49,836 bases of DNA from an uncultured Spiribacter sp. GTDB lineage: Bacteria > Pseudomonadota > Gammaproteobacteria > Nitrococcales > Nitrococcaceae. The stretch is from NCBI GenBank assembly GCA_913056145.1, contig CAJXMI010000005.1, positions 1-49,836 on the forward strand, given 5' to 3'. The translations under genes and the position numbers were made by a program. The notes beneath the pieces were generated by a model. The model was not told where the DNA came from. It ran no database searches and worked only from the letters and a program-made list of their open reading frames with translations. Positions 1 through 49,836 of the stretch are shown here, piece by piece (position 1 is the first letter of the stretch; every line of letters begins with the position of its first letter).

Positions 1-936
<936 letters not shown>

Positions 937-948
937 GGTAAAGCCGAT

Positions 949-1374
949 ATGGCCCTGACCATGCACATCGATATCGTGAGCGCCGAGGAGTCGATCCACT
1001 CCGGGACGGCGTCGTTCATCCTGGCGCGGGCAACCGAGGGTGAGGTGGGCATCTACCCGCGTCATCTGCCCATGCTGGTGCAGCTGCGGCCGGGAGAGGT
1101 TGCCGTACGCGATGAGTTCGGGAACGAGCAGTTCTACTATGTGTCCGGCGGTACGATGGAGGTGCAGCCGCACGTCGTCACGATTCTGGCGGATGCGGCA
1201 ACCCGTGCGCATGACATCGATGAGGCCGCCGCCGAGCAGGCCCGGCGTCGTGCCGAGGAAGCGCTGGCCAATCGCACCACCGAGGTCGACTACGCCCGTG
1301 CACAGGCTGAGCTGGTCGAGGCGGCGGCGCAGCTGCGAACCATTCAGAAGCTCCGCAAGAACGCAAAGGGCTGA
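949..1374 (+). CDS. atpC: ATP synthase F1 subunit epsilon
   Basis: Central-stalk epsilon subunit of F1, which couples rotation to catalysis and can inhibit ATP hydrolysis. The 141-residue protein has the expected N-terminal beta-sandwich (MHIDIVSAEESIHSG, GEVGIYPRHLPML) followed by two alpha helices rich in Ala, Glu and Arg at the C-terminus (about residues 88-138). Its length is normal for the family. It is the last gene of the atp operon and lies 12 bases after atpD. glmU follows 42 bases later, an order common in gammaproteobacteria. Confidence 0.96.
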   Translation: MALTMHIDIVSAEESIHSGTASFILARATEGEVGIYPRHLPMLVQLRPGEVAVRDEFGNEQFYYVSGGTMEVQPHVVTILADAATRAHDIDEAAAEQARRRAEEALANRTTEVDYARAQAELVEAAAQLRTIQKLRKNAKG

Positions 1375-1416
1375 CCCCGCGGTGGGCAGCCCGTGCTGCA
1401 CCGCCGAGGGACTGCC

Positions 1417-2931
1417 ATGACAAGACCACCGCTCAGTATCGTTGTCCTCGCCGCGGGCGAGGGCAAGCGCATGCGCTCGGATCTCCCCAAAGTTCTTCAC
1501 CCGGTCGCCGGGCAGCCCATGCTCGCTCGGGTGCTGGACGTCGCAGCACGGCTGGAGCCGGCCGCTACGCATGTCGTCTATGGCCATCGTGGCGACGCAG
1601 TGCGCTCGGCCCTTGGCGAGCGTCCGATCCACTGGGTCCACCAGGCCGAGCAGCTCGGCACCGGGCACGCCGTCGCCCAGGCTTTGCCGGCGGTACCCGA
1701 CGATCACCAGGTTCTGGTGCTATGCGGCGATGTGCCGCTCATTCGCGCGGAGACATTGCAGCAGCTGCTAGAGGCCGCCGGACAGGCGGTCGGGCTGTTG
1801 ACCGTCACTCTCGCCAACCCCACTGGGTATGGGCGTGTTTTGCGGGATGCGTGTGACGGGGCGCGTGGGACGTGTGACGGAGGGCGTGATGCGTGTGACG
1901 GAGCGCGTGGGACGTGTGACGGAGCGCGTGAGGCGTCAGCGGGAGCGGGCGTGGCCGGGCCAGCGGGTTCGCCCGGAACGGTCCCGGGCATGGTCGCGGG
2001 TATCGTTGAAGAAAAGGATGCAAGCGCCGAACAGCGAGCCATTCGAGAGGTAAACACCGGAGTGATGTGTCTGCCTGCCGGGGCCTTGCGCGGCTGGCTC
2101 GCGGATCTGGATGCCGGCAATGCCCAGGGCGAGTATTACCTCACCGACTGCATTGCACGTGCCCGGCAGGATGGCGTCAGCGTCCATCCGGTTGCCTGTC
2201 ATGACCCCTGGGAGGTTCAGGGTGTTAACGACCGCGCCCAGCTGGCCGGCGTGGAGCGCGCCTGCCAGCGCCGGCAGGCCGAAGCGCTCATGTGTGAGCA
2301 GGGCCTTGGGCTTGCCGACCCCAACCGCTTCGATCTGCGCGGCATCCTCACCGTTGGCCGCGACTGCTTCATCGACACCAACGTCATCATCGAAGGCCAC
2401 GTTGTCCTCGGCGATGGCGTGCGGATCGGTCCCTTCACACGAGTCGTGGACAGCCACGTCGAGGCCGGCGCCACCATCCAGGCGCATTGCGAGATCGTGG
2501 ACAGTCACGTTGGCCGGGACTGCCAGGTCGGCCCCTTCGCCCGGCTTCGCCCCGGCACCCGCCTCGGCGCGGCCGCGCGCGTCGGCAATTTTGTCGAGAC
2601 GAAGCAGGCGGAGGTGGGCCCGGGCAGCAAGATCAACCATCTGTCCTATATCGGCGATGCACAGCTGGGCGCTAACGTGAATGTTGGCGCGGGCACCATT
2701 ACCTGCAACTACGATGGGCGGCACAAGCACCAGACGGTCATCGGAAGTGACAGCTTTGTCGGCTCCAATACCGCGCTCGTCGCCCCCGTGTCCGTCGGCG
2801 CCGGCGTAACGATTGGGGCAGGGACAACGGTCCGGGGCGACATCCCGGATGATACGCTCGCCATCGAGAGTGGACAGGCACGAAAGATACCCGGATGGCG
2901 GCCCGATTGGGCCAACAACGACAGGGAGTAG
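1417..2931 (+). CDS. glmU: Bifunctional GlcNAc-1-P uridylyltransferase / GlcN-1-P acetyltransferase with a repeat insertion
   Basis: Makes UDP-GlcNAc for peptidoglycan and LPS in the cytoplasm. The N-terminal pyrophosphorylase domain shows [18 protein letters not shown], and the C-terminal left-handed beta helix carries the acetyltransferase ([11 protein letters not shown]). The start is the ATG preceded by GAGGG, just before the nucleotidyltransferase motif. The protein is 504 residues against about 456 in Escherichia coli. The excess is a Cys/Gly-rich block near residues 143-190, between the GYGR loop and [10 protein letters not shown], made of a 21-bp tandem repeat. A TGGACAGGCA decamer at 2871 encodes SGQA near the C-terminus without changing the length there. 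TGGACAGCCA at 2447 and TGGACAGTCA at 2498 are near-matches. glmS follows 10 bases downstream. Confidence 0.96.
1846..1950 (+). repeat. 21-bp (7-residue) tandem repeat inside glmU
   Basis: About five degenerate 21-bp units, pairing into a 42-bp higher-order unit, translate as RDACDGA / RGTCDGG / RDACDGA / RGTCDGA / REASAGA. The 9-mer GTGTGACGG recurs four times. The repeat keeps the glmU frame and adds Cys-Asp-Gly heptads to a surface loop of the uridylyltransferase domain. It is unrelated to the TGGACAGGCA decamer. Confidence 0.93.
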
Positions 2932-2941
2932 AAGATCAGGG

Positions 2942-4774
2942 ATGTGTGGAATTGTTGGTGCTGTCGCGCAGCGTGATGTCTCGCCGATTCTGCTGGAGGG
3001 CCTGAGACGTCTCGAGTACCGCGGGTACGACTCCGCTGGCCTCGCTGTCATGGATGCTGAGCATGCGCTCCATCGCCACCGCGCCGTTGGCAAGGTCAGT
3101 GCCCTGGCGGACACCCAGGACAGAGCCCCGCTGAGTGGCACCATTGGTGTGGCTCACACCCGCTGGGCCACGCATGGCGCTCCTACCGAGGCAAATGCGC
3201 ACCCTCACGTGGCGCGCGATGACGTCGCCATTGTTCACAACGGCATTATTGAAAATCACGAGGCGCTCCGCGCCCGACTGAGCGCCGATGGCTATGCGTT
3301 CAGTTCAGAAACCGACACCGAGGCCGTCGTCAATGCCGTTCATGCCCGGCTCGATGCCGGTGACGACCTCCTGGCGGCTCTGCGGGGGGTGCTCTCCGAG
3401 CTGGAAGGGGCCTATGCCCTGGGCGTAATCAGCCGCCGCGAGCCAGGGCGGCTCGTCGCCGCAAGACGGGGCAGCCCGCTGGTCGTCGGCGTGGGCATCG
3501 GTGAGCATTTCATTGCCTCGGATGTGGCCGCCCTGCTTCCGGTGACCCGCGACTTCATCTACCTGGAGGAAGGTGATGTTGTTGATCTGACGCGGGATTC
3601 TTTGCGCATTTTCGATGCGGACGGCAACCTCGTCGAACGCACTGTGCGCACCAGCGAGCTTACGGCCGACGCCGCCGAGCGGGGCGAGTACCGCCATTTC
3701 ATGGCCAAGGAAATCCACGAGCAGCCGCGCGCCGTCGCCGAGACCCTAGAGGGGCGGATTTCGGGCGAGCATGTGCTGCCGGATGCGCTTGGGCCGGAGG
3801 CGACAGACGTCCTACGGCAGACGCGCCGCGTCCAGATTGTTGCCTGCGGGACCAGCTTCCATGCGGGATTAGTGGCGCGTTACTGGTTTGAGGCCATTGC
3901 CGGCCTGCCCTGCGATGTCGAGGTAGCCAGCGAGTTTCGCTATCGACCCCATGTTGTGCCGGACGACACGTTGTTCGTCACCCTATCGCAGTCCGGTGAG
4001 ACGGCCGACACGCTTGCCGCCCTGCGCGAGGCCAAACGGCTCGGGTATCTGAGCTCTCTCGCTATTTGCAATGTTCCGGAGAGTTCGCTCGTCCGCGAGT
4101 CTGACCTCGCCATGATGACCCGGGCGGGTCCGGAGATTGGTGTCGCATCGACCAAGGCCTTCACCACGCAGCTGACGGCCCTGTTGTTGACGGTCATTGC
4201 CGCTGCGCAACTGCATGACCTGAGCGATGTTGATGAAGCCCGCCTGGTCGCGGCGCTGCGCCATATGCCCCGGCAGATTGAGCAGGTGCTCGAGCTCGAG
4301 CCCGCCATCGAGGCCCTGGCCGAGCAATTCGTGGACAAGCACCATAGCTTGTTTCTAGGTCGCGGCACGCAGTACCCGATCGCCATGGAGGGCGCGCTCA
4401 AGCTCAAGGAAATCTCCTACATCCATGCAGAGGCCTATCCCGCTGGCGAGCTCAAGCACGGCCCGCTCGCCCTGGTTGATGCCGAGATGCCGGTCGTAAC
4501 CGTCGCGCCCAATGACGACCTGGTCGAAAAGCTCAAGTCCAACCTCCAGGAGGTCAGGGCCCGGGGCGGCCGCCTGTACGTATTTGCCGATGCCGCTTCG
4601 GCTCCCCCCGAGGCACCCGACTGTCAGGTGCTCACCCTGCCGGCCGTCGCCGATGCGCTCGCGCCCATCCTCTACACCGTGCCCCTGCAGCTGCTCGCCT
4701 ACCACGTTGCCGTCCTCAAAGGCACCGATGTCGACCAGCCCCGCAACCTGGCCAAATCCGTAACGGTGGAGTAA
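2942..4774 (+). CDS. glmS: Glutamine-fructose-6-phosphate aminotransferase (isomerizing)
   Basis: First committed step of amino-sugar synthesis: fructose-6-P plus glutamine gives glucosamine-6-P. The start was placed at MCGIVGAV because Cys1, after Met removal, is the glutaminase nucleophile. The 610-residue length matches the family (609 in E. coli). A class-II glutaminase domain (about 1-240) is followed by two SIS domains with [16 protein letters not shown] and the C-terminal lobe [17 protein letters not shown]...[11 protein letters not shown], ending [15 protein letters not shown]. It works directly upstream of GlmU in the pathway. An array of five decamer copies begins 13 bases after its stop. 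Confidence 0.98.
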
Positions 4775-4787
4775 CACCGCCGCCTGC

Positions 4788-4890
4788 GTGCCTGTCCACT
4801 GCCCTGGGCCGTGCCTGTCCACTGCCGCCTGCGTGCCTGTCCACTGCCCTGGGCCGTGCCTGTCCACTGCCGGGGTCATGCCTGTCCACT
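4788..4890 (+). repeat. Tandem array of five decamer elements, 22-23 bp spacing
   Basis: Five copies of RTGCCTGTCCACT begin at 4788, 4811, 4833, 4856 and 4878, so successive distances are 23, 22, 23 and 22. Spacers alternate between a CTGGGCC type and a GCCTGC type, giving a 45-bp higher-order unit present about twice. All copies point the same way. The array sits just after glmS, where transcription of the glm operon would end, but no T-run hairpin is seen. From 4891 to the next gene at 5079 I see no other clear element. Confidence 0.95.
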
Positions 4891-5078
4891 ATTAGTCCGC
4901 CCCTGACACCGTTTGTCGCATCCCGGCAGCCAGAACCCCAAATGTTGAACCATGTCGCAACCTGGCCAACGGCCACCCCGTAGAGTTGCCGCTGCGTCAT
5001 GGCGTGGTTCGGATTCACCGAGTTCACGTCCTGACCACCCTCTAGACCACTTCAGAGCCACAAAAGGACGGAGCGACA

Positions 5079-5294
5079 ATGGACAAAAACAGTGAGTACA
5101 AAGTCATTCATGTAACCGAGGGCGGGCTTGGAACCGTTCTGCTGGGTGAATCTGGTTTGCCGATGAAGACCATTGAGGCCGAGCTGAACCGCTGGGCTGC
5201 CGAGGGCTGGCAGTTTGAATTCATGGCTATTGAGCAGCGACGGTTCTGGCTTTTTTGGGACCGGGAAGCAGCCGTCATCACACTTGCCCGTTGA
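5079..5294 (+). CDS. Small DUF4177-like protein
   Basis: A 71-residue cytoplasmic protein of unknown function. The pattern YKVIHV...IEAELNRWAAEGWQFEFM resembles the DUF4177 family: a strand, a helix, then an 'AAEGW' turn. A good ribosome site (AAAGGACGGAGCGAC) precedes the ATG. It is followed after 81 bases by a TM2-like membrane protein, probably in the same transcript, which ends at a clear terminator. No catalytic residues are evident and no function is proposed. Confidence 0.75.
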   Translation: MDKNSEYKVIHVTEGGLGTVLLGESGLPMKTIEAELNRWAAEGWQFEFMAIEQRRFWLFWDREAAVITLAR

Positions 5295-5375
5295 TCGGAT
5301 GATGCGTGGCAGGGGCAAAAAAGTCATGAATTGGATGACCCGGCTCTGTTTGAGCCGGCGACCAGGGAGGTCCAT

Positions 5376-5879
5376 ATGAAAAAGCATTCACCAAATGCGT
5401 TCGAAGGCAGCGAAGAGTGGCTACGCCAGCAGATCAACGCCTTGCCTGACAATCAGCGCGCTGAGTACTACCGGCTGATTCGCCAGCGCCTGCGTGACCC
5501 TGATACCTATGTTGCGCTGAACACCTTCCCAATCGCCGGCGCGCATCATTTTTATCTCCGGCACTGGCGTCGAGGCCTCTTCAATCTCGGACTGATGGTG
5601 ATCGCACTGGTGCTCTTCGGCCTGGCGCTGGGAATAGGAGCGGCGAGTGATGCGTGGCTGGGCGCCGGTATTGTGCGCCTCGGCAGCGCCGTCGCCGGCG
5701 GGTTGATTCTGGCGGGTCTGTTCGTGGCAGAGCTACCGGCACTCTTTCGCTCACAACAGATTGTGCGGCTTCATAACGAGGGCATCATGAAAGATACCCT
5801 GGCGGAGCTGGCGGGGAGTCGCGCCACGGGTCAGGAACCCGCATCCGGCGTAAGTGGTGTAACGCACGGATCCATCTGA
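5376..5879 (+). CDS. TM2-like small membrane protein
   Basis: A 167-residue protein with a soluble helical N-terminus (about 1-48), then a segment like the TM2 domain (PIAGAHHFYLRHWRRGLFNL), a hydrophobic stretch LMVIALVLFGLALGIGA and a second membrane segment near VAGGLILAGLFVAELP. The ATG was chosen for the strong AGGGAGG ribosome site 5 bases upstream; an upstream TTG lacks one. TM2 proteins are poorly characterised membrane proteins. Partner of the preceding DUF4177-like gene by spacing. A terminator follows directly. Confidence 0.75.
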   Translation: MKKHSPNAFEGSEEWLRQQINALPDNQRAEYYRLIRQRLRDPDTYVALNTFPIAGAHHFYLRHWRRGLFNLGLMVIALVLFGLALGIGAASDAWLGAGIVRLGSAVAGGLILAGLFVAELPALFRSQQIVRLHNEGIMKDTLAELAGSRATGQEPASGVSGVTHGSI

Positions 5880-5901
5880 ATCTGCCTAACCTGCTGTCAA
5901 A

Positions 5902-5932
5902 GGGAGCGATCGCCGGGTCGCTCCCTTTTTTT
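5902..5932 (+). terminator. Rho-independent terminator after the TM2-like gene
   Basis: Perfect 8-bp stem GGGAGCGA / TCGCTCCC with an 8-base loop, followed immediately by seven T residues. It lies 22 bases after the stop codon. Confidence 0.93.
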
Positions 5933-5952
5933 GTGGCTTCGTGGACTGGATT

Positions 5953-6074
5953 GTGCCTGTCCAGGTTTGTCTTCGTGCTCCCCGACTCTAGGCCCCTGCG
6001 GCCTTAGCAGGCCCGCTTTTGGGCCGCATTCGGCGTTACAATTCAGCGGTGACGGTATTAGTGGACAGGCATAA
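5953..6074. repeat. Two decamer copies between the terminator and the transporter gene
   Basis: GTGCCTGTCCAG begins at 5953 and TAGTGGACAGGCAT at 6059, in opposite orientation. The second lies 19 bases before the chosen ATG of the next gene; if an upstream GTG (6049 or 6061) is the true start, it is coding and reads VDRH. Confidence 0.9.
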
Positions 6075-6090
6075 ACCCAATCGGCGTGCT

Positions 6091-7350
6091 ATGGCAGGGG
6101 CTGCGCTCTTTATGTGCGTGGTTCTGGCCGCCATAGCGGCTCTGACAGAGTGGCTGTCCGCTGTCCCTGCCGGAGCCAGTGCTTGGGTTGCTGGCGCTCT
6201 GCTCTGGGCGGATGTGCCGCGCAAGTCGCGGATTCAGGGAAGCGTCCTTTTCCTTGTGGGCGCCTCGGGGATCCTTGTAGGTCTGCGCCATGGACATGCG
6301 CCACAGTGGGGTCAGGCGCTAGGCGGCAATGCCTATTTGATCGCGATGCTGGCAGCTGTCAGTTTTCTGCGGCTGATCACCAAGCCGGGAGGTGGAGCCA
6401 CCCATACCGGATCGAATGGAACACGCGGTCTGATGGCAACTCTGGCTGGTGTTCACCTCTTTGGTGCGGTGGTTAACCTATCAACGGTTTTTATCATGGC
6501 GTATCGCATGAGCCACGATCATCGCCTGTCACAGCCGCAATACGTTGCCCTCGTGCGGGGGTTCGGGGCTGCGGCCTTCTGGTCCCCATTCTTTGCAGCG
6601 ATGGCGGCGGCGCTCACGTATGCGCCTGGCGCAAAGCTCGGTTTGCTGCTGCTCTTTGGTATCCCCCTGGCGCTCGTGGCGCTGCTGCTGACGTTTCGAG
6701 ATGTTCAGCGCATGCCTGTCCACACTTTTCAGGGCTATCCGATGGATCTCTCCAATCTGTGGCTACCCGGCGCCCTTGCGTTACTCATTCTGCTAACGCA
6801 TGCCTGGCAGCCCGATCTTTCCATTCTGGGTCTGATCACCTTATTCGCGCCGCTCGTGACCGGGTTGGCTTTAGCATTCCGTCGCCGCGGCGTTATCAGT
6901 GTGATGGTCGGGCACATATATGCCGGGCTACCCGCAATGAAGGCTGAGCTTGTGCTGTTTCTTGCAGCCGGCGTGATGGCAGTCGGCATCACGGTCGCGG
7001 TTCAGGCAAGCGATCTCGTGCTGCCGATTTCGAGGTTTGGGGCGACCGAGGCCGGTATGCTCGTGCTGGCGCTTGTTGTCCTTTCCATCTTTGGCGTCCA
7101 TCCGATCATAGGCGTTGCCGCAGCGGCGCCTCTTCTCAGCTCGGCTAATCCAGATCCAAGCTTGCTCGCCAGCAGTTTCCTGGCCGCCTGGGCAATCGGC
7201 GTCCCAGTGAGTCCGTTGTCCGCTATGAATCTCGGGTTGCAGGGTAGCTACGGCCTCCGCTCAGTGGACATTCTCAAGTGGAATTTGCCGTTTAGCTTGA
7301 CCATGATTGCCGTGGCGACCTTGCTCTTTCAGTTGCACCCCGCAGCATGA
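6091..7350 (+). CDS. Polytopic membrane protein, transporter-like, family not recognised
   Basis: A 419-residue, very hydrophobic protein with about 10-12 predicted membrane segments. Landmarks include GFGAAAFWSPFFAAMAAAL, FGVHPIIGVAAAAPLL and a helix-breaking VPVSPLSAMNLG near the C-terminus. These re-entrant-like segments with conserved Pro/Ser/Asn recall ion-transporter-superfamily carriers (ArsB/CitM/DcuC-like), but I cannot assign a family or substrate. The start is uncertain: ATG 6091 begins directly at the first membrane segment, whereas in-frame TTG 6019, GTG 6049 and GTG 6061 would add a short polar N-terminus partly made from the decamer. None has a convincing ribosome site. A decamer at 6713 encodes MPVH in a loop. 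Confidence 0.7.
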   Translation: MAGAALFMCVVLAAIAALTEWLSAVPAGASAWVAGALLWADVPRKSRIQGSVLFLVGASGILVGLRHGHAPQWGQALGGNAYLIAMLAAVSFLRLITKPGGGATHTGSNGTRGLMATLAGVHLFGAVVNLSTVFIMAYRMSHDHRLSQPQYVALVRGFGAAAFWSPFFAAMAAALTYAPGAKLGLLLLFGIPLALVALLLTFRDVQRMPVHTFQGYPMDLSNLWLPGALALLILLTHAWQPDLSILGLITLFAPLVTGLALAFRRRGVISVMVGHIYAGLPAMKAELVLFLAAGVMAVGITVAVQASDLVLPISRFGATEAGMLVLALVVLSIFGVHPIIGVAAAAPLLSSANPDPSLLASSFLAAWAIGVPVSPLSAMNLGLQGSYGLRSVDILKWNLPFSLTMIAVATLLFQLHPAA

Positions 7351-7390
7351 CGCGCATTCCTTGAGCATGATCAATATTCGATGGAAACCC

Positions 7391-7404
7391 GTGCCTGTCC
7401 ACAC
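7391..7404 (-). repeat. Decamer copy upstream of the EF-hand gene
   Basis: GTGCCTGTCCACAC in the 98-base gap between the transporter-like gene and the EF-hand gene. Orientation is that of TGGACAGGCA on the minus strand. Confidence 0.9.
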
Positions 7405-7448
7405 TGCCTAACGAGTTCAATTCATCATCTATGGCATCTGAGAAACCT

Positions 7449-7898
7449 ATGTTTACGCGTCTTATACCCCTCCTGTTGCTCAGCCTAACGGTTGGATCGC
7501 CGGCCCTTGCAGCTGACGGCATGCCGACGCCGGCAGAGCGCTTTTTGAGTGTCTGGGACCTTGACGACAACGGCGAGGTAACTATCAGCGAACTTAAGAC
7601 GATGCGCGCTCGCGTGTTTCGTGCGTTCGATCAAAATGCCGACCAGGTACTGGACAGGCACGAATATGCCGACTTCGATGACGCCCGTGCCGCCGATGTC
7701 GCCGGTTATAAGGGTGAGGAACGGCTAGCCATGAAGAAAATCACCGGGGGCATGAGTCTTGGCAGGTCAGACAAGAATGGTGACGGTACCGTCAGCCACA
7801 AAGAATTCATTGATGGGGCCGCAGGCTGGCTGTCCAGTCTTGATGGTAACGATGATGGAGTCGTGACGCGCGATGATATCGAGCAACTGAGCCGTTAG
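7449..7898 (+). CDS. Exported EF-hand calcium-binding protein
   Basis: A 149-residue protein with a signal peptide (MFTRLIPLLLLSLTVGSPALAA) and four EF-hand loops: DLDDNGEVTISE, DQNADQVLDRHE, DKNGDGTVSHKE and DGNDDGVVTRDD, which all supply Asp/Asn at positions 1, 3 and 5 and Glu/Asp at 12. It is probably a periplasmic Ca2+-binding protein of the calmodulin-like family found in marine and halophilic bacteria. The second loop contains a decamer (at 7651) that encodes its Leu-Asp-Arg-His residues, including the Asp at loop position 9. An ATG 18 bases upstream is also possible; the chosen one begins the signal peptide directly. The variant TGGCTGTCCA at 7828 lies between loops 3 and 4. Confidence 0.88.
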   Translation: MFTRLIPLLLLSLTVGSPALAADGMPTPAERFLSVWDLDDNGEVTISELKTMRARVFRAFDQNADQVLDRHEYADFDDARAADVAGYKGEERLAMKKITGGMSLGRSDKNGDGTVSHKEFIDGAAGWLSSLDGNDDGVVTRDDIEQLSR

Positions 7899-7940
7899 GC
7901 GGCCAGCGCAGGGGCACTGGCCGTACGTACGGAGTGACCG

Positions 7941-8681
7941 TCAGGATTTCCCAGCCGTAAAGCCGCCGTCGACCAGCAGATCCGCTCCCGTTATGAAACT
8001 TGCATCGTCACTGAGCAGGAAAACAACTGCGCTCGCGATCTCTTCTGGTTGACCCAGCCGCCCTACGGCATGGAGCTCCTTCAAGCCATCCAGGGTCTCC
8101 TGGTCGAGCGCCTCCAGAATGGGGGTATTCACATAACCGGGCGACACGCTATTAACCCGAATCCCCTGCCGGGCGGTCTCCAGCGCGAGAGTTCGCGTGA
8201 TATTCAGGACGCCGCCCTTGGCAGCGCTGTATGCCGGAGTTTGTGACTGTCCAATATGGCCAAGGATGGAAGCGCAGTTCACGATGCTACCTTGCTGTCG
8301 GGGTTGCATGTGCCGCAGTGCCGCCCGTGCCACCTTGAATACGCCGGTCAGGTTGATATCAATGACCTTTTGCCAGTCACTGTCGCTGCACTCGGCGCTC
8401 GGCGTGATCGCGCCGATCCCGGCATTGTTGAAAACGCCATCCACGCCGCAAAATCGTTCAGCTGCTTCGAATAGCGCCTCGACTTCGTGGCTGTCCACAA
8501 CGTCAGCATTAAGGTATCGCACACGGTCCGTGCCCAGCTCCTCCGCCAGGGCCTCGCCTGCCTCCTTGTTGATATCGGCAATCACCGCATTCCCGCCTTC
8601 CGCAAGAATCCGGCGGATTGTGGCCTCGCCAATTCCGCTCGCGCCGCCGGTGACGATGAACCCTTTGCCATCAACTCGCAT
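7941..8681 (-). CDS. Short-chain dehydrogenase/reductase (SDR)
   Basis: A 246-residue classical SDR oxidoreductase, cytoplasmic and NAD(P)-dependent. Visible motifs are the cofactor loop TGGASGIG near residue 12, NNAG near residue 88, the catalytic Ser in NCASILG, and YSAAK with catalytic Tyr/Lys. The C-terminus GADLLVDGGFTAGKS is typical. Asp in VIADIN at the end of the second strand suggests NAD rather than NADP preference (inference). The substrate cannot be read from the sequence. The decamer variant at 8488 encodes VVDSHEV in a surface turn. The gene is convergent with the EF-hand gene. Confidence 0.92.
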   Translation of the reverse strand: MRVDGKGFIVTGGASGIGEATIRRILAEGGNAVIADINKEAGEALAEELGTDRVRYLNADVVDSHEVEALFEAAERFCGVDGVFNNAGIGAITPSAECSDSDWQKVIDINLTGVFKVARAALRHMQPRQQGSIVNCASILGHIGQSQTPAYSAAKGGVLNITRTLALETARQGIRVNSVSPGYVNTPILEALDQETLDGLKELHAVGRLGQPEEIASAVVFLLSDDASFITGADLLVDGGFTAGKS

Positions 8682-8724
8682 CGGTAGGCTCCTTAATACT
8701 GTTGGTCGTGATTCGGATCACTCT

Positions 8725-8748
8725 GCTGTCCATCTACTGGACAGGCAA
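8725..8748. repeat. Decamer in a small inverted arrangement
   Basis: CTGTCCAT followed closely by CTACTGGACAGGCAA, giving a partial inverted repeat in the 85-base gap between the SDR and LOV genes, both transcribed leftward. Confidence 0.8.
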
Positions 8749-8766
8749 CAGCAAGCAATGTTCCAG

Positions 8767-9222
8767 CTAGGCATCCCTCCCCTGGTCGAGAAGCAACGCC
8801 ATGCGCTCCGCCTCCTCTCTCGCCGTGACCAGATTGGTGATGTCGTACTGGACACCCAAGTAGTACATCAGCTGACCTGCTTCATCATGGAGAGGCTGTA
8901 TGGTCAGCTGGTTGTGGAATAGCTCCCCATTTTTTCGGTAGTTCCGGAGCACGACCTCTGCACTTGTGCCGTTGCTGAGGGCTTGCCTGATCGTCTCCAA
9001 GCCGGGTTGGTCGCGGTCGTCGCGATGAAGAAATCGACAGTTGTGGCCGATTATTTCGTTCTGCGAATACCCGGTCATCGTCGAGAAGACGCCATTTGCA
9101 AAGACGATGGGGTTATCGGGCTGATCAGGGTCTGAGAGCGTGATCCCGTTAACGCAGGTATCAAGGATTTGCGTCAGAACGCTGGGGATAATGCAGGGAT
9201 CCTTTTCGGGGCTGAACTCCAT
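8767..9222 (-). CDS. Short LOV-type PAS protein with photoactive-type cysteine
   Basis: A single-domain protein of 151 residues. The core has the LOV signature GHNCRFL with the flavin-adduct Cys, then NYRKNGELFHNQLTIQPL and the final strand YYLGVQYDIT, followed by a short amphipathic C-terminal helix (J-alpha-like, TAREEAERMALLLDQ). LOV domains bind FMN and sense blue light by forming a Cys-flavin adduct. The canonical Gln after NCRFL is His here, with other changes in the GP-D loop. No output domain is fused, so signalling would be by dimerisation or partner binding (inference). A related, Cys-less protein is encoded 5 kb away. Confidence 0.85.
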   Translation of the reverse strand: MEFSPEKDPCIIPSVLTQILDTCVNGITLSDPDQPDNPIVFANGVFSTMTGYSQNEIIGHNCRFLHRDDRDQPGLETIRQALSNGTSAEVVLRNYRKNGELFHNQLTIQPLHDEAGQLMYYLGVQYDITNLVTAREEAERMALLLDQGRDA

Positions 9223-9243
9223 CGCTGTGCTCCTGGGGTTCCG

Positions 9244-9708
9244 TCAAGTGCTGTTGGGATGCCGGGCCGTCTCGGCCTCGACTAGAGTTTTGAGGTTTCG
9301 GGCAACGCGGTCCACACCGGTTTGGACTGCATGCTTTATCAACTTCTCGAAGGGGCGGAATGCCAATCCCAGCTGTCCAAGCTCAAACGTGAATGTGAGT
9401 TCGCTGGTTTGCGGATCAATATGCGCGATGTTGAACTCAATGTAGTAGGGGTCTTTCACGCCGCGGAAAGCAACCTGAGACTCAGGCTGTAGCGTAATGA
9501 CCTCAAAGTCGGTTGTGGTGCGCCGCCCCTGGTCAATGCGAACCTGTCGAGCTCGCCATCCCGGACGCAGAGGGCCCTCTGTCAGGGGTTTCAGACTCTT
9601 CACTTCGGGCGACCAGCGCGGATAGTTTGAAACAAAGTCATCAACCACGAAGCCGAAGACATGTGGCGCTGATCGATGAATCCGTGTGTTCGCGCTGGTG
9701 CGGATCAT
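9244..9708 (-). CDS. SRPBCC (START/polyketide-cyclase-like) family protein
   Basis: A 154-residue protein starting MIRTSANTRIHRSAPHVFGFVVD, the typical first strand and helix of SRPBCC ligand-binding folds, and ending with a long C-terminal helix (PFEKLIKHAVQTGVDRVARNLKTLVEAE). It likely binds a hydrophobic ligand; the specific function is unknown. The start was chosen at the ATG before the first conserved strand; the upstream in-frame stretch contains a decamer and is more likely leader. It lies just upstream of the short LOV gene on the same strand (22 bases), so co-transcription is likely. Confidence 0.8.
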   Translation of the reverse strand: MIRTSANTRIHRSAPHVFGFVVDDFVSNYPRWSPEVKSLKPLTEGPLRPGWRARQVRIDQGRRTTTDFEVITLQPESQVAFRGVKDPYYIEFNIAHIDPQTSELTFTFELGQLGLAFRPFEKLIKHAVQTGVDRVARNLKTLVEAETARHPNST

Positions 9709-9719
9709 AGATTCTCTGG

Positions 9720-9733
9720 TAGTGGACAGGCAT
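9720..9733 (+). repeat. Decamer copy between divergent genes
   Basis: TAGTGGACAGGCAT, preceded by GG so that it reads GTAG-TGGACAGG. It lies in the 88-base gap between the SRPBCC gene and the rightward DUF4864-like gene. Confidence 0.9.
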
Positions 9734-9796
9734 TTTCTGTAAGAGCACCTTAACCCGACATGGCCGTTCGCCAAAATATGCAATAGGAGAGAGTCA

Positions 9797-10351
9797 GTGA
9801 AATTGTCACGATATTCACGGATGGGCGCCGTTCGCCTGCTTACAGGCTTCGTGCCTGTCCTGATTCTGGTTGCTGCCTGTCCCGCAGCGGCACAGCCGCT
9901 GCAGCCCGGGCCGGCATTGGAACCTGCCGAGGTTGTGTCGATTCAGCTGGAGGCACTTCAGCGCAACAACGAGCCACGTGCAAATGCCGGGATAGAGCAG
10001 GTGTGGGCCTTCGCCCACCCGCGGAATCGGGCGATTACCGGACCTCTATCCCGGTTCATGAGGATGCTTCGTGGCCCCGGTTACGGTGTGCTAATCAACC
10101 ATAGACGTCATGAAATACAGGAGGTTACGCTCAATGAGCGCGAAGCCCGCTACACTGTGACCGTGATCGCGAACGATGGCGGGTTCTTCAAGTTCGACTG
10201 GCGACTGGAGCTCGCGGATCTGGCGGTTGGCGCTGCCTGGATGACAACGCAGGTGATGCCGGGCCAGAGGACTGGAGAGCAGCTGTCCTCCCTCAGACCC
10301 TCAACTACGCGCCTGACTCCAGCGATCCTCGCCAGCAGAAAAAAGCTCTGA
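9797..10351 (+). CDS. Exported DUF4864-like protein
   Basis: A 184-residue protein with a signal peptide (RLLTGFVPVLILVAACPAAAQ) followed by a domain resembling DUF4864: IEQVWAFAHPRNRAITGPLSRFMRML and a PGYGVLINHRRHEI strand. GTG is the start, supported by AGGAGAG 8 bases upstream. Function unknown; likely periplasmic. TGCCTGTCC inside the signal peptide (VPVL) is a partial match to the decamer. Its last 51 bases overlap the 3' end of the convergent RAYT gene. Confidence 0.75.
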   Translation: MKLSRYSRMGAVRLLTGFVPVLILVAACPAAAQPLQPGPALEPAEVVSIQLEALQRNNEPRANAGIEQVWAFAHPRNRAITGPLSRFMRMLRGPGYGVLINHRRHEIQEVTLNEREARYTVTVIANDGGFFKFDWRLELADLAVGAAWMTTQVMPGQRTGEQLSSLRPSTTRLTPAILASRKKL

Positions 10352-11296
10352 GGTGATTGTCCCACCTTTAAGGAACCGCCGGCCGAGACGTGCTGCAGTG
10401 CGCCGCAGGACTGATGCGGATCCGAGCCACCGTGGCGACAATTTTCCGGGCTCCGAGAGAGCGCGCAAAAAGCCGTCCTGCCTAAGGCCAAGCCGGACCA
10501 TGAGATCGGGAAGATGCTCTGGAATGGCTCCGCGTTTTCCGCTGACGAGGCTGCGCCCGGACCAGTCCACCAGCATTAAATACTCGTCCAGTGAGCAGAG
10601 GCACTCGGACTCGGTTCGCCCGGGGGCTGTCAACGGAGCCAAGTGACGCGAAGCGCGCCGGCGCTGCTGGATGCGCTCCTGAATAGATGTGTAGTCGGAT
10701 GTTTCCGGCGTTTGCGCCATCCCGGCACGAACTGGATTGAGATCCACGTATGCCATTGCTGCAAGGAGTGCGCCGGCCGTCAACAGCGCCTGACTCCGGT
10801 AGCGGCTACTCCAGAAGTGCCCATTGACGTTGTCTTCCTGGTTCGCCATCCGAGCGATGGGTTCATTGATTGCCCGCATGAACCAGGAAACGCTTGCCAG
10901 GCGCTCACGATAGGCCGCAACGAGTCTGTGAATAGTCGCACGCTCCCCCCTGGTGACCACCTGGGACTTGAGAAAACGCTCGAGTAAGGGCGGGCCCCTG
11001 AACACCCGACGCCAGCGCTGGATCACTTCGCGATCACTCCAGCGCTCTACCTCGGACGGCCGCAGCTCAATCACCAGATGGAAGTGATTCGACATGACGG
11101 CGTAGGCATGAATGTCGATGGCAAACGCTGAGGCAGCCCGACGGAAGCGCTCCCTGATCCAGTCCTTGCGATGTGAGAAGTCCCGCCCCGTTGCACGGTC
11201 AAAGCCGCAGAGGAACTGCTGGCGAACGCAGCGCGACGTAATGTGGTAATAGGGTGTGGTCGCGGGGCTGATCAGCTGGCGTCTTGGCAGAGGCAT
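10301..11296 (-). CDS. REP-associated tyrosine transposase-like protein (RAYT, Y1/HUH)
   Basis: A 331-residue Y1_Tnp-type protein. The start MPLPRRQLISPATTPYYHITSRCVRQQFLCG is characteristic of the RAYT group, and MSNHFHLVI is the HUH (His-hydrophobic-His) metal site. Family knowledge places the nucleophilic Tyr in the helix after the core; candidates are the AAYRERL Tyr or the one in SSRYRSQ. A helical C-terminal extension follows. RAYTs are single-copy, domesticated relatives of IS200/IS605 transposases linked to short dispersed repeats. No terminal hairpins or target duplication that would define an IS are seen. A decamer lies 153 bases upstream of the start. The gene looks intact, so expression and activity are plausible but unproven. 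Confidence 0.88.
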   Translation of the reverse strand: MPLPRRQLISPATTPYYHITSRCVRQQFLCGFDRATGRDFSHRKDWIRERFRRAASAFAIDIHAYAVMSNHFHLVIELRPSEVERWSDREVIQRWRRVFRGPPLLERFLKSQVVTRGERATIHRLVAAYRERLASVSWFMRAINEPIARMANQEDNVNGHFWSSRYRSQALLTAGALLAAMAYVDLNPVRAGMAQTPETSDYTSIQERIQQRRRASRHLAPLTAPGRTESECLCSLDEYLMLVDWSGRSLVSGKRGAIPEHLPDLMVRLGLRQDGFLRALSEPGKLSPRWLGSASVLRRTAARLGRRFLKGGTITSELFSAGEDRWSQARS

Positions 11297-11448
11297 CTAT
11301 GTGCACCGTCATCGCTTCCAAACTCACTGCTGATTATGCGGAATCCCTTCGCCCTCTCCTGAGACAGGGTTCACAGAAACAGGCAACAGCCAGCGAGTCG
11401 CGATTGAGTGCGCGCTTGTACCCAGTTCGCCCAGGTTCGCCCAGATTT

Positions 11449-11476
11449 GTGCCTGTCCACTATTTCCGTCCACTAT
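11449..11476 (-). repeat. Decamer plus partial copy upstream of the RAYT gene
   Basis: GTGCCTGTCCACTAT at 11449 is followed by a truncated CCGTCCACTAT at 11466. Just before them TTCGCCCAG-type octamers repeat (11426-11443). This 223-base gap separates RAYT from the rightward FAH gene and holds nothing else I recognise. Confidence 0.88.
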
Positions 11477-11519
11477 TCCGCTGGGTTATCCGGACTGCCA
11501 CGATTTGAGGACGCAGCCA

Positions 11520-12227
11520 GTGAAAGATCAGTACGTCATACCCCCACCGCCCGTTGCCGCTATTCCAACCGCGGAAGGTGGGGCGTTCCCGGTCCGCCGG
11601 GTCTATTGTGTGGGACGCAACTACGCGGAACATGCTGTGGAAATGGGGCATGACCCGAACCGTGAGCCACCCTTTTTCTTCCAGAAAAACCCTCAGGACC
11701 TGGTCTCGGACGGATCGTTTCCGTACCCGCAGGGAAGCAATGACGTCCAGCACGAGCTGGAGTTGATGGTCGCCCTCAAGAGTGGCGGGCGGTGGATCAC
11801 TGCGGAGGCTGCAGAGGCTCATATATGGGGGTATGGAGTGGCTCTCGACATGACATGCCGGGACCTCCAGAGCATTGCAAAAGAGCGGGGCCGTCCTTGG
11901 ATAAGCGCCAAGGCATTCTATCGCTCAGCGCCGTGTGGCGTGCTAAGCCCGGTCGCAATGACTGGACACCCACGCAATGGCGCTATGGAGCTCAGGGTCA
12001 GTGGTAAAGTGCGACAGAAGGGCGATCTGGCGCAGCAGATCTGGACGGTCCCCGAGATCATTGAAAGGCTGTCCACAGAATTTGAGCTTGCGGCGGGTGA
12101 TGTGATCCTGACCGGAACCCCTGCTGGTGTGGGGCCGCTGCAGGTCGGTGACTCTCTGGACGGCTCCATTGCGGGCGTTGGTCAAGTGTCGGTCGAGGTG
12201 GTGGGCGAGCAGGGGCCTCCCAGGTGA
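11520..12227 (+). CDS. Fumarylacetoacetate hydrolase (FAH) family protein
   Basis: A 235-residue cytoplasmic enzyme of the FAH superfamily, metal-dependent hydrolases or decarboxylases of acylpyruvate-type substrates. Key features are the VYCVGRNYAEHAVEMG entry loop, the metal-binding glutamates in HELELMV, YGVALDMTCRDLQ, and the C-terminal GDVILTGTPAGVGPL. It resembles fumarylpyruvate hydrolases, but the substrate is not determined. GTG start preceded by TTGAGGA; a TTG 15 bases upstream is an alternative. The gene stands alone, with no aromatic-degradation neighbours. Confidence 0.9.
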   Translation: MKDQYVIPPPPVAAIPTAEGGAFPVRRVYCVGRNYAEHAVEMGHDPNREPPFFFQKNPQDLVSDGSFPYPQGSNDVQHELELMVALKSGGRWITAEAAEAHIWGYGVALDMTCRDLQSIAKERGRPWISAKAFYRSAPCGVLSPVAMTGHPRNGAMELRVSGKVRQKGDLAQQIWTVPEIIERLSTEFELAAGDVILTGTPAGVGPLQVGDSLDGSIAGVGQVSVEVVGEQGPPR

Positions 12228-12247
12228 CATATCCGACAAGCAGGGCG

Positions 12248-12261
12248 GTGGCTGTCCAGTA
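12248..12261 (-). repeat. Decamer variant after the FAH gene
   Basis: GTGGCTGTCCAGTA, the TGGACAGCCA form, in the convergent gap between the FAH and ohr genes. A second short AGTCCAGGAATCTCA echo follows at about 12268. Confidence 0.75.
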
Positions 12262-12347
12262 ATCTCAGTCCAGGAATCTCAATTGCCCCGATGACAGTTG
12301 TTGCCGTCGGGGCATGGAGTTAACGCGCTAAGATCGACTTGTCGAGA

Positions 12348-12770
12348 TCAGGCCAGGGTGGTGCTCACATCGATATTGCCTTTAGTGGCATATGAATATG
12401 GGCAGACGACATGGGCTTTTTCGACGAGTTTCTCTGCCTCTGCTCGCTCCACGCCGGGCAGGCTGACCGCCAGGTCAACGGCGATCGCGAATCCTTCTCC
12501 ATCGGCGCGCTTGCCAAGTGAGACAGTGGCGGTTACCTCACTTTCTTCCGGAACCTTGATGTTCTCCTGCCCCCCCACGAATTGCATCGCGCCGAGGAAA
12601 CAAGCGGAGTACCCGCAGGCAAAAAGCTGCTCCGGGTTAGTCCCCTCACCGCCAGGACCGCCGAGCTCCTTGGGAGCCGTCAGCTTGACATCAAGCGAGC
12701 CATTGTCGACAGAAGCGTGGCCGTCCCGTCCGCCGGTTGCGCTACCAGTAGTTGTGTAGAGTACTTCCAT
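12348..12770 (-). CDS. ohr: Organic hydroperoxide resistance protein Ohr
   Basis: Thiol peroxidase that reduces organic and fatty-acid hydroperoxides in the cytoplasm. The 140-residue OsmC/Ohr fold starts MEVLYTTTGSATGGRDG. The peroxidatic Cys57 is in GYSACF and the resolving Cys123 is in HVVCPYS; the conserved NPEQLFACGY precedes the first. The length is normal. The start is the ATG with GGAGAC upstream. No ohrR repressor gene is seen next to it. The upstream gap to the rightward lyase gene carries several decamer copies. Confidence 0.95.
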   Translation of the reverse strand: MEVLYTTTGSATGGRDGHASVDNGSLDVKLTAPKELGGPGGEGTNPEQLFACGYSACFLGAMQFVGGQENIKVPEESEVTATVSLGKRADGEGFAIAVDLAVSLPGVERAEAEKLVEKAHVVCPYSYATKGNIDVSTTLA

Positions 12771-12812
12771 TTCATGTCTCCGGTTCAGGTTGGTTGTTCG
12801 GGTCCACTGGGT

Positions 12813-12927
12813 GGTGGACAGACAAGAACGATCACCATACATCCGAACGCGCCCGCCTATCATCCCAATCGGGACTTGCCTGTCCAGTAGACATAGACCG
12901 CTCGGATGCGATGATGTGCCTGTCCAC
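12813..12927. repeat. Decamer cluster between ohr and the lyase gene
   Basis: Variant GTGGACAGACAA at 12814, then TTGCCTGTCCAGTAG at 12876 and GTGCCTGTCCAC at 12916. The last ends 22 bases before the lyase start codon and just before its AGGAG ribosome site, so it lies in the probable 5' leader. Confidence 0.88.
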
Positions 12928-12948
12928 GACTTCGCCAGGAGCAACGAA

Positions 12949-14133
12949 GTGAAGCGAGATACGAAATTGGTGCATGCCGGCAGGCCACCCCATGTTGATG
13001 GCAGGAGGCCTGTCAATCCGCCGATTGTTCGGGCCTCGACGGTGGATTTCGAGACCATCGAAGGTCTTGAAGAAGCGGGTCGCGCCGGAATCGCCGGGGA
13101 GCAGTCGTTTACCTATGGCGTGCACGGAACTCCCACCACTTTTGCGCTGGAATCCTTTATCACAGAGCTCGAGCGCGGTTATGGCACACGGCTTTTTAGT
13201 TCCGGTCTGGATGCGATCAGCAGCGTTTTTCTCGCCCTACTGAAACCCGGGGATCATGTGCTCGTGGTGGACAGCGTTTACGCGCCGGTGCGGAGTCTCG
13301 TCACCCGATTTCTTGCGGAACGCGGCATAGCCTACGATTTCTACAGCCCTCGCGACGTCCGAGTTGAGCGTTTTTTCCGACCCGAAACCCGTCTGGTTTA
13401 CGCGGAGACGCCAGGATCGGTCACCATGGAGCTGCAGGACATCCGCCGACTGTCCCACGCGGTAAGGCGCCATGAGCGCATTATCCTCGCCTGCGACAAT
13501 ACCTGGAGTTCGGGATACTGTTTCAGGCCGCTCGAGCATGGAGCGCATCTGTCAATTATTGCAGGTACGAAGTACTTATGTGGTCACTCGGATGTGGTCA
13601 TTGGCTCGGTGACCGCTGACGAAAGCGTTTATCCGTTGCTGCATCAAACGCGCGCCCTCCTTGGTTCCGCAGTTTCACCGGATGACTGCGCGCTGACCCT
13701 GAGAGGCGCCCGGACACTGCATATACGATATCCTGAGCATGCGCGGCGGGCGTTACAGGTCGCCGAGTGGCTGGAATCCCATGCTGCTGTCGCACAAGTT
13801 CACTATCCAGCCTTACCCTCCAGCCCCGATCACTCGCAATGGACGGCCCTCTATGAGGGTGCGGCTGGGCTTTTCGGCGTCGAGCTTGCTGGGTTCAATG
13901 ATGGACAGGCACGAAGATTTGTAAACTGTCTGCGGTTGTTCGGCAAAGGAGCATCATGGGGCGGATTCGAGAGCCTCGCCCTTCCGTGCGACATGGTTTC
14001 CAATCGGAGCATCGAGGACTGGAGCAGCAGGGGGGCGGTCGTTCGCCTTCATATCGGCCTCGAGGACCCTGGGGATCTGATTGAGGATCTTGGTCAGGCA
14101 TTGCGCGCAGCGAGTGCAGCTGGCCCCAGCTAG
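12949..14133 (+). CDS. metC: Cystathionine beta-lyase-like PLP enzyme
   Basis: A 394-residue Cys/Met-metabolism PLP enzyme (gamma-elimination family). It starts VKRDTKLVHAGRPP, as MetC does, and shows RLFSSGLDAISS near the cofactor phosphate site, ACDNTWSSGYCFRPLEHGAHL and the cofactor lysine in AGTKYLCGHSDVVIGSV. The probable reaction is cystathionine to homocysteine, pyruvate and ammonia in methionine synthesis; a related lyase role is possible. GTG start with AGGAG 8 bases upstream. A decamer at 13902 encodes DGQA in a C-terminal turn without obvious insertion. Confidence 0.85.
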   Translation: MKRDTKLVHAGRPPHVDGRRPVNPPIVRASTVDFETIEGLEEAGRAGIAGEQSFTYGVHGTPTTFALESFITELERGYGTRLFSSGLDAISSVFLALLKPGDHVLVVDSVYAPVRSLVTRFLAERGIAYDFYSPRDVRVERFFRPETRLVYAETPGSVTMELQDIRRLSHAVRRHERIILACDNTWSSGYCFRPLEHGAHLSIIAGTKYLCGHSDVVIGSVTADESVYPLLHQTRALLGSAVSPDDCALTLRGARTLHIRYPEHARRALQVAEWLESHAAVAQVHYPALPSSPDHSQWTALYEGAAGLFGVELAGFNDGQARRFVNCLRLFGKGASWGGFESLALPCDMVSNRSIEDWSSRGAVVRLHIGLEDPGDLIEDLGQALRAASAAGPS

Positions 14134-14147
14134 GTGCCTGTCCAATA
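14134..14147 (-). repeat. Decamer copy after the lyase gene
   Basis: GTGCCTGTCCAATA directly after the lyase TAG stop, in the 51-base convergent gap before the PAS gene. Confidence 0.88.
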
Positions 14148-14184
14148 GCCGCTAAGCGGTGTTCATCGACAAACGCCTGGGCAG

Positions 14185-14589
14185 TTAAAGCCGGCCCGTG
14201 ACATCGTGCTGGACAGCCACGTAATGCGTTACCTCTTCTCCATCTTTGATGGGGATGACCGTCCATTCCAGGATGAACTCATTGCCATCCTTTCTGTAGT
14301 TGATGGTCTCGCCGTGGAAGACCTGGCCTTGGCGTATCTGGTCGGCGAGGCGTTGTAGAACCTCCGGCTCTGTGTTCGGCCCCTGTAGGACGCCAGGGCT
14401 CTTGCCAAGCACCTCTCCGGCTGAATACCCGGTCATCTCCACGAAGGCATCATTCACATAGATAATCGGGCCAGCGCGACCATCAGGCTCGGCCTCGGTG
14501 ATGGTTACCGCGTTGAATCCGCGATCAACCGCAGTCTTAAAAAGGCGATATGCCATCTCCGCCGACAAACCCTGCAATGTATCCGTCAT
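14185..14589 (-). CDS. Short LOV-like PAS protein lacking the adduct cysteine
   Basis: A 134-residue protein formed by a short N-terminal helix and one PAS domain. It keeps NDAFVEMTGYSAGEVLGK, LQGPNT, INYRKDGNEFILEWTVIPI and the final YVAVQHDVTGRL, all LOV-like, but the NCRF position reads SPGV, so the photoactive Cys is absent. It could still bind flavin and sense redox state, or bind another ligand (inference). The start was chosen at the ATG with GGAGG 6 bases upstream. The C-terminal end overlaps a decamer variant (14210) that encodes AVQHDV. Confidence 0.85.
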   Translation of the reverse strand: MTDTLQGLSAEMAYRLFKTAVDRGFNAVTITEAEPDGRAGPIIYVNDAFVEMTGYSAGEVLGKSPGVLQGPNTEPEVLQRLADQIRQGQVFHGETINYRKDGNEFILEWTVIPIKDGEEVTHYVAVQHDVTGRL

Positions 14590-14683
14590 GGTTGCCTCCA
14601 TACCGTAACCATCCGAGTCCACAGTCCCAGCACGGCACCCGACTGTCAATTTGCGCGGGTCCTTGAGGAGGTGCTGGGTGAGA

Positions 14684-14719
14684 TAGTGGACAGCCACGAA
14701 TGCGCTTGTGGACAGGCAC
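14684..14719 (+). repeat. Direct pair of decamers, 22 bp apart
   Basis: TAGTGGACAGCCAC at 14684 and GTGGACAGGCAC at 14708; core-to-core distance is 22 bases. They lie in the gap between znuB and the PAS gene, both transcribed leftward. Confidence 0.88.
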
Positions 14720-14754
14720 ACCTTTGCCTCGAACAGGCAAACGTGGCGATGGGC

Positions 14755-15561
14755 TCAGCCCGAGCTGCGTGCTCGCGGGATCAGGCGCGCGAGGATGTTC
14801 AGGCCCGCGAAAAGAAGTGCGGCGATACATACGATGGTGGGTCCGGTTGGCGTATCAAGGTTCCAGGATCCCCACAGGCCCCCGGCGACTGATGCCACTC
14901 CAACCCCCGCCGCCCCAATCGCCATTCTCTCGGGCGTGCTACTGAAGGGCCTGGCGGTCGCCGCGGGTATGATCAGCAGTGCGGCGATCAGTAATACGCC
15001 CACGACCTTGATGGCGACAGCAACCACGATGGCCAAAGAGATGGTGAGAATTAATTCCTCGCGCCTGGGATGATAGCCCTCTGCATAGGCAAGATCGTCG
15101 CTCACAGTGGCGGTTAACAAGGCCTGCCAGCGAAATATCACCAGACCAATGACCAACAGGGACCCGCCCCAGATGACGGCCAGGTCTGCCTGTCCAACAG
15201 CGAGGATATCGCCAAACAGGTATGCCATCAGGTCGATGCGGACATCTGAAAGGAATGACACGGCGACCAGCCCAAATGCGAGCGCAGCATGCGCCATGAC
15301 GCCGAGGAGCGTGTCCATCGCGTAGCCTCGCCCGGTCAACAGGGTGACCAGAACGGCCATCAAGAGGGATATGACCAGGACACCGGCGAAGACCGAAATC
15401 GATAGCGCGATGGCTAGAGCTACGCCAAGGACAGCGGCATGCGCGGTTGCTGCGCCAAAAAATGCCATCCGTCGCCAGACAACAAAACAGCCAAGAGGCG
15501 CAGCCGCCAGCACAACACCCAGTCCAGCGAGAAGGGCCCGCACCATGAAGTCGTCAAGCAT
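14755..15561 (-). CDS. znuB: Zinc ABC transporter permease
   Basis: Inner-membrane permease of the ZnuABC high-affinity Zn2+ importer. 268 residues with about eight membrane segments, starting MLDDFMVRALLAGLGVVLAAAPLGCFVVWRRM, the usual ABC-3 N-terminus, and containing ALLIIPAATA near the C-terminus. The start codon overlaps the znuC stop by 8 bases (ATGCTTGA), indicating translational coupling. A decamer at 15187 encodes VGQA in a loop after DLMAYLFGDILA. Regulation by Zur is expected through the box upstream of znuC. Confidence 0.93.
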   Translation of the reverse strand: MLDDFMVRALLAGLGVVLAAAPLGCFVVWRRMAFFGAATAHAAVLGVALAIALSISVFAGVLVISLLMAVLVTLLTGRGYAMDTLLGVMAHAALAFGLVAVSFLSDVRIDLMAYLFGDILAVGQADLAVIWGGSLLVIGLVIFRWQALLTATVSDDLAYAEGYHPRREELILTISLAIVVAVAIKVVGVLLIAALLIIPAATARPFSSTPERMAIGAAGVGVASVAGGLWGSWNLDTPTGPTIVCIAALLFAGLNILARLIPRARSSG

Positions 15562-16360
15562 CGGCGGACTTCTTCTCGTGTCCTTGAGCGTGGCATTCGT
15601 TGCCGTCGGGATGCTCATGCGGGTGTTTGTGAGGATCATGTCGGAACAAGGCAAGCGCCTCATCAGCGTCAGTCCCAAAGAGAGCGCGATATTCGGGTGC
15701 AGCGGTTACAGCTTCGGGGTGGCCCTGACAGCAGATGGAGTGGTTGAGGCAGATCACGCGATCGGCCGCCCTCATCACAACGTGCAAGTCATGGCTCACC
15801 ATGAGCACGGCGCAGCCCAGAGTGTCGCGGATCTCCTCTACCTGACGATAGAAATCAGCGGTGCCCGTCTGATCGAGGCCTTGTGACGCCTCGTCGAGCA
15901 TCAGCAGGTTGGGTTTGTCGATCAGTGCCCTCGCCATAAGCGCCCTTTGGAACTGGCCTCCCGACAGGTCCGACATCGACGCGTCGGCATAGGCTTGAAG
16001 TCCCGCGCGCTCCAGGCTGTCACGAATTTCATCGGCACGGTGGCGCCGGGGAAGGTTGAGGAATCTGCGCACGGTCAACGGCAGCGTCGGATCGATGTGT
16101 AATTTTTGCGGGACGTAGCCGATGCGCAAACCACCACCCCGCTCCACACTTCCATGGGTAGGAAACACCGCACCGATCAGAACCCGGAGCAAAGTCGACT
16201 TTCCCGAACCATTGGGGCCAACGACCGTGACGATCTCGCCGGGACGTATCGCCAAGTCAACGCCCTCGAGGACGGCATTGCCTCCAAGACGGACGCTCAC
16301 ACCATCAGCACGGATCAGTGTTTCTGCATTGCGCGACATAGCGGGATCGGACCTTGCCAT
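15554..16360 (-). CDS. znuC: Zinc ABC transporter ATPase
   Basis: ATPase subunit powering zinc import. It shows Walker A GPNGSGKST, signature LSGGQFQR, Walker B NLLMLDEA, and the switch His in MVSHDLHVV. The C-terminus has a His-rich tail (RHDPHKHPHEHPDGNECH) typical of ZnuC and likely to bind Zn2+. The 268-residue length is normal. An ATG 21 bases downstream (MSRNAET) is an alternative start. It is transcribed divergently from znuA across a Zur-type operator and overlaps znuB. Confidence 0.95.
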   Translation of the reverse strand: MARSDPAMSRNAETLIRADGVSVRLGGNAVLEGVDLAIRPGEIVTVVGPNGSGKSTLLRVLIGAVFPTHGSVERGGGLRIGYVPQKLHIDPTLPLTVRRFLNLPRRHRADEIRDSLERAGLQAYADASMSDLSGGQFQRALMARALIDKPNLLMLDEASQGLDQTGTADFYRQVEEIRDTLGCAVLMVSHDLHVVMRAADRVICLNHSICCQGHPEAVTAAPEYRALFGTDADEALALFRHDPHKHPHEHPDGNECHAQGHEKKSADA

Positions 16361-16389
16361 AGAGCACAGTGTATCGGAAGCAAAATGAT

Positions 16390-16409
16390 TGTTATAGTAT
16401 AACGTAACA
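16390..16409. promoter_or_regulatory. Zur operator between znuC and znuA
   Basis: TGTTATAGTATAACGTAACA is close to the gammaproteobacterial Zur palindrome (TGTTATANTATAACA). It lies 30 bases from the znuC start and 20 from the znuA start, so one repressor site could control both divergent transcripts. Confidence 0.88.
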
Positions 16410-16428
16410 TCGCGATGGAGGGATTGTT

Positions 16429-17490
16429 ATGACGTTACTCACTGGTCGTTCGCACACATATGGGCCTAATTACTGGACAGGCAAGTACCCGGACCAGCCA
16501 TCAAAGGGTGCGGGGCGCATAAGCGCTGCGGCATGGCGCTGGCGGTTTCTGTTATGTGCCGCAATGTTCACGCTCAGCGCAAGCGTTGTCGCTGCGCCAC
16601 GGGTAGCGACGGACATCGCGCCGGTTCATTCCCTGGTTGCGATGGTGATGAAAGATATTGGACAGCCACAACTTGTAATCCAGCGCGGGGCTTCGCCGCA
16701 TAGTTATTCTTTGCGCCCTTCAGAGGCGGCGGCGCTGGAAGACGCTGAAGTTGTTTTCTGGACTAGCTCGCAGCTCACGCCCTGGCTGGAGCGAGCTTTG
16801 GAGAACCTCTCGGGCGACGCACGACGGGTAGAGCTGGTCCAGACCGAGGGTACGGTTCGGCATGAGTTTCGCGAGGCCATAGAGTTCAGTCAGCCACAAG
16901 AACCGGCAGTGGACAGGCACGAACACGCCGACCACGACCACGACCACGACCACGACCATTCGCATGAGGGCATCGACCCGCATGCCTGGCTGGATCCTTT
17001 GAATGCGCAAAACTGGATCACTGTGATAGCTAATACGCTCGCACAAACCGATCCTGCGAACGCCGCGGCCTATCGCAGTAATGCCAATGAAGCGCGTGAA
17101 CGCCTGAGCACGCTTATCGCTGAGGTTGATACTGAACTTGAGCCAGTGCGCAATGACGCCTTTATTGTGTTTCACGATGCCTACCAGTACTTCGAGAAAC
17201 GCTTCGAGTTAAACGGTGTTGGCGCTATCGCGCTGAGTGATGCAACAGATCCCAGTCCGGCGCGCATAGCCGCCATCAGGCGCATAGTGGAGCATCATGA
17301 TGTGCGCTGCGTGTTCGCGGAGCCGCAGTTCAACCCTGCCCTCGTCACTACAGTGCTGAACGGGACAGATGCCGGCACAGGCGTGTTGGATCCGCTTGGA
17401 AGCGACATCCCGGAAGGCATCGGGTTCTACCCGGCACTGCTCCAGGATCTGTCGAGCAGCTTGGCGGACTGCCTGAGGGACAACGCCTGA
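16429..17490 (+). CDS. znuA: Zinc-binding periplasmic protein
   Basis: Periplasmic solute-binding protein that hands Zn2+ to ZnuBC. It has the cluster A-I fold with metal-ligand histidines in APVHSLV, GASPHSY and GIDPHAWLDP, and a His/Asp-rich loop (about residues 160-182, HADHDHDHDHDHSHEG). The ATG follows GGAGGGATT and no other in-frame start precedes the signal peptide core (WRFLLCAAMFTLSASVVAA). This leaves an unusual ~36-residue N-terminal extension, part of which (YWTGK) is a decamer at 16474. A second decamer at 16910 encodes VDRH at the entrance of the His-rich loop. A TGGACAGCCA variant at 16659 falls on a conserved IGQPQ turn. Confidence 0.93.
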   Translation: MTLLTGRSHTYGPNYWTGKYPDQPSKGAGRISAAAWRWRFLLCAAMFTLSASVVAAPRVATDIAPVHSLVAMVMKDIGQPQLVIQRGASPHSYSLRPSEAAALEDAEVVFWTSSQLTPWLERALENLSGDARRVELVQTEGTVRHEFREAIEFSQPQEPAVDRHEHADHDHDHDHDHSHEGIDPHAWLDPLNAQNWITVIANTLAQTDPANAAAYRSNANEARERLSTLIAEVDTELEPVRNDAFIVFHDAYQYFEKRFELNGVGAIALSDATDPSPARIAAIRRIVEHHDVRCVFAEPQFNPALVTTVLNGTDAGTGVLDPLGSDIPEGIGFYPALLQDLSSSLADCLRDNA

Positions 17491-17509
17491 GCAAACATCG
17501 CAAAAAATT

Positions 17510-17611
17510 GTGCCTGTCCACTACTCCCTGACAACTCCCTGGCTGTCCACTAACGAAATGGCGGCCAGCATCTCCTCCGAGTTAAACTGAAGACGAGTAG
17601 TGGACAGGCAC
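17510..17611. repeat. Long-range inverted repeat of decamers between znuA and oxyR
   Basis: GTGCCTGTCCACTACTC (17510-17526) and GAGTAGTGGACAGGCAC (17595-17611) are perfect 17-base inverted arms around 68 bases. A variant copy TGGCTGTCCACTAA sits between them at 17540. The pair follows the znuA stop by 20 bases. The 236-base gap holds no other recognisable element apart from the leader of oxyR. Confidence 0.93.
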
Positions 17612-17726
17612 GCACTTGTGCTGCCCTCCCGTATCTAATCGGCTAGACAGCCTGACCGGCAAAGTCGGGAAAGGCCTGGTTTCTATGCGTAAGGCTGGAG
17701 CTGATTGCCGATCTGAAGGGCCCAAC

Positions 17727-18644
17727 ATGACCCACATAAATTTTCGTGACTTGCGCTATCTCGTTGCCGTTGCTGATCACCAGCATTTTGGGCGGGCCGC
17801 CAGTGCCTGCTTTGTGAGCCAGCCGACGCTCAGCACCCAGATCAAGAAGCTGGAAGAATATCTGGGTGTCCAGTTGGTCGAGCGGACCAGCAAGAAAGTG
17901 ATCGTCACACCGGTCGGACGCATGATCAGCGAGCGCGCCCGCCAGGTCCTTAATCAGGTTGAGGACATCGTAAACGTCGCCCGGGCTGCCGGTGACCCGA
18001 TGAGCGGAGACCTACGCCTCGGAATCATCCCCACGCTGGGCCCTTACCTGATCCCCCATCTGTTCCCGGCGCTGCGCGAGCGCTACCCCAGCCTGCGCCT
18101 TCTCTTGCACGAGGAGCGAACCAGTGGGCTGGTTGCCCGGCTGCGCGACGGCAACCTCGATGCCGCCATTATGGGGACGCCTATCCCGGACGAAACACTG
18201 GTGCCACATCACCTTTTTCGCGAACCCTTCGAAGTCGCGCTCCCAGCCACTCATAAACTGTCAGCCGAGCAGGCAATACGCCGCGAGGAACTCGACACGG
18301 TCCCGATGCTCTTGCTGGAGGAAGGGCATTGCATGCGCGATCAGGCGCTTGATTTCTGCTCCAGGGTCGGCGCCCAGCAGCAACAGGATTTTCGAGCGAC
18401 CAGCCTCGAGACCCTGCGCCAGATGGTAGCCACCGGTGCTGGCGTGACGTTGCTTCCCACCCTCGCGGTCGGGAGTTACTGGACAGGCACGCACGATGTT
18501 GTGGTTCGCCCTTTCGACGGCGACCCGCCAGTACGCGAGCTGGCCATTTATCGCCGCCGGGGCTGCGCGCGAGAACCCCTCGTCAAGGCGGTCGCCGAGC
18601 TTATTCGGGAATTGCCGCCCGTTCGTGCCCTCGCCCACCCGTAG
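17727..18644 (+). CDS. oxyR: Hydrogen-peroxide-sensing LysR-type regulator OxyR
   Basis: Transcriptional activator of the peroxide response. The N-terminal winged helix has FGRAASACFVSQPTLSTQIKKLE, and the regulatory domain holds both redox cysteines in GHCMRDQALDFC, spaced as in E. coli Cys199/Cys208. 305 residues, normal length. The ATG was chosen because it begins the HTH and has GAAGGG upstream. A decamer at 18480 reads YWTGT in a loop after LLPTLAV; here the usual TAG before TGG is TAC, avoiding an in-frame stop. Its targets are probably outside the window; Ohr lies 5 kb upstream. Confidence 0.95.
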   Translation: MTHINFRDLRYLVAVADHQHFGRAASACFVSQPTLSTQIKKLEEYLGVQLVERTSKKVIVTPVGRMISERARQVLNQVEDIVNVARAAGDPMSGDLRLGIIPTLGPYLIPHLFPALRERYPSLRLLLHEERTSGLVARLRDGNLDAAIMGTPIPDETLVPHHLFREPFEVALPATHKLSAEQAIRREELDTVPMLLLEEGHCMRDQALDFCSRVGAQQQQDFRATSLETLRQMVATGAGVTLLPTLAVGSYWTGTHDVVVRPFDGDPPVRELAIYRRRGCAREPLVKAVAELIRELPPVRALAHP

Positions 18645-18673
18645 CCCATCAGGCCGCTGATATACTCTCCGGC

Positions 18674-20848
18674 ATGGATGTTTCGGATCTGATCGACCCC
18701 CTTAACGACGCCCAGCGTGATGCGGTAGGTGCCCCGATGGGGCGCGCCCTTGTTCTCGCTGGCGCAGGCAGTGGCAAGACCCGAGTGCTCACGCACCGCG
18801 CCGCATGGCTGGTACGCGTGGAGGGCGCGACGCCCTTCAACCTGCTCGCAGTCACTTTTACAAACAAGGCCGCCGCGGAAATGCGCGGGCGTATTGAGCA
18901 GCTGCTGGGCATCTCAGGCTCGGGCATGTGGGTCGGCACTTTCCACGGCCTGTCCCATCGCCTATTGCGGCTCCACTGGCAGGAAGCCGGGCTTCCCCAG
19001 GGCTTTCAGATCCTTGATAGTGAGGACCAGCGGCGTCTGGTCAAGCGGGTGATGCGCGACCTCGAGGTGGATGAAAACCGCTGGCCGCTTCGCCAGGTTC
19101 AGGGCTTTATCAATTCCCGCAAGGACGCCGGCGAGCGGCCAGAAGATCTGGATACCAGCGACCCCTACAGTGGTCAGATGGCGCGCATCTACACCGCTTA
19201 CGAGCTTGCCTGCCGCAGTGCGGGTGTCGTGGATTTCGCCGAGCTCATGCTACGCACGGTCGAGATGCTTCAGAACCATCTTGAACTGCTCGGACACTAC
19301 CGACGCCGGTTTCGGCATGTCCTCGTGGATGAGTTCCAGGACACCAATGGCATCCAGTATCAATGGCTGAAACTCCTGGCTGGCCCCGAGGCCGATGTCT
19401 TTATCGTTGGTGATGACGATCAGTCCATCTACGGCTGGCGTGGGGCGCGCGTTGAAAACCTCCAGCGCTTCCGAACCGACTATTCCGACACTCGAGTCAT
19501 GCGCCTCGAGCAAAACTACCGTTCGACGGCGACCATTCTCGACGCGGCCAATGCCCTGATCGCACGCAACAGTGACCGGCTTGGCAAGAAGCTCTGGACA
19601 GAGGGCGAGCAAGGCGAGCCGATTGCCCTCTATGCGGCATTCAATGAGCAGGACGAGGCGCGGTTTGTGGTCGAGCGGTTGCAGACTCTGGTGGAAGACG
19701 AGGGCCTGGCGCGCAGCGACGTCGCCATCCTCTATCGCTCAAATGCACAGTCGCGGACGTTCGAGGAAGCACTCCTCTCACGGCGAATCCCCTACCGGGT
19801 GTATGGAGGGCTGCGATTTTTTGAGCGTGCCGAGATCAAGGATGCGTTGGCCTATCTGCGCCTCATCGCCAATCGGGACGACAGCGCGGCCCTTGAGCGC
19901 ATTATCAACACGCCCACCCGCGGCATTGGCAACCGCACGCTCGAGGCCATCCGTCTGACCGCACGCGAGCAGGATGTCAGCCTTTGGCGAGCCGCAGTGG
20001 GGCTTGTGGAAAACCGTGGCGTGCTGTCGGCGCGGGCGTCCAACTCCCTCGGGGCGTTCACCGGGCTTTTGGACCGACTGGCAGCGGAAACTGCCGAGAT
20101 GAATCTGGCCGATCAACTTGAGACCGTGCTCGATCGCAGTGGCCTGCGGGCCCACGTTGGCAAGGAGCGCAGTGATCGTTCGCAGGACCGTTTGGAGAAC
20201 CTGGATGAGCTGATTACCGCTGCGCGTAATTTCGAGCAGGACGCTGAAATCGACACCGGCATGGACACGCTCACCGCCTTTTTGTCGCATGCGGCACTCG
20301 AGGCGGGTGAGGGCCAGGCTGGAGCCTGGGAGGACTGCGTTCAGCTTATGACGCTGCACTCGGCGAAGGGGCTTGAGTTTCCGGTGGTCTTCCTGGTCGG
20401 GCTCGAGGAAGGGCTCTTCCCGCATCGCATGTCAGTCGAGGAGCCCGGCCGCCTGGAGGAAGAGCGACGTTTGGCGTACGTCGGCATCACCCGGGCACGA
20501 CAACGCCTGGTAATTACCTATGCCGAGCGTCGACGTCTGCATGGGCGTGACGAGTTCGGCATCGCCTCGCGGTTCATTCGCGAGCTGCCCGCCGAGCTGG
20601 TTGACGAGGTTCGCGCCCGGTTCTCGGTGACGGGGCCCGGGAGCTCCGGGAGTGGCGAGAGCTTCGGTGCGGGGCCGATGGCCGAGGCCCAATTCGGGCT
20701 GGGTGAGCGTGTCAGACATGCTCGCTTTGGTGAGGGTGTGGTGCTTGACTGCGAGGGCAATGGGCCCAATGCCCGTATTCAGGTCAATTTTGATGGCGCG
20801 GGCCAGAAGTGGCTGGTTGCTGCCTACGCCAATCTTGAGCGGCTCTAA
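18674..20848 (+). CDS. uvrD: DNA helicase II (UvrD)
   Basis: Superfamily 1A 3'-5' DNA helicase for nucleotide excision and mismatch repair. 724 residues beginning MDVSDLIDPLNDAQRDAV like E. coli UvrD. Motifs: I AGAGSGKT, Ia TFTNKAA, II VDEFQDTN, III GDDDQSIYGWRGA, V LMTLHSAKGLEFP and VI EERRLAYVGITRARQRL. The C-terminal domain GERVRHARFGEGVVLDCEG is the RNA-polymerase-binding Tudor-like fold of UvrD/PcrA. It contains no decamer. It follows oxyR by 29 bases. Confidence 0.97.
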   Translation: MDVSDLIDPLNDAQRDAVGAPMGRALVLAGAGSGKTRVLTHRAAWLVRVEGATPFNLLAVTFTNKAAAEMRGRIEQLLGISGSGMWVGTFHGLSHRLLRLHWQEAGLPQGFQILDSEDQRRLVKRVMRDLEVDENRWPLRQVQGFINSRKDAGERPEDLDTSDPYSGQMARIYTAYELACRSAGVVDFAELMLRTVEMLQNHLELLGHYRRRFRHVLVDEFQDTNGIQYQWLKLLAGPEADVFIVGDDDQSIYGWRGARVENLQRFRTDYSDTRVMRLEQNYRSTATILDAANALIARNSDRLGKKLWTEGEQGEPIALYAAFNEQDEARFVVERLQTLVEDEGLARSDVAILYRSNAQSRTFEEALLSRRIPYRVYGGLRFFERAEIKDALAYLRLIANRDDSAALERIINTPTRGIGNRTLEAIRLTAREQDVSLWRAAVGLVENRGVLSARASNSLGAFTGLLDRLAAETAEMNLADQLETVLDRSGLRAHVGKERSDRSQDRLENLDELITAARNFEQDAEIDTGMDTLTAFLSHAALEAGEGQAGAWEDCVQLMTLHSAKGLEFPVVFLVGLEEGLFPHRMSVEEPGRLEEERRLAYVGITRARQRLVITYAERRRLHGRDEFGIASRFIRELPAELVDEVRARFSVTGPGSSGSGESFGAGPMAEAQFGLGERVRHARFGEGVVLDCEGNGPNARIQVNFDGAGQKWLVAAYANLERL

Positions 20849-20908
20849 ACCCGCGGGGCATCCGGTGAGCTCATCCGATGGGCTCGTCGCGCGCAAACGG
20901 CGGGCGTT

Positions 20909-21631
20909 CTAGAGGTCGATAAGCACCTCTCTTTCCTCCTGCGACGGCTCGAAGTCGCGATCCTTGTAGTGCTCAAAGATTGCATCGACTGCATCTTGCG
21001 GGTTGTCCAGCACGCGAAAAAGCTGCAGGTCGCCGGCATTAATATGGCCGCTAGCCGCCATGCTTTGCTCGAGCCATGTGATCAAACCCTGCCAGTAGTC
21101 CGAATTCATCAGGATAATGGGTATGCGCCGGGTCTTGCCTGTCTGCACCAGGGTGAGAATTTCGGCGAGTTCGTCCAGTGTCCCGAATCCGCCGGGAAAG
21201 ACCACATAGGCGGAGGCATATTTCACGAACATCACTTTCCGCGAGAAAAAGTGCCGAAAATGGAGCGCCACCTCCTGATAGCGATTGGGAGTCTGCTCGC
21301 GCGGCAGTTCGATGTTGAGGCCAACGCTCGGTGATTTGCCGTCACGGGCGCCTTTGTTTGCCGCCTCCATGATCCCGGGCCCACCCCCGCTGATGATCGA
21401 AAAACCGGCATCCGAGAGCAGCCGCGCCGTCCGCTCCGCGCACTGGTAGGACGGGTGATCGGACGCGACCCGAGCTGACCCGAAAAAGCTGATAGAAGGC
21501 CGGATCCGCGCAAGGCGCTCAAAACCCTCCACAAACTCCGCCATGATCTGAAAGACCTTCCATGACTCTCGCGTCATCAATGCCTCGTCGATCCGCTGCC
21601 TGTCCGAGCTTTCGTGGTCGCCTTCGCTCAT
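20909..21631 (-). CDS. LOG family protein (Rossmann-fold nucleotide-binding)
   Basis: A 240-residue member of the TIGR00730/LOG group, homologous to cytokinin riboside 5'-monophosphate phosphoribohydrolases. Key motifs are SISFFGSARV, ISGGGPGIMEAANKGA and FPGGFGTLDELAE (the PGGxGTxxE signature). Bacterial members hydrolyse nucleoside 5'-monophosphates; the physiological role here is unknown. It is convergent with uvrD and divergent from polA. The N-terminal region is polar and its start is uncertain; the first ATG is used. TGCCTGTCCG at 21598 near its start is a partial decamer match. Confidence 0.9.
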   Translation of the reverse strand: MSEGDHESSDRQRIDEALMTRESWKVFQIMAEFVEGFERLARIRPSISFFGSARVASDHPSYQCAERTARLLSDAGFSIISGGGPGIMEAANKGARDGKSPSVGLNIELPREQTPNRYQEVALHFRHFFSRKVMFVKYASAYVVFPGGFGTLDELAEILTLVQTGKTRRIPIILMNSDYWQGLITWLEQSMAASGHINAGDLQLFRVLDNPQDAVDAIFEHYKDRDFEPSQEEREVLIDL

Positions 21632-21651
21632 CGCGCTGTCCTGGTGGGTAC

Positions 21652-21746
21652 GTGCCTGTCCAGTATCGTCGCATGCGGTTCGCTGCCTGTCTCATGCTCC
21701 GCCCGATGGGGTCGAGACGCGAGGCTCTCAACGTGCCTGTCCACTA
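21652..21746 (-). repeat. Two decamers in the LOG-polA divergent promoter region
   Basis: GTGCCTGTCCAGTA at 21652 and GTGCCTGTCCACTA at 21733, same orientation. They occupy the 164-base divergent intergenic region, the second ending 50 bases before polA. Confidence 0.92.
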
Positions 21747-21795
21747 CCGCGATGCCACGGGTATGATCCGGGGCGACCAATGCGAGGAAAAAGTC

Positions 21796-24513
21796 ATGAC
21801 CGACCGCGAAACGCGCCTGTTACTGGTGGATGGATCGTCCTATCTCTACCGCGCCTATCACGCACTCCCACCGCTGACCAACGCCAATAACGAGCCCACG
21901 GGGGCCATTTATGGCGTGATCAACATGCTTCGCCGGCTACTGGATGACTATCAGCCGAAATACATGGGGGTAGTGTTCGACGCACCTGGGAAGACTTTCC
22001 GGGATGAGCTTTTTGCGGAGTACAAGGCCAACCGCCCGGCGATGCCCGATGACCTTGCCGGCCAGATTGCGCCGCTGAAGCAGATCGTGCAGGCAATGGG
22101 GCTGCCGCTCATCGAGGTGAGCGGCGTGGAGGCCGACGATGTGATCGGGACGCTGGCGGTCCGAGGCCGCGCGGCGGGGTTGGAGCTGGTTATCTCGACT
22201 GGCGACAAGGACATGGCCCAACTGGTGAATGGCGATGTCACCTTGCTTAACACCATGTCGAACACGGTTCTGGACCATGATGGCGTCATTGATAAATTCG
22301 GTGTCCCTCCAGAGCGGATCATCGACTATCTCGCGCTCGTTGGCGACAGCTCTGACAACATCCCGGGCGTGCCCAAGGTTGGCCCGAAAACGGCGGCAAA
22401 GTGGCTTGGCCAATATGGGTCTCTCGATGGCATTCGCGAGAACGCTGATGCGATAGGCGGCAAGGTCGGTGAAAGCCTGCGGGAGCACATCGATGCCCTT
22501 GACCTGTCGCGCCAGCTGGCCACCATCCACTGCGACGTGCAACTGCCGGTAGAGCCCAGCGACCTGACCCTGCGTGACCCTGACCACGATTCCTTGGCTG
22601 TCCACTACCGCCACCTCGGCTTCAACACCTGGCTGCGCGAAGTCGAGGACGTGGACAGGCACAAGCAGACCGGAGACGACCCATCCATCGATGCGCGTGC
22701 CCCAGCCGAGTATGTCTGCATCCAGGACCAGACCACGTTCGAGACCTGGTTGAAGCGGCTGGAGGCATCGGAGGTTTTCTCGTTTGATCTCGAGACGGAC
22801 AGCCTCGATTACATGCGTGCGCGCATCGTCGGCGTTTCTTTCTGCGTCGATGCTGGACAGGCAGCGTATTTGCCGCTCGCGCACAGCGGCCCTGATCAGC
22901 CGGAGCAGCTGGATCGGGATCAGGTATTGGAGCGGTTGCGGCCGATTCTGGAGGATGTGGACAGGCACAAGCTGGGCCAGAATCTTAAATACGACATGAG
23001 TGTGCTGGCCAACCACGGCATCACCCTGCGCGGTATCGCGCACGACACGATGCTCGAGTCCTATTGTCTGGACGCTACCGCAAGTCGCCATGATATGGAC
23101 TCGCTCGCTGGAAAGTATCTTGGTTTTCAGCCCATCAGTTACGAGCAGGTAGCGGGCAAGGGCGCTAAGCAGATCACGTTTGATCAGGTCGCATTGGGTG
23201 AGGCAACGGACTACGCGGCCGAGGATGCGGACATTGCCCTCCAGCTCCACGAGCACCTATGGCCACGGCTATCCGAAAGGCCTGGCCCCAAGGCGGTTTA
23301 TGAGGACATCGAAATCCCCCTCGTTCCCGTCCTATCTCGAATGGAGCGGACCGGTGTTCGAGTGGACGCCGAGTTGCTGGCCACTCAGAGCCGGGAGCTG
23401 GCCGAGACCATGCAGACGCTCGAGTCGCGCGCTCACGAATCCGCGGGAGGTCCCTTCAACCTGGGTTCACCAAAACAGATCCAGGAGATTCTCTATGAAC
23501 GTCAGGGCCTGCCTGTCCTCTCGAAGACGCCGAAAGGAGCCCCCTCAACGGCCGAGTCGGTGCTGGACGAGCTTGCTGCGCAGGGCCATGAACTGCCCAG
23601 GCTCATTCTCGACTACCGCACGGTGTCCAAGCTGCGTTCAACCTACACGGAAAAGCTCCCGACGCTCATCAACCCGGATACCGGTCGTGTTCACACGTCC
23701 TACCATCAGGCGGTAGCGGCGACGGGGAGGCTGTCTTCTTCCGACCCCAACCTGCAGAACATTCCTGTTCGAAGCGCCGAGGGCCGGCGGATTCGCCGCG
23801 CCTTTGTGCCATCCGAGGGGCATGTCCTACTGGCCGCCGATTATTCCCAGGTTGAATTGCGCATCATGGCGCATCTCTCAGGTGACGAGGGCCTGATGCG
23901 CGCGTTTGCCGAAGGGGAAGATATCCATGCCGCAACCGCGTCCGAGGTGTTTGGCGGGAGTTCGTGGACAGTCACGAAGGACCAGCGCCGAGCGGCAAAG
24001 GCCATTAACTTTGGCCTGATCTATGGGATGTCCGCCTGGGGGCTGGCGCGTCAGCTGGGCATTGAGCGTGGTGATGCGCAGGCCTACGTCGATCGCTATT
24101 TCGAGCGCTACCCGGGCGTGCGTGCGTTTATGGACCGAACCCGCCAGTCCGCGCATGAGAAGGGCTATGTCGAGACCGTGTTCGGTCGGCGTCTGTATCT
24201 GCCGGAGATCAATAGCCGCAACAACCAGCGCCGCCAGTACGCTGAGCGCACCGCCATCAATGCGCCAATGCAGGGAACGGCGGCCGACATCATCAAGCGC
24301 GCGATGATTGCGGTCGACGATTGGATCATGCGGGAGTCACCCGGGGCCGCCCTCGTCATGCAGGTACATGATGAGCTCATCCTCGAGGTAGTGGACAGGC
24401 ACGTTGATGAGGTGACGGAGCGGGTTCGGCGCTTCATGGCGGATGCTGCCAGCCTGGCTGTCGCGCTGGAGGTTGAGGTCGGCACGGGAGCCAACTGGGA
24501 GGCCGCCCACTGA
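21796..24513 (+). CDS. polA: DNA polymerase I
   Basis: Repair and Okazaki-fragment polymerase, 905 residues. The 5' nuclease domain starts LLVDGSSYLYRAYHALPPL. The proofreading domain keeps the catalytic acids in FDLETDSLDYM, so 3'-5' exonuclease should be active. The polymerase shows motif A ADYSQVELRIMAH, B RRAAKAINFGLIYG and C MQVHDELILEV. ATG is preceded by GAGGAAAA. It carries four exact decamers (22652, 22854, 22958, 24392) and variants (22595, 23965). Copies at 22958 (DVDRHKLGQN) and 24392 (EVVDRHVDEV) align without gaps to the E. coli protein as I recall it, so substitution, not insertion, seems to have created them. Confidence 0.97.
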   Translation: MTDRETRLLLVDGSSYLYRAYHALPPLTNANNEPTGAIYGVINMLRRLLDDYQPKYMGVVFDAPGKTFRDELFAEYKANRPAMPDDLAGQIAPLKQIVQAMGLPLIEVSGVEADDVIGTLAVRGRAAGLELVISTGDKDMAQLVNGDVTLLNTMSNTVLDHDGVIDKFGVPPERIIDYLALVGDSSDNIPGVPKVGPKTAAKWLGQYGSLDGIRENADAIGGKVGESLREHIDALDLSRQLATIHCDVQLPVEPSDLTLRDPDHDSLAVHYRHLGFNTWLREVEDVDRHKQTGDDPSIDARAPAEYVCIQDQTTFETWLKRLEASEVFSFDLETDSLDYMRARIVGVSFCVDAGQAAYLPLAHSGPDQPEQLDRDQVLERLRPILEDVDRHKLGQNLKYDMSVLANHGITLRGIAHDTMLESYCLDATASRHDMDSLAGKYLGFQPISYEQVAGKGAKQITFDQVALGEATDYAAEDADIALQLHEHLWPRLSERPGPKAVYEDIEIPLVPVLSRMERTGVRVDAELLATQSRELAETMQTLESRAHESAGGPFNLGSPKQIQEILYERQGLPVLSKTPKGAPSTAESVLDELAAQGHELPRLILDYRTVSKLRSTYTEKLPTLINPDTGRVHTSYHQAVAATGRLSSSDPNLQNIPVRSAEGRRIRRAFVPSEGHVLLAADYSQVELRIMAHLSGDEGLMRAFAEGEDIHAATASEVFGGSSWTVTKDQRRAAKAINFGLIYGMSAWGLARQLGIERGDAQAYVDRYFERYPGVRAFMDRTRQSAHEKGYVETVFGRRLYLPEINSRNNQRRQYAERTAINAPMQGTAADIIKRAMIAVDDWIMRESPGAALVMQVHDELILEVVDRHVDEVTERVRRFMADAASLAVALEVEVGTGANWEAAH

Positions 24514-24567
24514 TCAGCTGCTGGCCCGCTGAAGGCGGGTGCCGCTGCGAGGAAGGGAAGCATGTGT

Positions 24568-24595
24568 GAACTCACCATAACGGGGCGCTGTCATA
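24568..24595 (+). promoter_or_regulatory. Possible sigma-E/AlgU-type promoter for the polA-engB sRNA
   Basis: GAACTC (24568-24573) and TCATA (24591-24595) are separated by 17 bases and resemble extracytoplasmic sigma-E promoters (GAACTT, 16-17 bases, TCTGA/TCAAA). Initiation would be near 24601-24603. Match is moderate; no sigma-70 boxes of better quality were seen here. Confidence 0.45.
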
Positions 24596-24601
24596 GCAGG
24601 T

Positions 24602-24726
24602 GCGCCAGTGCCCGGCGCGGCCCGCTACTCCCTCCCTTACCTAGCGGGCCATGGGATTCGGCTCTGCCCCCAAGGCCGAATCCGCAGTCCCCGGAGGCCA
24701 CACCCCATGGCCTTCGGGGTTTTTTT
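24602..24726 (+). ncRNA. Candidate ErsA/Spot42-position small RNA
   Basis: Predicted transcript of about 125 bases between polA and engB, the locus that encodes ErsA in Pseudomonas and Spot 42 in enterics. Three consecutive hairpins are visible: a perfect 9-bp stem GGCCCGCTA/TAGCGGGCC (24619-24650) with pyrimidine-rich loop CTCCCTCCCTTACC, a perfect 9-bp stem GGATTCGGC/GCCGAATCC (24654-24683) with loop TCTGCCCCCAAG, and a terminator. The C-rich loops could pair with Shine-Dalgarno sequences of target mRNAs, the usual mode for such sRNAs. The 5' end rests on an inferred promoter. It may alternatively be only a structured polA 3' end. Confidence 0.6.
24689..24726 (+). terminator. Rho-independent terminator of polA / sRNA
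   Basis: Stem CCCCGGAGGCC / GGCCTTCGGGG (11 bp with one G-U pair), 9-base loop, then seven T residues at 24720-24726. Confidence 0.95.
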
Positions 24727-24749
24727 ATGTCACCGACCCAGCGCGCAAG

Positions 24750-25448
24750 CTAGCCCTCGTTACCCAGCAGCCACGCGTCCAGCTGCGATCGCGCGGCGTC
24801 AACCCCCTGGCGGGTCTCAGCCGAGAAGAGCTGCAGCGTCGTTTGTGGACAGGCACGCAATAGCGGCCCCCGGATTTTTTGTAAGGCATTGCCGGCCGGG
24901 CCCCGCCGTAGTTTGTCGGCTTTACTGAGAAGGACATGCACCGGTAGCCCGGCGGCAGCTGCCCAGATCAGCATCTGTTCATCGAGGGGCCCTAGCGGAT
25001 GGCGAATGTCCATGATGACCACCAACCCGCGCAGACTGCGCCGGCCTTCGAGGTACGCGGGCAGAGCGCGCTGCCAGTGCGCCCGTATGGCGGGCGGAGC
25101 CTTCGCATAGCCGTAGCCGGGCAGATCAACGAGGCGGTAGCGATGGGTGTGTGCCTGTCCACTGTCGATACCTGCCTGTCCAGCACCGCCGATACCTGCC
25201 TGTCCACTACCAGCCTCCGCGCCGGCGACGTGCCTGTCCGGGATCGGGAAGACGTTGATTTGCTGAGTGCGCCCGGGGGTTTTGCTGACGCGCGCTAGGC
25301 TGCGCTGATCGGTGATGGCGTTGAGGGCGCTTGACTTGCCGGCGTTGGAGCGGCCGGCGAAGGCGACCTCGGCGCCATCGTCGGGTGGGAGCTGCCCAGG
25401 CTCGGGTGCTGAGAGAAGAAAGCGGGCCTGACGGTAGTCAAGGGACAT
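24750..25448 (-). CDS. engB: Ribosome-biogenesis GTPase EngB (YsxC/YihA) with a repeat-built loop
   Basis: Essential GTPase of 50S subunit assembly. G1 GRSNAGKSS, switch I TPGRTQQIN, G3 DLPGYG, G4 SKAD and G5 SAETRQG are all present. The protein has 232 residues versus 210 in E. coli. The extra length is residues about 71-103 (DRHVAGAEAGSGQAGIGGAG...SGQAHTHR), between the strand after switch I and the G3 strand. This insertion is encoded by three exact decamers (25152, 25173, 25197) plus a near copy at 25231, each giving GQA or DRH. Another exact copy at 24846 encodes ACP near the C-terminus. Start ATG is at MSLDYRQARF. Divergent from cytochrome c4. Confidence 0.95.
   Translation of the reverse strand: MSLDYRQARFLLSAPEPGQLPPDDGAEVAFAGRSNAGKSSALNAITDQRSLARVSKTPGRTQQINVFPIPDRHVAGAEAGSGQAGIGGAGQAGIDSGQAHTHRYRLVDLPGYGYAKAPPAIRAHWQRALPAYLEGRRSLRGLVVIMDIRHPLGPLDEQMLIWAAAAGLPVHVLLSKADKLRRGPAGNALQKIRGPLLRACPQTTLQLFSAETRQGVDAARSQLDAWLLGNEG
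25151..25241 (-). repeat. Cluster of four decamers inside engB
   Basis: TGCCTGTCCA cores at 25152, 25173 and 25197 and TGCCTGTCCG at 25231; distances 21, 24 and 34. In the gene's sense the elements read TGGACAGGCA. The intervening DNA (ACCGCCGATACC-like) is partly repeated too, with CGATACCTGCCTGTCCA occurring twice. All frames stay open and the engB frame is kept. Confidence 0.95.
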
Positions 25449-25469
25449 GGCGTTGCACCGTAGCGGAAA

Positions 25470-25498
25470 TTGACCCCTAGGGGACCCATTGGTATAAA
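25470..25498 (+). promoter_or_regulatory. Sigma-70 promoter of cytochrome c4
   Basis: TTGACC, 17-base spacer, TATAAA; the -10 box ends 31 bases before the start codon. Good match to the housekeeping consensus. Confidence 0.78.
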
Positions 25499-25529
25499 GT
25501 TTGCGATTGTACTCGAGAGTATTGCCAAC

Positions 25530-26168
25530 ATGATCGCCAAGATGCCTATCGCGCTCGCCCTCCTCCTGCTTGCGGCAACGACTGCCCATGCGCAGCTTGA
25601 AAACGCCGATCCCATGCGTGGCCAAGGCTCCGCTGCCGTGTGCGCTGCCTGCCATGGACAGGACGGCAACAGCATCGTCGGGGAGTATCCCAACCTTGCC
25701 GGTCAGCATGCCGATTACATTTTCGAGCACCTGCAGTATTACAAGTCCGGCGAGCGCCAGAACGCGATCATGCTGGGCCAGGCGGCCAATCTCGATGAGC
25801 AGACCATGGCCGATCTGGCGGTCTACTACGAAAGCCTGGAAGCCGAAATTGGTGAGACGCCCGAAGAGCTTGCCGCCACCGGCCGCAGCATCTACATGGG
25901 CGGGATTGCCGAAAAGGGCGTCCCGGCCTGCGTGAGCTGCCATGGCCCGGCGGGCATGGGCATCCCGAGCAGTGGCTATCCGCGTCTGAGCGGTCAGAAA
26001 GTGCAGTACACCATGGATCAGCTCATGCTGTATCGCTCGGGCGAACGCTCGGGTTATGGACAGGCTGCCGTGATGAACGAGATTGCCACCGAGCTCACCG
26101 ATGACGAAATCCAGGCGCTTGCCAGCTACGTCCGCGGGCTGTACGCACCGGATGTTGCAGCGGAATAA
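25530..26168 (+). CDS. Diheme cytochrome c4
   Basis: Periplasmic electron carrier with two class-I c-type heme domains: CAACH and CVSCH, each followed by a distal Met segment (NAIMLGQAA-like and AVMNEIA-like). A cleavable signal peptide (MPIALALLLLAATTAHA) begins the 212-residue protein. The start is the ATG after the promoter; an upstream in-frame ATG lies within the promoter spacer. It is followed by ccs1/ccsA, which mature c-type cytochromes, and dsbA: a functional cluster for periplasmic heme and thiol chemistry. Confidence 0.95.
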   Translation: MIAKMPIALALLLLAATTAHAQLENADPMRGQGSAAVCAACHGQDGNSIVGEYPNLAGQHADYIFEHLQYYKSGERQNAIMLGQAANLDEQTMADLAVYYESLEAEIGETPEELAATGRSIYMGGIAEKGVPACVSCHGPAGMGIPSSGYPRLSGQKVQYTMDQLMLYRSGERSGYGQAAVMNEIATELTDDEIQALASYVRGLYAPDVAAE

Positions 26169-26181
26169 CCGTTCCGCCCGG

Positions 26182-26343
26182 CTGACGGAAACACGGGCCC
26201 GGCGGGCGCTCAGCGCCTGCCGTCAGTCGGACCGATCGCTGTGGCGTTCTGCGCAGACGTCCACAACGATTGACCCGGGGCAAGAATTTCCCTGCGCCGC
26301 TGTGGTCAATTGATTAACCCAAACGGGTTAAGCTCAACCACAG
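26182..26343. other. Two intergenic hairpins before ccs1
   Basis: CTGACGG (26182-26188) pairs with CCGTCAG (26220-26226) around a GC-rich inner fold. Then CTGTGGT (26300) pairs with ACCACAG (26337), enclosing TTAACCC-AAAC-GGGTTAA (26314-26331). Neither has a T-run, so they are not typical terminators. The second lies 22 bases upstream of the ccs1 ATG and could be leader structure or an operator. Confidence 0.5.
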
Positions 26344-26364
26344 GCAACCGCGATACTCTCATTC

Positions 26365-28440
26365 ATGGGCCAGACCGCCGCCAGTATTACCGCCAGCCAG
26401 ACGCGACCTCGCGGGCACAAGCGCAAGGGGCTCCTCGAGATATGGCTTGAATTTCTGGGGTCGATGAACCTTGCCATCACGTTGCTGGTGATGGTCAGCA
26501 TCGCCTCGGTGATCGGTACCGTGCTGCCGCAGAACGAGCCCTACAACACCTACCTCATTCAGTTCGGACCGTTCTGGTTCGAGGTCTTCCGCGTGCTCAA
26601 TCTCTACGATGTGTACTCGGCCGGCTGGTTTTTGTTTGTGCTCGGTTTCATGATTCTGTCCACCGGTGTTTGCGTGGCCCGACACACGCCTGGGGTGTGG
26701 CGCGAAATAACCCGCTACCGCACCCATGTGCGCGAGAAATCACTGCTGGCACTGTCCCAGCACCGGCGCTGGCGCACGGCAGATGACCCCGAAGCCCTGC
26801 ATACGGTGGCCGAGGCGGCGCTGCAGGCGCATGGGTTTCGCACCCGCACCGACACCCGCGGCGACACCACGATCGTTGCCGGAATGAAAGGTGGAGCGAC
26901 GCGGGTGGGCTATGTGCTCACTCACGTGGCGGTTGTGGTGATTGCCGTCGGGGCGCTGGTGGACGGCAACATCAACCTCAAGATTCGCGAGATGATGGGT
27001 GACCTCCAGGTCGAGACGCGTGATCTGCCGGTCTCACAGGTCCCGGCGGCCAGCTGGATCGACGCCGAAAGCGGCGCCTTTCGCGGTAACGTCACAATCC
27101 CCGAGGGTGCCAACAGCGGCGTGACCTTTCTCCAGGTGCGTGACGGCTACGTTGTCCAGGAGCTGCCGTTCGAGATCTTTGTTGAAGACTTTCGCATCGA
27201 GCACTACCCCAACGGCATGCCGAGCAGCTATGAGAGCGACCTCGTATTGCACGACCCGCAGCTCGAGGAACCGATCCGCGAGACCATCTCCGTCAATCAC
27301 CCGCTGACCCATCGCGGGCATACCATTTATCAGGCCAGCTTCACCGATGGCGGAACGCGTTTGTATCTGACCGGCTATCCCCTGGACGGATCCGCCCAGA
27401 CAATGGCCATCGAAACGGCCGTTTTCGAGAACCTCCGCCTTCAGCTCGGTGGGATGCAGGCGACGATGGAGCTCGATGACTTCGAGCTGTTCAACATCAA
27501 CCCCGATACCCGATCCGTCGAGCGCACGGGCGCTCGCGATGAATTCCGCAACGTGGGACCGTCCTATAGCTATACGCTTCGGGACGAGGCCGGGCAGGGG
27601 CGTGAGTTTCACAATTACATGGCACCCGTCGAAATCGAAGATCGCTGGTACTTCCTCCACGGGACCCGCGCCAGCGCCGGTGATCCGTTCCGGTATCTGC
27701 ATATCCCGGCCGATGAGGACGTCTCGATGCAGACCTTCATGGCCTTCCACGATGCGCTTCATGACGGATCCCGGGTGGATCGCGCCGCTCGTCGTGCCGC
27801 GGATACGCTGCTCGCGCAGATGGGCGTGGCCAACCCCGACCTGGGGGCGCGAGTGGCCGGCACCGCGCATGACATGATTGGCACGCTCCTCGAGTCGGGC
27901 TTTGGCGTGGTCAATGCCCGGCTCGAGGAGCGGGTGGCGGGTTCCAATCGTCCCGAGATGCTGCTTGAGTTTTCCCAGGCAGTGCTGCAGCGCACGCTCT
28001 TTGAGGTCTACCGCGAGATCCTGGCAGAGCGCCAGGGCGCAGCCCTCTCCATGGTGCAGACGGATGCCGACCAGCGGGCTTTCTTTGAGGATGCGATGAA
28101 TGCCGTGTCCGCCGTGGCGGAGTACGGGGCGCCCATGATTTTTCGCCTCCGTCACTTTGAGCATCGGGAGGCCACCGGTCTCCAGATTACCCGGGCTCCG
28201 GGCAAGAATGTTGTATACGCCGGCTCGGCGCTCCTTACCATTGGTATCTTTCTGCTCTTCTACGTCTCGCAGCGACGAGTCTGGGCTATGGTTAAGCCGG
28301 GTGAGGACGGGCGTGGCGAGCTATTGATGGCGGGCGCCAATCAGCGTCGCCCCGAGCAGTTTGAGCAGGAATTCGAGGATCTGGCCGACGCCGTCGACCA
28401 GCAACTGGGAAGCGCGGGCGATACCGTCCGCCGCAGCTGA
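26365..28440 (+). CDS. Cytochrome c biogenesis protein ResB/Ccs1
   Basis: One half of the System II (Ccs) heme-lyase complex that attaches heme to apocytochromes c outside the inner membrane. 691 residues: N-terminal membrane segments (SMNLAITLLVMVSIASVIGTVLPQ, DVYSAGWFLFVLGFMILSTGVCV, and VGYVLTHVAVVVIAVGAL), a large periplasmic domain, and a final membrane helix near YAGSALLTIGIFLLFYVSQRR. LPQNEPYNTY is the usual signature after the first helix. The product partner ccsA starts 10 bases downstream. No decamer lies in it. Confidence 0.95.
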   Translation: MGQTAASITASQTRPRGHKRKGLLEIWLEFLGSMNLAITLLVMVSIASVIGTVLPQNEPYNTYLIQFGPFWFEVFRVLNLYDVYSAGWFLFVLGFMILSTGVCVARHTPGVWREITRYRTHVREKSLLALSQHRRWRTADDPEALHTVAEAALQAHGFRTRTDTRGDTTIVAGMKGGATRVGYVLTHVAVVVIAVGALVDGNINLKIREMMGDLQVETRDLPVSQVPAASWIDAESGAFRGNVTIPEGANSGVTFLQVRDGYVVQELPFEIFVEDFRIEHYPNGMPSSYESDLVLHDPQLEEPIRETISVNHPLTHRGHTIYQASFTDGGTRLYLTGYPLDGSAQTMAIETAVFENLRLQLGGMQATMELDDFELFNINPDTRSVERTGARDEFRNVGPSYSYTLRDEAGQGREFHNYMAPVEIEDRWYFLHGTRASAGDPFRYLHIPADEDVSMQTFMAFHDALHDGSRVDRAARRAADTLLAQMGVANPDLGARVAGTAHDMIGTLLESGFGVVNARLEERVAGSNRPEMLLEFSQAVLQRTLFEVYREILAERQGAALSMVQTDADQRAFFEDAMNAVSAVAEYGAPMIFRLRHFEHREATGLQITRAPGKNVVYAGSALLTIGIFLLFYVSQRRVWAMVKPGEDGRGELLMAGANQRRPEQFEQEFEDLADAVDQQLGSAGDTVRRS

Positions 28441-28450
28441 GGATCAGGAA

Positions 28451-29617
28451 ATGGTTGCCTCTCGTGAAGACATGATTCGCTCCATGCGTCGGCCGTCGCT
28501 GCTGCAGCGGCTGACAACCGGCGACTGGGTCTGGGCCGCTCTGGTCGTGCTGGCCACTGCGGCGACCTATTGGGTGCTGTGGGAGGCGATGAACGTCTAC
28601 GAAGTCGTGATCACGGCCTTCACGGCGGGCTTCATGATCGGCATCGGTTGGCACTGGCCGGGCGCCAAGCTCTACATGGGCCTGGTCTGTGCGGCGAGTC
28701 TGCTCGCCATTTCGCGCTATCCCGAGCTGGCATCGGCGCAGAGCGACTTTTTCCTCAAGTATCTGCTCTCCAGCCAGTCCGCCATCATGTGGATGAGCGC
28801 GCTGTTCCCGGCGGCGACTGTCGTTTATGGCGCGGCGCTGTTCACCGGGAATGACTTCACCGCCCGCGTCGCATCCCGGCTGACCTGGATTGCCGCGGGG
28901 GCGGGGCTTGTCGGCCTGCTGGTGCGCTGGCACGAGACCCATCTGTACGAAGGCGGCATTGGGTACATCCCGGTCAGCAACCTGTACGAGGTCTTTGTGC
29001 TTTTCGCGGTGATTACCGCGCTGATTTACCTCTATTACGAGGCAGCCTACCGTGCGCGCTCGATGGGCTTTTTTGTGCTGCTGGTCATCTCGGCCTCGAT
29101 CGGTTTCCTGCTCTGGTACCACTTTGACCGCCAGGCCTATCAGATCGAGCCCCTGGTGCCGGCGCTGAACAGCTACTGGATGAAGATCCATGTGCCAACC
29201 AACTTCATCGGCTATGGCTGCTTTGCCATTGCTGCAATGCTGGGCGTGGCCTACCTGATCCGCGACCGGGTTCCGGATGCAAGCCCCTGGGCGGCGAGGC
29301 TGCCCACGCTCAAGCAAATCGATGATGTCAGCTATCGGGCAATCGCGCTCGGCTTTGCCTTCTTTACGGTTGCGACGATCCTGGGAGCCCTCTGGGCGGC
29401 CGAGGCCTGGGGCGCGTACTGGTCGTGGGATCCCAAGGAGAGCTGGGCGCTCATCGTCTGGCTCAACTACGCGGGCTGGTTGCATCTGCGCTACACGAAG
29501 GGGCTTCGCGGGCGGTTTATGGCCTGGTGGGCCATCATCGGGCTGTTCGTCACCACGTTTGCCTTCCTGGGTGTGAACATGTTCCTCTCAGGCCTGCATT
29601 CCTATGGTGAACTATAG
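28451..29617 (+). CDS. ccsA: Cytochrome c biogenesis protein CcsA/CcsB (heme handling)
   Basis: Polytopic partner of Ccs1 that carries heme across the membrane. It shows the tryptophan-rich WWD heme motif (WGAYWSWDPKESWALIVWLNYAGWLH) and conserved membrane histidines in RWHETHLY, KIHVPTNFIGYG and the C-terminal GLHSYGEL. 388 residues with about eight membrane segments. The ATG has GAGGATCAGGAA upstream. Together with ccs1 this indicates System II cytochrome maturation rather than CcmABCDEFGH. Confidence 0.95.
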   Translation: MVASREDMIRSMRRPSLLQRLTTGDWVWAALVVLATAATYWVLWEAMNVYEVVITAFTAGFMIGIGWHWPGAKLYMGLVCAASLLAISRYPELASAQSDFFLKYLLSSQSAIMWMSALFPAATVVYGAALFTGNDFTARVASRLTWIAAGAGLVGLLVRWHETHLYEGGIGYIPVSNLYEVFVLFAVITALIYLYYEAAYRARSMGFFVLLVISASIGFLLWYHFDRQAYQIEPLVPALNSYWMKIHVPTNFIGYGCFAIAAMLGVAYLIRDRVPDASPWAARLPTLKQIDDVSYRAIALGFAFFTVATILGALWAAEAWGAYWSWDPKESWALIVWLNYAGWLHLRYTKGLRGRFMAWWAIIGLFVTTFAFLGVNMFLSGLHSYGEL

Positions 29618-29740
29618 GGCGTCGCGCCGCTCCTTGACCTGCCTGGCCAGAGCGGGTGGCCGGGCGCGGTGCGGGCATGAGGCCTTCGGCGATCCTGTGA
29701 CGAACGCCGCAACGTTGAGCGAATGACTGGAGACCAAACA

Positions 29741-30370
29741 ATGATGCGTCCCATGTGGATAGCGCGCTTGCTGATCACCGCCCTTGCCGTGCTGGCTGGA
29801 ACAACGGCATTTGCTCAGGATCAGGCCTATCGTGTGCTCGAGACCCCGCAGGCAACCAGCGGCGAGGGTGTCGAGGTGCGCGAGTTCTTTTCTTATGGCT
29901 GTCCACACTGTCATGACTTCGAGCCGAGGCTTGCGCAGTGGACCGACGTCATGGGGGATCGCGTCACCGTGATCCATACGCCGGTTACCTTTGGCCGCGA
30001 TAGCTGGGAGCTGCTTGCCCGCGCGTACTATGCAGCGGAGGCCCTTGGCATTCTCGACAATACGCATCAGGCGCTTTTCGAGGCCATCCACATTGACGGC
30101 CGCCAGTTCCAGGAGCGCAGCGATATCTCGGCTTTTTACGCCAGTGTCGCCGATGTCTCGGAAGCCGACGTAATGGACGCTCTGGGCGCTTTTTCGGTGG
30201 AGGCCAGCCTGAGTCGGGCCGAGCGCCTGGTGAGCGCCTTCGGCGTTCCGGGTACGCCGGCGCTGGGTATTGACGGACGTTATCTGATCGACGTGCGCGC
30301 CGCCGGCGGTCAGACCGGGATGCTGGACGTAGCCGAGTCGCTGGTTGCCGAGGAAGCGGCGACTCGCTAG
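29741..30370 (+). CDS. dsbA: Thiol:disulfide oxidoreductase DsbA
   Basis: Periplasmic protein that introduces disulfide bonds. Signal peptide (LLITALAVLAGTTAFA), thioredoxin fold with active site CPHC in FFSYGCPHCHDF, and the cis-Pro loop GVPGTPAL. 209 residues. The ATG was chosen for GGAG 10 bases upstream; an ATG 18 bases earlier is too close to that site. Location after ccsA links it to cytochrome c maturation and periplasmic thiol control. The CTGTCCACA inside the CPHC codons resembles the decamer only by coincidence. Confidence 0.96.
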   Translation: MMRPMWIARLLITALAVLAGTTAFAQDQAYRVLETPQATSGEGVEVREFFSYGCPHCHDFEPRLAQWTDVMGDRVTVIHTPVTFGRDSWELLARAYYAAEALGILDNTHQALFEAIHIDGRQFQERSDISAFYASVADVSEADVMDALGAFSVEASLSRAERLVSAFGVPGTPALGIDGRYLIDVRAAGGQTGMLDVAESLVAEEAATR

Positions 30371-30376
30371 CCCGGC

Positions 30377-31267
30377 ATGAATGAGCGGCTAGCGACCAAT
30401 GCCGCTTGTGCTGCACCTGCGGATGCAGGGCGTGCGGATCGCTACGGTGGATTGCGCAGCCAGACGATTGCGGGTGCCTCGGCGCCGTTGCCCCCAACGC
30501 TGAGGCTGATGAGCTTCAACATCCAGGTTGGTATCGAGACCCGCTACTACCACCAGTACTTCACCCGTGGATGGCGTCATCTCCTGCCGGATACGGCACG
30601 GCTGCCCAACCTGAGACGGATTGCCGGGCTGATCAGCGAGTTTGATCTGGTGGGGCTGCAGGAGCTGGATGCCGGCAGTCTGCGCAGCGGCTTTGTGGAT
30701 CAAACCCAATTCCTGGCCGAGCAGGCCGCCTTCCCGCACCGATACCAGCAGACCAACCGGCCGCTCGGGCGGTTTGCGCAACACAGCAACGGCATCCTGA
30801 GTCGTCTCATCGCGCGTGAGGTGAGTGAGCACCGGCTGCCGGGGCGCGTGCCCGGGCGGGGGGCATTGCTGGCCCGGTTTGGCCGGCCGGAGGCAGAACT
30901 GGTTGTTGTTTTGCTGCATCTGGCACTGAGTCAGCGGGCACGCCTGTCACAGCTCGCTTACGTGGCCGAGCAGATCGGCGACAGTCCGCACGTCATCGTC
31001 ATGGGTGATCTCAACTGCCATTCCCGCAGTCCGGAGTTGGCCTATCTGTGCGCCGAAACCGGCTTGCGCGAGCCCCTGCACGATCTGCCCACCTACCCAA
31101 GCTGGCGGCCCCAGCGCAACATCGATCACATTCTGGTATCGCCCAGTCTCACCGTTGAGTCGGCTGAGGTCCTGGATGTGCCATTGTCCGATCACCTGCC
31201 GATGACCATGTCGGTTGGTTTGCCGGCGGTGTTGCAGGCCCCGGGGCGCGATACACCGCTATCCTGA
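30377..31267 (+). CDS. Endonuclease/exonuclease/phosphatase (EEP) family protein
   Basis: A 296-residue metal-dependent phosphoesterase-fold protein. Motifs: LMSFNIQVG, GLQELDAG (metal-binding Glu), VMGDLNCHSRS (Asp/Asn), NIDHILVS and PLSDHLPMTM (catalytic Asp-His). No signal peptide is seen, so it may be cytoplasmic. The substrate is not determined. It follows dsbA by 6 bases and is likely co-transcribed, as in related genomes (family knowledge). Confidence 0.9.
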   Translation: MNERLATNAACAAPADAGRADRYGGLRSQTIAGASAPLPPTLRLMSFNIQVGIETRYYHQYFTRGWRHLLPDTARLPNLRRIAGLISEFDLVGLQELDAGSLRSGFVDQTQFLAEQAAFPHRYQQTNRPLGRFAQHSNGILSRLIAREVSEHRLPGRVPGRGALLARFGRPEAELVVVLLHLALSQRARLSQLAYVAEQIGDSPHVIVMGDLNCHSRSPELAYLCAETGLREPLHDLPTYPSWRPQRNIDHILVSPSLTVESAEVLDVPLSDHLPMTMSVGLPAVLQAPGRDTPLS

Positions 31268-31317
31268 TCGCCTGAGTGATGGGCCCCGGGTTTCTGCTCG
31301 CGTTGTGGTCGGTGAGC

Positions 31318-31977
31318 TCAGCCGGTTTGCGCACTGTCCTCGCCGCTGACAACGAGCGTCTCCAGCCGCGACCAGATCGTATTGAGGATGATGGGCTGGG
31401 CCGCCTCGTTTGGGTGGATGCCATCGGCCTGCATGAGCTCGCGGTTTTCGGCAACACCCTCGAGCAGCCGCGGAATCAGGGCAACGCCGGTCGCATTCGC
31501 CACTTCTTCGTAGACACCAAGGAACCGTTCGATGAATGCGCTGCCATAATTGGAGGGCAGCCGCACGCCCGCTAAGAGGATTTTTGCGTCCGCCTGTCGG
31601 GCCTGGGTGATCATCGCGGTAAGATTGTCCCGGAAAGCCGCTAGCGAGATGCCACGCAGGCCGTCGTTGCCGCCAAGGGCGATGACGACGACATCGGGGT
31701 CGTGGGTGTCCAGTGCCGCGGGCAGCCGGGCTCGAGCACCCGCCGTCGTCTCACCGCTGATGGCGGCATTGACCACTACGGCATCTTCGCCGAGGCGTTC
31801 GCGAAGCAGTGCCACCCAGCCCGCTTCGGTGGGCATGTTGTAGGCCGCTGAGAGGCTGTCGCCCAGGATCAGAATGCGCGGCCCGGCGGCGGCGGCCGGA
31901 TCCGGGGTTGCCACCAGAGTAATGCCGGCCACGACCAGCATCACAACCATAAAAGCCGACAGGAGTCGATTGCGCAT
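31318..31977 (-). CDS. tesA: Periplasmic lysophospholipase/arylesterase TesA
   Basis: SGNH-hydrolase acting on acyl-CoA, lysophospholipid and aryl esters in the periplasm. It has a signal peptide (LLSAFMVVMLVVAGITLVATPDPAAA) and catalytic blocks I ILGDSLSAAYN, III GGND and V DGIHPN, with Ser, Asp and His. 219 residues. It lies divergent to ybbA-ybbP exactly as in E. coli. The chosen ATG overlaps the ybbA ATG on the other strand (sequence CATG), so the two start codons share bases; downstream ATGs are possible. Confidence 0.92.
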   Translation of the reverse strand: MRNRLLSAFMVVMLVVAGITLVATPDPAAAAGPRILILGDSLSAAYNMPTEAGWVALLRERLGEDAVVVNAAISGETTAGARARLPAALDTHDPDVVVIALGGNDGLRGISLAAFRDNLTAMITQARQADAKILLAGVRLPSNYGSAFIERFLGVYEEVANATGVALIPRLLEGVAENRELMQADGIHPNEAAQPIILNTIWSRLETLVVSGEDSAQTG

Positions 31978-32719
31978 GCCAGTTGAAACGGGGTTAGAAG
32001 CAGGGACAGCCGCAAAATCCGACAAGGGATCATCCTCCAGCGTTGCGCCAATTCTCGAGGCCCGCGGGCTTGCTATGCGCTTTGATGCCCCCGAGGGCCG
32101 AATCAGTCTGTTCGAAAGCCTTGATCTTAGCATCGACGCCGGTGACTCCCTCGCGATCCTGGGCACCTCGGGGTCGGGCAAGTCCACCCTGCTTGGCCTG
32201 CTCGCCGGGCTGGACCTGCCGAGCGCTGGCACCGTGGTACTGGACAGGCACGATCTCACGAAGCTCGACGAGGATGAACGTGCAGTTCTGCGCTCCGGGC
32301 GCGTCGGCTTTGTCTTTCAGGCCTTCCACCTGCTGCCCGGGCTGACTGCCCTCGAAAACGTCATGCTCCCTGCCGAGCTGGTAGTGGACAGGCACGCACG
32401 TCAGCGAGCGCGCGATGCGCTCGCCCGGGTGGGCTTGGCTGATCGGCTGGCACATTATCCGGCGCAGTTGTCTGGCGGCGAGCAGCAGCGGGTGGCGCTG
32501 GCGCGGGCGTTCATCACACAGCCTGGCATCCTCTTCGCCGATGAGCCCACCGGCAACCTGGATCATCGCACCGGCGCCCAGATTATTGATCTTTTGTTTG
32601 AACTGAATCGGGATCACGGCACCACTCTGGTGCTGGTCACTCATGACCAGGCCGTGGCTGAGCGTTGTCACCATGTCCGCTATCTGCGGGACGGCCGGCT
32701 TTTCGAGGCAGCGGCCTGA
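31976..32719 (+). CDS. ybbA: ABC transporter ATPase YbbA
   Basis: LolD/MacB-type ATPase working with the permease YbbP. Walker [10 protein letters not shown], signature LSGGEQQR, Walker B GILFADEP, and H-loop LVTHDQAV. 247 residues. AGGAG at 31960 supports the ATG, and that ribosome site lies within the tesA coding start. Two decamers encode [15 protein letters not shown] (32241) and [14 protein letters not shown] (32387); both fall at positions where homologues have variable turns, without clear length change. Stop and ybbP start overlap as TGATG. Confidence 0.94.
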
Positions 32720-35193
32720 TGCTGGCCCTCCGGCTGCTGTATCGGGACTGGCGGGGTGGCGAGCTGCGGCTGCTCGCGCTTGCGGTCGTTGTCGCCGTCG
32801 CTGCCGTGACCGGCGTTGCCTGGTTGGCCGATCGCGTCGCGGCCGGGACGGAGGCACGCGCGGCCGACCTTCTGGCGGCCGATCGTGCCGTTGAATATCC
32901 CCAGCCGATCCCCGATGAATGGCAGCAACGGGCTCAGGCCGCCGGCCTCAATACCGCTCTGACGGCCACTTTCCCGACCGTTGTGCTCGCGGGTGATCAA
33001 AACCGCCTGGTATCTGCCAAGGCGGTTGATGACGGCTACCCTTTGCGCGGTGAACTGAGGATTCAGCCCGATATCGGTGCTGCCGAGAACCGTGCCGAGG
33101 GCATTCCCGAACCGGGGACCGCCTGGCTCGAGTCGCGGCTGCTTGGGCTCCTGGGTCTTGGAGTGGGCGACACGCTGGAAATTGGTGCGATGACGCTCGA
33201 GGTGGCCGCCGTTCTGAGTTTTGAGCCCGATCGGGGGCAGGGCTTTGGCAGCTTGGCGCCACGGCTCATGTTCAACCATGCCGATCTCGAGGCTACCGAG
33301 CTGCTGGGCCCTGGCAGCCGGGTCCGGCACAAACTGCTCCTCGCCGGTGAGCTGGCGACAGCCATCCGGTTCACCGACGCCCTTGCGGCTGAGCATGGCA
33401 ATGCTGTCGAAATCGAATCCCCTGGCGAGCAGGGGCGCGGCGCTGCCGAAGTCATCGACCAGGCGAAGCGCTTCCTCGGACTCGCCGCCCTTCTTACCGT
33501 AATCGTGGCCGGCGTGGCCGTGCTGTTGACGGTGCGCCACTATGCCGAGCGGCAGATCACCGGCGTCGCGGTGATGCGGGCGATGGGCGCAACGCGGCGT
33601 CAGGTCATGGGGCTTTTCATCGGCAAGCTGCTGTGGCTGGGGCTTTTCGCCGGAGCCGCGGGCGCGGCGCTTGGATACGCTCTGCACGTGGCTATGCTGG
33701 CGCTGATTGCCGAGCTGCTTGGCACTGAGCTGCCGCCGGCGGGCTGGCAACCGCTGCTCACTGGATGGCTAACGGCAGGCGCGGCGTTGCTTGGCTTTGC
33801 CCTGCCCACACTGTCGCGACTGCGGGATGCGCCGCCGATGCGCGTCCTGCGTCAGGATCTTGGTAGCCATCTGCTGCGCGCGGGCGCCCCCCTGTTGGTA
33901 GCGGCCGCGGTGATTTTTGGTCTGATGGCGCTGCAGGCGGGCGACCTCCTGGTAACGCTTAGCGTGTTCGGCGCGGTGGTCAGCACGCTCGCTGTGCTGA
34001 CAGCAGTCGCGGCCGGCGTTGTCTACGGCGCCCGTGCCTGGTCACGACGTAGTGGACAGGCACGTCTTCTTTGGCTCACCGGGTTTACCCGTCGCCCGCT
34101 CACTGCGGTGATTCAGATTGTGGCGGTTGGCGTGGGGCTCATGAGCCTGTTTTTGCTTGCTGTGGTCCGAAACGACCTGCTGAGCGCCTGGCAGGCCGAA
34201 ATCCCACCCGACGCGCCGAACCAGTTCTTGATCAATATTCAGTCGGACGAGGTCGATGGCGTCAGGCAAATGCTGACCGACGCCGGCATCGAGACCCGTT
34301 TCTATCCCATGGTGCGAGCGCGGATGACCGAGCTCAACGGCGCGCCGGTGAGTGCTGAAGACTACGACAGCCCTCAGGCCCGCCGCCTTGCACGACGCGA
34401 ATTCAACCTCTCGTGGACAGGCACGTTGCAGTCGGATAACGACATTGTTGCCGGTGACTGGTGGGGCGATGCCGATTCCCCGCCCCCGCAGCTTTCGGTG
34501 GAGACGGAGTTTGCCGAAGAGATTGGAGTGGATCTGGGCGACCGGCTGACCTTCGGCGCCGGCGGCCGCAGTGTCACGGCGGAGGTTACCAGCTTGCGTG
34601 AGGTGCGCTGGGAGAGTTTCAACGTCAACTTCTTTGTCCTCGCCTCGCCCGGCACCCTCGATCAACTGCCCCGCACCTGGCTCACGAGCTTTCATCTTCC
34701 GGTAGTGGACAGCCACGTATTGAACGATGTCATTCGCAGTTATCCGAGCGTTACGCCCATCGATGTGACCAGCGTGCTGCGAATCGTCCGCACGATCATC
34801 GACCAGGGATCGTCGGTGGTGGAGCTGATGGCGCTGCTCACTCTGGCGGCGGGAGTGCTGGTGCTGCTGGCTGCCTTGCAGATCACGGGGGAGGAGCGAC
34901 GTTTTGAGAGTGCTCTGCTGCGCGCGCTTGGAGCCCGCGGTTCGCGGATACGCGCAATGGCTCGACTGGAGTTCTGGTTGGTGGGTGCGATTGCCGGCGG
35001 ACTGGCCGGGCTGGCCGCGACGGGCGCGGGTGTTGTCATCGCCGAGGTGCTGTTCAACCTGGATTATCCGTTCCGTCCCGTCACGCTCGTCATCGGGGCC
35101 CTTGTTGGTCTGGTCACCGTGTGGTTGGCCGGCGCGCTGGGCGCGCGACGCTACTACCGCGCCTCACCCATGCGGCTACTCAGGGAGGGTTGA
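32719..35193 (+). CDS. ybbP: FtsX-family ABC permease YbbP
   Basis: Large inner-membrane permease of 824 residues with FtsX/MacB-like domains: membrane segments near residues 17-37, 255-275 (LAALLTVIVAGVAVLLTV), 310-330, 390-450 and a C-terminal FtsX block (ELMALLTLAAGVLVLLAALQ, GAIAGGLAGLAATGAGVVIAEVL). Large periplasmic loops lie between. Substrate unknown; location suggests an envelope lipid or thioester-linked role beside TesA (inference). Decamers at 34053 (RSGQARLL) and 34414 (SWTGTLQ) and a variant at 34706 (VVDSHVL) are in-frame. The start overlaps the ybbA stop. Confidence 0.92.
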   Translation: MLALRLLYRDWRGGELRLLALAVVVAVAAVTGVAWLADRVAAGTEARAADLLAADRAVEYPQPIPDEWQQRAQAAGLNTALTATFPTVVLAGDQNRLVSAKAVDDGYPLRGELRIQPDIGAAENRAEGIPEPGTAWLESRLLGLLGLGVGDTLEIGAMTLEVAAVLSFEPDRGQGFGSLAPRLMFNHADLEATELLGPGSRVRHKLLLAGELATAIRFTDALAAEHGNAVEIESPGEQGRGAAEVIDQAKRFLGLAALLTVIVAGVAVLLTVRHYAERQITGVAVMRAMGATRRQVMGLFIGKLLWLGLFAGAAGAALGYALHVAMLALIAELLGTELPPAGWQPLLTGWLTAGAALLGFALPTLSRLRDAPPMRVLRQDLGSHLLRAGAPLLVAAAVIFGLMALQAGDLLVTLSVFGAVVSTLAVLTAVAAGVVYGARAWSRRSGQARLLWLTGFTRRPLTAVIQIVAVGVGLMSLFLLAVVRNDLLSAWQAEIPPDAPNQFLINIQSDEVDGVRQMLTDAGIETRFYPMVRARMTELNGAPVSAEDYDSPQARRLARREFNLSWTGTLQSDNDIVAGDWWGDADSPPPQLSVETEFAEEIGVDLGDRLTFGAGGRSVTAEVTSLREVRWESFNVNFFVLASPGTLDQLPRTWLTSFHLPVVDSHVLNDVIRSYPSVTPIDVTSVLRIVRTIIDQGSSVVELMALLTLAAGVLVLLAALQITGEERRFESALLRALGARGSRIRAMARLEFWLVGAIAGGLAGLAATGAGVVIAEVLFNLDYPFRPVTLVIGALVGLVTVWLAGALGARRYYRASPMRLLREG

Positions 35194-35330
35194 GCAGCCA
35201 GGGCGATCCGCCCCAAAGCAGCGCGAAACGCGCCAAGGCATCAGCAAACCGGAACCCGCTACCGCTTGCCATGGCCCAATAACGTGGATGGATGACTAAG
35301 CCGGCACGGCCGCATCCGCCCCGCGAGGTT

Positions 35331-35344
35331 GTGGACAGGCACGC
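35331..35344 (+). repeat. Decamer copy upstream of phaC
   Basis: GTGGACAGGCACGC in the 184-base gap after ybbP, 34 bases before the phaC start. The flanking CAAACCGGCAAGCGG and AGCAAACCGG stretches repeat loosely; no clear promoter was recognised. Confidence 0.9.
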
Positions 35345-35377
35345 AGCAAACCGGCAAGCGGCAAACCAGGAGCTGAT

Positions 35378-37129
35378 ATGACACGCGTTCAGCATGCATT
35401 TGAGGAGGAGGTTGGTGAGGAAACGCCCTGGGACCGGCTGTTGCACGCCAGCATGGGTCGGCTGACGGGCGGTGTCTCACCGACTGCCCTGCAGCTCGCC
35501 TTCTTTGACTGGGCGAGCCATCTGGCAATGAACCCGGGTCGCCAGAATGCCCTGCTCGAGAAAGCACTGCGCAAAGGCCTTCGGCTCGCGGCCTACTCGG
35601 GCCACTGCATCGCTGGCAACGGCGAGAGGCGCTGTATTGAACCCCTGCGCCATGATCATCGCTTTGACGACGACGCCTGGTCGGAGTGGCCCTTTTCCTT
35701 CATTCACCAGGCATTTCTGCTCCAGCAACAGTGGTGGCACGTGGCGACAACCGGAGTGCCGGGAGTGGACCCGCACCATGAGGAGGTCGTCAATTTCACC
35801 GTCCGGCAGATGCTTGATGTCTTCTCGCCATCCAATTTCCTTCCCACAAACCCCGAGGTTCTCAAGCGCACGGCTGCAGATCGAGGATGGAATCTCGTGA
35901 GAGGCGCGTCGAACTGGCTGGAGGATTTTCAGCGCGAGATTGCCGGACGCCCGGAACAGGACAGTCAAGCGTTCGTCGTTGGCAAGAACATGGCGGTGAC
36001 TCCCGGCAAGGTCGTTCATCGCAATGCCCTGATGGAGCTTATCCAGTACTCGCCCGAGACCGATGCGGTTCATCCCGAGCCGTTGTTGATCGTGCCGGCG
36101 TGGATCATGAAGTACTACATACTGGATCTGCGCCCTGCCCGCTCGTTGGTGGAGTACTTGGTTGGCCAGGGGCATACGGTCTTCATGGTCTCGTGGAAGA
36201 ACCCGGGGCCCGAGGATCGCGAAATGGGCATGGCGGACTATCGGGGTCTGGGCGTGAACGATGCGCTGGATGCGGTAAACGCCATTGTCCCGAACCAGAA
36301 GGTCCATGGCGTTGGCTATTGTCTTGGCGGCACGCTGCTCACATTGAGTGCGGCGGCGATGGCGCGTGAGGGTGATGCGCGGTTTGCGACCATTTCTTTG
36401 CTCGCTGCACAGACCGATTTCACAGAGCCGGGCGAACTGGAGCTTTTCATCGACGAGTCGCAGGTCTCGTTCCTCGAGGACGTCATGTGGTCGCGGGGTT
36501 ATCTGGGCCGCGATGAAATGGCCGGCGCCTTCCAGCTGCTGCGCTCGCAGGACCTGGTCTGGTCGCGAATGGTGGGCAATTACCTCATGGGCGAGCGCGA
36601 GGCCATGTTTGACCTCATGGCCTGGAACGCCGACGCGACGCGGCTGCCTTACCGCATGCACAGCGAGTATCTGCGCGATCTTTTCCTGCATAACGACCTG
36701 GTCGAGGGGCGTTATGACATCGATGGGCGGCCGGTTGCCGTTGGCGACATCCGCGCGCCCATCTTCGCGATCGGCACGCAAAAGGATCACATCGCTCCCT
36801 GGCAGTCGGTCTACAAGATCGTGCGCCTTGCCCGGACGGACGTGACGTTTCTACTGACCAGCGGCGGCCATAACGCGGGAATCGTCAGCGAGCCGGGACA
36901 TCCGCGGCGGTCTCACCAGGTCATGCACTTCGAGCCCCTGGGGTCGAGCTATCCGGCATCGCGCTTTGAGCGAGAAGTGGACAGGCAAGAAGGCTCGTGG
37001 TGGCCAACCTGGCAGCAGTGGCTGGCCGCGCATAGCGGCAAGCCCGTCCCACCGCCTGCGATGGGCGCACCTGATCAGGGCTACGCCCCCTTTGCCCATG
37101 CCCCGGGCGAGTACGTCCTGATGAAATGA
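35378..37129 (+). CDS. phaC: Poly(3-hydroxyalkanoate) synthase (class-I-like)
   Basis: Polymerises hydroxyacyl-CoA into carbon-storage granules. 583 residues, close to class I enzymes. The lipase-like box with nucleophilic Cys is GYCLGG; the catalytic Asp is in GTQKDHIAPW and the His in SGGHNAGI. The N-terminal domain contains NPGRQNALLEKALRKGLR and SEWPFSFIHQAFLL. CAGGAG precedes the ATG. A decamer at 36977 encodes EVDRQEG near the C-terminus, after the catalytic domain. No phaA, phaB or phasin gene is beside it. Confidence 0.94.
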   Translation: MTRVQHAFEEEVGEETPWDRLLHASMGRLTGGVSPTALQLAFFDWASHLAMNPGRQNALLEKALRKGLRLAAYSGHCIAGNGERRCIEPLRHDHRFDDDAWSEWPFSFIHQAFLLQQQWWHVATTGVPGVDPHHEEVVNFTVRQMLDVFSPSNFLPTNPEVLKRTAADRGWNLVRGASNWLEDFQREIAGRPEQDSQAFVVGKNMAVTPGKVVHRNALMELIQYSPETDAVHPEPLLIVPAWIMKYYILDLRPARSLVEYLVGQGHTVFMVSWKNPGPEDREMGMADYRGLGVNDALDAVNAIVPNQKVHGVGYCLGGTLLTLSAAAMAREGDARFATISLLAAQTDFTEPGELELFIDESQVSFLEDVMWSRGYLGRDEMAGAFQLLRSQDLVWSRMVGNYLMGEREAMFDLMAWNADATRLPYRMHSEYLRDLFLHNDLVEGRYDIDGRPVAVGDIRAPIFAIGTQKDHIAPWQSVYKIVRLARTDVTFLLTSGGHNAGIVSEPGHPRRSHQVMHFEPLGSSYPASRFEREVDRQEGSWWPTWQQWLAAHSGKPVPPPAMGAPDQGYAPFAHAPGEYVLMK

Positions 37130-37176
37130 CGGACCGCGGTATCGGAGGCGGCTGGAGCCCGTGCCCCCCGGAAACC

Positions 37177-37219
37177 ATGCCTGTCCACTAGCAGGCCCGG
37201 GATTCGTGCCTGTCCACTA
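37177..37219 (-). repeat. Direct pair of decamers between phaC and cysQ
   Basis: ATGCCTGTCCACTA at 37177 and GTGCCTGTCCACTA at 37206, 29 bases apart, in the convergent gap. Confidence 0.92.
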
Positions 37220-37242
37220 CCGCGCCGGTTGCCAAGCCATGC

Positions 37243-38106
37243 CTAGCGTTCCTCGACGGCGAGGCCGTCCAGGTATTCCGTCCAGCGCCAGTCCGGATCG
37301 CCCAAGGCGACAAAATTAGGGTTCAGGATCGAGGCTTTTGTGTTGTAGCGAAGCGGCCGCCCATCCGGCCGGATAACGGCTCCCCCTGCGGCTTCGACAA
37401 TGCACTGCGCGGCGGCGCTGTCCCATTCCGACGTGGGCCCGAACCGCGGGTAGCAGTCGGCGCTTCCCTCCGCCACCAGGCAGAACTTCAAAGAACTCCC
37501 CACCGACGTTGTGTCGTGGGGCGGCAGCCGAGTCAGCAGGCTGTCCACTGCCGGGCTGCGATGCGAGCGGCTGACCACCAGCATCAGCGCCTCATCATCC
37601 ACCGCCCGGGTGGCCAGCGGGGTCACGCCATCGGTATCACGTCGCTCCGCACGGCGGTAGTGGACAGGCACGTTGTCTGCGGGCACGTCGTCCGCGTCCT
37701 GGTAGTGGACAGCCACGTAGGTTCGGGAGAGTACGGGCGCGTGGATGATGCCGATCACCGGGCGGCCGCGGTGGATCAGGGCAATGTTCACGGTGAACTC
37801 GCCGTTGCGTTTAACGAATTCACGGGTGCCATCCAGCGGATCCACCAGCCAGTAATGCGACCAGTCCTGGCGATCTTCCCACGTCGGGATGCCACCTTCC
37901 TCGGAGAGCACCGGGATGTCGGGTGTGAGTGCTTCGAGCGAGCGGTTGATGAGTGTGTGCGCGACCCGATCGGCGGCGGTCAGCGGCGAGTCGTCGACCT
38001 TGGTCTCGACATCGAAGTCGGCAGCATAAATGGAAAGAATCTCACGGCCGGCCGACTCGGCAATTTTCACGACCTCGTCGATGAGGCCCTCTGCATCCCT
38101 TTCCAT
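37243..38106 (-). CDS. cysQ: 3'(2'),5'-bisphosphate nucleotidase CysQ with a repeat-built insertion
   Basis: Recycles PAP (3'-phosphoadenosine 5'-phosphate) from sulfate assimilation to AMP. It shows SEEGG, WLVDPLDGTREFVKRNGEF (metal-binding WxVDPLDGT) and a second site PTSEWDSAAAQCIVEAAGG. 287 residues against about 246 in E. coli. Much of the excess is near YVAVHYQDADDVPADNVPVHYRRAERR, made by a decamer (37661) and a variant (37706), each giving VHY. It sits between the APVL strand and the next domain, where E. coli has a short loop. TGTCCACT at 37542 is a partial match. Confidence 0.93.
   Translation of the reverse strand: MERDAEGLIDEVVKIAESAGREILSIYAADFDVETKVDDSPLTAADRVAHTLINRSLEALTPDIPVLSEEGGIPTWEDRQDWSHYWLVDPLDGTREFVKRNGEFTVNIALIHRGRPVIGIIHAPVLSRTYVAVHYQDADDVPADNVPVHYRRAERRDTDGVTPLATRAVDDEALMLVVSRSHRSPAVDSLLTRLPPHDTTSVGSSLKFCLVAEGSADCYPRFGPTSEWDSAAAQCIVEAAGGAVIRPDGRPLRYNTKASILNPNFVALGDPDWRWTEYLDGLAVEER
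37658..37716 (+). repeat. Decamer pair inside cysQ, 45 bp apart
   Basis: TAGTGGACAGGCAC at 37658 and TAGTGGACAGCCAC at 37703; both are preceded by GG/CG so the tetranucleotide GTAG flanks the core. The 45-base distance equals two 22.5-base steps. Confidence 0.92.
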
Positions 38107-38347
38107 GGTGGTCTCCGCAGGTAGCTGGTCATGAGTGATCGGGCTGTCATGCAGCCCGCGCAGGCGGCAATATACCGATCATCGGTTAAAGTTGACATGG
38201 TGCCGGCGCAGGGCTAACCTCCGCCCATCGTGCCCAAAGAAGGGCGCTTCCCCCGTTTTACAGCTTCAAGCAAGCGTCTGGCCGCTGAGCCAAGGTCTTT
38301 TCGGCCCGACAGCAACTGACACCCCTGAATCCCTGGAGGTCTCCTTC

Positions 38348-38674
38348 GTGAGCGAAAACATCGTCCACGTCTCTGACGCCGACTTCGAATCGGAAGTAAT
38401 CAACGCCGAGCAGCCCGTCCTTGTGGACTACTGGGCCGAGTGGTGCGGCCCCTGCAAGATGATCGCGCCGATCCTCGAAGAGGTCGCCGGCAACTACGAT
38501 GGCAAGCTCAAGATCGCCAAGCTCAACATCGACGAAAACCCCGAGACGCCGCCCAAGTACGGCATCCGCGGTATCCCAACGCTGATGTTGTTCAAGAATG
38601 GCGGCGTCGAGGCCACCAAGGTGGGCGCGCTCTCCAAGGCCCAGCTGTCGGCCTTCATCGACAGCAACCTCTAA
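38348..38674 (+). CDS. trxA: Thioredoxin 1
   Basis: Cytoplasmic disulfide reductase, 108 residues, with active site WCGPC and cis-Pro in [14 protein letters not shown] start with GGAGG 8 bases upstream; a longer in-frame extension upstream has no ribosome site. It precedes rho, a classic gammaproteobacterial order. No decamer is present. Confidence 0.97.
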
Positions 38675-38708
38675 GCGTTTCCCCGGGTAATCCCTATTCC
38701 TACCAGAG

Positions 38709-38730
38709 TCGAGGCCGTCCGTCGGGCGGC
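38709..38730 (+). other. Hairpin between trxA and rho
   Basis: GAGGCCGTCC-GTC-GGGCGGCCC can form an imperfect stem followed by TTAAAG, with no T-run. It might be a weak terminator or rho leader structure; evidence is thin. Confidence 0.35.
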
Positions 38731-38742
38731 CCTTAAAGAACA

Positions 38743-39999
38743 ATGAACCTCACCGAACTCAAGCAGAAACCCGCAGCCGAACTGGTCGAACTCGCGCAGT
38801 CTCTCGGTATCGAGAACATGGCGCGCTCCCGCAAGCAGGACGTTATCTTCGCGCTTCTCAAGGCACACGCAAAGAAGGGCGAGGATATCTGGGGCGATGG
38901 GGTCCTCGAGATCCTCCAGGATGGCTTTGGATTTTTGCGCTCGACGAGCAGCTCCTACATGGCGGGGCCTGACGATATCTACGTCTCACCCAGCCAAATC
39001 CGGCGCTTCAGCCTGCGTACGGGCGACACCATTTCGGGCAAGATTCGCCCACCGAAGGAAAGCGAGCGCTACTTCGCTCTCCTCAAGGTTGATGAGATCA
39101 ACTACGAGAAGCCTGAAGCGGCCAAGCACAAGGTCCTCTTCGAGAACCTGACGCCCCTCTTCCCCAAAGAACGGCTGACACTCGAGCGTGGCAACGGCTC
39201 CACAGAGGATCTCACGGCGCGCGTGATTGACCTCTCCGCGCCGATTGGAAAGGGCCAGCGCGCGCTCATCGTCTCCCCGCCCAAGGCGGGCAAGACGATG
39301 CTCCTGCAGAACATCGCCCAGTCCATCACGGCGAACAACCCCGAGGCGTACGTAATCGTGCTGCTCATCGATGAGCGGCCCGAGGAAGTCACGGAGATGG
39401 AGCGCACGGTGCGCGGCGAGGTGGTTTCATCCACCTTTGATGAGCCCGCCAACCGGCATGTCCAGGTCGCCGAGATGGTGATTGAGAAGGCCAAGCGCCT
39501 GGTTGAGCACAAGCGTGATGTGGTGATCATGCTCGACTCCATCACGCGTCTGGCACGGGCCTACAACACCGTGGTGCCCAGTTCGGGCAAGGTGCTCACC
39601 GGTGGCGTTGACGCCAATGCCCTGCATCGGCCGAAGCGCTTTTTTGGCGCAGCGCGCAACATCGAAGAGGGCGGGAGCCTGTCGATCATTGCTACCGCGT
39701 TGATCGAGACGGGATCACGGATGGATGATGTGATCTACGAGGAGTTCAAGGGCACGGGCAATATGGAAGTCCATCTGGACCGCCGGATTGCCGAGAAGCG
39801 GATCTATCCCGCCATCAACATTAACCGCTCGGGTACGCGCCGCGAAGAGTTGCTGATGACGCCGGACGAGCTCCAGAAAGTGTGGATCCTGCGCAAGCTG
39901 CTCCATCCGATGGACGAGCTGGCGGCGATCGAGTTTCTGCTGGACAAGCTCAAGGACACCAAGACCAACAACGAGTTCTTCCAGGCAATGAAGCGCTGA
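38743..39999 (+). CDS. rho: Transcription termination factor Rho
   Basis: Hexameric RNA-dependent ATPase that ends transcription. 418 residues, like E. coli (419). The N-terminal helix bundle is followed by the cold-shock-like RNA-binding fold ([11 protein letters not shown]), Walker [11 protein letters not shown], Walker [18 protein letters not shown], the Q loop [12 protein letters not shown] and [22 protein letters not shown]. The highly conserved gene has no decamer. Confidence 0.98.
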
Positions 40000-40023
40000 G
40001 CACGCCTGAGTGAGCTTGGAGTC

Positions 40024-40545
40024 CTAGTCTGACTCCACTCGTTCCCACGTCTCGAAATCCATCGGCCAGGCATGCTCGGCATCCGCTGGATGATGGGTGG
40101 TGTCAGTGCAACGCCATTCCGGTCCCTCAAAGGGTGGAAAAAAAGTGTCGCCCGGGATATCCGCCAGCACCCGCGTGAGTTCGATGCGATCGGCTTGCGG
40201 GAGGAAGGCGGCGTAGATCTCGGCGCCTCCGATGATGGCGATTTCGGGCACATCACCCGCGGTCGTCAGCGCCCCCTCCACATCGTGAACCACCTCGCAG
40301 CCCTCCGCGCTCCAGCTGCGGTCGCGGGTCATAACGATGTTCTGGCGCTTTGGCAGCGGCCGTCCGATCGACTGGTAGTTGCGCCGGCCCATGACGATCG
40401 GCTTGCCGCGCGTCAGTGCCACGAAGCGCCGCATGTCATCCGGCAGCCGCCACGGCAGATCCTGATCCCGCCCAATGACTCGGTTTTGCGACATCGCGAC
40501 CACCATCGTGAGGCGGGGTTCGTGCCTGTCCACTGTTGAGTTCAT
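40024..40545 (-). CDS. folA: Dihydrofolate reductase
   Basis: NADPH-dependent reduction of dihydrofolate, needed after the ThyA reaction. Fold markers: VVAMSQNRVIGRDQDLPWRLPDDMRRF, GKPIVMGRRNYQSIG and IIGGAEIYAAFLPQADRIELTRV. The start is ambiguous: the ATG at 40545 (173 residues) is itself part of a decamer (GGCATG), a GTG at 40533 is the GTG of another decamer (VDRHEP), and ATG 40506 would cut into the first strand. AAGGA lies 12 bases before the first. thyA lies just upstream on the same strand, so the pair is likely co-transcribed. Confidence 0.93.
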   Translation of the reverse strand: MNSTVDRHEPRLTMVVAMSQNRVIGRDQDLPWRLPDDMRRFVALTRGKPIVMGRRNYQSIGRPLPKRQNIVMTRDRSWSAEGCEVVHDVEGALTTAGDVPEIAIIGGAEIYAAFLPQADRIELTRVLADIPGDTFFPPFEGPEWRCTDTTHHPADAEHAWPMDFETWERVESD

Positions 40546-40580
40546 GCCTGTCCAGGTTCCTTGTTTGTGCCTGTCCACTA
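40522..40580 (-). repeat. Array of three decamers at the folA start
   Basis: GTGCCTGTCCACT at 40522, ATGCCTGTCCAGG at 40544 and GTGCCTGTCCACTA at 40567; distances 22 and 23 bases, the same spacing as the array after glmS. It spans the folA translation start and the gap to thyA. Confidence 0.93.
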
Positions 40581-40604
40581 CCCGGGCCCAGAGGCCGGGC
40601 GCGG

Positions 40605-41399
40605 TTAGACCGCCACCGGTGCGGCGATGTGCGGATGCGACTGATAGCCCTCGAGGGCGATGTCTTCGAAACGAAAGGCAAAGAGGTCGTCGACCTCCGG
40701 GTTGAGTCGCAGGGTCGGTAGGGGCAGCGGCTCCCTTTGCAGCTGCGTATCCGCCTGCTCGATATGGTTGAGATACAGGTGGGCATCGCCGAGCGTGTGC
40801 ACGAATTCGCCCACCTGCAGCTCCGTCACTTGCGCGACCATGTGGGTGAGCAGTGCATAGGACGCGATGTTGAACGGTACGCCCAGGAAGATATCAGCAC
40901 TTCGCTGATAGAGCTGACATGAGAGCCGGCCCTCCGCCACATAAAACTGAAACAGGACATGACAGGGCGGAAGCCCCATCCGGTCAACCTCGGCCGGGTT
41001 CCATGCCGTCACGATATGGCGGCGGGAATCGGGTTGCGTTCGGATCTGGTCAACCACCTGGGCAATCTGGTCAATATGCGCGCCATCAGCTGCCGGCCAT
41101 GAGCGCCACTGCACCCCGTAAATCGGTCCGAGGTCGCCGTTCTCATCTGCCCAATCATCCCAGATGCGGACGCCGTTTTCCTTGAGGTAGGCGATGTTGC
41201 TGTCACCAGCCAGGAACCACAGCAGTTCGTGAATGATCGAGCGCAGATGAAGTTTTTTCGTGGTGACTACCGGAAATCCTCTGGCGAGATCAAAGCGCAT
41301 CTGCCAACCAAAAGTGGACAGCGTTCCCGTGCCCGTCCGATCGGATTTGCGGACGCCGTTGTGACGGACGTGATGCAGAAGCTCTAGATACTGGCGCAT
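40605..41399 (-). CDS. thyA: Thymidylate synthase
   Basis: Makes dTMP from dUMP using methylene-THF. 264 residues, as in E. coli. Catalytic Cys is in [32 protein letters not shown] is the N-terminal phosphate loop, and the C-terminus ends HIAAPVAV. The start [11 protein letters not shown] is standard; the in-frame codons upstream come from a decamer and lack a ribosome site. Confidence 0.97.
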
Positions 41400-41411
41400 T
41401 GGGCTACTCGG

Positions 41412-41474
41412 GTACTGGACAGGCACAAGATGCTATCCGATTCGTGCCTGTCCAGTACAACGTGCCTGTCCAGT
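41412..41474. repeat. Decamer hairpin plus third copy between lgt and thyA
   Basis: GTACTGGACAGGCAC (41412-41426) and GTGCCTGTCCAGTAC (41444-41458) are perfect 15-bp inverted arms around a 17-base loop, followed by GTGCCTGTCCAGT at 41462. It lies after lgt and before thyA, both leftward, so it could act as an intercistronic stem-loop. No T-run follows. Confidence 0.95.
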
Positions 41475-41505
41475 GCCCGAGCACAAGGGTTTGAGGTCGA
41501 ACGGA

Positions 41506-42291
41506 TCAGCGTCGTCCCGCGCGAATGGCCCAGCCCATGAGCATGGCACCGCCCAGAATCATCGGCAGGGAGAGGGCTTGGCCCATGGTAAGCCACCCCC
41601 AGGCGAGGTAGCCGATGTGGGGGTCGGGCAGGCGGACGAACTCCACTACGAATCGCGCGGCGCCATAGCCCATCAGGAACAGCCCCGTGACTGCGCCCGC
41701 GGGCCTGGGCCGACGCGAAAACCACCAGACCACAATGAACAGCAGGATCCCTTCAAGCGCCATCTGGTAGAGCTGTGAGGGATGCCGTGGGTCGGGGCCG
41801 AGGGGTGGGAACACCATGCCCCACGGGAGATTCGTCGGAGCACCCCAGAGTTCGCCGTTGATGAAATTGCCCAGCCGCCCGGCCGCCAGCCCGGGTGGAA
41901 TGAGCGGCGCCACGAAATCGCCAAGCGCCAGTGGTCGGATCCGGTGATAGCGGGCATACAGCCACATTGCGACGATGACGCCGACCAGCCCGCCGTGAAA
42001 GGCCATGCCGCCTTCCCAAACCCGCAGCAGTGAGAGCGGATCGGCGAGCACCTGATCGCTGGCGTAGAAAATCGCGTAGCCGAGCCGGCCGCCAACGATG
42101 ACCCCGGCCGCGCCAAAAAGCAGCAGGTCGTCGATCTGCGCGGGCTTGATCGGGATATCGCGGCGTGCGGCACGAAGCCGGCCAAGCCACCAAGCCAGTC
42201 CGAACCCCACTGCGTACATCACGCCATACCAGTAGATATCGAGCGGGCCGATGGAGATGGCAACAGGATCGAAGGCGGGGTAACTCAACAT
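41506..42291 (-). CDS. lgt: Prolipoprotein diacylglyceryl transferase
   Basis: Inner-membrane enzyme that adds diacylglycerol to lipoprotein cysteines. 261 residues, seven membrane segments. It shows [12 protein letters not shown] at the first helix, the conserved FHGGLVG, and the Lgt signature [13 protein letters not shown] with the essential Arg/Asn/Glu. The start [17 protein letters not shown] is the usual N-terminus; an ATG 18 bases upstream is possible. Position beside thyA is conserved in gammaproteobacteria. Confidence 0.96.
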
Positions 42292-42318
42292 GCCTGCATT
42301 CTGACGCATTCAACAAAG

Positions 42319-42397
42319 AGTGGACAGGCACGGTCCTGTTACTGGACAGGCATGGCCCAGGAGGCATGGCCCAGCATTTCGTGGGTGTCCACTACCA
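42319..42397 (+). repeat. Direct decamer pair, 22 bp apart, plus degenerate copy
   Basis: AGTGGACAGGCAC at 42319 and TACTGGACAGGCAT at 42340, cores 22 bases apart; a degraded GGGTGTCCACTACC follows near 42383. GGCATGGCCCAG is also repeated between them and 42371. They fill the divergent gap between lgt and the SH3 gene. Confidence 0.9.
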
Positions 42398-42449
42398 GGG
42401 TCTTCGGCTAGACTGGCAGTTCACTTTTTCCTTGATTACGGGGGTTTCG

Positions 42450-43136
42450 GTGCGGCGACTAGCTGGCGCGGCAGGCCGATTGGTGCTGTTCGGGCTGATC
42501 GGGTTTGTGCCTGTCCACTACCTCGGCATGGGGGTGGCAGTGGCGCAGACCACGGCCTATGTGACGGACGAGCTTGAGATCACGATGCGCAGCGGCGAGG
42601 GCAATGAGTACCGGATCATTCGCCTGCTCACGTCCGGAACGCAGCTCGAGGTGCTCGAACGCGGAGAGGCGTGGTCACGCGTGCGCGCCGGAGGTGACAC
42701 CGGCTGGGTGCGCAGCGTGTACCTGCAGGCGGAACCGGTTGCCATCAACCGTCTCGACGCCGCTATCAGCGAGGCCGAGCAGCTGCGCGAGGAAAATCGC
42801 GAGCTCACTGCCGCTCTGGAGGATGCAGAGCGCAGCGTTGCCGAGCTTGGTGACACCAGCGCCACTCTGCAGGACGAAAACCAGCGCATGCAGCAGCGTC
42901 TGCAGGAAGCGGGTGAAGGCCTGCAACTGGCCGATGAGAACCAAGTCCTGCGCAAGCAAGTGGTCGACCTCGAACGGGCAGTGCAGGATCTAACCCGCGA
43001 GAACGAGCGCATGGCCGATCGCGAACGCCAGGACTGGTTTATCGCCGGCGCTGGCGTAATCGTGGTCGGCATGATCATTGGCATACTGGTCACCCGTATT
43101 CGTTGGCGCCGGCGCAGCAGCTGGGGCGACCTCTAG
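42450..43136 (+). CDS. Exported SH3-domain/coiled-coil protein (TIGR04211-type)
   Basis: A 228-residue envelope protein. After the signal sequence (LVLFGLIGFVPVHYLGMGVAVAQ) comes a bacterial SH3 domain (TTAYVTDELEITMRSGEGNEYRIIRLLTSG...GWVRSVYLQ), a long Glu-rich coiled coil (about residues 110-195) and a C-terminal membrane anchor (FIAGAGVIVVGMIIGILVTRIRWRRR). This architecture is that of YgiM-like proteins. GTG start is supported by a GGGG tract upstream but is not certain. The decamer at 42508 encodes VPVHY within the signal peptide hydrophobic core. Confidence 0.85.
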   Translation: MRRLAGAAGRLVLFGLIGFVPVHYLGMGVAVAQTTAYVTDELEITMRSGEGNEYRIIRLLTSGTQLEVLERGEAWSRVRAGGDTGWVRSVYLQAEPVAINRLDAAISEAEQLREENRELTAALEDAERSVAELGDTSATLQDENQRMQQRLQEAGEGLQLADENQVLRKQVVDLERAVQDLTRENERMADRERQDWFIAGAGVIVVGMIIGILVTRIRWRRRSSWGDL

Positions 43137-43145
43137 GGCATCCCC

Positions 43146-44537
43146 ATGGACGAACAAATCACCCGCCTGGTCCGCTGGTTCCGTCACAGCACGCCCTATA
43201 TCCATGCCCACCGTGGTCACACTTTTGTTGTCAGCTTTGGCGGCGAGACGCTGGCTGCCGGTGAGGCCGCCGGGCTCATCCATGATCTGGCCCTGCTGCG
43301 CGGGCTGGGAGTGCGGCTGGTGTTGGTGCCCGGCGCGCGACCGCAAGTCGAGCAACGCCTTAACGCCCGGGGCGCGGCCATTGAGTATGTGAACGGGCTG
43401 CGTGTGACCAACCCCGAGGCACTTGCCTGTGTGCGCGATGCCGTGGGCAGCGTCCGGCTTGAGCTGGAAGCGCTGTTTTCGATGGGCCTTGGCAACTCGC
43501 CGATGGCCGGGCTGCGCCTGCAGGTCGCGTCGGGCAACTTCGTGACGGCCCGTCCGCTTGGGATTCGGGATGGCGTTGATTATCAGCACACCGGTGAGGT
43601 GCGCAGAATCGATGCCGATGCCATTCGTGCGCGACTCGACGATGGTGCCGTTGCCCTTGTGAGCCCGCTCGGCGTCTCACCGACGGGCGAGCAGTTCAAC
43701 CTCTATGCCGAAGATGTCGCGGTCTCGGTGGCCCGCACCCTCCAGGCCGACAAGCTGATCTACCTCCACGAGGGCTCGCAGCTTGTGGACAGGCACGATC
43801 GTCCGGTTGGCGAACTGACGGTGGAGGAGGCAGCTGCTTGCCTGTCCACAACAACGTGCCTGTCCAGTACCTCGCGGACCGAGCCCGGGAGTAGTGGACA
43901 GGCACGTTGTTCGGCGCAGGGGGTGGCGCCGCAGCTCGAGCGGGCCATTGAGGCGTGTCGGAGTGGGGTGCCGCGGGTGCATCTGTTGCCGCGGGCGATG
44001 GACGGGGCCTTGCTGGGGGAGCTCTTTACGCGGGACGGAGTGGGTACATTGATCACCCCACGCCCCTTCGAGCAGCTACGCACCGCGCGGGTCGGCGACA
44101 TCAGCGGCGTCCTGGCGCTGATTGCCCCGCTTGAGCGCGATGGCACGCTTGTCGAGCGCACCCGCGAGCGGCTTGAGACGGAGATCGAGGATTTTACGGT
44201 GATGGAGCGCGAAGGCACTGTCGTGGCCTGCGCCGCGCTGCACCCGCTGGCAAACAGCGCTGTGGCCGAGCTGGCCTGTGTGGTGGTGCACCCGGAGTAT
44301 CGCAGCGGCCACCGTGGCGCCCGCCTGCTGGAGAGCATCGAACAGGATGCGCTTCGCGCCGGCTACGAGCAGCTGTGCGTGCTGACCACCCGCACAGCCC
44401 ACTGGTTTCGAGAACACGGCTTTGAGCCAGCCGAAGTGGACGATCTGCCCGTGAGCCGTCAGGCCTTTTACAACCTGGCGCGCGGCTCGCAGGTGCTGGT
44501 CAAGACCCTCAAACCCTCAGCGCATGGCGATGCGTGA
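43146..44537 (+). CDS. argA: N-acetylglutamate synthase with a repeat-built linker
   Basis: First step of arginine synthesis: acetyl-CoA plus glutamate. The N-terminal amino-acid-kinase-like domain (FVVSFGGETLAAGEAAGLIHDLALL, LVLVPGARPQVEQRL) is followed by a C-terminal GNAT acetyltransferase (VACAALHPL, ELACVVVHPEYRSGHRGARLL, LCVLTTRTAHWF). 463 residues versus 443 in E. coli. Residues about 214-258 are unusual: four decamers encode VDRHDRP, CLSTT, CLSST and SGQAR in a linker before QLERAIEACRSGV. Its 3' end overlaps the convergent bax-like gene by 21 bases. Confidence 0.95.
   Translation: MDEQITRLVRWFRHSTPYIHAHRGHTFVVSFGGETLAAGEAAGLIHDLALLRGLGVRLVLVPGARPQVEQRLNARGAAIEYVNGLRVTNPEALACVRDAVGSVRLELEALFSMGLGNSPMAGLRLQVASGNFVTARPLGIRDGVDYQHTGEVRRIDADAIRARLDDGAVALVSPLGVSPTGEQFNLYAEDVAVSVARTLQADKLIYLHEGSQLVDRHDRPVGELTVEEAAACLSTTTCLSSTSRTEPGSSGQARCSAQGVAPQLERAIEACRSGVPRVHLLPRAMDGALLGELFTRDGVGTLITPRPFEQLRTARVGDISGVLALIAPLERDGTLVERTRERLETEIEDFTVMEREGTVVACAALHPLANSAVAELACVVVHPEYRSGHRGARLLESIEQDALRAGYEQLCVLTTRTAHWFREHGFEPAEVDDLPVSRQAFYNLARGSQVLVKTLKPSAHGDA
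43784..43908. repeat. Four decamers inside argA with an inverted pair
   Basis: Cores at 43786 (+), 43839 (-), 43857 (-) and 43895 (+). AACGTGCCTGTCCA (43853-43866) and TGGACAGGCACGTT (43895-43908) are 14-bp perfect inverted arms with a 28-base loop, a hairpin within coding sequence. Confidence 0.95.
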
Positions 44538-45458
44538 GGAATCATCCGACAACCGGGCATTGGCCGCCAGCCGGTGCAGCTGCTCACTTTCAATCATGGC
44601 CCGCACCTCGTATACGTAATCCCAGCCACGCTGTGAATACTGCTCCAGACCGGCGGTCATGACCGTCGGATCCATTACGCGCCCCTCTGCATGCGCCCGC
44701 GCCCGCAGCGTGCGAAACCGCGTATATGCCGAGTGGCTGTTCAGATTGTTCAGATAACTGCGAACCGACAGACGGGGGTTGGCAAACACCCGCACGAAAT
44801 GATCGGCATCCTCGGCACGATCCCGGGGCACCAGCCCGATATCCGGATTCCAGGTCCACTCGCCGAACAGATTATTACCCTCGCGCGCAAACCGTGACGT
44901 GCCCCAGCCGCTCTCCTTGGCGGCCTGCGCCAACGCAAGTGCCGGCGGCACCGTGTCGACGCGACGCTTCAGGGCCTGCACCGTCTCGGGTGCGAGCGGC
45001 TCGCCTTCAACATCGTACTCGGCCGCCAGCCGGCCAAGAATCGTGACCCGACGCGGCTCGGGCAGGCTGTCGCCGAGCGCCAGAAACAATCGCTGGCGCT
45101 GCGCTTCGATGCGCGCATTCTCGGCCAGCACCATTGGCAGCAACGCTCTGAAAAACAGCGACTTGCGAAGCTCCGGGTCGACCTCGTCCAGATCCGGCGG
45201 AAACGCCTCGATGGTAATCGGCGGCACCTCTTGCGTGGGCCAGAGGTACCCGGCCTGCGTGAACACCGCATCCAGCTGCTCGGCGCTATCCGCCGGCACG
45301 ATCGCAAGCGGCGGGATCTCGCCATCGCTGTTGGCCGTACCCGGCCAGCCAAGCCACCACATGGCAAGGCCGATGACCAGTGCCGTCACAGGCAGCGCGT
45401 CCACCACCGCCGCCAGCGGATTGCTGCGGCCTTTTGCGATCATCCGTTCACTCGACAT
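44517..45458 (-). CDS. Bax-like N-acetylglucosaminidase (peptidoglycan hydrolase)
   Basis: A 313-residue protein with one N-terminal membrane anchor (ALPVTALVIGLAMWWLGW) and a C-terminal glucosaminidase domain (LALAQAAKESGWGTSRFAREGNNLFGEW), whose Glu in AAKESGW is the likely acid. It resembles E. coli Bax. GGAG sits 7 bases before the ATG, and the start overlaps the EVE-gene stop by 11 bases, suggesting coupling. Probable role is trimming of cell-wall glycans (family knowledge). Confidence 0.88.
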   Translation of the reverse strand: MSSERMIAKGRSNPLAAVVDALPVTALVIGLAMWWLGWPGTANSDGEIPPLAIVPADSAEQLDAVFTQAGYLWPTQEVPPITIEAFPPDLDEVDPELRKSLFFRALLPMVLAENARIEAQRQRLFLALGDSLPEPRRVTILGRLAAEYDVEGEPLAPETVQALKRRVDTVPPALALAQAAKESGWGTSRFAREGNNLFGEWTWNPDIGLVPRDRAEDADHFVRVFANPRLSVRSYLNNLNSHSAYTRFRTLRARAHAEGRVMDPTVMTAGLEQYSQRGWDYVYEVRAMIESEQLHRLAANARLSDDSSRIAMR

Positions 45459-45921
45459 CCTGTTTCTCCATTTCGAGGATATGCGCCCATTCATCCTCCG
45501 TGACCGGCATCACCGACAGGCGATTGCCGCGGCGCACAAGTGCCATATCTGAGAGTGCGGGATCGGCTTTGAGTTCCGCCAGGCTGATAACGCGGCGTGT
45601 GTGACGAATGTATTTAACATCCACCATTAACCAGCGCGGATTGGCGGGGTCACTTTTGGGGTCGTAATACTTTTCATTGGGATCAAAGGCGGTATGGTCG
45701 GGATAAGCCCCGCTTACCACCTCCATAACGCCGACAACACCGGGGACTTTGGTATTGGAGTGATAGAAAAACGCCAGGTCACCGGGCTGAAATTGATCCC
45801 GGAACATATTGCGAACCTGATAATTTCGAATGCCGTCCCAGTGCTCCTTGCCGTCGGGCTCGGCCGCGAGATGATCGATGCCATACACATCGGGTTCGGA
45901 TTTCATTAGCCAATAGGCCAT
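45448..45921 (-). CDS. EVE-domain protein
   Basis: A 157-residue single EVE domain (MAYWLMKSEPDVYGIDHL, HWDGIRNYQVRNMFRD, GDLAFFYHSNTKVPGVVGVMEV, DPANPRWLMVDVKY). EVE proteins belong to the PUA-like fold and are thought to bind modified bases in DNA or RNA. AGGTGG precedes the ATG. Located between ygfA and the bax-like gene, an arrangement seen in other gammaproteobacteria. Confidence 0.92.
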   Translation of the reverse strand: MAYWLMKSEPDVYGIDHLAAEPDGKEHWDGIRNYQVRNMFRDQFQPGDLAFFYHSNTKVPGVVGVMEVVSGAYPDHTAFDPNEKYYDPKSDPANPRWLMVDVKYIRHTRRVISLAELKADPALSDMALVRRGNRLSVMPVTEDEWAHILEMEKQDVE

Positions 45922-45965
45922 GGCGCCACCTGAATGCCTGTTTTTACTCCAATTAGCCGCGCATT

Positions 45966-46598
45966 CTACCACGCATGCGTTTTGCGATCCGTGACACAGG
46001 TCTCAACAGGCTGATCCCAGGGGTCATGAGGCAATGCCGGCACCTCCTGGCAAGCATGCGCAATGCCCACCCGGCAGGGGCGGCGAAATCTGCCGCGGCC
46101 GGCGAGCGTGCGGTCATAAAAACCGCCGCCCATTCCCAGCCGATGTCCTGCCGAATCAAATCCGACGAGCGGCATCAATAAAAGATCGATGCGATTGAGG
46201 GGAATGGCCCGACTGCTGCTGCGGACGGGCTCGGGCACCTGCAGCAGTCCGGGCCGCCGTGGTGTCGCCGGCCCGGCCACCCGAAAGACCAGCCGGCCCT
46301 CACGCAACGCCGCCCGTCGGCCCCGTTGCCCCGGCGGCGGTTGAATAACCGGCAGACAGACGGTCTTGCCGGCCTGCCAGGCGGCCTGCATGAGCCGCGA
46401 CGTGTCGATTTCGCCGTCGCCCGACACAAACACCCCCACGATGCGTGCCCGCCGCCAGGCCCGTAGACGCCGGACCCGCGCTGTAACGGCCCGCGCCGCG
46501 CCAGTCGCAGCACGGCCAGCGACGGCTCGCCGTGCTGCACGCAGCGCGCGGCGGAGTTCGCGTTTCTGAAGTGCGGTTGAGTGAGTGCTGGACGCCAT
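45966..46598 (-). CDS. ygfA: 5-formyltetrahydrofolate cyclo-ligase
   Basis: Converts 5-formyl-THF to methenyl-THF with ATP. 210 residues, with the Arg-rich N-terminal helix (KRELRRALRAARRAV) and the signature RLGMGGGFYDRTL. In E. coli and relatives it is co-transcribed downstream of 6S RNA, and the same order is found here. Confidence 0.93.
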   Translation of the reverse strand: MASSTHSTALQKRELRRALRAARRAVAGRAATGAARAVTARVRRLRAWRRARIVGVFVSGDGEIDTSRLMQAAWQAGKTVCLPVIQPPPGQRGRRAALREGRLVFRVAGPATPRRPGLLQVPEPVRSSSRAIPLNRIDLLLMPLVGFDSAGHRLGMGGGFYDRTLAGRGRFRRPCRVGIAHACQEVPALPHDPWDQPVETCVTDRKTHAW

Positions 46599-46724
46599 AT
46601 CCGCCGGCCTTACACCAACACTGCCGACAACGGAGCCGGGAGGTCGGCCACGGGTTGCGCCCGCAAAGCCAGGGCCACGCGCCGAGCGGTGGTCAACCGC
46701 GGCCGGGTTGACCAGAACATGAAG

Positions 46725-46913
46725 CGGTTACCCACGACGCCGGTCGGGCAACGCCCTTGAACCCTTCGGTTCAGGTCGGGGAGGGCGAGTGCCCCCTTAG
46801 GCTTTCCGCTCGGGGCGGACTTGCACACCAGAGTCACTACAACGTCTCCCCTGAGGCGCATGATTGTAGGGTCAAGAATGCTATCTGCCCGTATCGAACG
46901 CCGCAGGCAACCT
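46725..46913 (-). ncRNA. ssrS: 6S RNA
   Basis: RNA-polymerase-holding regulator. Located between zapA and ygfA, as in most gammaproteobacteria. The minus strand carries the conserved 3' block GAACCGAAGGGTTCAAGGGC and an AAGCCTAA segment seen in the E. coli RNA. The ends pair: GGTTGCCTGCGGCGTT (46912 downward) with GGCGTCGTGGGTAACC (ending 46726) gives a 16-bp stem with G-U pairs, then GGGC/GCCC. About 189 bases. The exact ends are inferred from pairing. The remaining bases to 46599 and 46997 show no gene. Confidence 0.9.
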
Positions 46914-46997
46914 GACTACAGTCTGCATCCGCGCCGCGCGCCCCGTCCAGCCTTATCATGAACGCCGCCGGGACGGCGGTCGCTCGGTGTGCTCGGC

Positions 46998-47309
46998 TCA
47001 GCGCCGGAGCTCGGCCGGGATCTCCACGTCATCGAGATACTCGCTGATCTGCCGATCGAGCGCCTCCAGGCGGTGCTGGACAGCCTCGGCGCCGGCCGCA
47101 TCCCCGCGCGCCTCGAGCAGCTCATGGGTGAGGTTGAGGGCCGCCATGATGGCGATGCGGTCGATGCCAACGATGCGCCCGGCGTCGCGGATCTCGCGCA
47201 TCCGGGCATCCAGATGGCGTGCGGATTCGAGCAGACTCTCGCGCTCTTCGGGCGGGGCCGCCACCATGAAATCGCGATCGAGAATGCGCACCTGGACCGG
47301 TTCGCTCAT
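46998..47309 (-). CDS. zapA: Cell division protein ZapA
   Basis: Cytoplasmic FtsZ-ring stabiliser. 103 residues starting MSEPVQVRILDRDFMVAAPPEERESLLESARHLDARM, the ZapA N-terminal globular fold, then a C-terminal coiled coil. Its ATG overlaps the stop of the upstream ZapB-like gene by one base (ATGA). 6S RNA follows downstream. Confidence 0.93.
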   Translation of the reverse strand: MSEPVQVRILDRDFMVAAPPEERESLLESARHLDARMREIRDAGRIVGIDRIAIMAALNLTHELLEARGDAAGAEAVQHRLEALDRQISEYLDDVEIPAELRR

Positions 47310-47530
47310 CAGCTGTGCTCCAGCGCCTTCAGTCGGCTGATCATGGCGTCAATGCGTGCGCGGGCCGTCTCGTTTTTCTCGAGCAAAGCCGCCCGCTCGG
47401 CGTTCAGCGACTCCTGCGAGGCCAGCAGCACCCGGTTTTCGCTGCGCAACTGCTCGCAAAGCTGCAGCAGGCGCGCGACGCGCTGCTCCAGCTGTACCAT
47501 CTGTTCGCTAACGGAATCAGTCACTTGCAA
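47309..47530 (-). CDS. ZapB-like small coiled-coil protein (TIGR02449 type)
   Basis: A 73-residue, almost entirely coiled-coil protein (VEQLEQRVARLLQLCEQLRSENRVLLASQESLNAERAALL-type heptads, shown in part). Genes of this kind precede zapA in many gammaproteobacteria and are thought to act with it in division. The start is ATG (MQVTDSV), 51 bases from the divergent ygfB gene. Confidence 0.82.
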   Translation of the reverse strand: MQVTDSVSEQMVQLEQRVARLLQLCEQLRSENRVLLASQESLNAERAALLEKNETARARIDAMISRLKALEHS

Positions 47531-47581
47531 TGCCCCCGCCGAATCCCTTCGAGCCTATCACGAATGCTAGAATACTGCCCC

Positions 47582-48169
47582 ATGAACGATTCGCAACGCT
47601 ACAACACCGTGGCCGGGGCGCTTGCCGGCGTCGAGGCCAACCTCTCGGCGGCGGAGGCCCATGGCATGCTCTGCGGGCTTTTCTGCAGCCCGGACACCCC
47701 CGAGGCCGCCCGCTGGATCGCGCAGGTGCTCGACGGCCTCTCGCCCAAGGGTGAGCCGGCCCGCGAAGTGCTCGAGGCGCTCACCGAGCTCTATCACGAC
47801 ACCCGCGACCGGCTCGAGAACGACAGCCTCGAGTTCGAGCCACTTTTGCCCCACGACGAGGCAGAGCTCACGCAACGCGCCGCGGCGCTTGGCCAATGGT
47901 GCGAGGGCTTGCTCTTCGGGCTTGGCATTGCCGGCACTCACGATCCGGCCAAACTGCCGCGCGAGGCCAACGAAGTGGTCAGCGACGTGACCGAGATCGC
48001 CCGCATCGACAGCGACACCCAGGCCGACGAGGACAGCGAGATCGCCTATACCGAGCTGGTGGAATACCTCCGCGCCGCCACCCTGCTGCTGCGCGAACAC
48101 ACCGCACTGCCGTCATCGGCCAAACCGGTCGATGGCGGGACTGCGCCCGGCAAGGATCTGTTTCACTGA
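47582..48169 (+). CDS. ygfB: YgfB/UPF0149 family protein
   Basis: A 195-residue cytoplasmic helical protein (MLCGLFCSPDTPE, LEFEPLLPHDE, LGQWCEGLLFGLG) of the UPF0149 family. Its start at MNDSQRYNTVAGAL follows the divergent zapB-like gene. The conserved order ygfB-pepP-ubiH indicates operon membership; in Pseudomonas a homologue influences antibiotic-related gene expression (family knowledge), but the role here is open. Confidence 0.9.
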   Translation: MNDSQRYNTVAGALAGVEANLSAAEAHGMLCGLFCSPDTPEAARWIAQVLDGLSPKGEPAREVLEALTELYHDTRDRLENDSLEFEPLLPHDEAELTQRAAALGQWCEGLLFGLGIAGTHDPAKLPREANEVVSDVTEIARIDSDTQADEDSEIAYTELVEYLRAATLLLREHTALPSSAKPVDGGTAPGKDLFH

Positions 48170-48229
48170 GGCGGGACAACGGCCAAACCCCGGCCCATCG
48201 CGCCGATCAAACAAGGAATGCCACCACCG

Positions 48230-49531
48230 ATGGACAACGCCGAACACGCCCGCCGCCGCGAGACGCTGATGCACCACATCGGTGACGACGGCATCGCCGT
48301 GCTCGCCGCCGCCCCCGAGCGCCCGCGCAACCGCGATGTGCATCATCCCTATCGGCAGGACAGCGATTTCCTCTACCTGACCGGGTTCGACGAGCCCGAG
48401 GCCGTTGCGGTGCTGGTACCAGGCCGCGATCAAGGCCAGTACATCCTGTTCTCACGCGAGCGCGACCCGCAGCGCGAGACCTGGGAAGGCCGCACGATTG
48501 GCCAGGACGCCGCCGTCAGCGAATTCGGCGCTGATGACGCCTTTCCCATCGATGACATCGACGACATTCTCCCGGGGCTTATGGAGGGCCGCGCCAAGGT
48601 CTACTGCGCGATGGGCGCCGATCCGGCCTTCGACCAGCGCCTGATCGGCTGGGTCAACGCCCTGCGCGCCCGCGCCCGGGCGGGCGTCAAGGCGCCGCTT
48701 GAGTATGGCTCGCTCGAGCACATCGTCCACGAAATGCGCCTCGTCAAATCCCGTGCCGAGGCCGCAAAAATGCGCGAGGCCGCCCGCCTCACCGCGGCCG
48801 CCCACGAGCGGCTGCTCAACGTCATCCGCCCCGGCCTGCGCGAATACGAGATCGAAGCCGAACTCCTCTATGACTTCCGCCGCCACAACGGCGAGCCCGC
48901 CTACCCCATTATTGCCGGCAGCGGCGCCAACGCCTGTGTGCTGCACTACATTGCCAACAATGCCGAGCTGCGCGCCGGAGAGCAGATCCTGATCGATGCC
49001 GGCATCGAACTCGATGGCTACGCCGCGGATATCACCCGCACCCTGCCGGTCAGCGGCCGGTTTTCGGCCGAGCAGCGGGCGATCTACGAGGTCGTGCTCG
49101 ACGCCCAGCGGGCTGCGCTCGACGAAGTGCGTCCGGGCCAGCACTGGAATGCCGGCCACGAGGCGGCCACCCGGGTCCTGGTTGAGGGCATGCTCGACCT
49201 CGGCCTGCTTACCGGCGATATCGACGAGGTCATCGAAAACGGGGACTACCGCCGGTTCTTCATGCACCGCACCGGCCACTGGCTGGGCATGGATGTCCAC
49301 GACGTGGGCGACTACAAAATCGACGGCCACTGGCGCGAGCTGGAACCGGGCATGGCCCTGACGGTCGAACCGGGCCTTTACATCCCGCCCGGCAGCCCGG
49401 TCGACGAGCGCTGGCACGGCATCGGCGTGCGCATCGAGGACAATTGCCTGGTCACCCGCGACGGCCACGAAAATCTCACCGAGGCCGCGCCCAAGGCCAT
49501 CGCCGACATCGAGGCGGCCATGGCGGGCTGA
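48230..49531 (+). CDS. pepP: Xaa-Pro aminopeptidase
   Basis: Removes N-terminal residues before proline. 433 residues. The dinuclear metal site is visible: Asp in LIDAGIELDGY and DITRTLP, His in HRTGHWLGMDVHDVG, Glu in LTVEPGLYIPP and Glu in VRIEDN. The N-terminal domain holds FLYLTGFDEPEAV. The start MDNAEHARRRETL was chosen because AGGA lies 12 bases upstream; an ATG 12 bases earlier is too close to it. The gene is free of decamers. Confidence 0.96.
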   Translation: MDNAEHARRRETLMHHIGDDGIAVLAAAPERPRNRDVHHPYRQDSDFLYLTGFDEPEAVAVLVPGRDQGQYILFSRERDPQRETWEGRTIGQDAAVSEFGADDAFPIDDIDDILPGLMEGRAKVYCAMGADPAFDQRLIGWVNALRARARAGVKAPLEYGSLEHIVHEMRLVKSRAEAAKMREAARLTAAAHERLLNVIRPGLREYEIEAELLYDFRRHNGEPAYPIIAGSGANACVLHYIANNAELRAGEQILIDAGIELDGYAADITRTLPVSGRFSAEQRAIYEVVLDAQRAALDEVRPGQHWNAGHEAATRVLVEGMLDLGLLTGDIDEVIENGDYRRFFMHRTGHWLGMDVHDVGDYKIDGHWRELEPGMALTVEPGLYIPPGSPVDERWHGIGVRIEDNCLVTRDGHENLTEAAPKAIADIEAAMAG

Positions 49532-49581
49532 GCCGGGCGGCGGCGCTGCGCCACGTTGCAGGGCCTTCTGGAGGAGCCGGA

Positions 49582-49836
49582 ATGACGGACAATCATTACG
49601 ACATCATTATCGCCGGCGGCGGCCTGGTGGGTGCCAGTCTGGCCGTAGCGCTCAAGGGCAGTGGCCTGCGCGTCGCCGTGGTTGAGCCCGTGCCCCCGCA
49701 GTCCGAGGCGCAGCCCAGCTTTGACGACCGGCAGACCGCGCTTGCCCCCACCTCGCGCCGGTTCTTTCAGAACCTCGGCCTGTGGGATCAAATCGCCGAC
49801 GGGGTCGAGGCCATCCAGAAAATTCATGTCTCCGAC
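49582..49836 (+). CDS. ubiH: 2-octaprenyl-6-methoxyphenyl hydroxylase (3'-truncated by window)
   Basis: FAD-dependent monooxygenase of ubiquinone synthesis. Only 85 residues are visible: the FAD-binding GGGLVGASLA at the N-terminus, a Glu at the end of the second strand (AVVEP), then SFDDRQTALAPTSRRFF and QKIHVSD, typical of UbiH rather than VisC. GGAGGAG precedes the ATG. It follows pepP by 50 bases. The gene continues beyond the window. Confidence 0.93.
   Translation, partial: MTDNHYDIIIAGGGLVGASLAVALKGSGLRVAVVEPVPPQSEAQPSFDDRQTALAPTSRRFFQNLGLWDQIADGVEAIQKIHVSD

Follow-up and report, generated by a model that had tools for sequence, protein, structure and literature searches.

A hairpin-free repeat family surrounds a REP-associated tyrosine transposase gene and is spelled differently between species of the Spiribacter group

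The DNA uptake sequences of Neisseria and Haemophilus are short, non-palindromic words that occur in many copies, also inside genes, and matS/MatP, parS/ParB and KOPS rely on dispersed short sites that are confined to, or polarised in, a part of the chromosome. The repeated word described here differs from the former in being concentrated within tens of kilobases of one gene and in varying between species of a genus, and from the latter in that its sites follow the gene for a REP-associated tyrosine transposase (RAYT) and not the origin or terminus. It is more like the RAYT/TnpA-REP system with its REP, BIME and REPIN sequences (the REPtron), given that an HUH-tyrosine protein of the same fold, encoded by one or two genes per genome here, is flanked by its own repeat family and that protein and repeat vary in step. 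In contrast to the REPtron, the repeat is about 15 nt long and shows neither a palindrome nor a hairpin signal, roughly half of its copies are intragenic, and shared positions carry species-specific words. IS200/IS605 transposons have the same Y1 HUH catalytic core, as judged by fold matches, whereas the RAYT gene here is no multicopy mobile unit in the genus, and its repeats show no hairpin excess; each same-genus genome with any strong RAYT match has one, apart from G011 with two, and a second, weak match was found in G004 (E 2.4e-8). TnpA-Y1 subclass 2.3 (Quentin et al. 2018, PMC6006769) is described with a median length of ~325 amino acids, inserts in the core, a long helical COOH-terminal tail and a gammaproteobacterial spread, all of which recall the protein studied here. 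That paper reports subclasses 2.1 and 2.3 as lacking REP-like sequences, in contrast to the hairpin-free repeat family found here; such repeats would escape the hairpin-based prediction presented there. Among the papers listed in our literature search, which covered titles and the starts of abstracts with preprints and most subscription papers outside its scope, none dealt with subclass 2.3 repeats, and the matches listed for the motif letters were all unrelated by title.

The window, a stretch of 49,836 nucleotides from an uncultured Spiribacter sp. (contig CAJXMI010000005.1), is ordinary Spiribacter-group chromosome, in which Rfam at gathering thresholds detected only 6S RNA and a search for tRNA found none. 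A preliminary description had reported 57 exact copies of the decamer TGGACAGGCA, and all 57 were recovered (28 on the plus and 29 on the minus strand), as was its longer consensus for the window, GGTAGTGGACAGGCACG; the 11 copies it gave for TGGACAGCCA became 12 on recounting. TGGACAGGCA is the most frequent decamer of the window when both strands are counted, and 100 dinucleotide shuffles contained a mean of 0.15 and a maximum of 3 copies. The decamer probably forms the core of a cognate site of about 15 nt. The main elements of the locus are as follows.

2871-43904, both strands: halo of 57 TGGACAGGCA sites, from counts; the window further contains 12 TGGACAGCCA sites
10301-11296, minus strand: RAYT/TnpA-Y1 gene, candidate recogniser of the repeated word, from Pfam, NCBIfam, alignments, AlphaFold2 and a PDB fold match
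11450-11459, minus strand: TGGACAGGCA site immediately upstream of the RAYT gene
9723-9732, plus strand: TGGACAGGCA site downstream of the RAYT gene, with TGGACACCCA at the aligned position in G005
4789-4888, minus strand: tandem array of five sites at 22-23 nt spacing
40523-40577, minus strand: three sites in tandem where the DHFR frame begins

The only RAYT gene of the window contig sits inside the site cluster and encodes a protein of 331 amino acids with HFH at residues 71-73 and Y183-VDLNP. It matched Pfam Y1_Tnp (E 3.3e-7), and H71, H73, Y183, N187 and P188 were invariant among 56 aligned sequences; the Y1_Tnp domain, HUH and Y---NP motifs of the RAYT/TnpA-Y1 family are thus all present, Y---NP being the signature given for the Y1 tyrosine motif in PMC6006769. 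The match to NCBIfam REP_Tyr_transpos (NF047646) had an E value of 8.9e-14, yet its 51.6 bits fell below the cut-off of 80; the protein is a divergent relative. Its AlphaFold2 model (pLDDT 89) found as top PDB fold match the RAYT-REP complex 4er8 (probability 1.00, TM by target length 0.63, E 0.0026), and the protein is accordingly predicted to have the RAYT fold; a sequence search of the protein against solved structures gave no match. The model contains extra segments at residues 23-42, between the first strand and the first long helix, and at 79-135, after the third strand, as well as helices at the COOH-terminal end (204-330). Set against the text description in PMC6006769, the length near 325 amino acids, the two core inserts and the long COOH-terminal tail are all represented, so that the modeled protein fits the published description of TnpA-Y1 subclass 2.3.

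RAYT genes were present in nine of nine same-genus relatives of at least 90% completeness and in 10 of 13 overall; the three genomes without one (G006, G007 and G009) are 74-86% complete. A repeat family that flanks and accompanies the RAYT gene, as is typical of canonical REP sequences, was apparent throughout the genus: the top decamer was a related word in all 12 RAYT neighbourhoods (the window and 11 others), of the form [A/G]GACA-NN-CA, in which the dinucleotide and the preceding base vary, and each neighbourhood held 23-73 local core copies in a halo of ~10-60 kb. In far control sets of G004, G005 and G011 (80 kb each), placed blind to the copies, the related word was absent from the ten decamers listed; the control set of G000 was not neutral, as it included stretches chosen for outlying copies, of which seven were found. 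At the corresponding positions in species without that RAYT, four stretches of 80 kb contained at most four copies of any [A/G]GACANNCA core. In G011, 65 copies of GGACAGGCA and 6 of AGACACCCA lay near one RAYT gene, and 73 of AGACACCCA and 8 of GGACAGGCA near the other, whereas G003 showed three words mixed around its single detected RAYT gene. Candidate recognition words are TGGACAGGCAC, TGGACACCCAC, GGGACAGACAC, GGGACAGGCAC and AGACACCCAC, as well as TGCCTGTCCA alongside TGGACAGGCA.

Outside the genus, at least four copies of one GGACANNCA word were found at 28 of 78 RAYT loci, compared with a mean of 0.47 loci for 200 permuted words (maximum 10, for a word overlapping the motif), and 79 of 135 word copies were located inside the RAYT gene or no more than 1 kb away, where they peaked. 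The remaining 50 loci did not reach this number for any GGACANNCA word, and other words were seen at some of them. Many but not all of the sampled Gammaproteobacteria have such sites around their RAYT genes of this type, and the association of words with RAYT genes is strong. In a RAYT tree of 38 rows, 12 of them congeneric and the other 26 being those among 65 extracted loci (outside or public) that had a clear commonest word, the variable dinucleotide required at least 13 changes. Clustering of all dinucleotide labels was weak (17 of 200 shuffles as low), with GG clustered (2 of 500) and CC not (388 of 500), and the link between word and protein thus rests on the local clusters and not on the tree.

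A REP-type signal had been among the readings first proposed. It comes close, in that a REP-associated tyrosine transposase lies amid the copies and that they differ along with it; it falls short in that they show neither a palindrome nor a hairpin signal, are about half intragenic and are local. Canonical REP sequences are extragenic, whereas 35 of the 69 window sites in our gene-position analysis lay in conserved parts of genes. No consistent flank pairing of the palindromic or stem-loop kind was detected in the 12 halos (z at most 3.4 across the 144 pairs of each halo), and site windows folded no better than controls in all five of the 12 halos so analysed. A flanking hairpin with a conserved loop and a variable stem, prompted by GTTTG...CAAAC in G001, was rejected, as there was no consistent covariation and, in five halos, no added stability. 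Alongside the canonical REP head GT[AG]G, the sequence is GgTAGT in the window, whereas the second clade reads gTTTG and G011b cAtCC. Strand bias was inconsistent between halos: counts were 10/27, 27/8, 19/6 and 10/26 in those of the second clade and 76/29 for DGACACCCAC in the genome for G011b, and the window was balanced. Given that the G011b bias appears opposite in direction relative to the fork and that the window is balanced, a lagging-strand rule was discarded and none is claimed.

Sites tend to stay intact while their flanks diverge, with 23 of 24 and 28 of 30 aligned sites intact in two close pairs of genomes, compared with 9% and 19% of matched random 11-mers. The clearest case of shared positions with species-own words was the pair of the window and G004, which had 18 coincident sites compared with 0.11 expected by chance; at 19 occupied aligned positions, G004 carried its own word at 17, the word of the window at one and another form at one. 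Other species pairs had fewer sites in common: G004 and G005 shared eight, with own words each way, and G011b shared five with the window, four with G004 and six with G005. Shared positions thus mostly bear the word of the local RAYT. Sites within genes of the window include the following.

22958-22967, plus strand: site in the DNA polymerase I gene that reads VDRH, with EDRH in G004, LDTH in G005 and VDRH in G003; two RAYT-free homologues have neither the site nor a gap
24392-24401, plus strand: second site in the DNA polymerase I gene that reads VDRH, with EDRH in G004, QDTH in G011 and, gap-free, PAGE or PAGD in RAYT-free homologues
25152-25206, minus strand: three close sites in a GTPase gene that we take to be engB-like (Pfam MMR_HSR1), within an in-frame insertion missing from RAYT-free homologues
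32385-32394, plus strand: site in an ABC-transporter ATPase gene, with G004's own word in the same place
37661-37670, plus strand: site in an inositol-monophosphatase-family gene, with G004's own word at the aligned position
43786-43904, no strand assigned: kinase/acetyltransferase (argA-like) gene at the halo edge that contains four sites, at three of which G004 has its own word

We consider it likely that these sites belong to a non-palindromic REP-like system that acts near its own RAYT gene and keeps its sites, or rewrites them, to fit its specificity, the decamer being the core of the cognate site of the protein encoded at 10301-11296. A classical REP-like insertion, in which short units enter the DNA close to the gene, disappear again and re-insert at old sites so as to give an appearance of switching in place, seems somewhat unlikely. 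Such insertion would suit the close pairs of sites, 64 of which are direct and 11 inverted within 60 nt, with 33 spaced at 15-27 nt, as well as the length gains of 15-26 nt seen beside shared sites between close species. Local accumulation has also been published for palindromic REPs (PMC2817692, PMC8266576). Insertion accords poorly, however, with the 43 of 67 site-by-homologue protein alignments that are gap-free and with the coincident sites of the window with G004 and with G005, which are exactly in register in the DNA alignments.

Site conservation and word switching could instead result from selection for a host function and not from enzyme-driven copying, the sites being bound by the RAYT or a partner and the words changing by mutation and selection like co-evolving transcription-factor sites. 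Both the strong retention of sites and their origin in genes without length change, at tracts that were already similar in part (4.66 of 10 matches at the site compared with 2.36-3.28 at in-frame shifts), favour this explanation. We nevertheless regard it as unlikely, given that parallel changes would be needed at ~17 dispersed sites, several of them in housekeeping genes, and that close species differ by tandem gains of 15-26 nt suggestive of copying. Moreover, no known requirement calls for dozens of sites close to a transposase gene.

The high copy number, the balanced strands in the window and the presence of copies inside genes had suggested a DNA uptake sequence or a chromosome-wide segregation or origin signal, which now appears highly improbable. 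The genome-wide density implied in the preliminary description gave way on counting to a local one, with 57 of the 68 assembly copies of TGGACAGGCA on the 50-kb contig of the window (2.7% of the assembly), an outcome that the description itself had stated would count against a genome signal. Neither proposed role agrees with this distribution or with the words of relatives, which are local to their RAYT genes; in six complete or near-complete relatives, 30 of 37, 31 of 35, 23 of 25, 32 of 36, 26 of 27 and 31 of 41 copies of the local word lay within 40 kb on either side of a RAYT gene. An uptake role is further at odds with a word that differs between congeners. Comparison with dnaA revealed no position fixed to the origin or terminus as for parS or matS: RAYT loci lie 22-24 kb to one side of dnaA (G004, G005 and G011) or 132-168 kb to its other side (G001, G002, G008, G011 and G012). 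Rather than being centred on dnaA, the halos occupy these two distinct positions, each around a RAYT gene, with G011 having both. Chance, low complexity or an artefact of the fragmented source assembly (144 contigs) can be considered negligible, as no shuffle came near 57 copies and the same pattern occurs in relatives with a single-contig chromosome.

For a REP-like system centred on its RAYT gene, we infer that the HUH/tyrosine enzyme would bind and cut its site in single-stranded DNA and would act chiefly near its own gene, spreading and maintaining sites there; as its specificity drifted, existing sites would be converted to the new word. As a speculative route, tandem sites would yield an excised short strand that anneals to a tract matching it in part, where its sequence is copied in; such a route would account for changes that leave the length of coding sequence unaltered. 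We suggest tentatively, and at less than even odds, that the RAYT may be a local DNA-rewriting enzyme that overwrites partly matching tracts of ~10-15 nt within tens of kilobases of its gene, including housekeeping codons, with its own recognition word at unchanged length, and that respells all of its sites upon a change in specificity.

A class of domesticated transposase described as lacking target repeats thus appears to have them, in a short and hairpin-free form around the gene. Orthologous sites with species-specific spelling naturally record the joint change of one protein and its dozens of DNA targets. As a single enzyme, a single short word and a limited radius are involved, and species pairs with different words exist, the manner in which REP-like sequences spread becomes directly testable. 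If rewriting does occur, a transposase-derived enzyme would edit coding sequence in place, for example in the DNA polymerase I gene.

The window contains 57 copies of the decamer TGGACAGGCA (28 on the plus strand and 29 on the minus strand), as the preliminary description had counted, and no other decamer is as common there; the first copy lies at 2871, the last ends at 43904, and 100 shuffles gave a mean of 0.15 and a maximum of 3 copies. TGGACAGCCA occurs 12 times. The aligned copies give the consensus GgTAGTGGACAGGCACG, with information in about six bases preceding a nine-base core and in four following it. The proposed genome-wide signal did not hold up. The assembly containing the window (G000; 1,867,007 bases, 144 contigs) has 68 copies, of which 57 are on the window contig, compared with 2.7% expected from length, the window being the entire contig. 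Among 39 relatives searched for exact TGGACAGGCA, with the reversed word as control, counts were high in two of the same genus (G003, 44; G011, 24), a third, G007, had 7 copies versus 0 of the control, and the remainder were near the control word. Given these counts and the concentration on one contig, the genome-wide reading is wrong. The 11 outlying copies of G000 are on contigs C1, C2, C6, C48 and C84 and include a close pair near the end of its contig (C2:232-259). They may be strays, or else neighbours of the local cluster of sites, or halo, in the window.

By its Pfam matches, the window contig is ordinary chromosome. Under names that we presume from their domains, the matched genes are ATP synthase, glmU-like, glmS-like, PAS proteins, zinc-uptake genes, a LysR regulator, UvrD, DNA polymerase I, a GTPase, ResB and cytochrome assembly, DsbA-like, an ABC ATPase, an FtsX-like permease, PHB synthase, Rho, DHFR, thymidylate synthase, Lgt, an ArgA-like kinase/acetyltransferase, 5-FTHF ligase and an M24 peptidase; a 6S RNA is also present. 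One gene is unusual, and sites were noted at several further features:

10301-11296, minus strand: sole unusual gene, Y1 transposase-like protein of 331 amino acids (REP-associated tyrosine transposase, RAYT)
16429-17490: ZnuA-like zinc-binding protein with a site inside its His-rich loop
2813-2940, 21562-21814, 40524-40578, 41396-41426: sites directly upstream of genes and in open frame with them

In the aligned ZnuA-like loop of G003 and G011, a repeated DTH is the translation of the word GACACCCAC. The in-frame upstream sites read VDRH, VPVHY and VPVQY and would mislead automatic start-codon calling.

The window RAYT carries the motifs HFH and YVDLNP, and both histidines and the Y, N and P were invariant across 56 aligned sequences (the window RAYT and 55 of the 65 frames that 80 loci yielded). 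The NCBI REP-associated tyrosine transposase model matched it with an E value of 8.9e-14, under the curated cut-off. Structure comparison of its AlphaFold2 model (pLDDT 89, pTM 0.90) gave no match at E 0.001, the best being the solved RAYT-REP complex 4er8 (probability 1.00, E 0.0026). In its length, two inserts in the core and a long helical tail, the protein fits TnpA-Y1 subclass 2.3 as described in the text, rather than by the profiles, of Quentin et al. 2018, who report that automatic and manual searches for REP-like sequences in this subclass found none (PMC6006769).

Of 13 same-genus relatives, 10 yielded a RAYT homologue, among them 9 of the 9 with a completeness of at least 90%; there are two strong matches in G011, and G004 has a second, weak match in addition to its RAYT.

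Top decamers in RAYT neighbourhoods of 32 to 123 kb
Window: TGGACAGGCA, 57 copies
G005: TGGACACCCA, 46 copies
G004: GGACAGACAC, 26 copies
G003: TGGACAGGCA, 27; AGACACCCAC, 12
G011, first RAYT: GGACAGGCAC, 38; AGGACAGGCA, 36
G011, second RAYT (G011b): AGACACCCAC, 59 copies
G001, G002, G008, G010, G012, G013 (second clade): GGGACAGGCA, 22-37 copies

In three 80-kb control sets far from RAYT (G004, G005, G011), the ten decamers listed included no such word. Another set (G000) held 7 copies but had been picked partly for outlying copies. Copies within 40 kb of RAYT made up 30/37 of the genome copies in G001, 31/35 in G002, 23/25 in G008, 32/36 in G012, 26/27 in G004 and 31/41 in G005, where the more distant copies are single and scattered. 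At the matching positions in species lacking the RAYT concerned (four 80-kb stretches), no such core exceeded 4 copies. The two halos of G011 have different words, and the first is broad, with copies across the entire 100 kb taken. The distance to dnaA is 22-24 kb for one RAYT locus and 132-168 kb for the other, so the halos are not origin markers. On G003 contig C8 (31,650 bp; L075, L076, L036), one detected RAYT lies amid three words, TGGACAGGCA, TGGACACCCA and A/G-AGACACCCA; this mixed halo perhaps represents a specificity change in progress, or a second RAYT may be missing from the incomplete assembly.

Protein alignments revealed sites that share their codon position between species but not their word; one in the gene for DNA polymerase I reads VDRH in the window, EDRH in G004 and QDTH in G011. 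Sites were counted as coincident if on the same strand and at most 4 nt apart in DNA alignment. This applied to 18 of the 41 window sites aligned to G004, where chance predicts 0.11, and to 15 of the 38 aligned to G005, where it predicts 0.16. The base preceding the core differed in 18/18 coincident window/G004 sites, with core agreement and the seventh-base difference following from the site definition. A second count accepted either species' word.

Words at aligned positions
Window sites in G004 (n = 39): G004 word 17, window word 1, other form 1, none 16, gap 4
Window sites in G005 (n = 36): G005 word 15, window word 2, other form 0, none 16, gap 3
G004 sites in window (n = 33): window word 17, G004 word 1, other forms 4, none 8, gaps 3
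G005 sites in window (n = 32): window word 15, G005 word 4, other form 1, none 11, gap 1

Fewer sites (4 to 8) were shared in G011b pairs and in the G004/G005 pair. Alongside single-species sites, a good part of the dispersed sites has thus switched in concert.

Sites are retained between species. Among alignable sites (6 of 30 were excluded in G001 to G002, for example), the second-clade word GGGACAGGCAC was intact in both species, relative to random 11-mers with similar flank identity, in 23/24 versus 9% (G001 to G002), 28/30 versus 19% (G012 to G013), 28/35 versus 17% (G013 to G012), 15/21 versus 15% (G008 to G010), 23/27 versus 4% (G001 to G012) and 11/22 versus 3% (G002 to G008); the other four directions showed the same trend. 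Of 31 listed differences in three close pairs, four were gains of 20-26 nt adjoining a shared site, a few were gains of about 15 nt, and the majority of the others were base changes.

Conserved gene parts contain 35 of 69 window sites. In alignments with homologues from two RAYT-free species, 43 of 67 had no gap; at 26 sites without a gap (47 pairs), DNA identity was 0.49 in the core versus 0.67 in the flanks. The sequence of the RAYT-free species agreed with the word at 4.66 of 10 bases, compared with 2.36-3.28 at in-frame shifts. These gap-free alignments and partial matches suggest that most sites within genes arise where partly similar tracts are altered without a change in length, a view biased by selection against frame shifts. 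Some in-gene sites lie in in-frame insertions, such as three in the GTPase gene.

No consistent covarying flank pairs were found across 12 halos (largest z 3.4 among 144 pairs per halo, at differing places), and 41-nt site windows from five halos folded no better than composition-matched windows. Neighbouring sites at most 60 nt apart formed 64 direct and 11 inverted pairs, and 33 of the direct pairs were spaced by 15-27 nt, orthologous sites being counted more than once.

Species genomes were scanned for RAYT, and the best 80 of 586 loci were taken with flanks of at most 10 kb, contig ends cutting many of them short. With the two Spiribacter-group loci removed, one GGACANNCA word was present four times or more in 28 of 78; 200 letter permutations gave a mean of 0.47, the highest, 10, being a word that overlaps the motif. 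The other 50 had under four copies, some having other local words. Among loci with full flanks, 18 of 36 had at least four copies, and 79 of their 135 copies lay in the RAYT gene or within 1 kb. Strong local repeats of another form lie near the RAYTs of L152 and L161 (ATCATCGGA, 21 copies; GTTGCCTGA, 22). L154 and L193, metagenome bins labelled Klebsiella pneumoniae (GC 0.59-0.61), have RAYTs of the window type, and their labels may be wrong.

From location, co-variation and the two-RAYT genome of G011, we infer that RAYT recognises the word. The enzyme would be preferentially active near its own gene, giving rise to the local halo. Site maintenance and word switching are compatible with conversion driven by the enzyme and also with selection acting site by site. 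TnpA-REP proteins reportedly process their own repeats as single strands in vitro (PMC8266576), and by analogy RAYT chemistry on the words is therefore plausible; an oligonucleotide-copying route for site spread is a conjecture. Published work already describes RAYT and REP co-evolution, as well as palindromic REPs that accumulate around rayt genes over up to 200 kb (PMC2817692, PMC8266576). As far as searches show, a hairpin-free repeat for subclass 2.3 proteins, its frequent location inside genes, the retention of hairpin-free RAYT sites and their in-place species-specific spelling are new among the matches listed from open-licence papers. Two Pseudoalteromonas luteoviolacea strains (L158 and L197) have close RAYTs and differing commonest GGACANNCA words, with the dinucleotide GG in L158 (6 copies, and two of GA) and GA in L197 (4 copies, and one of GG); on a small scale, the pair offers a natural test of which residues set specificity.
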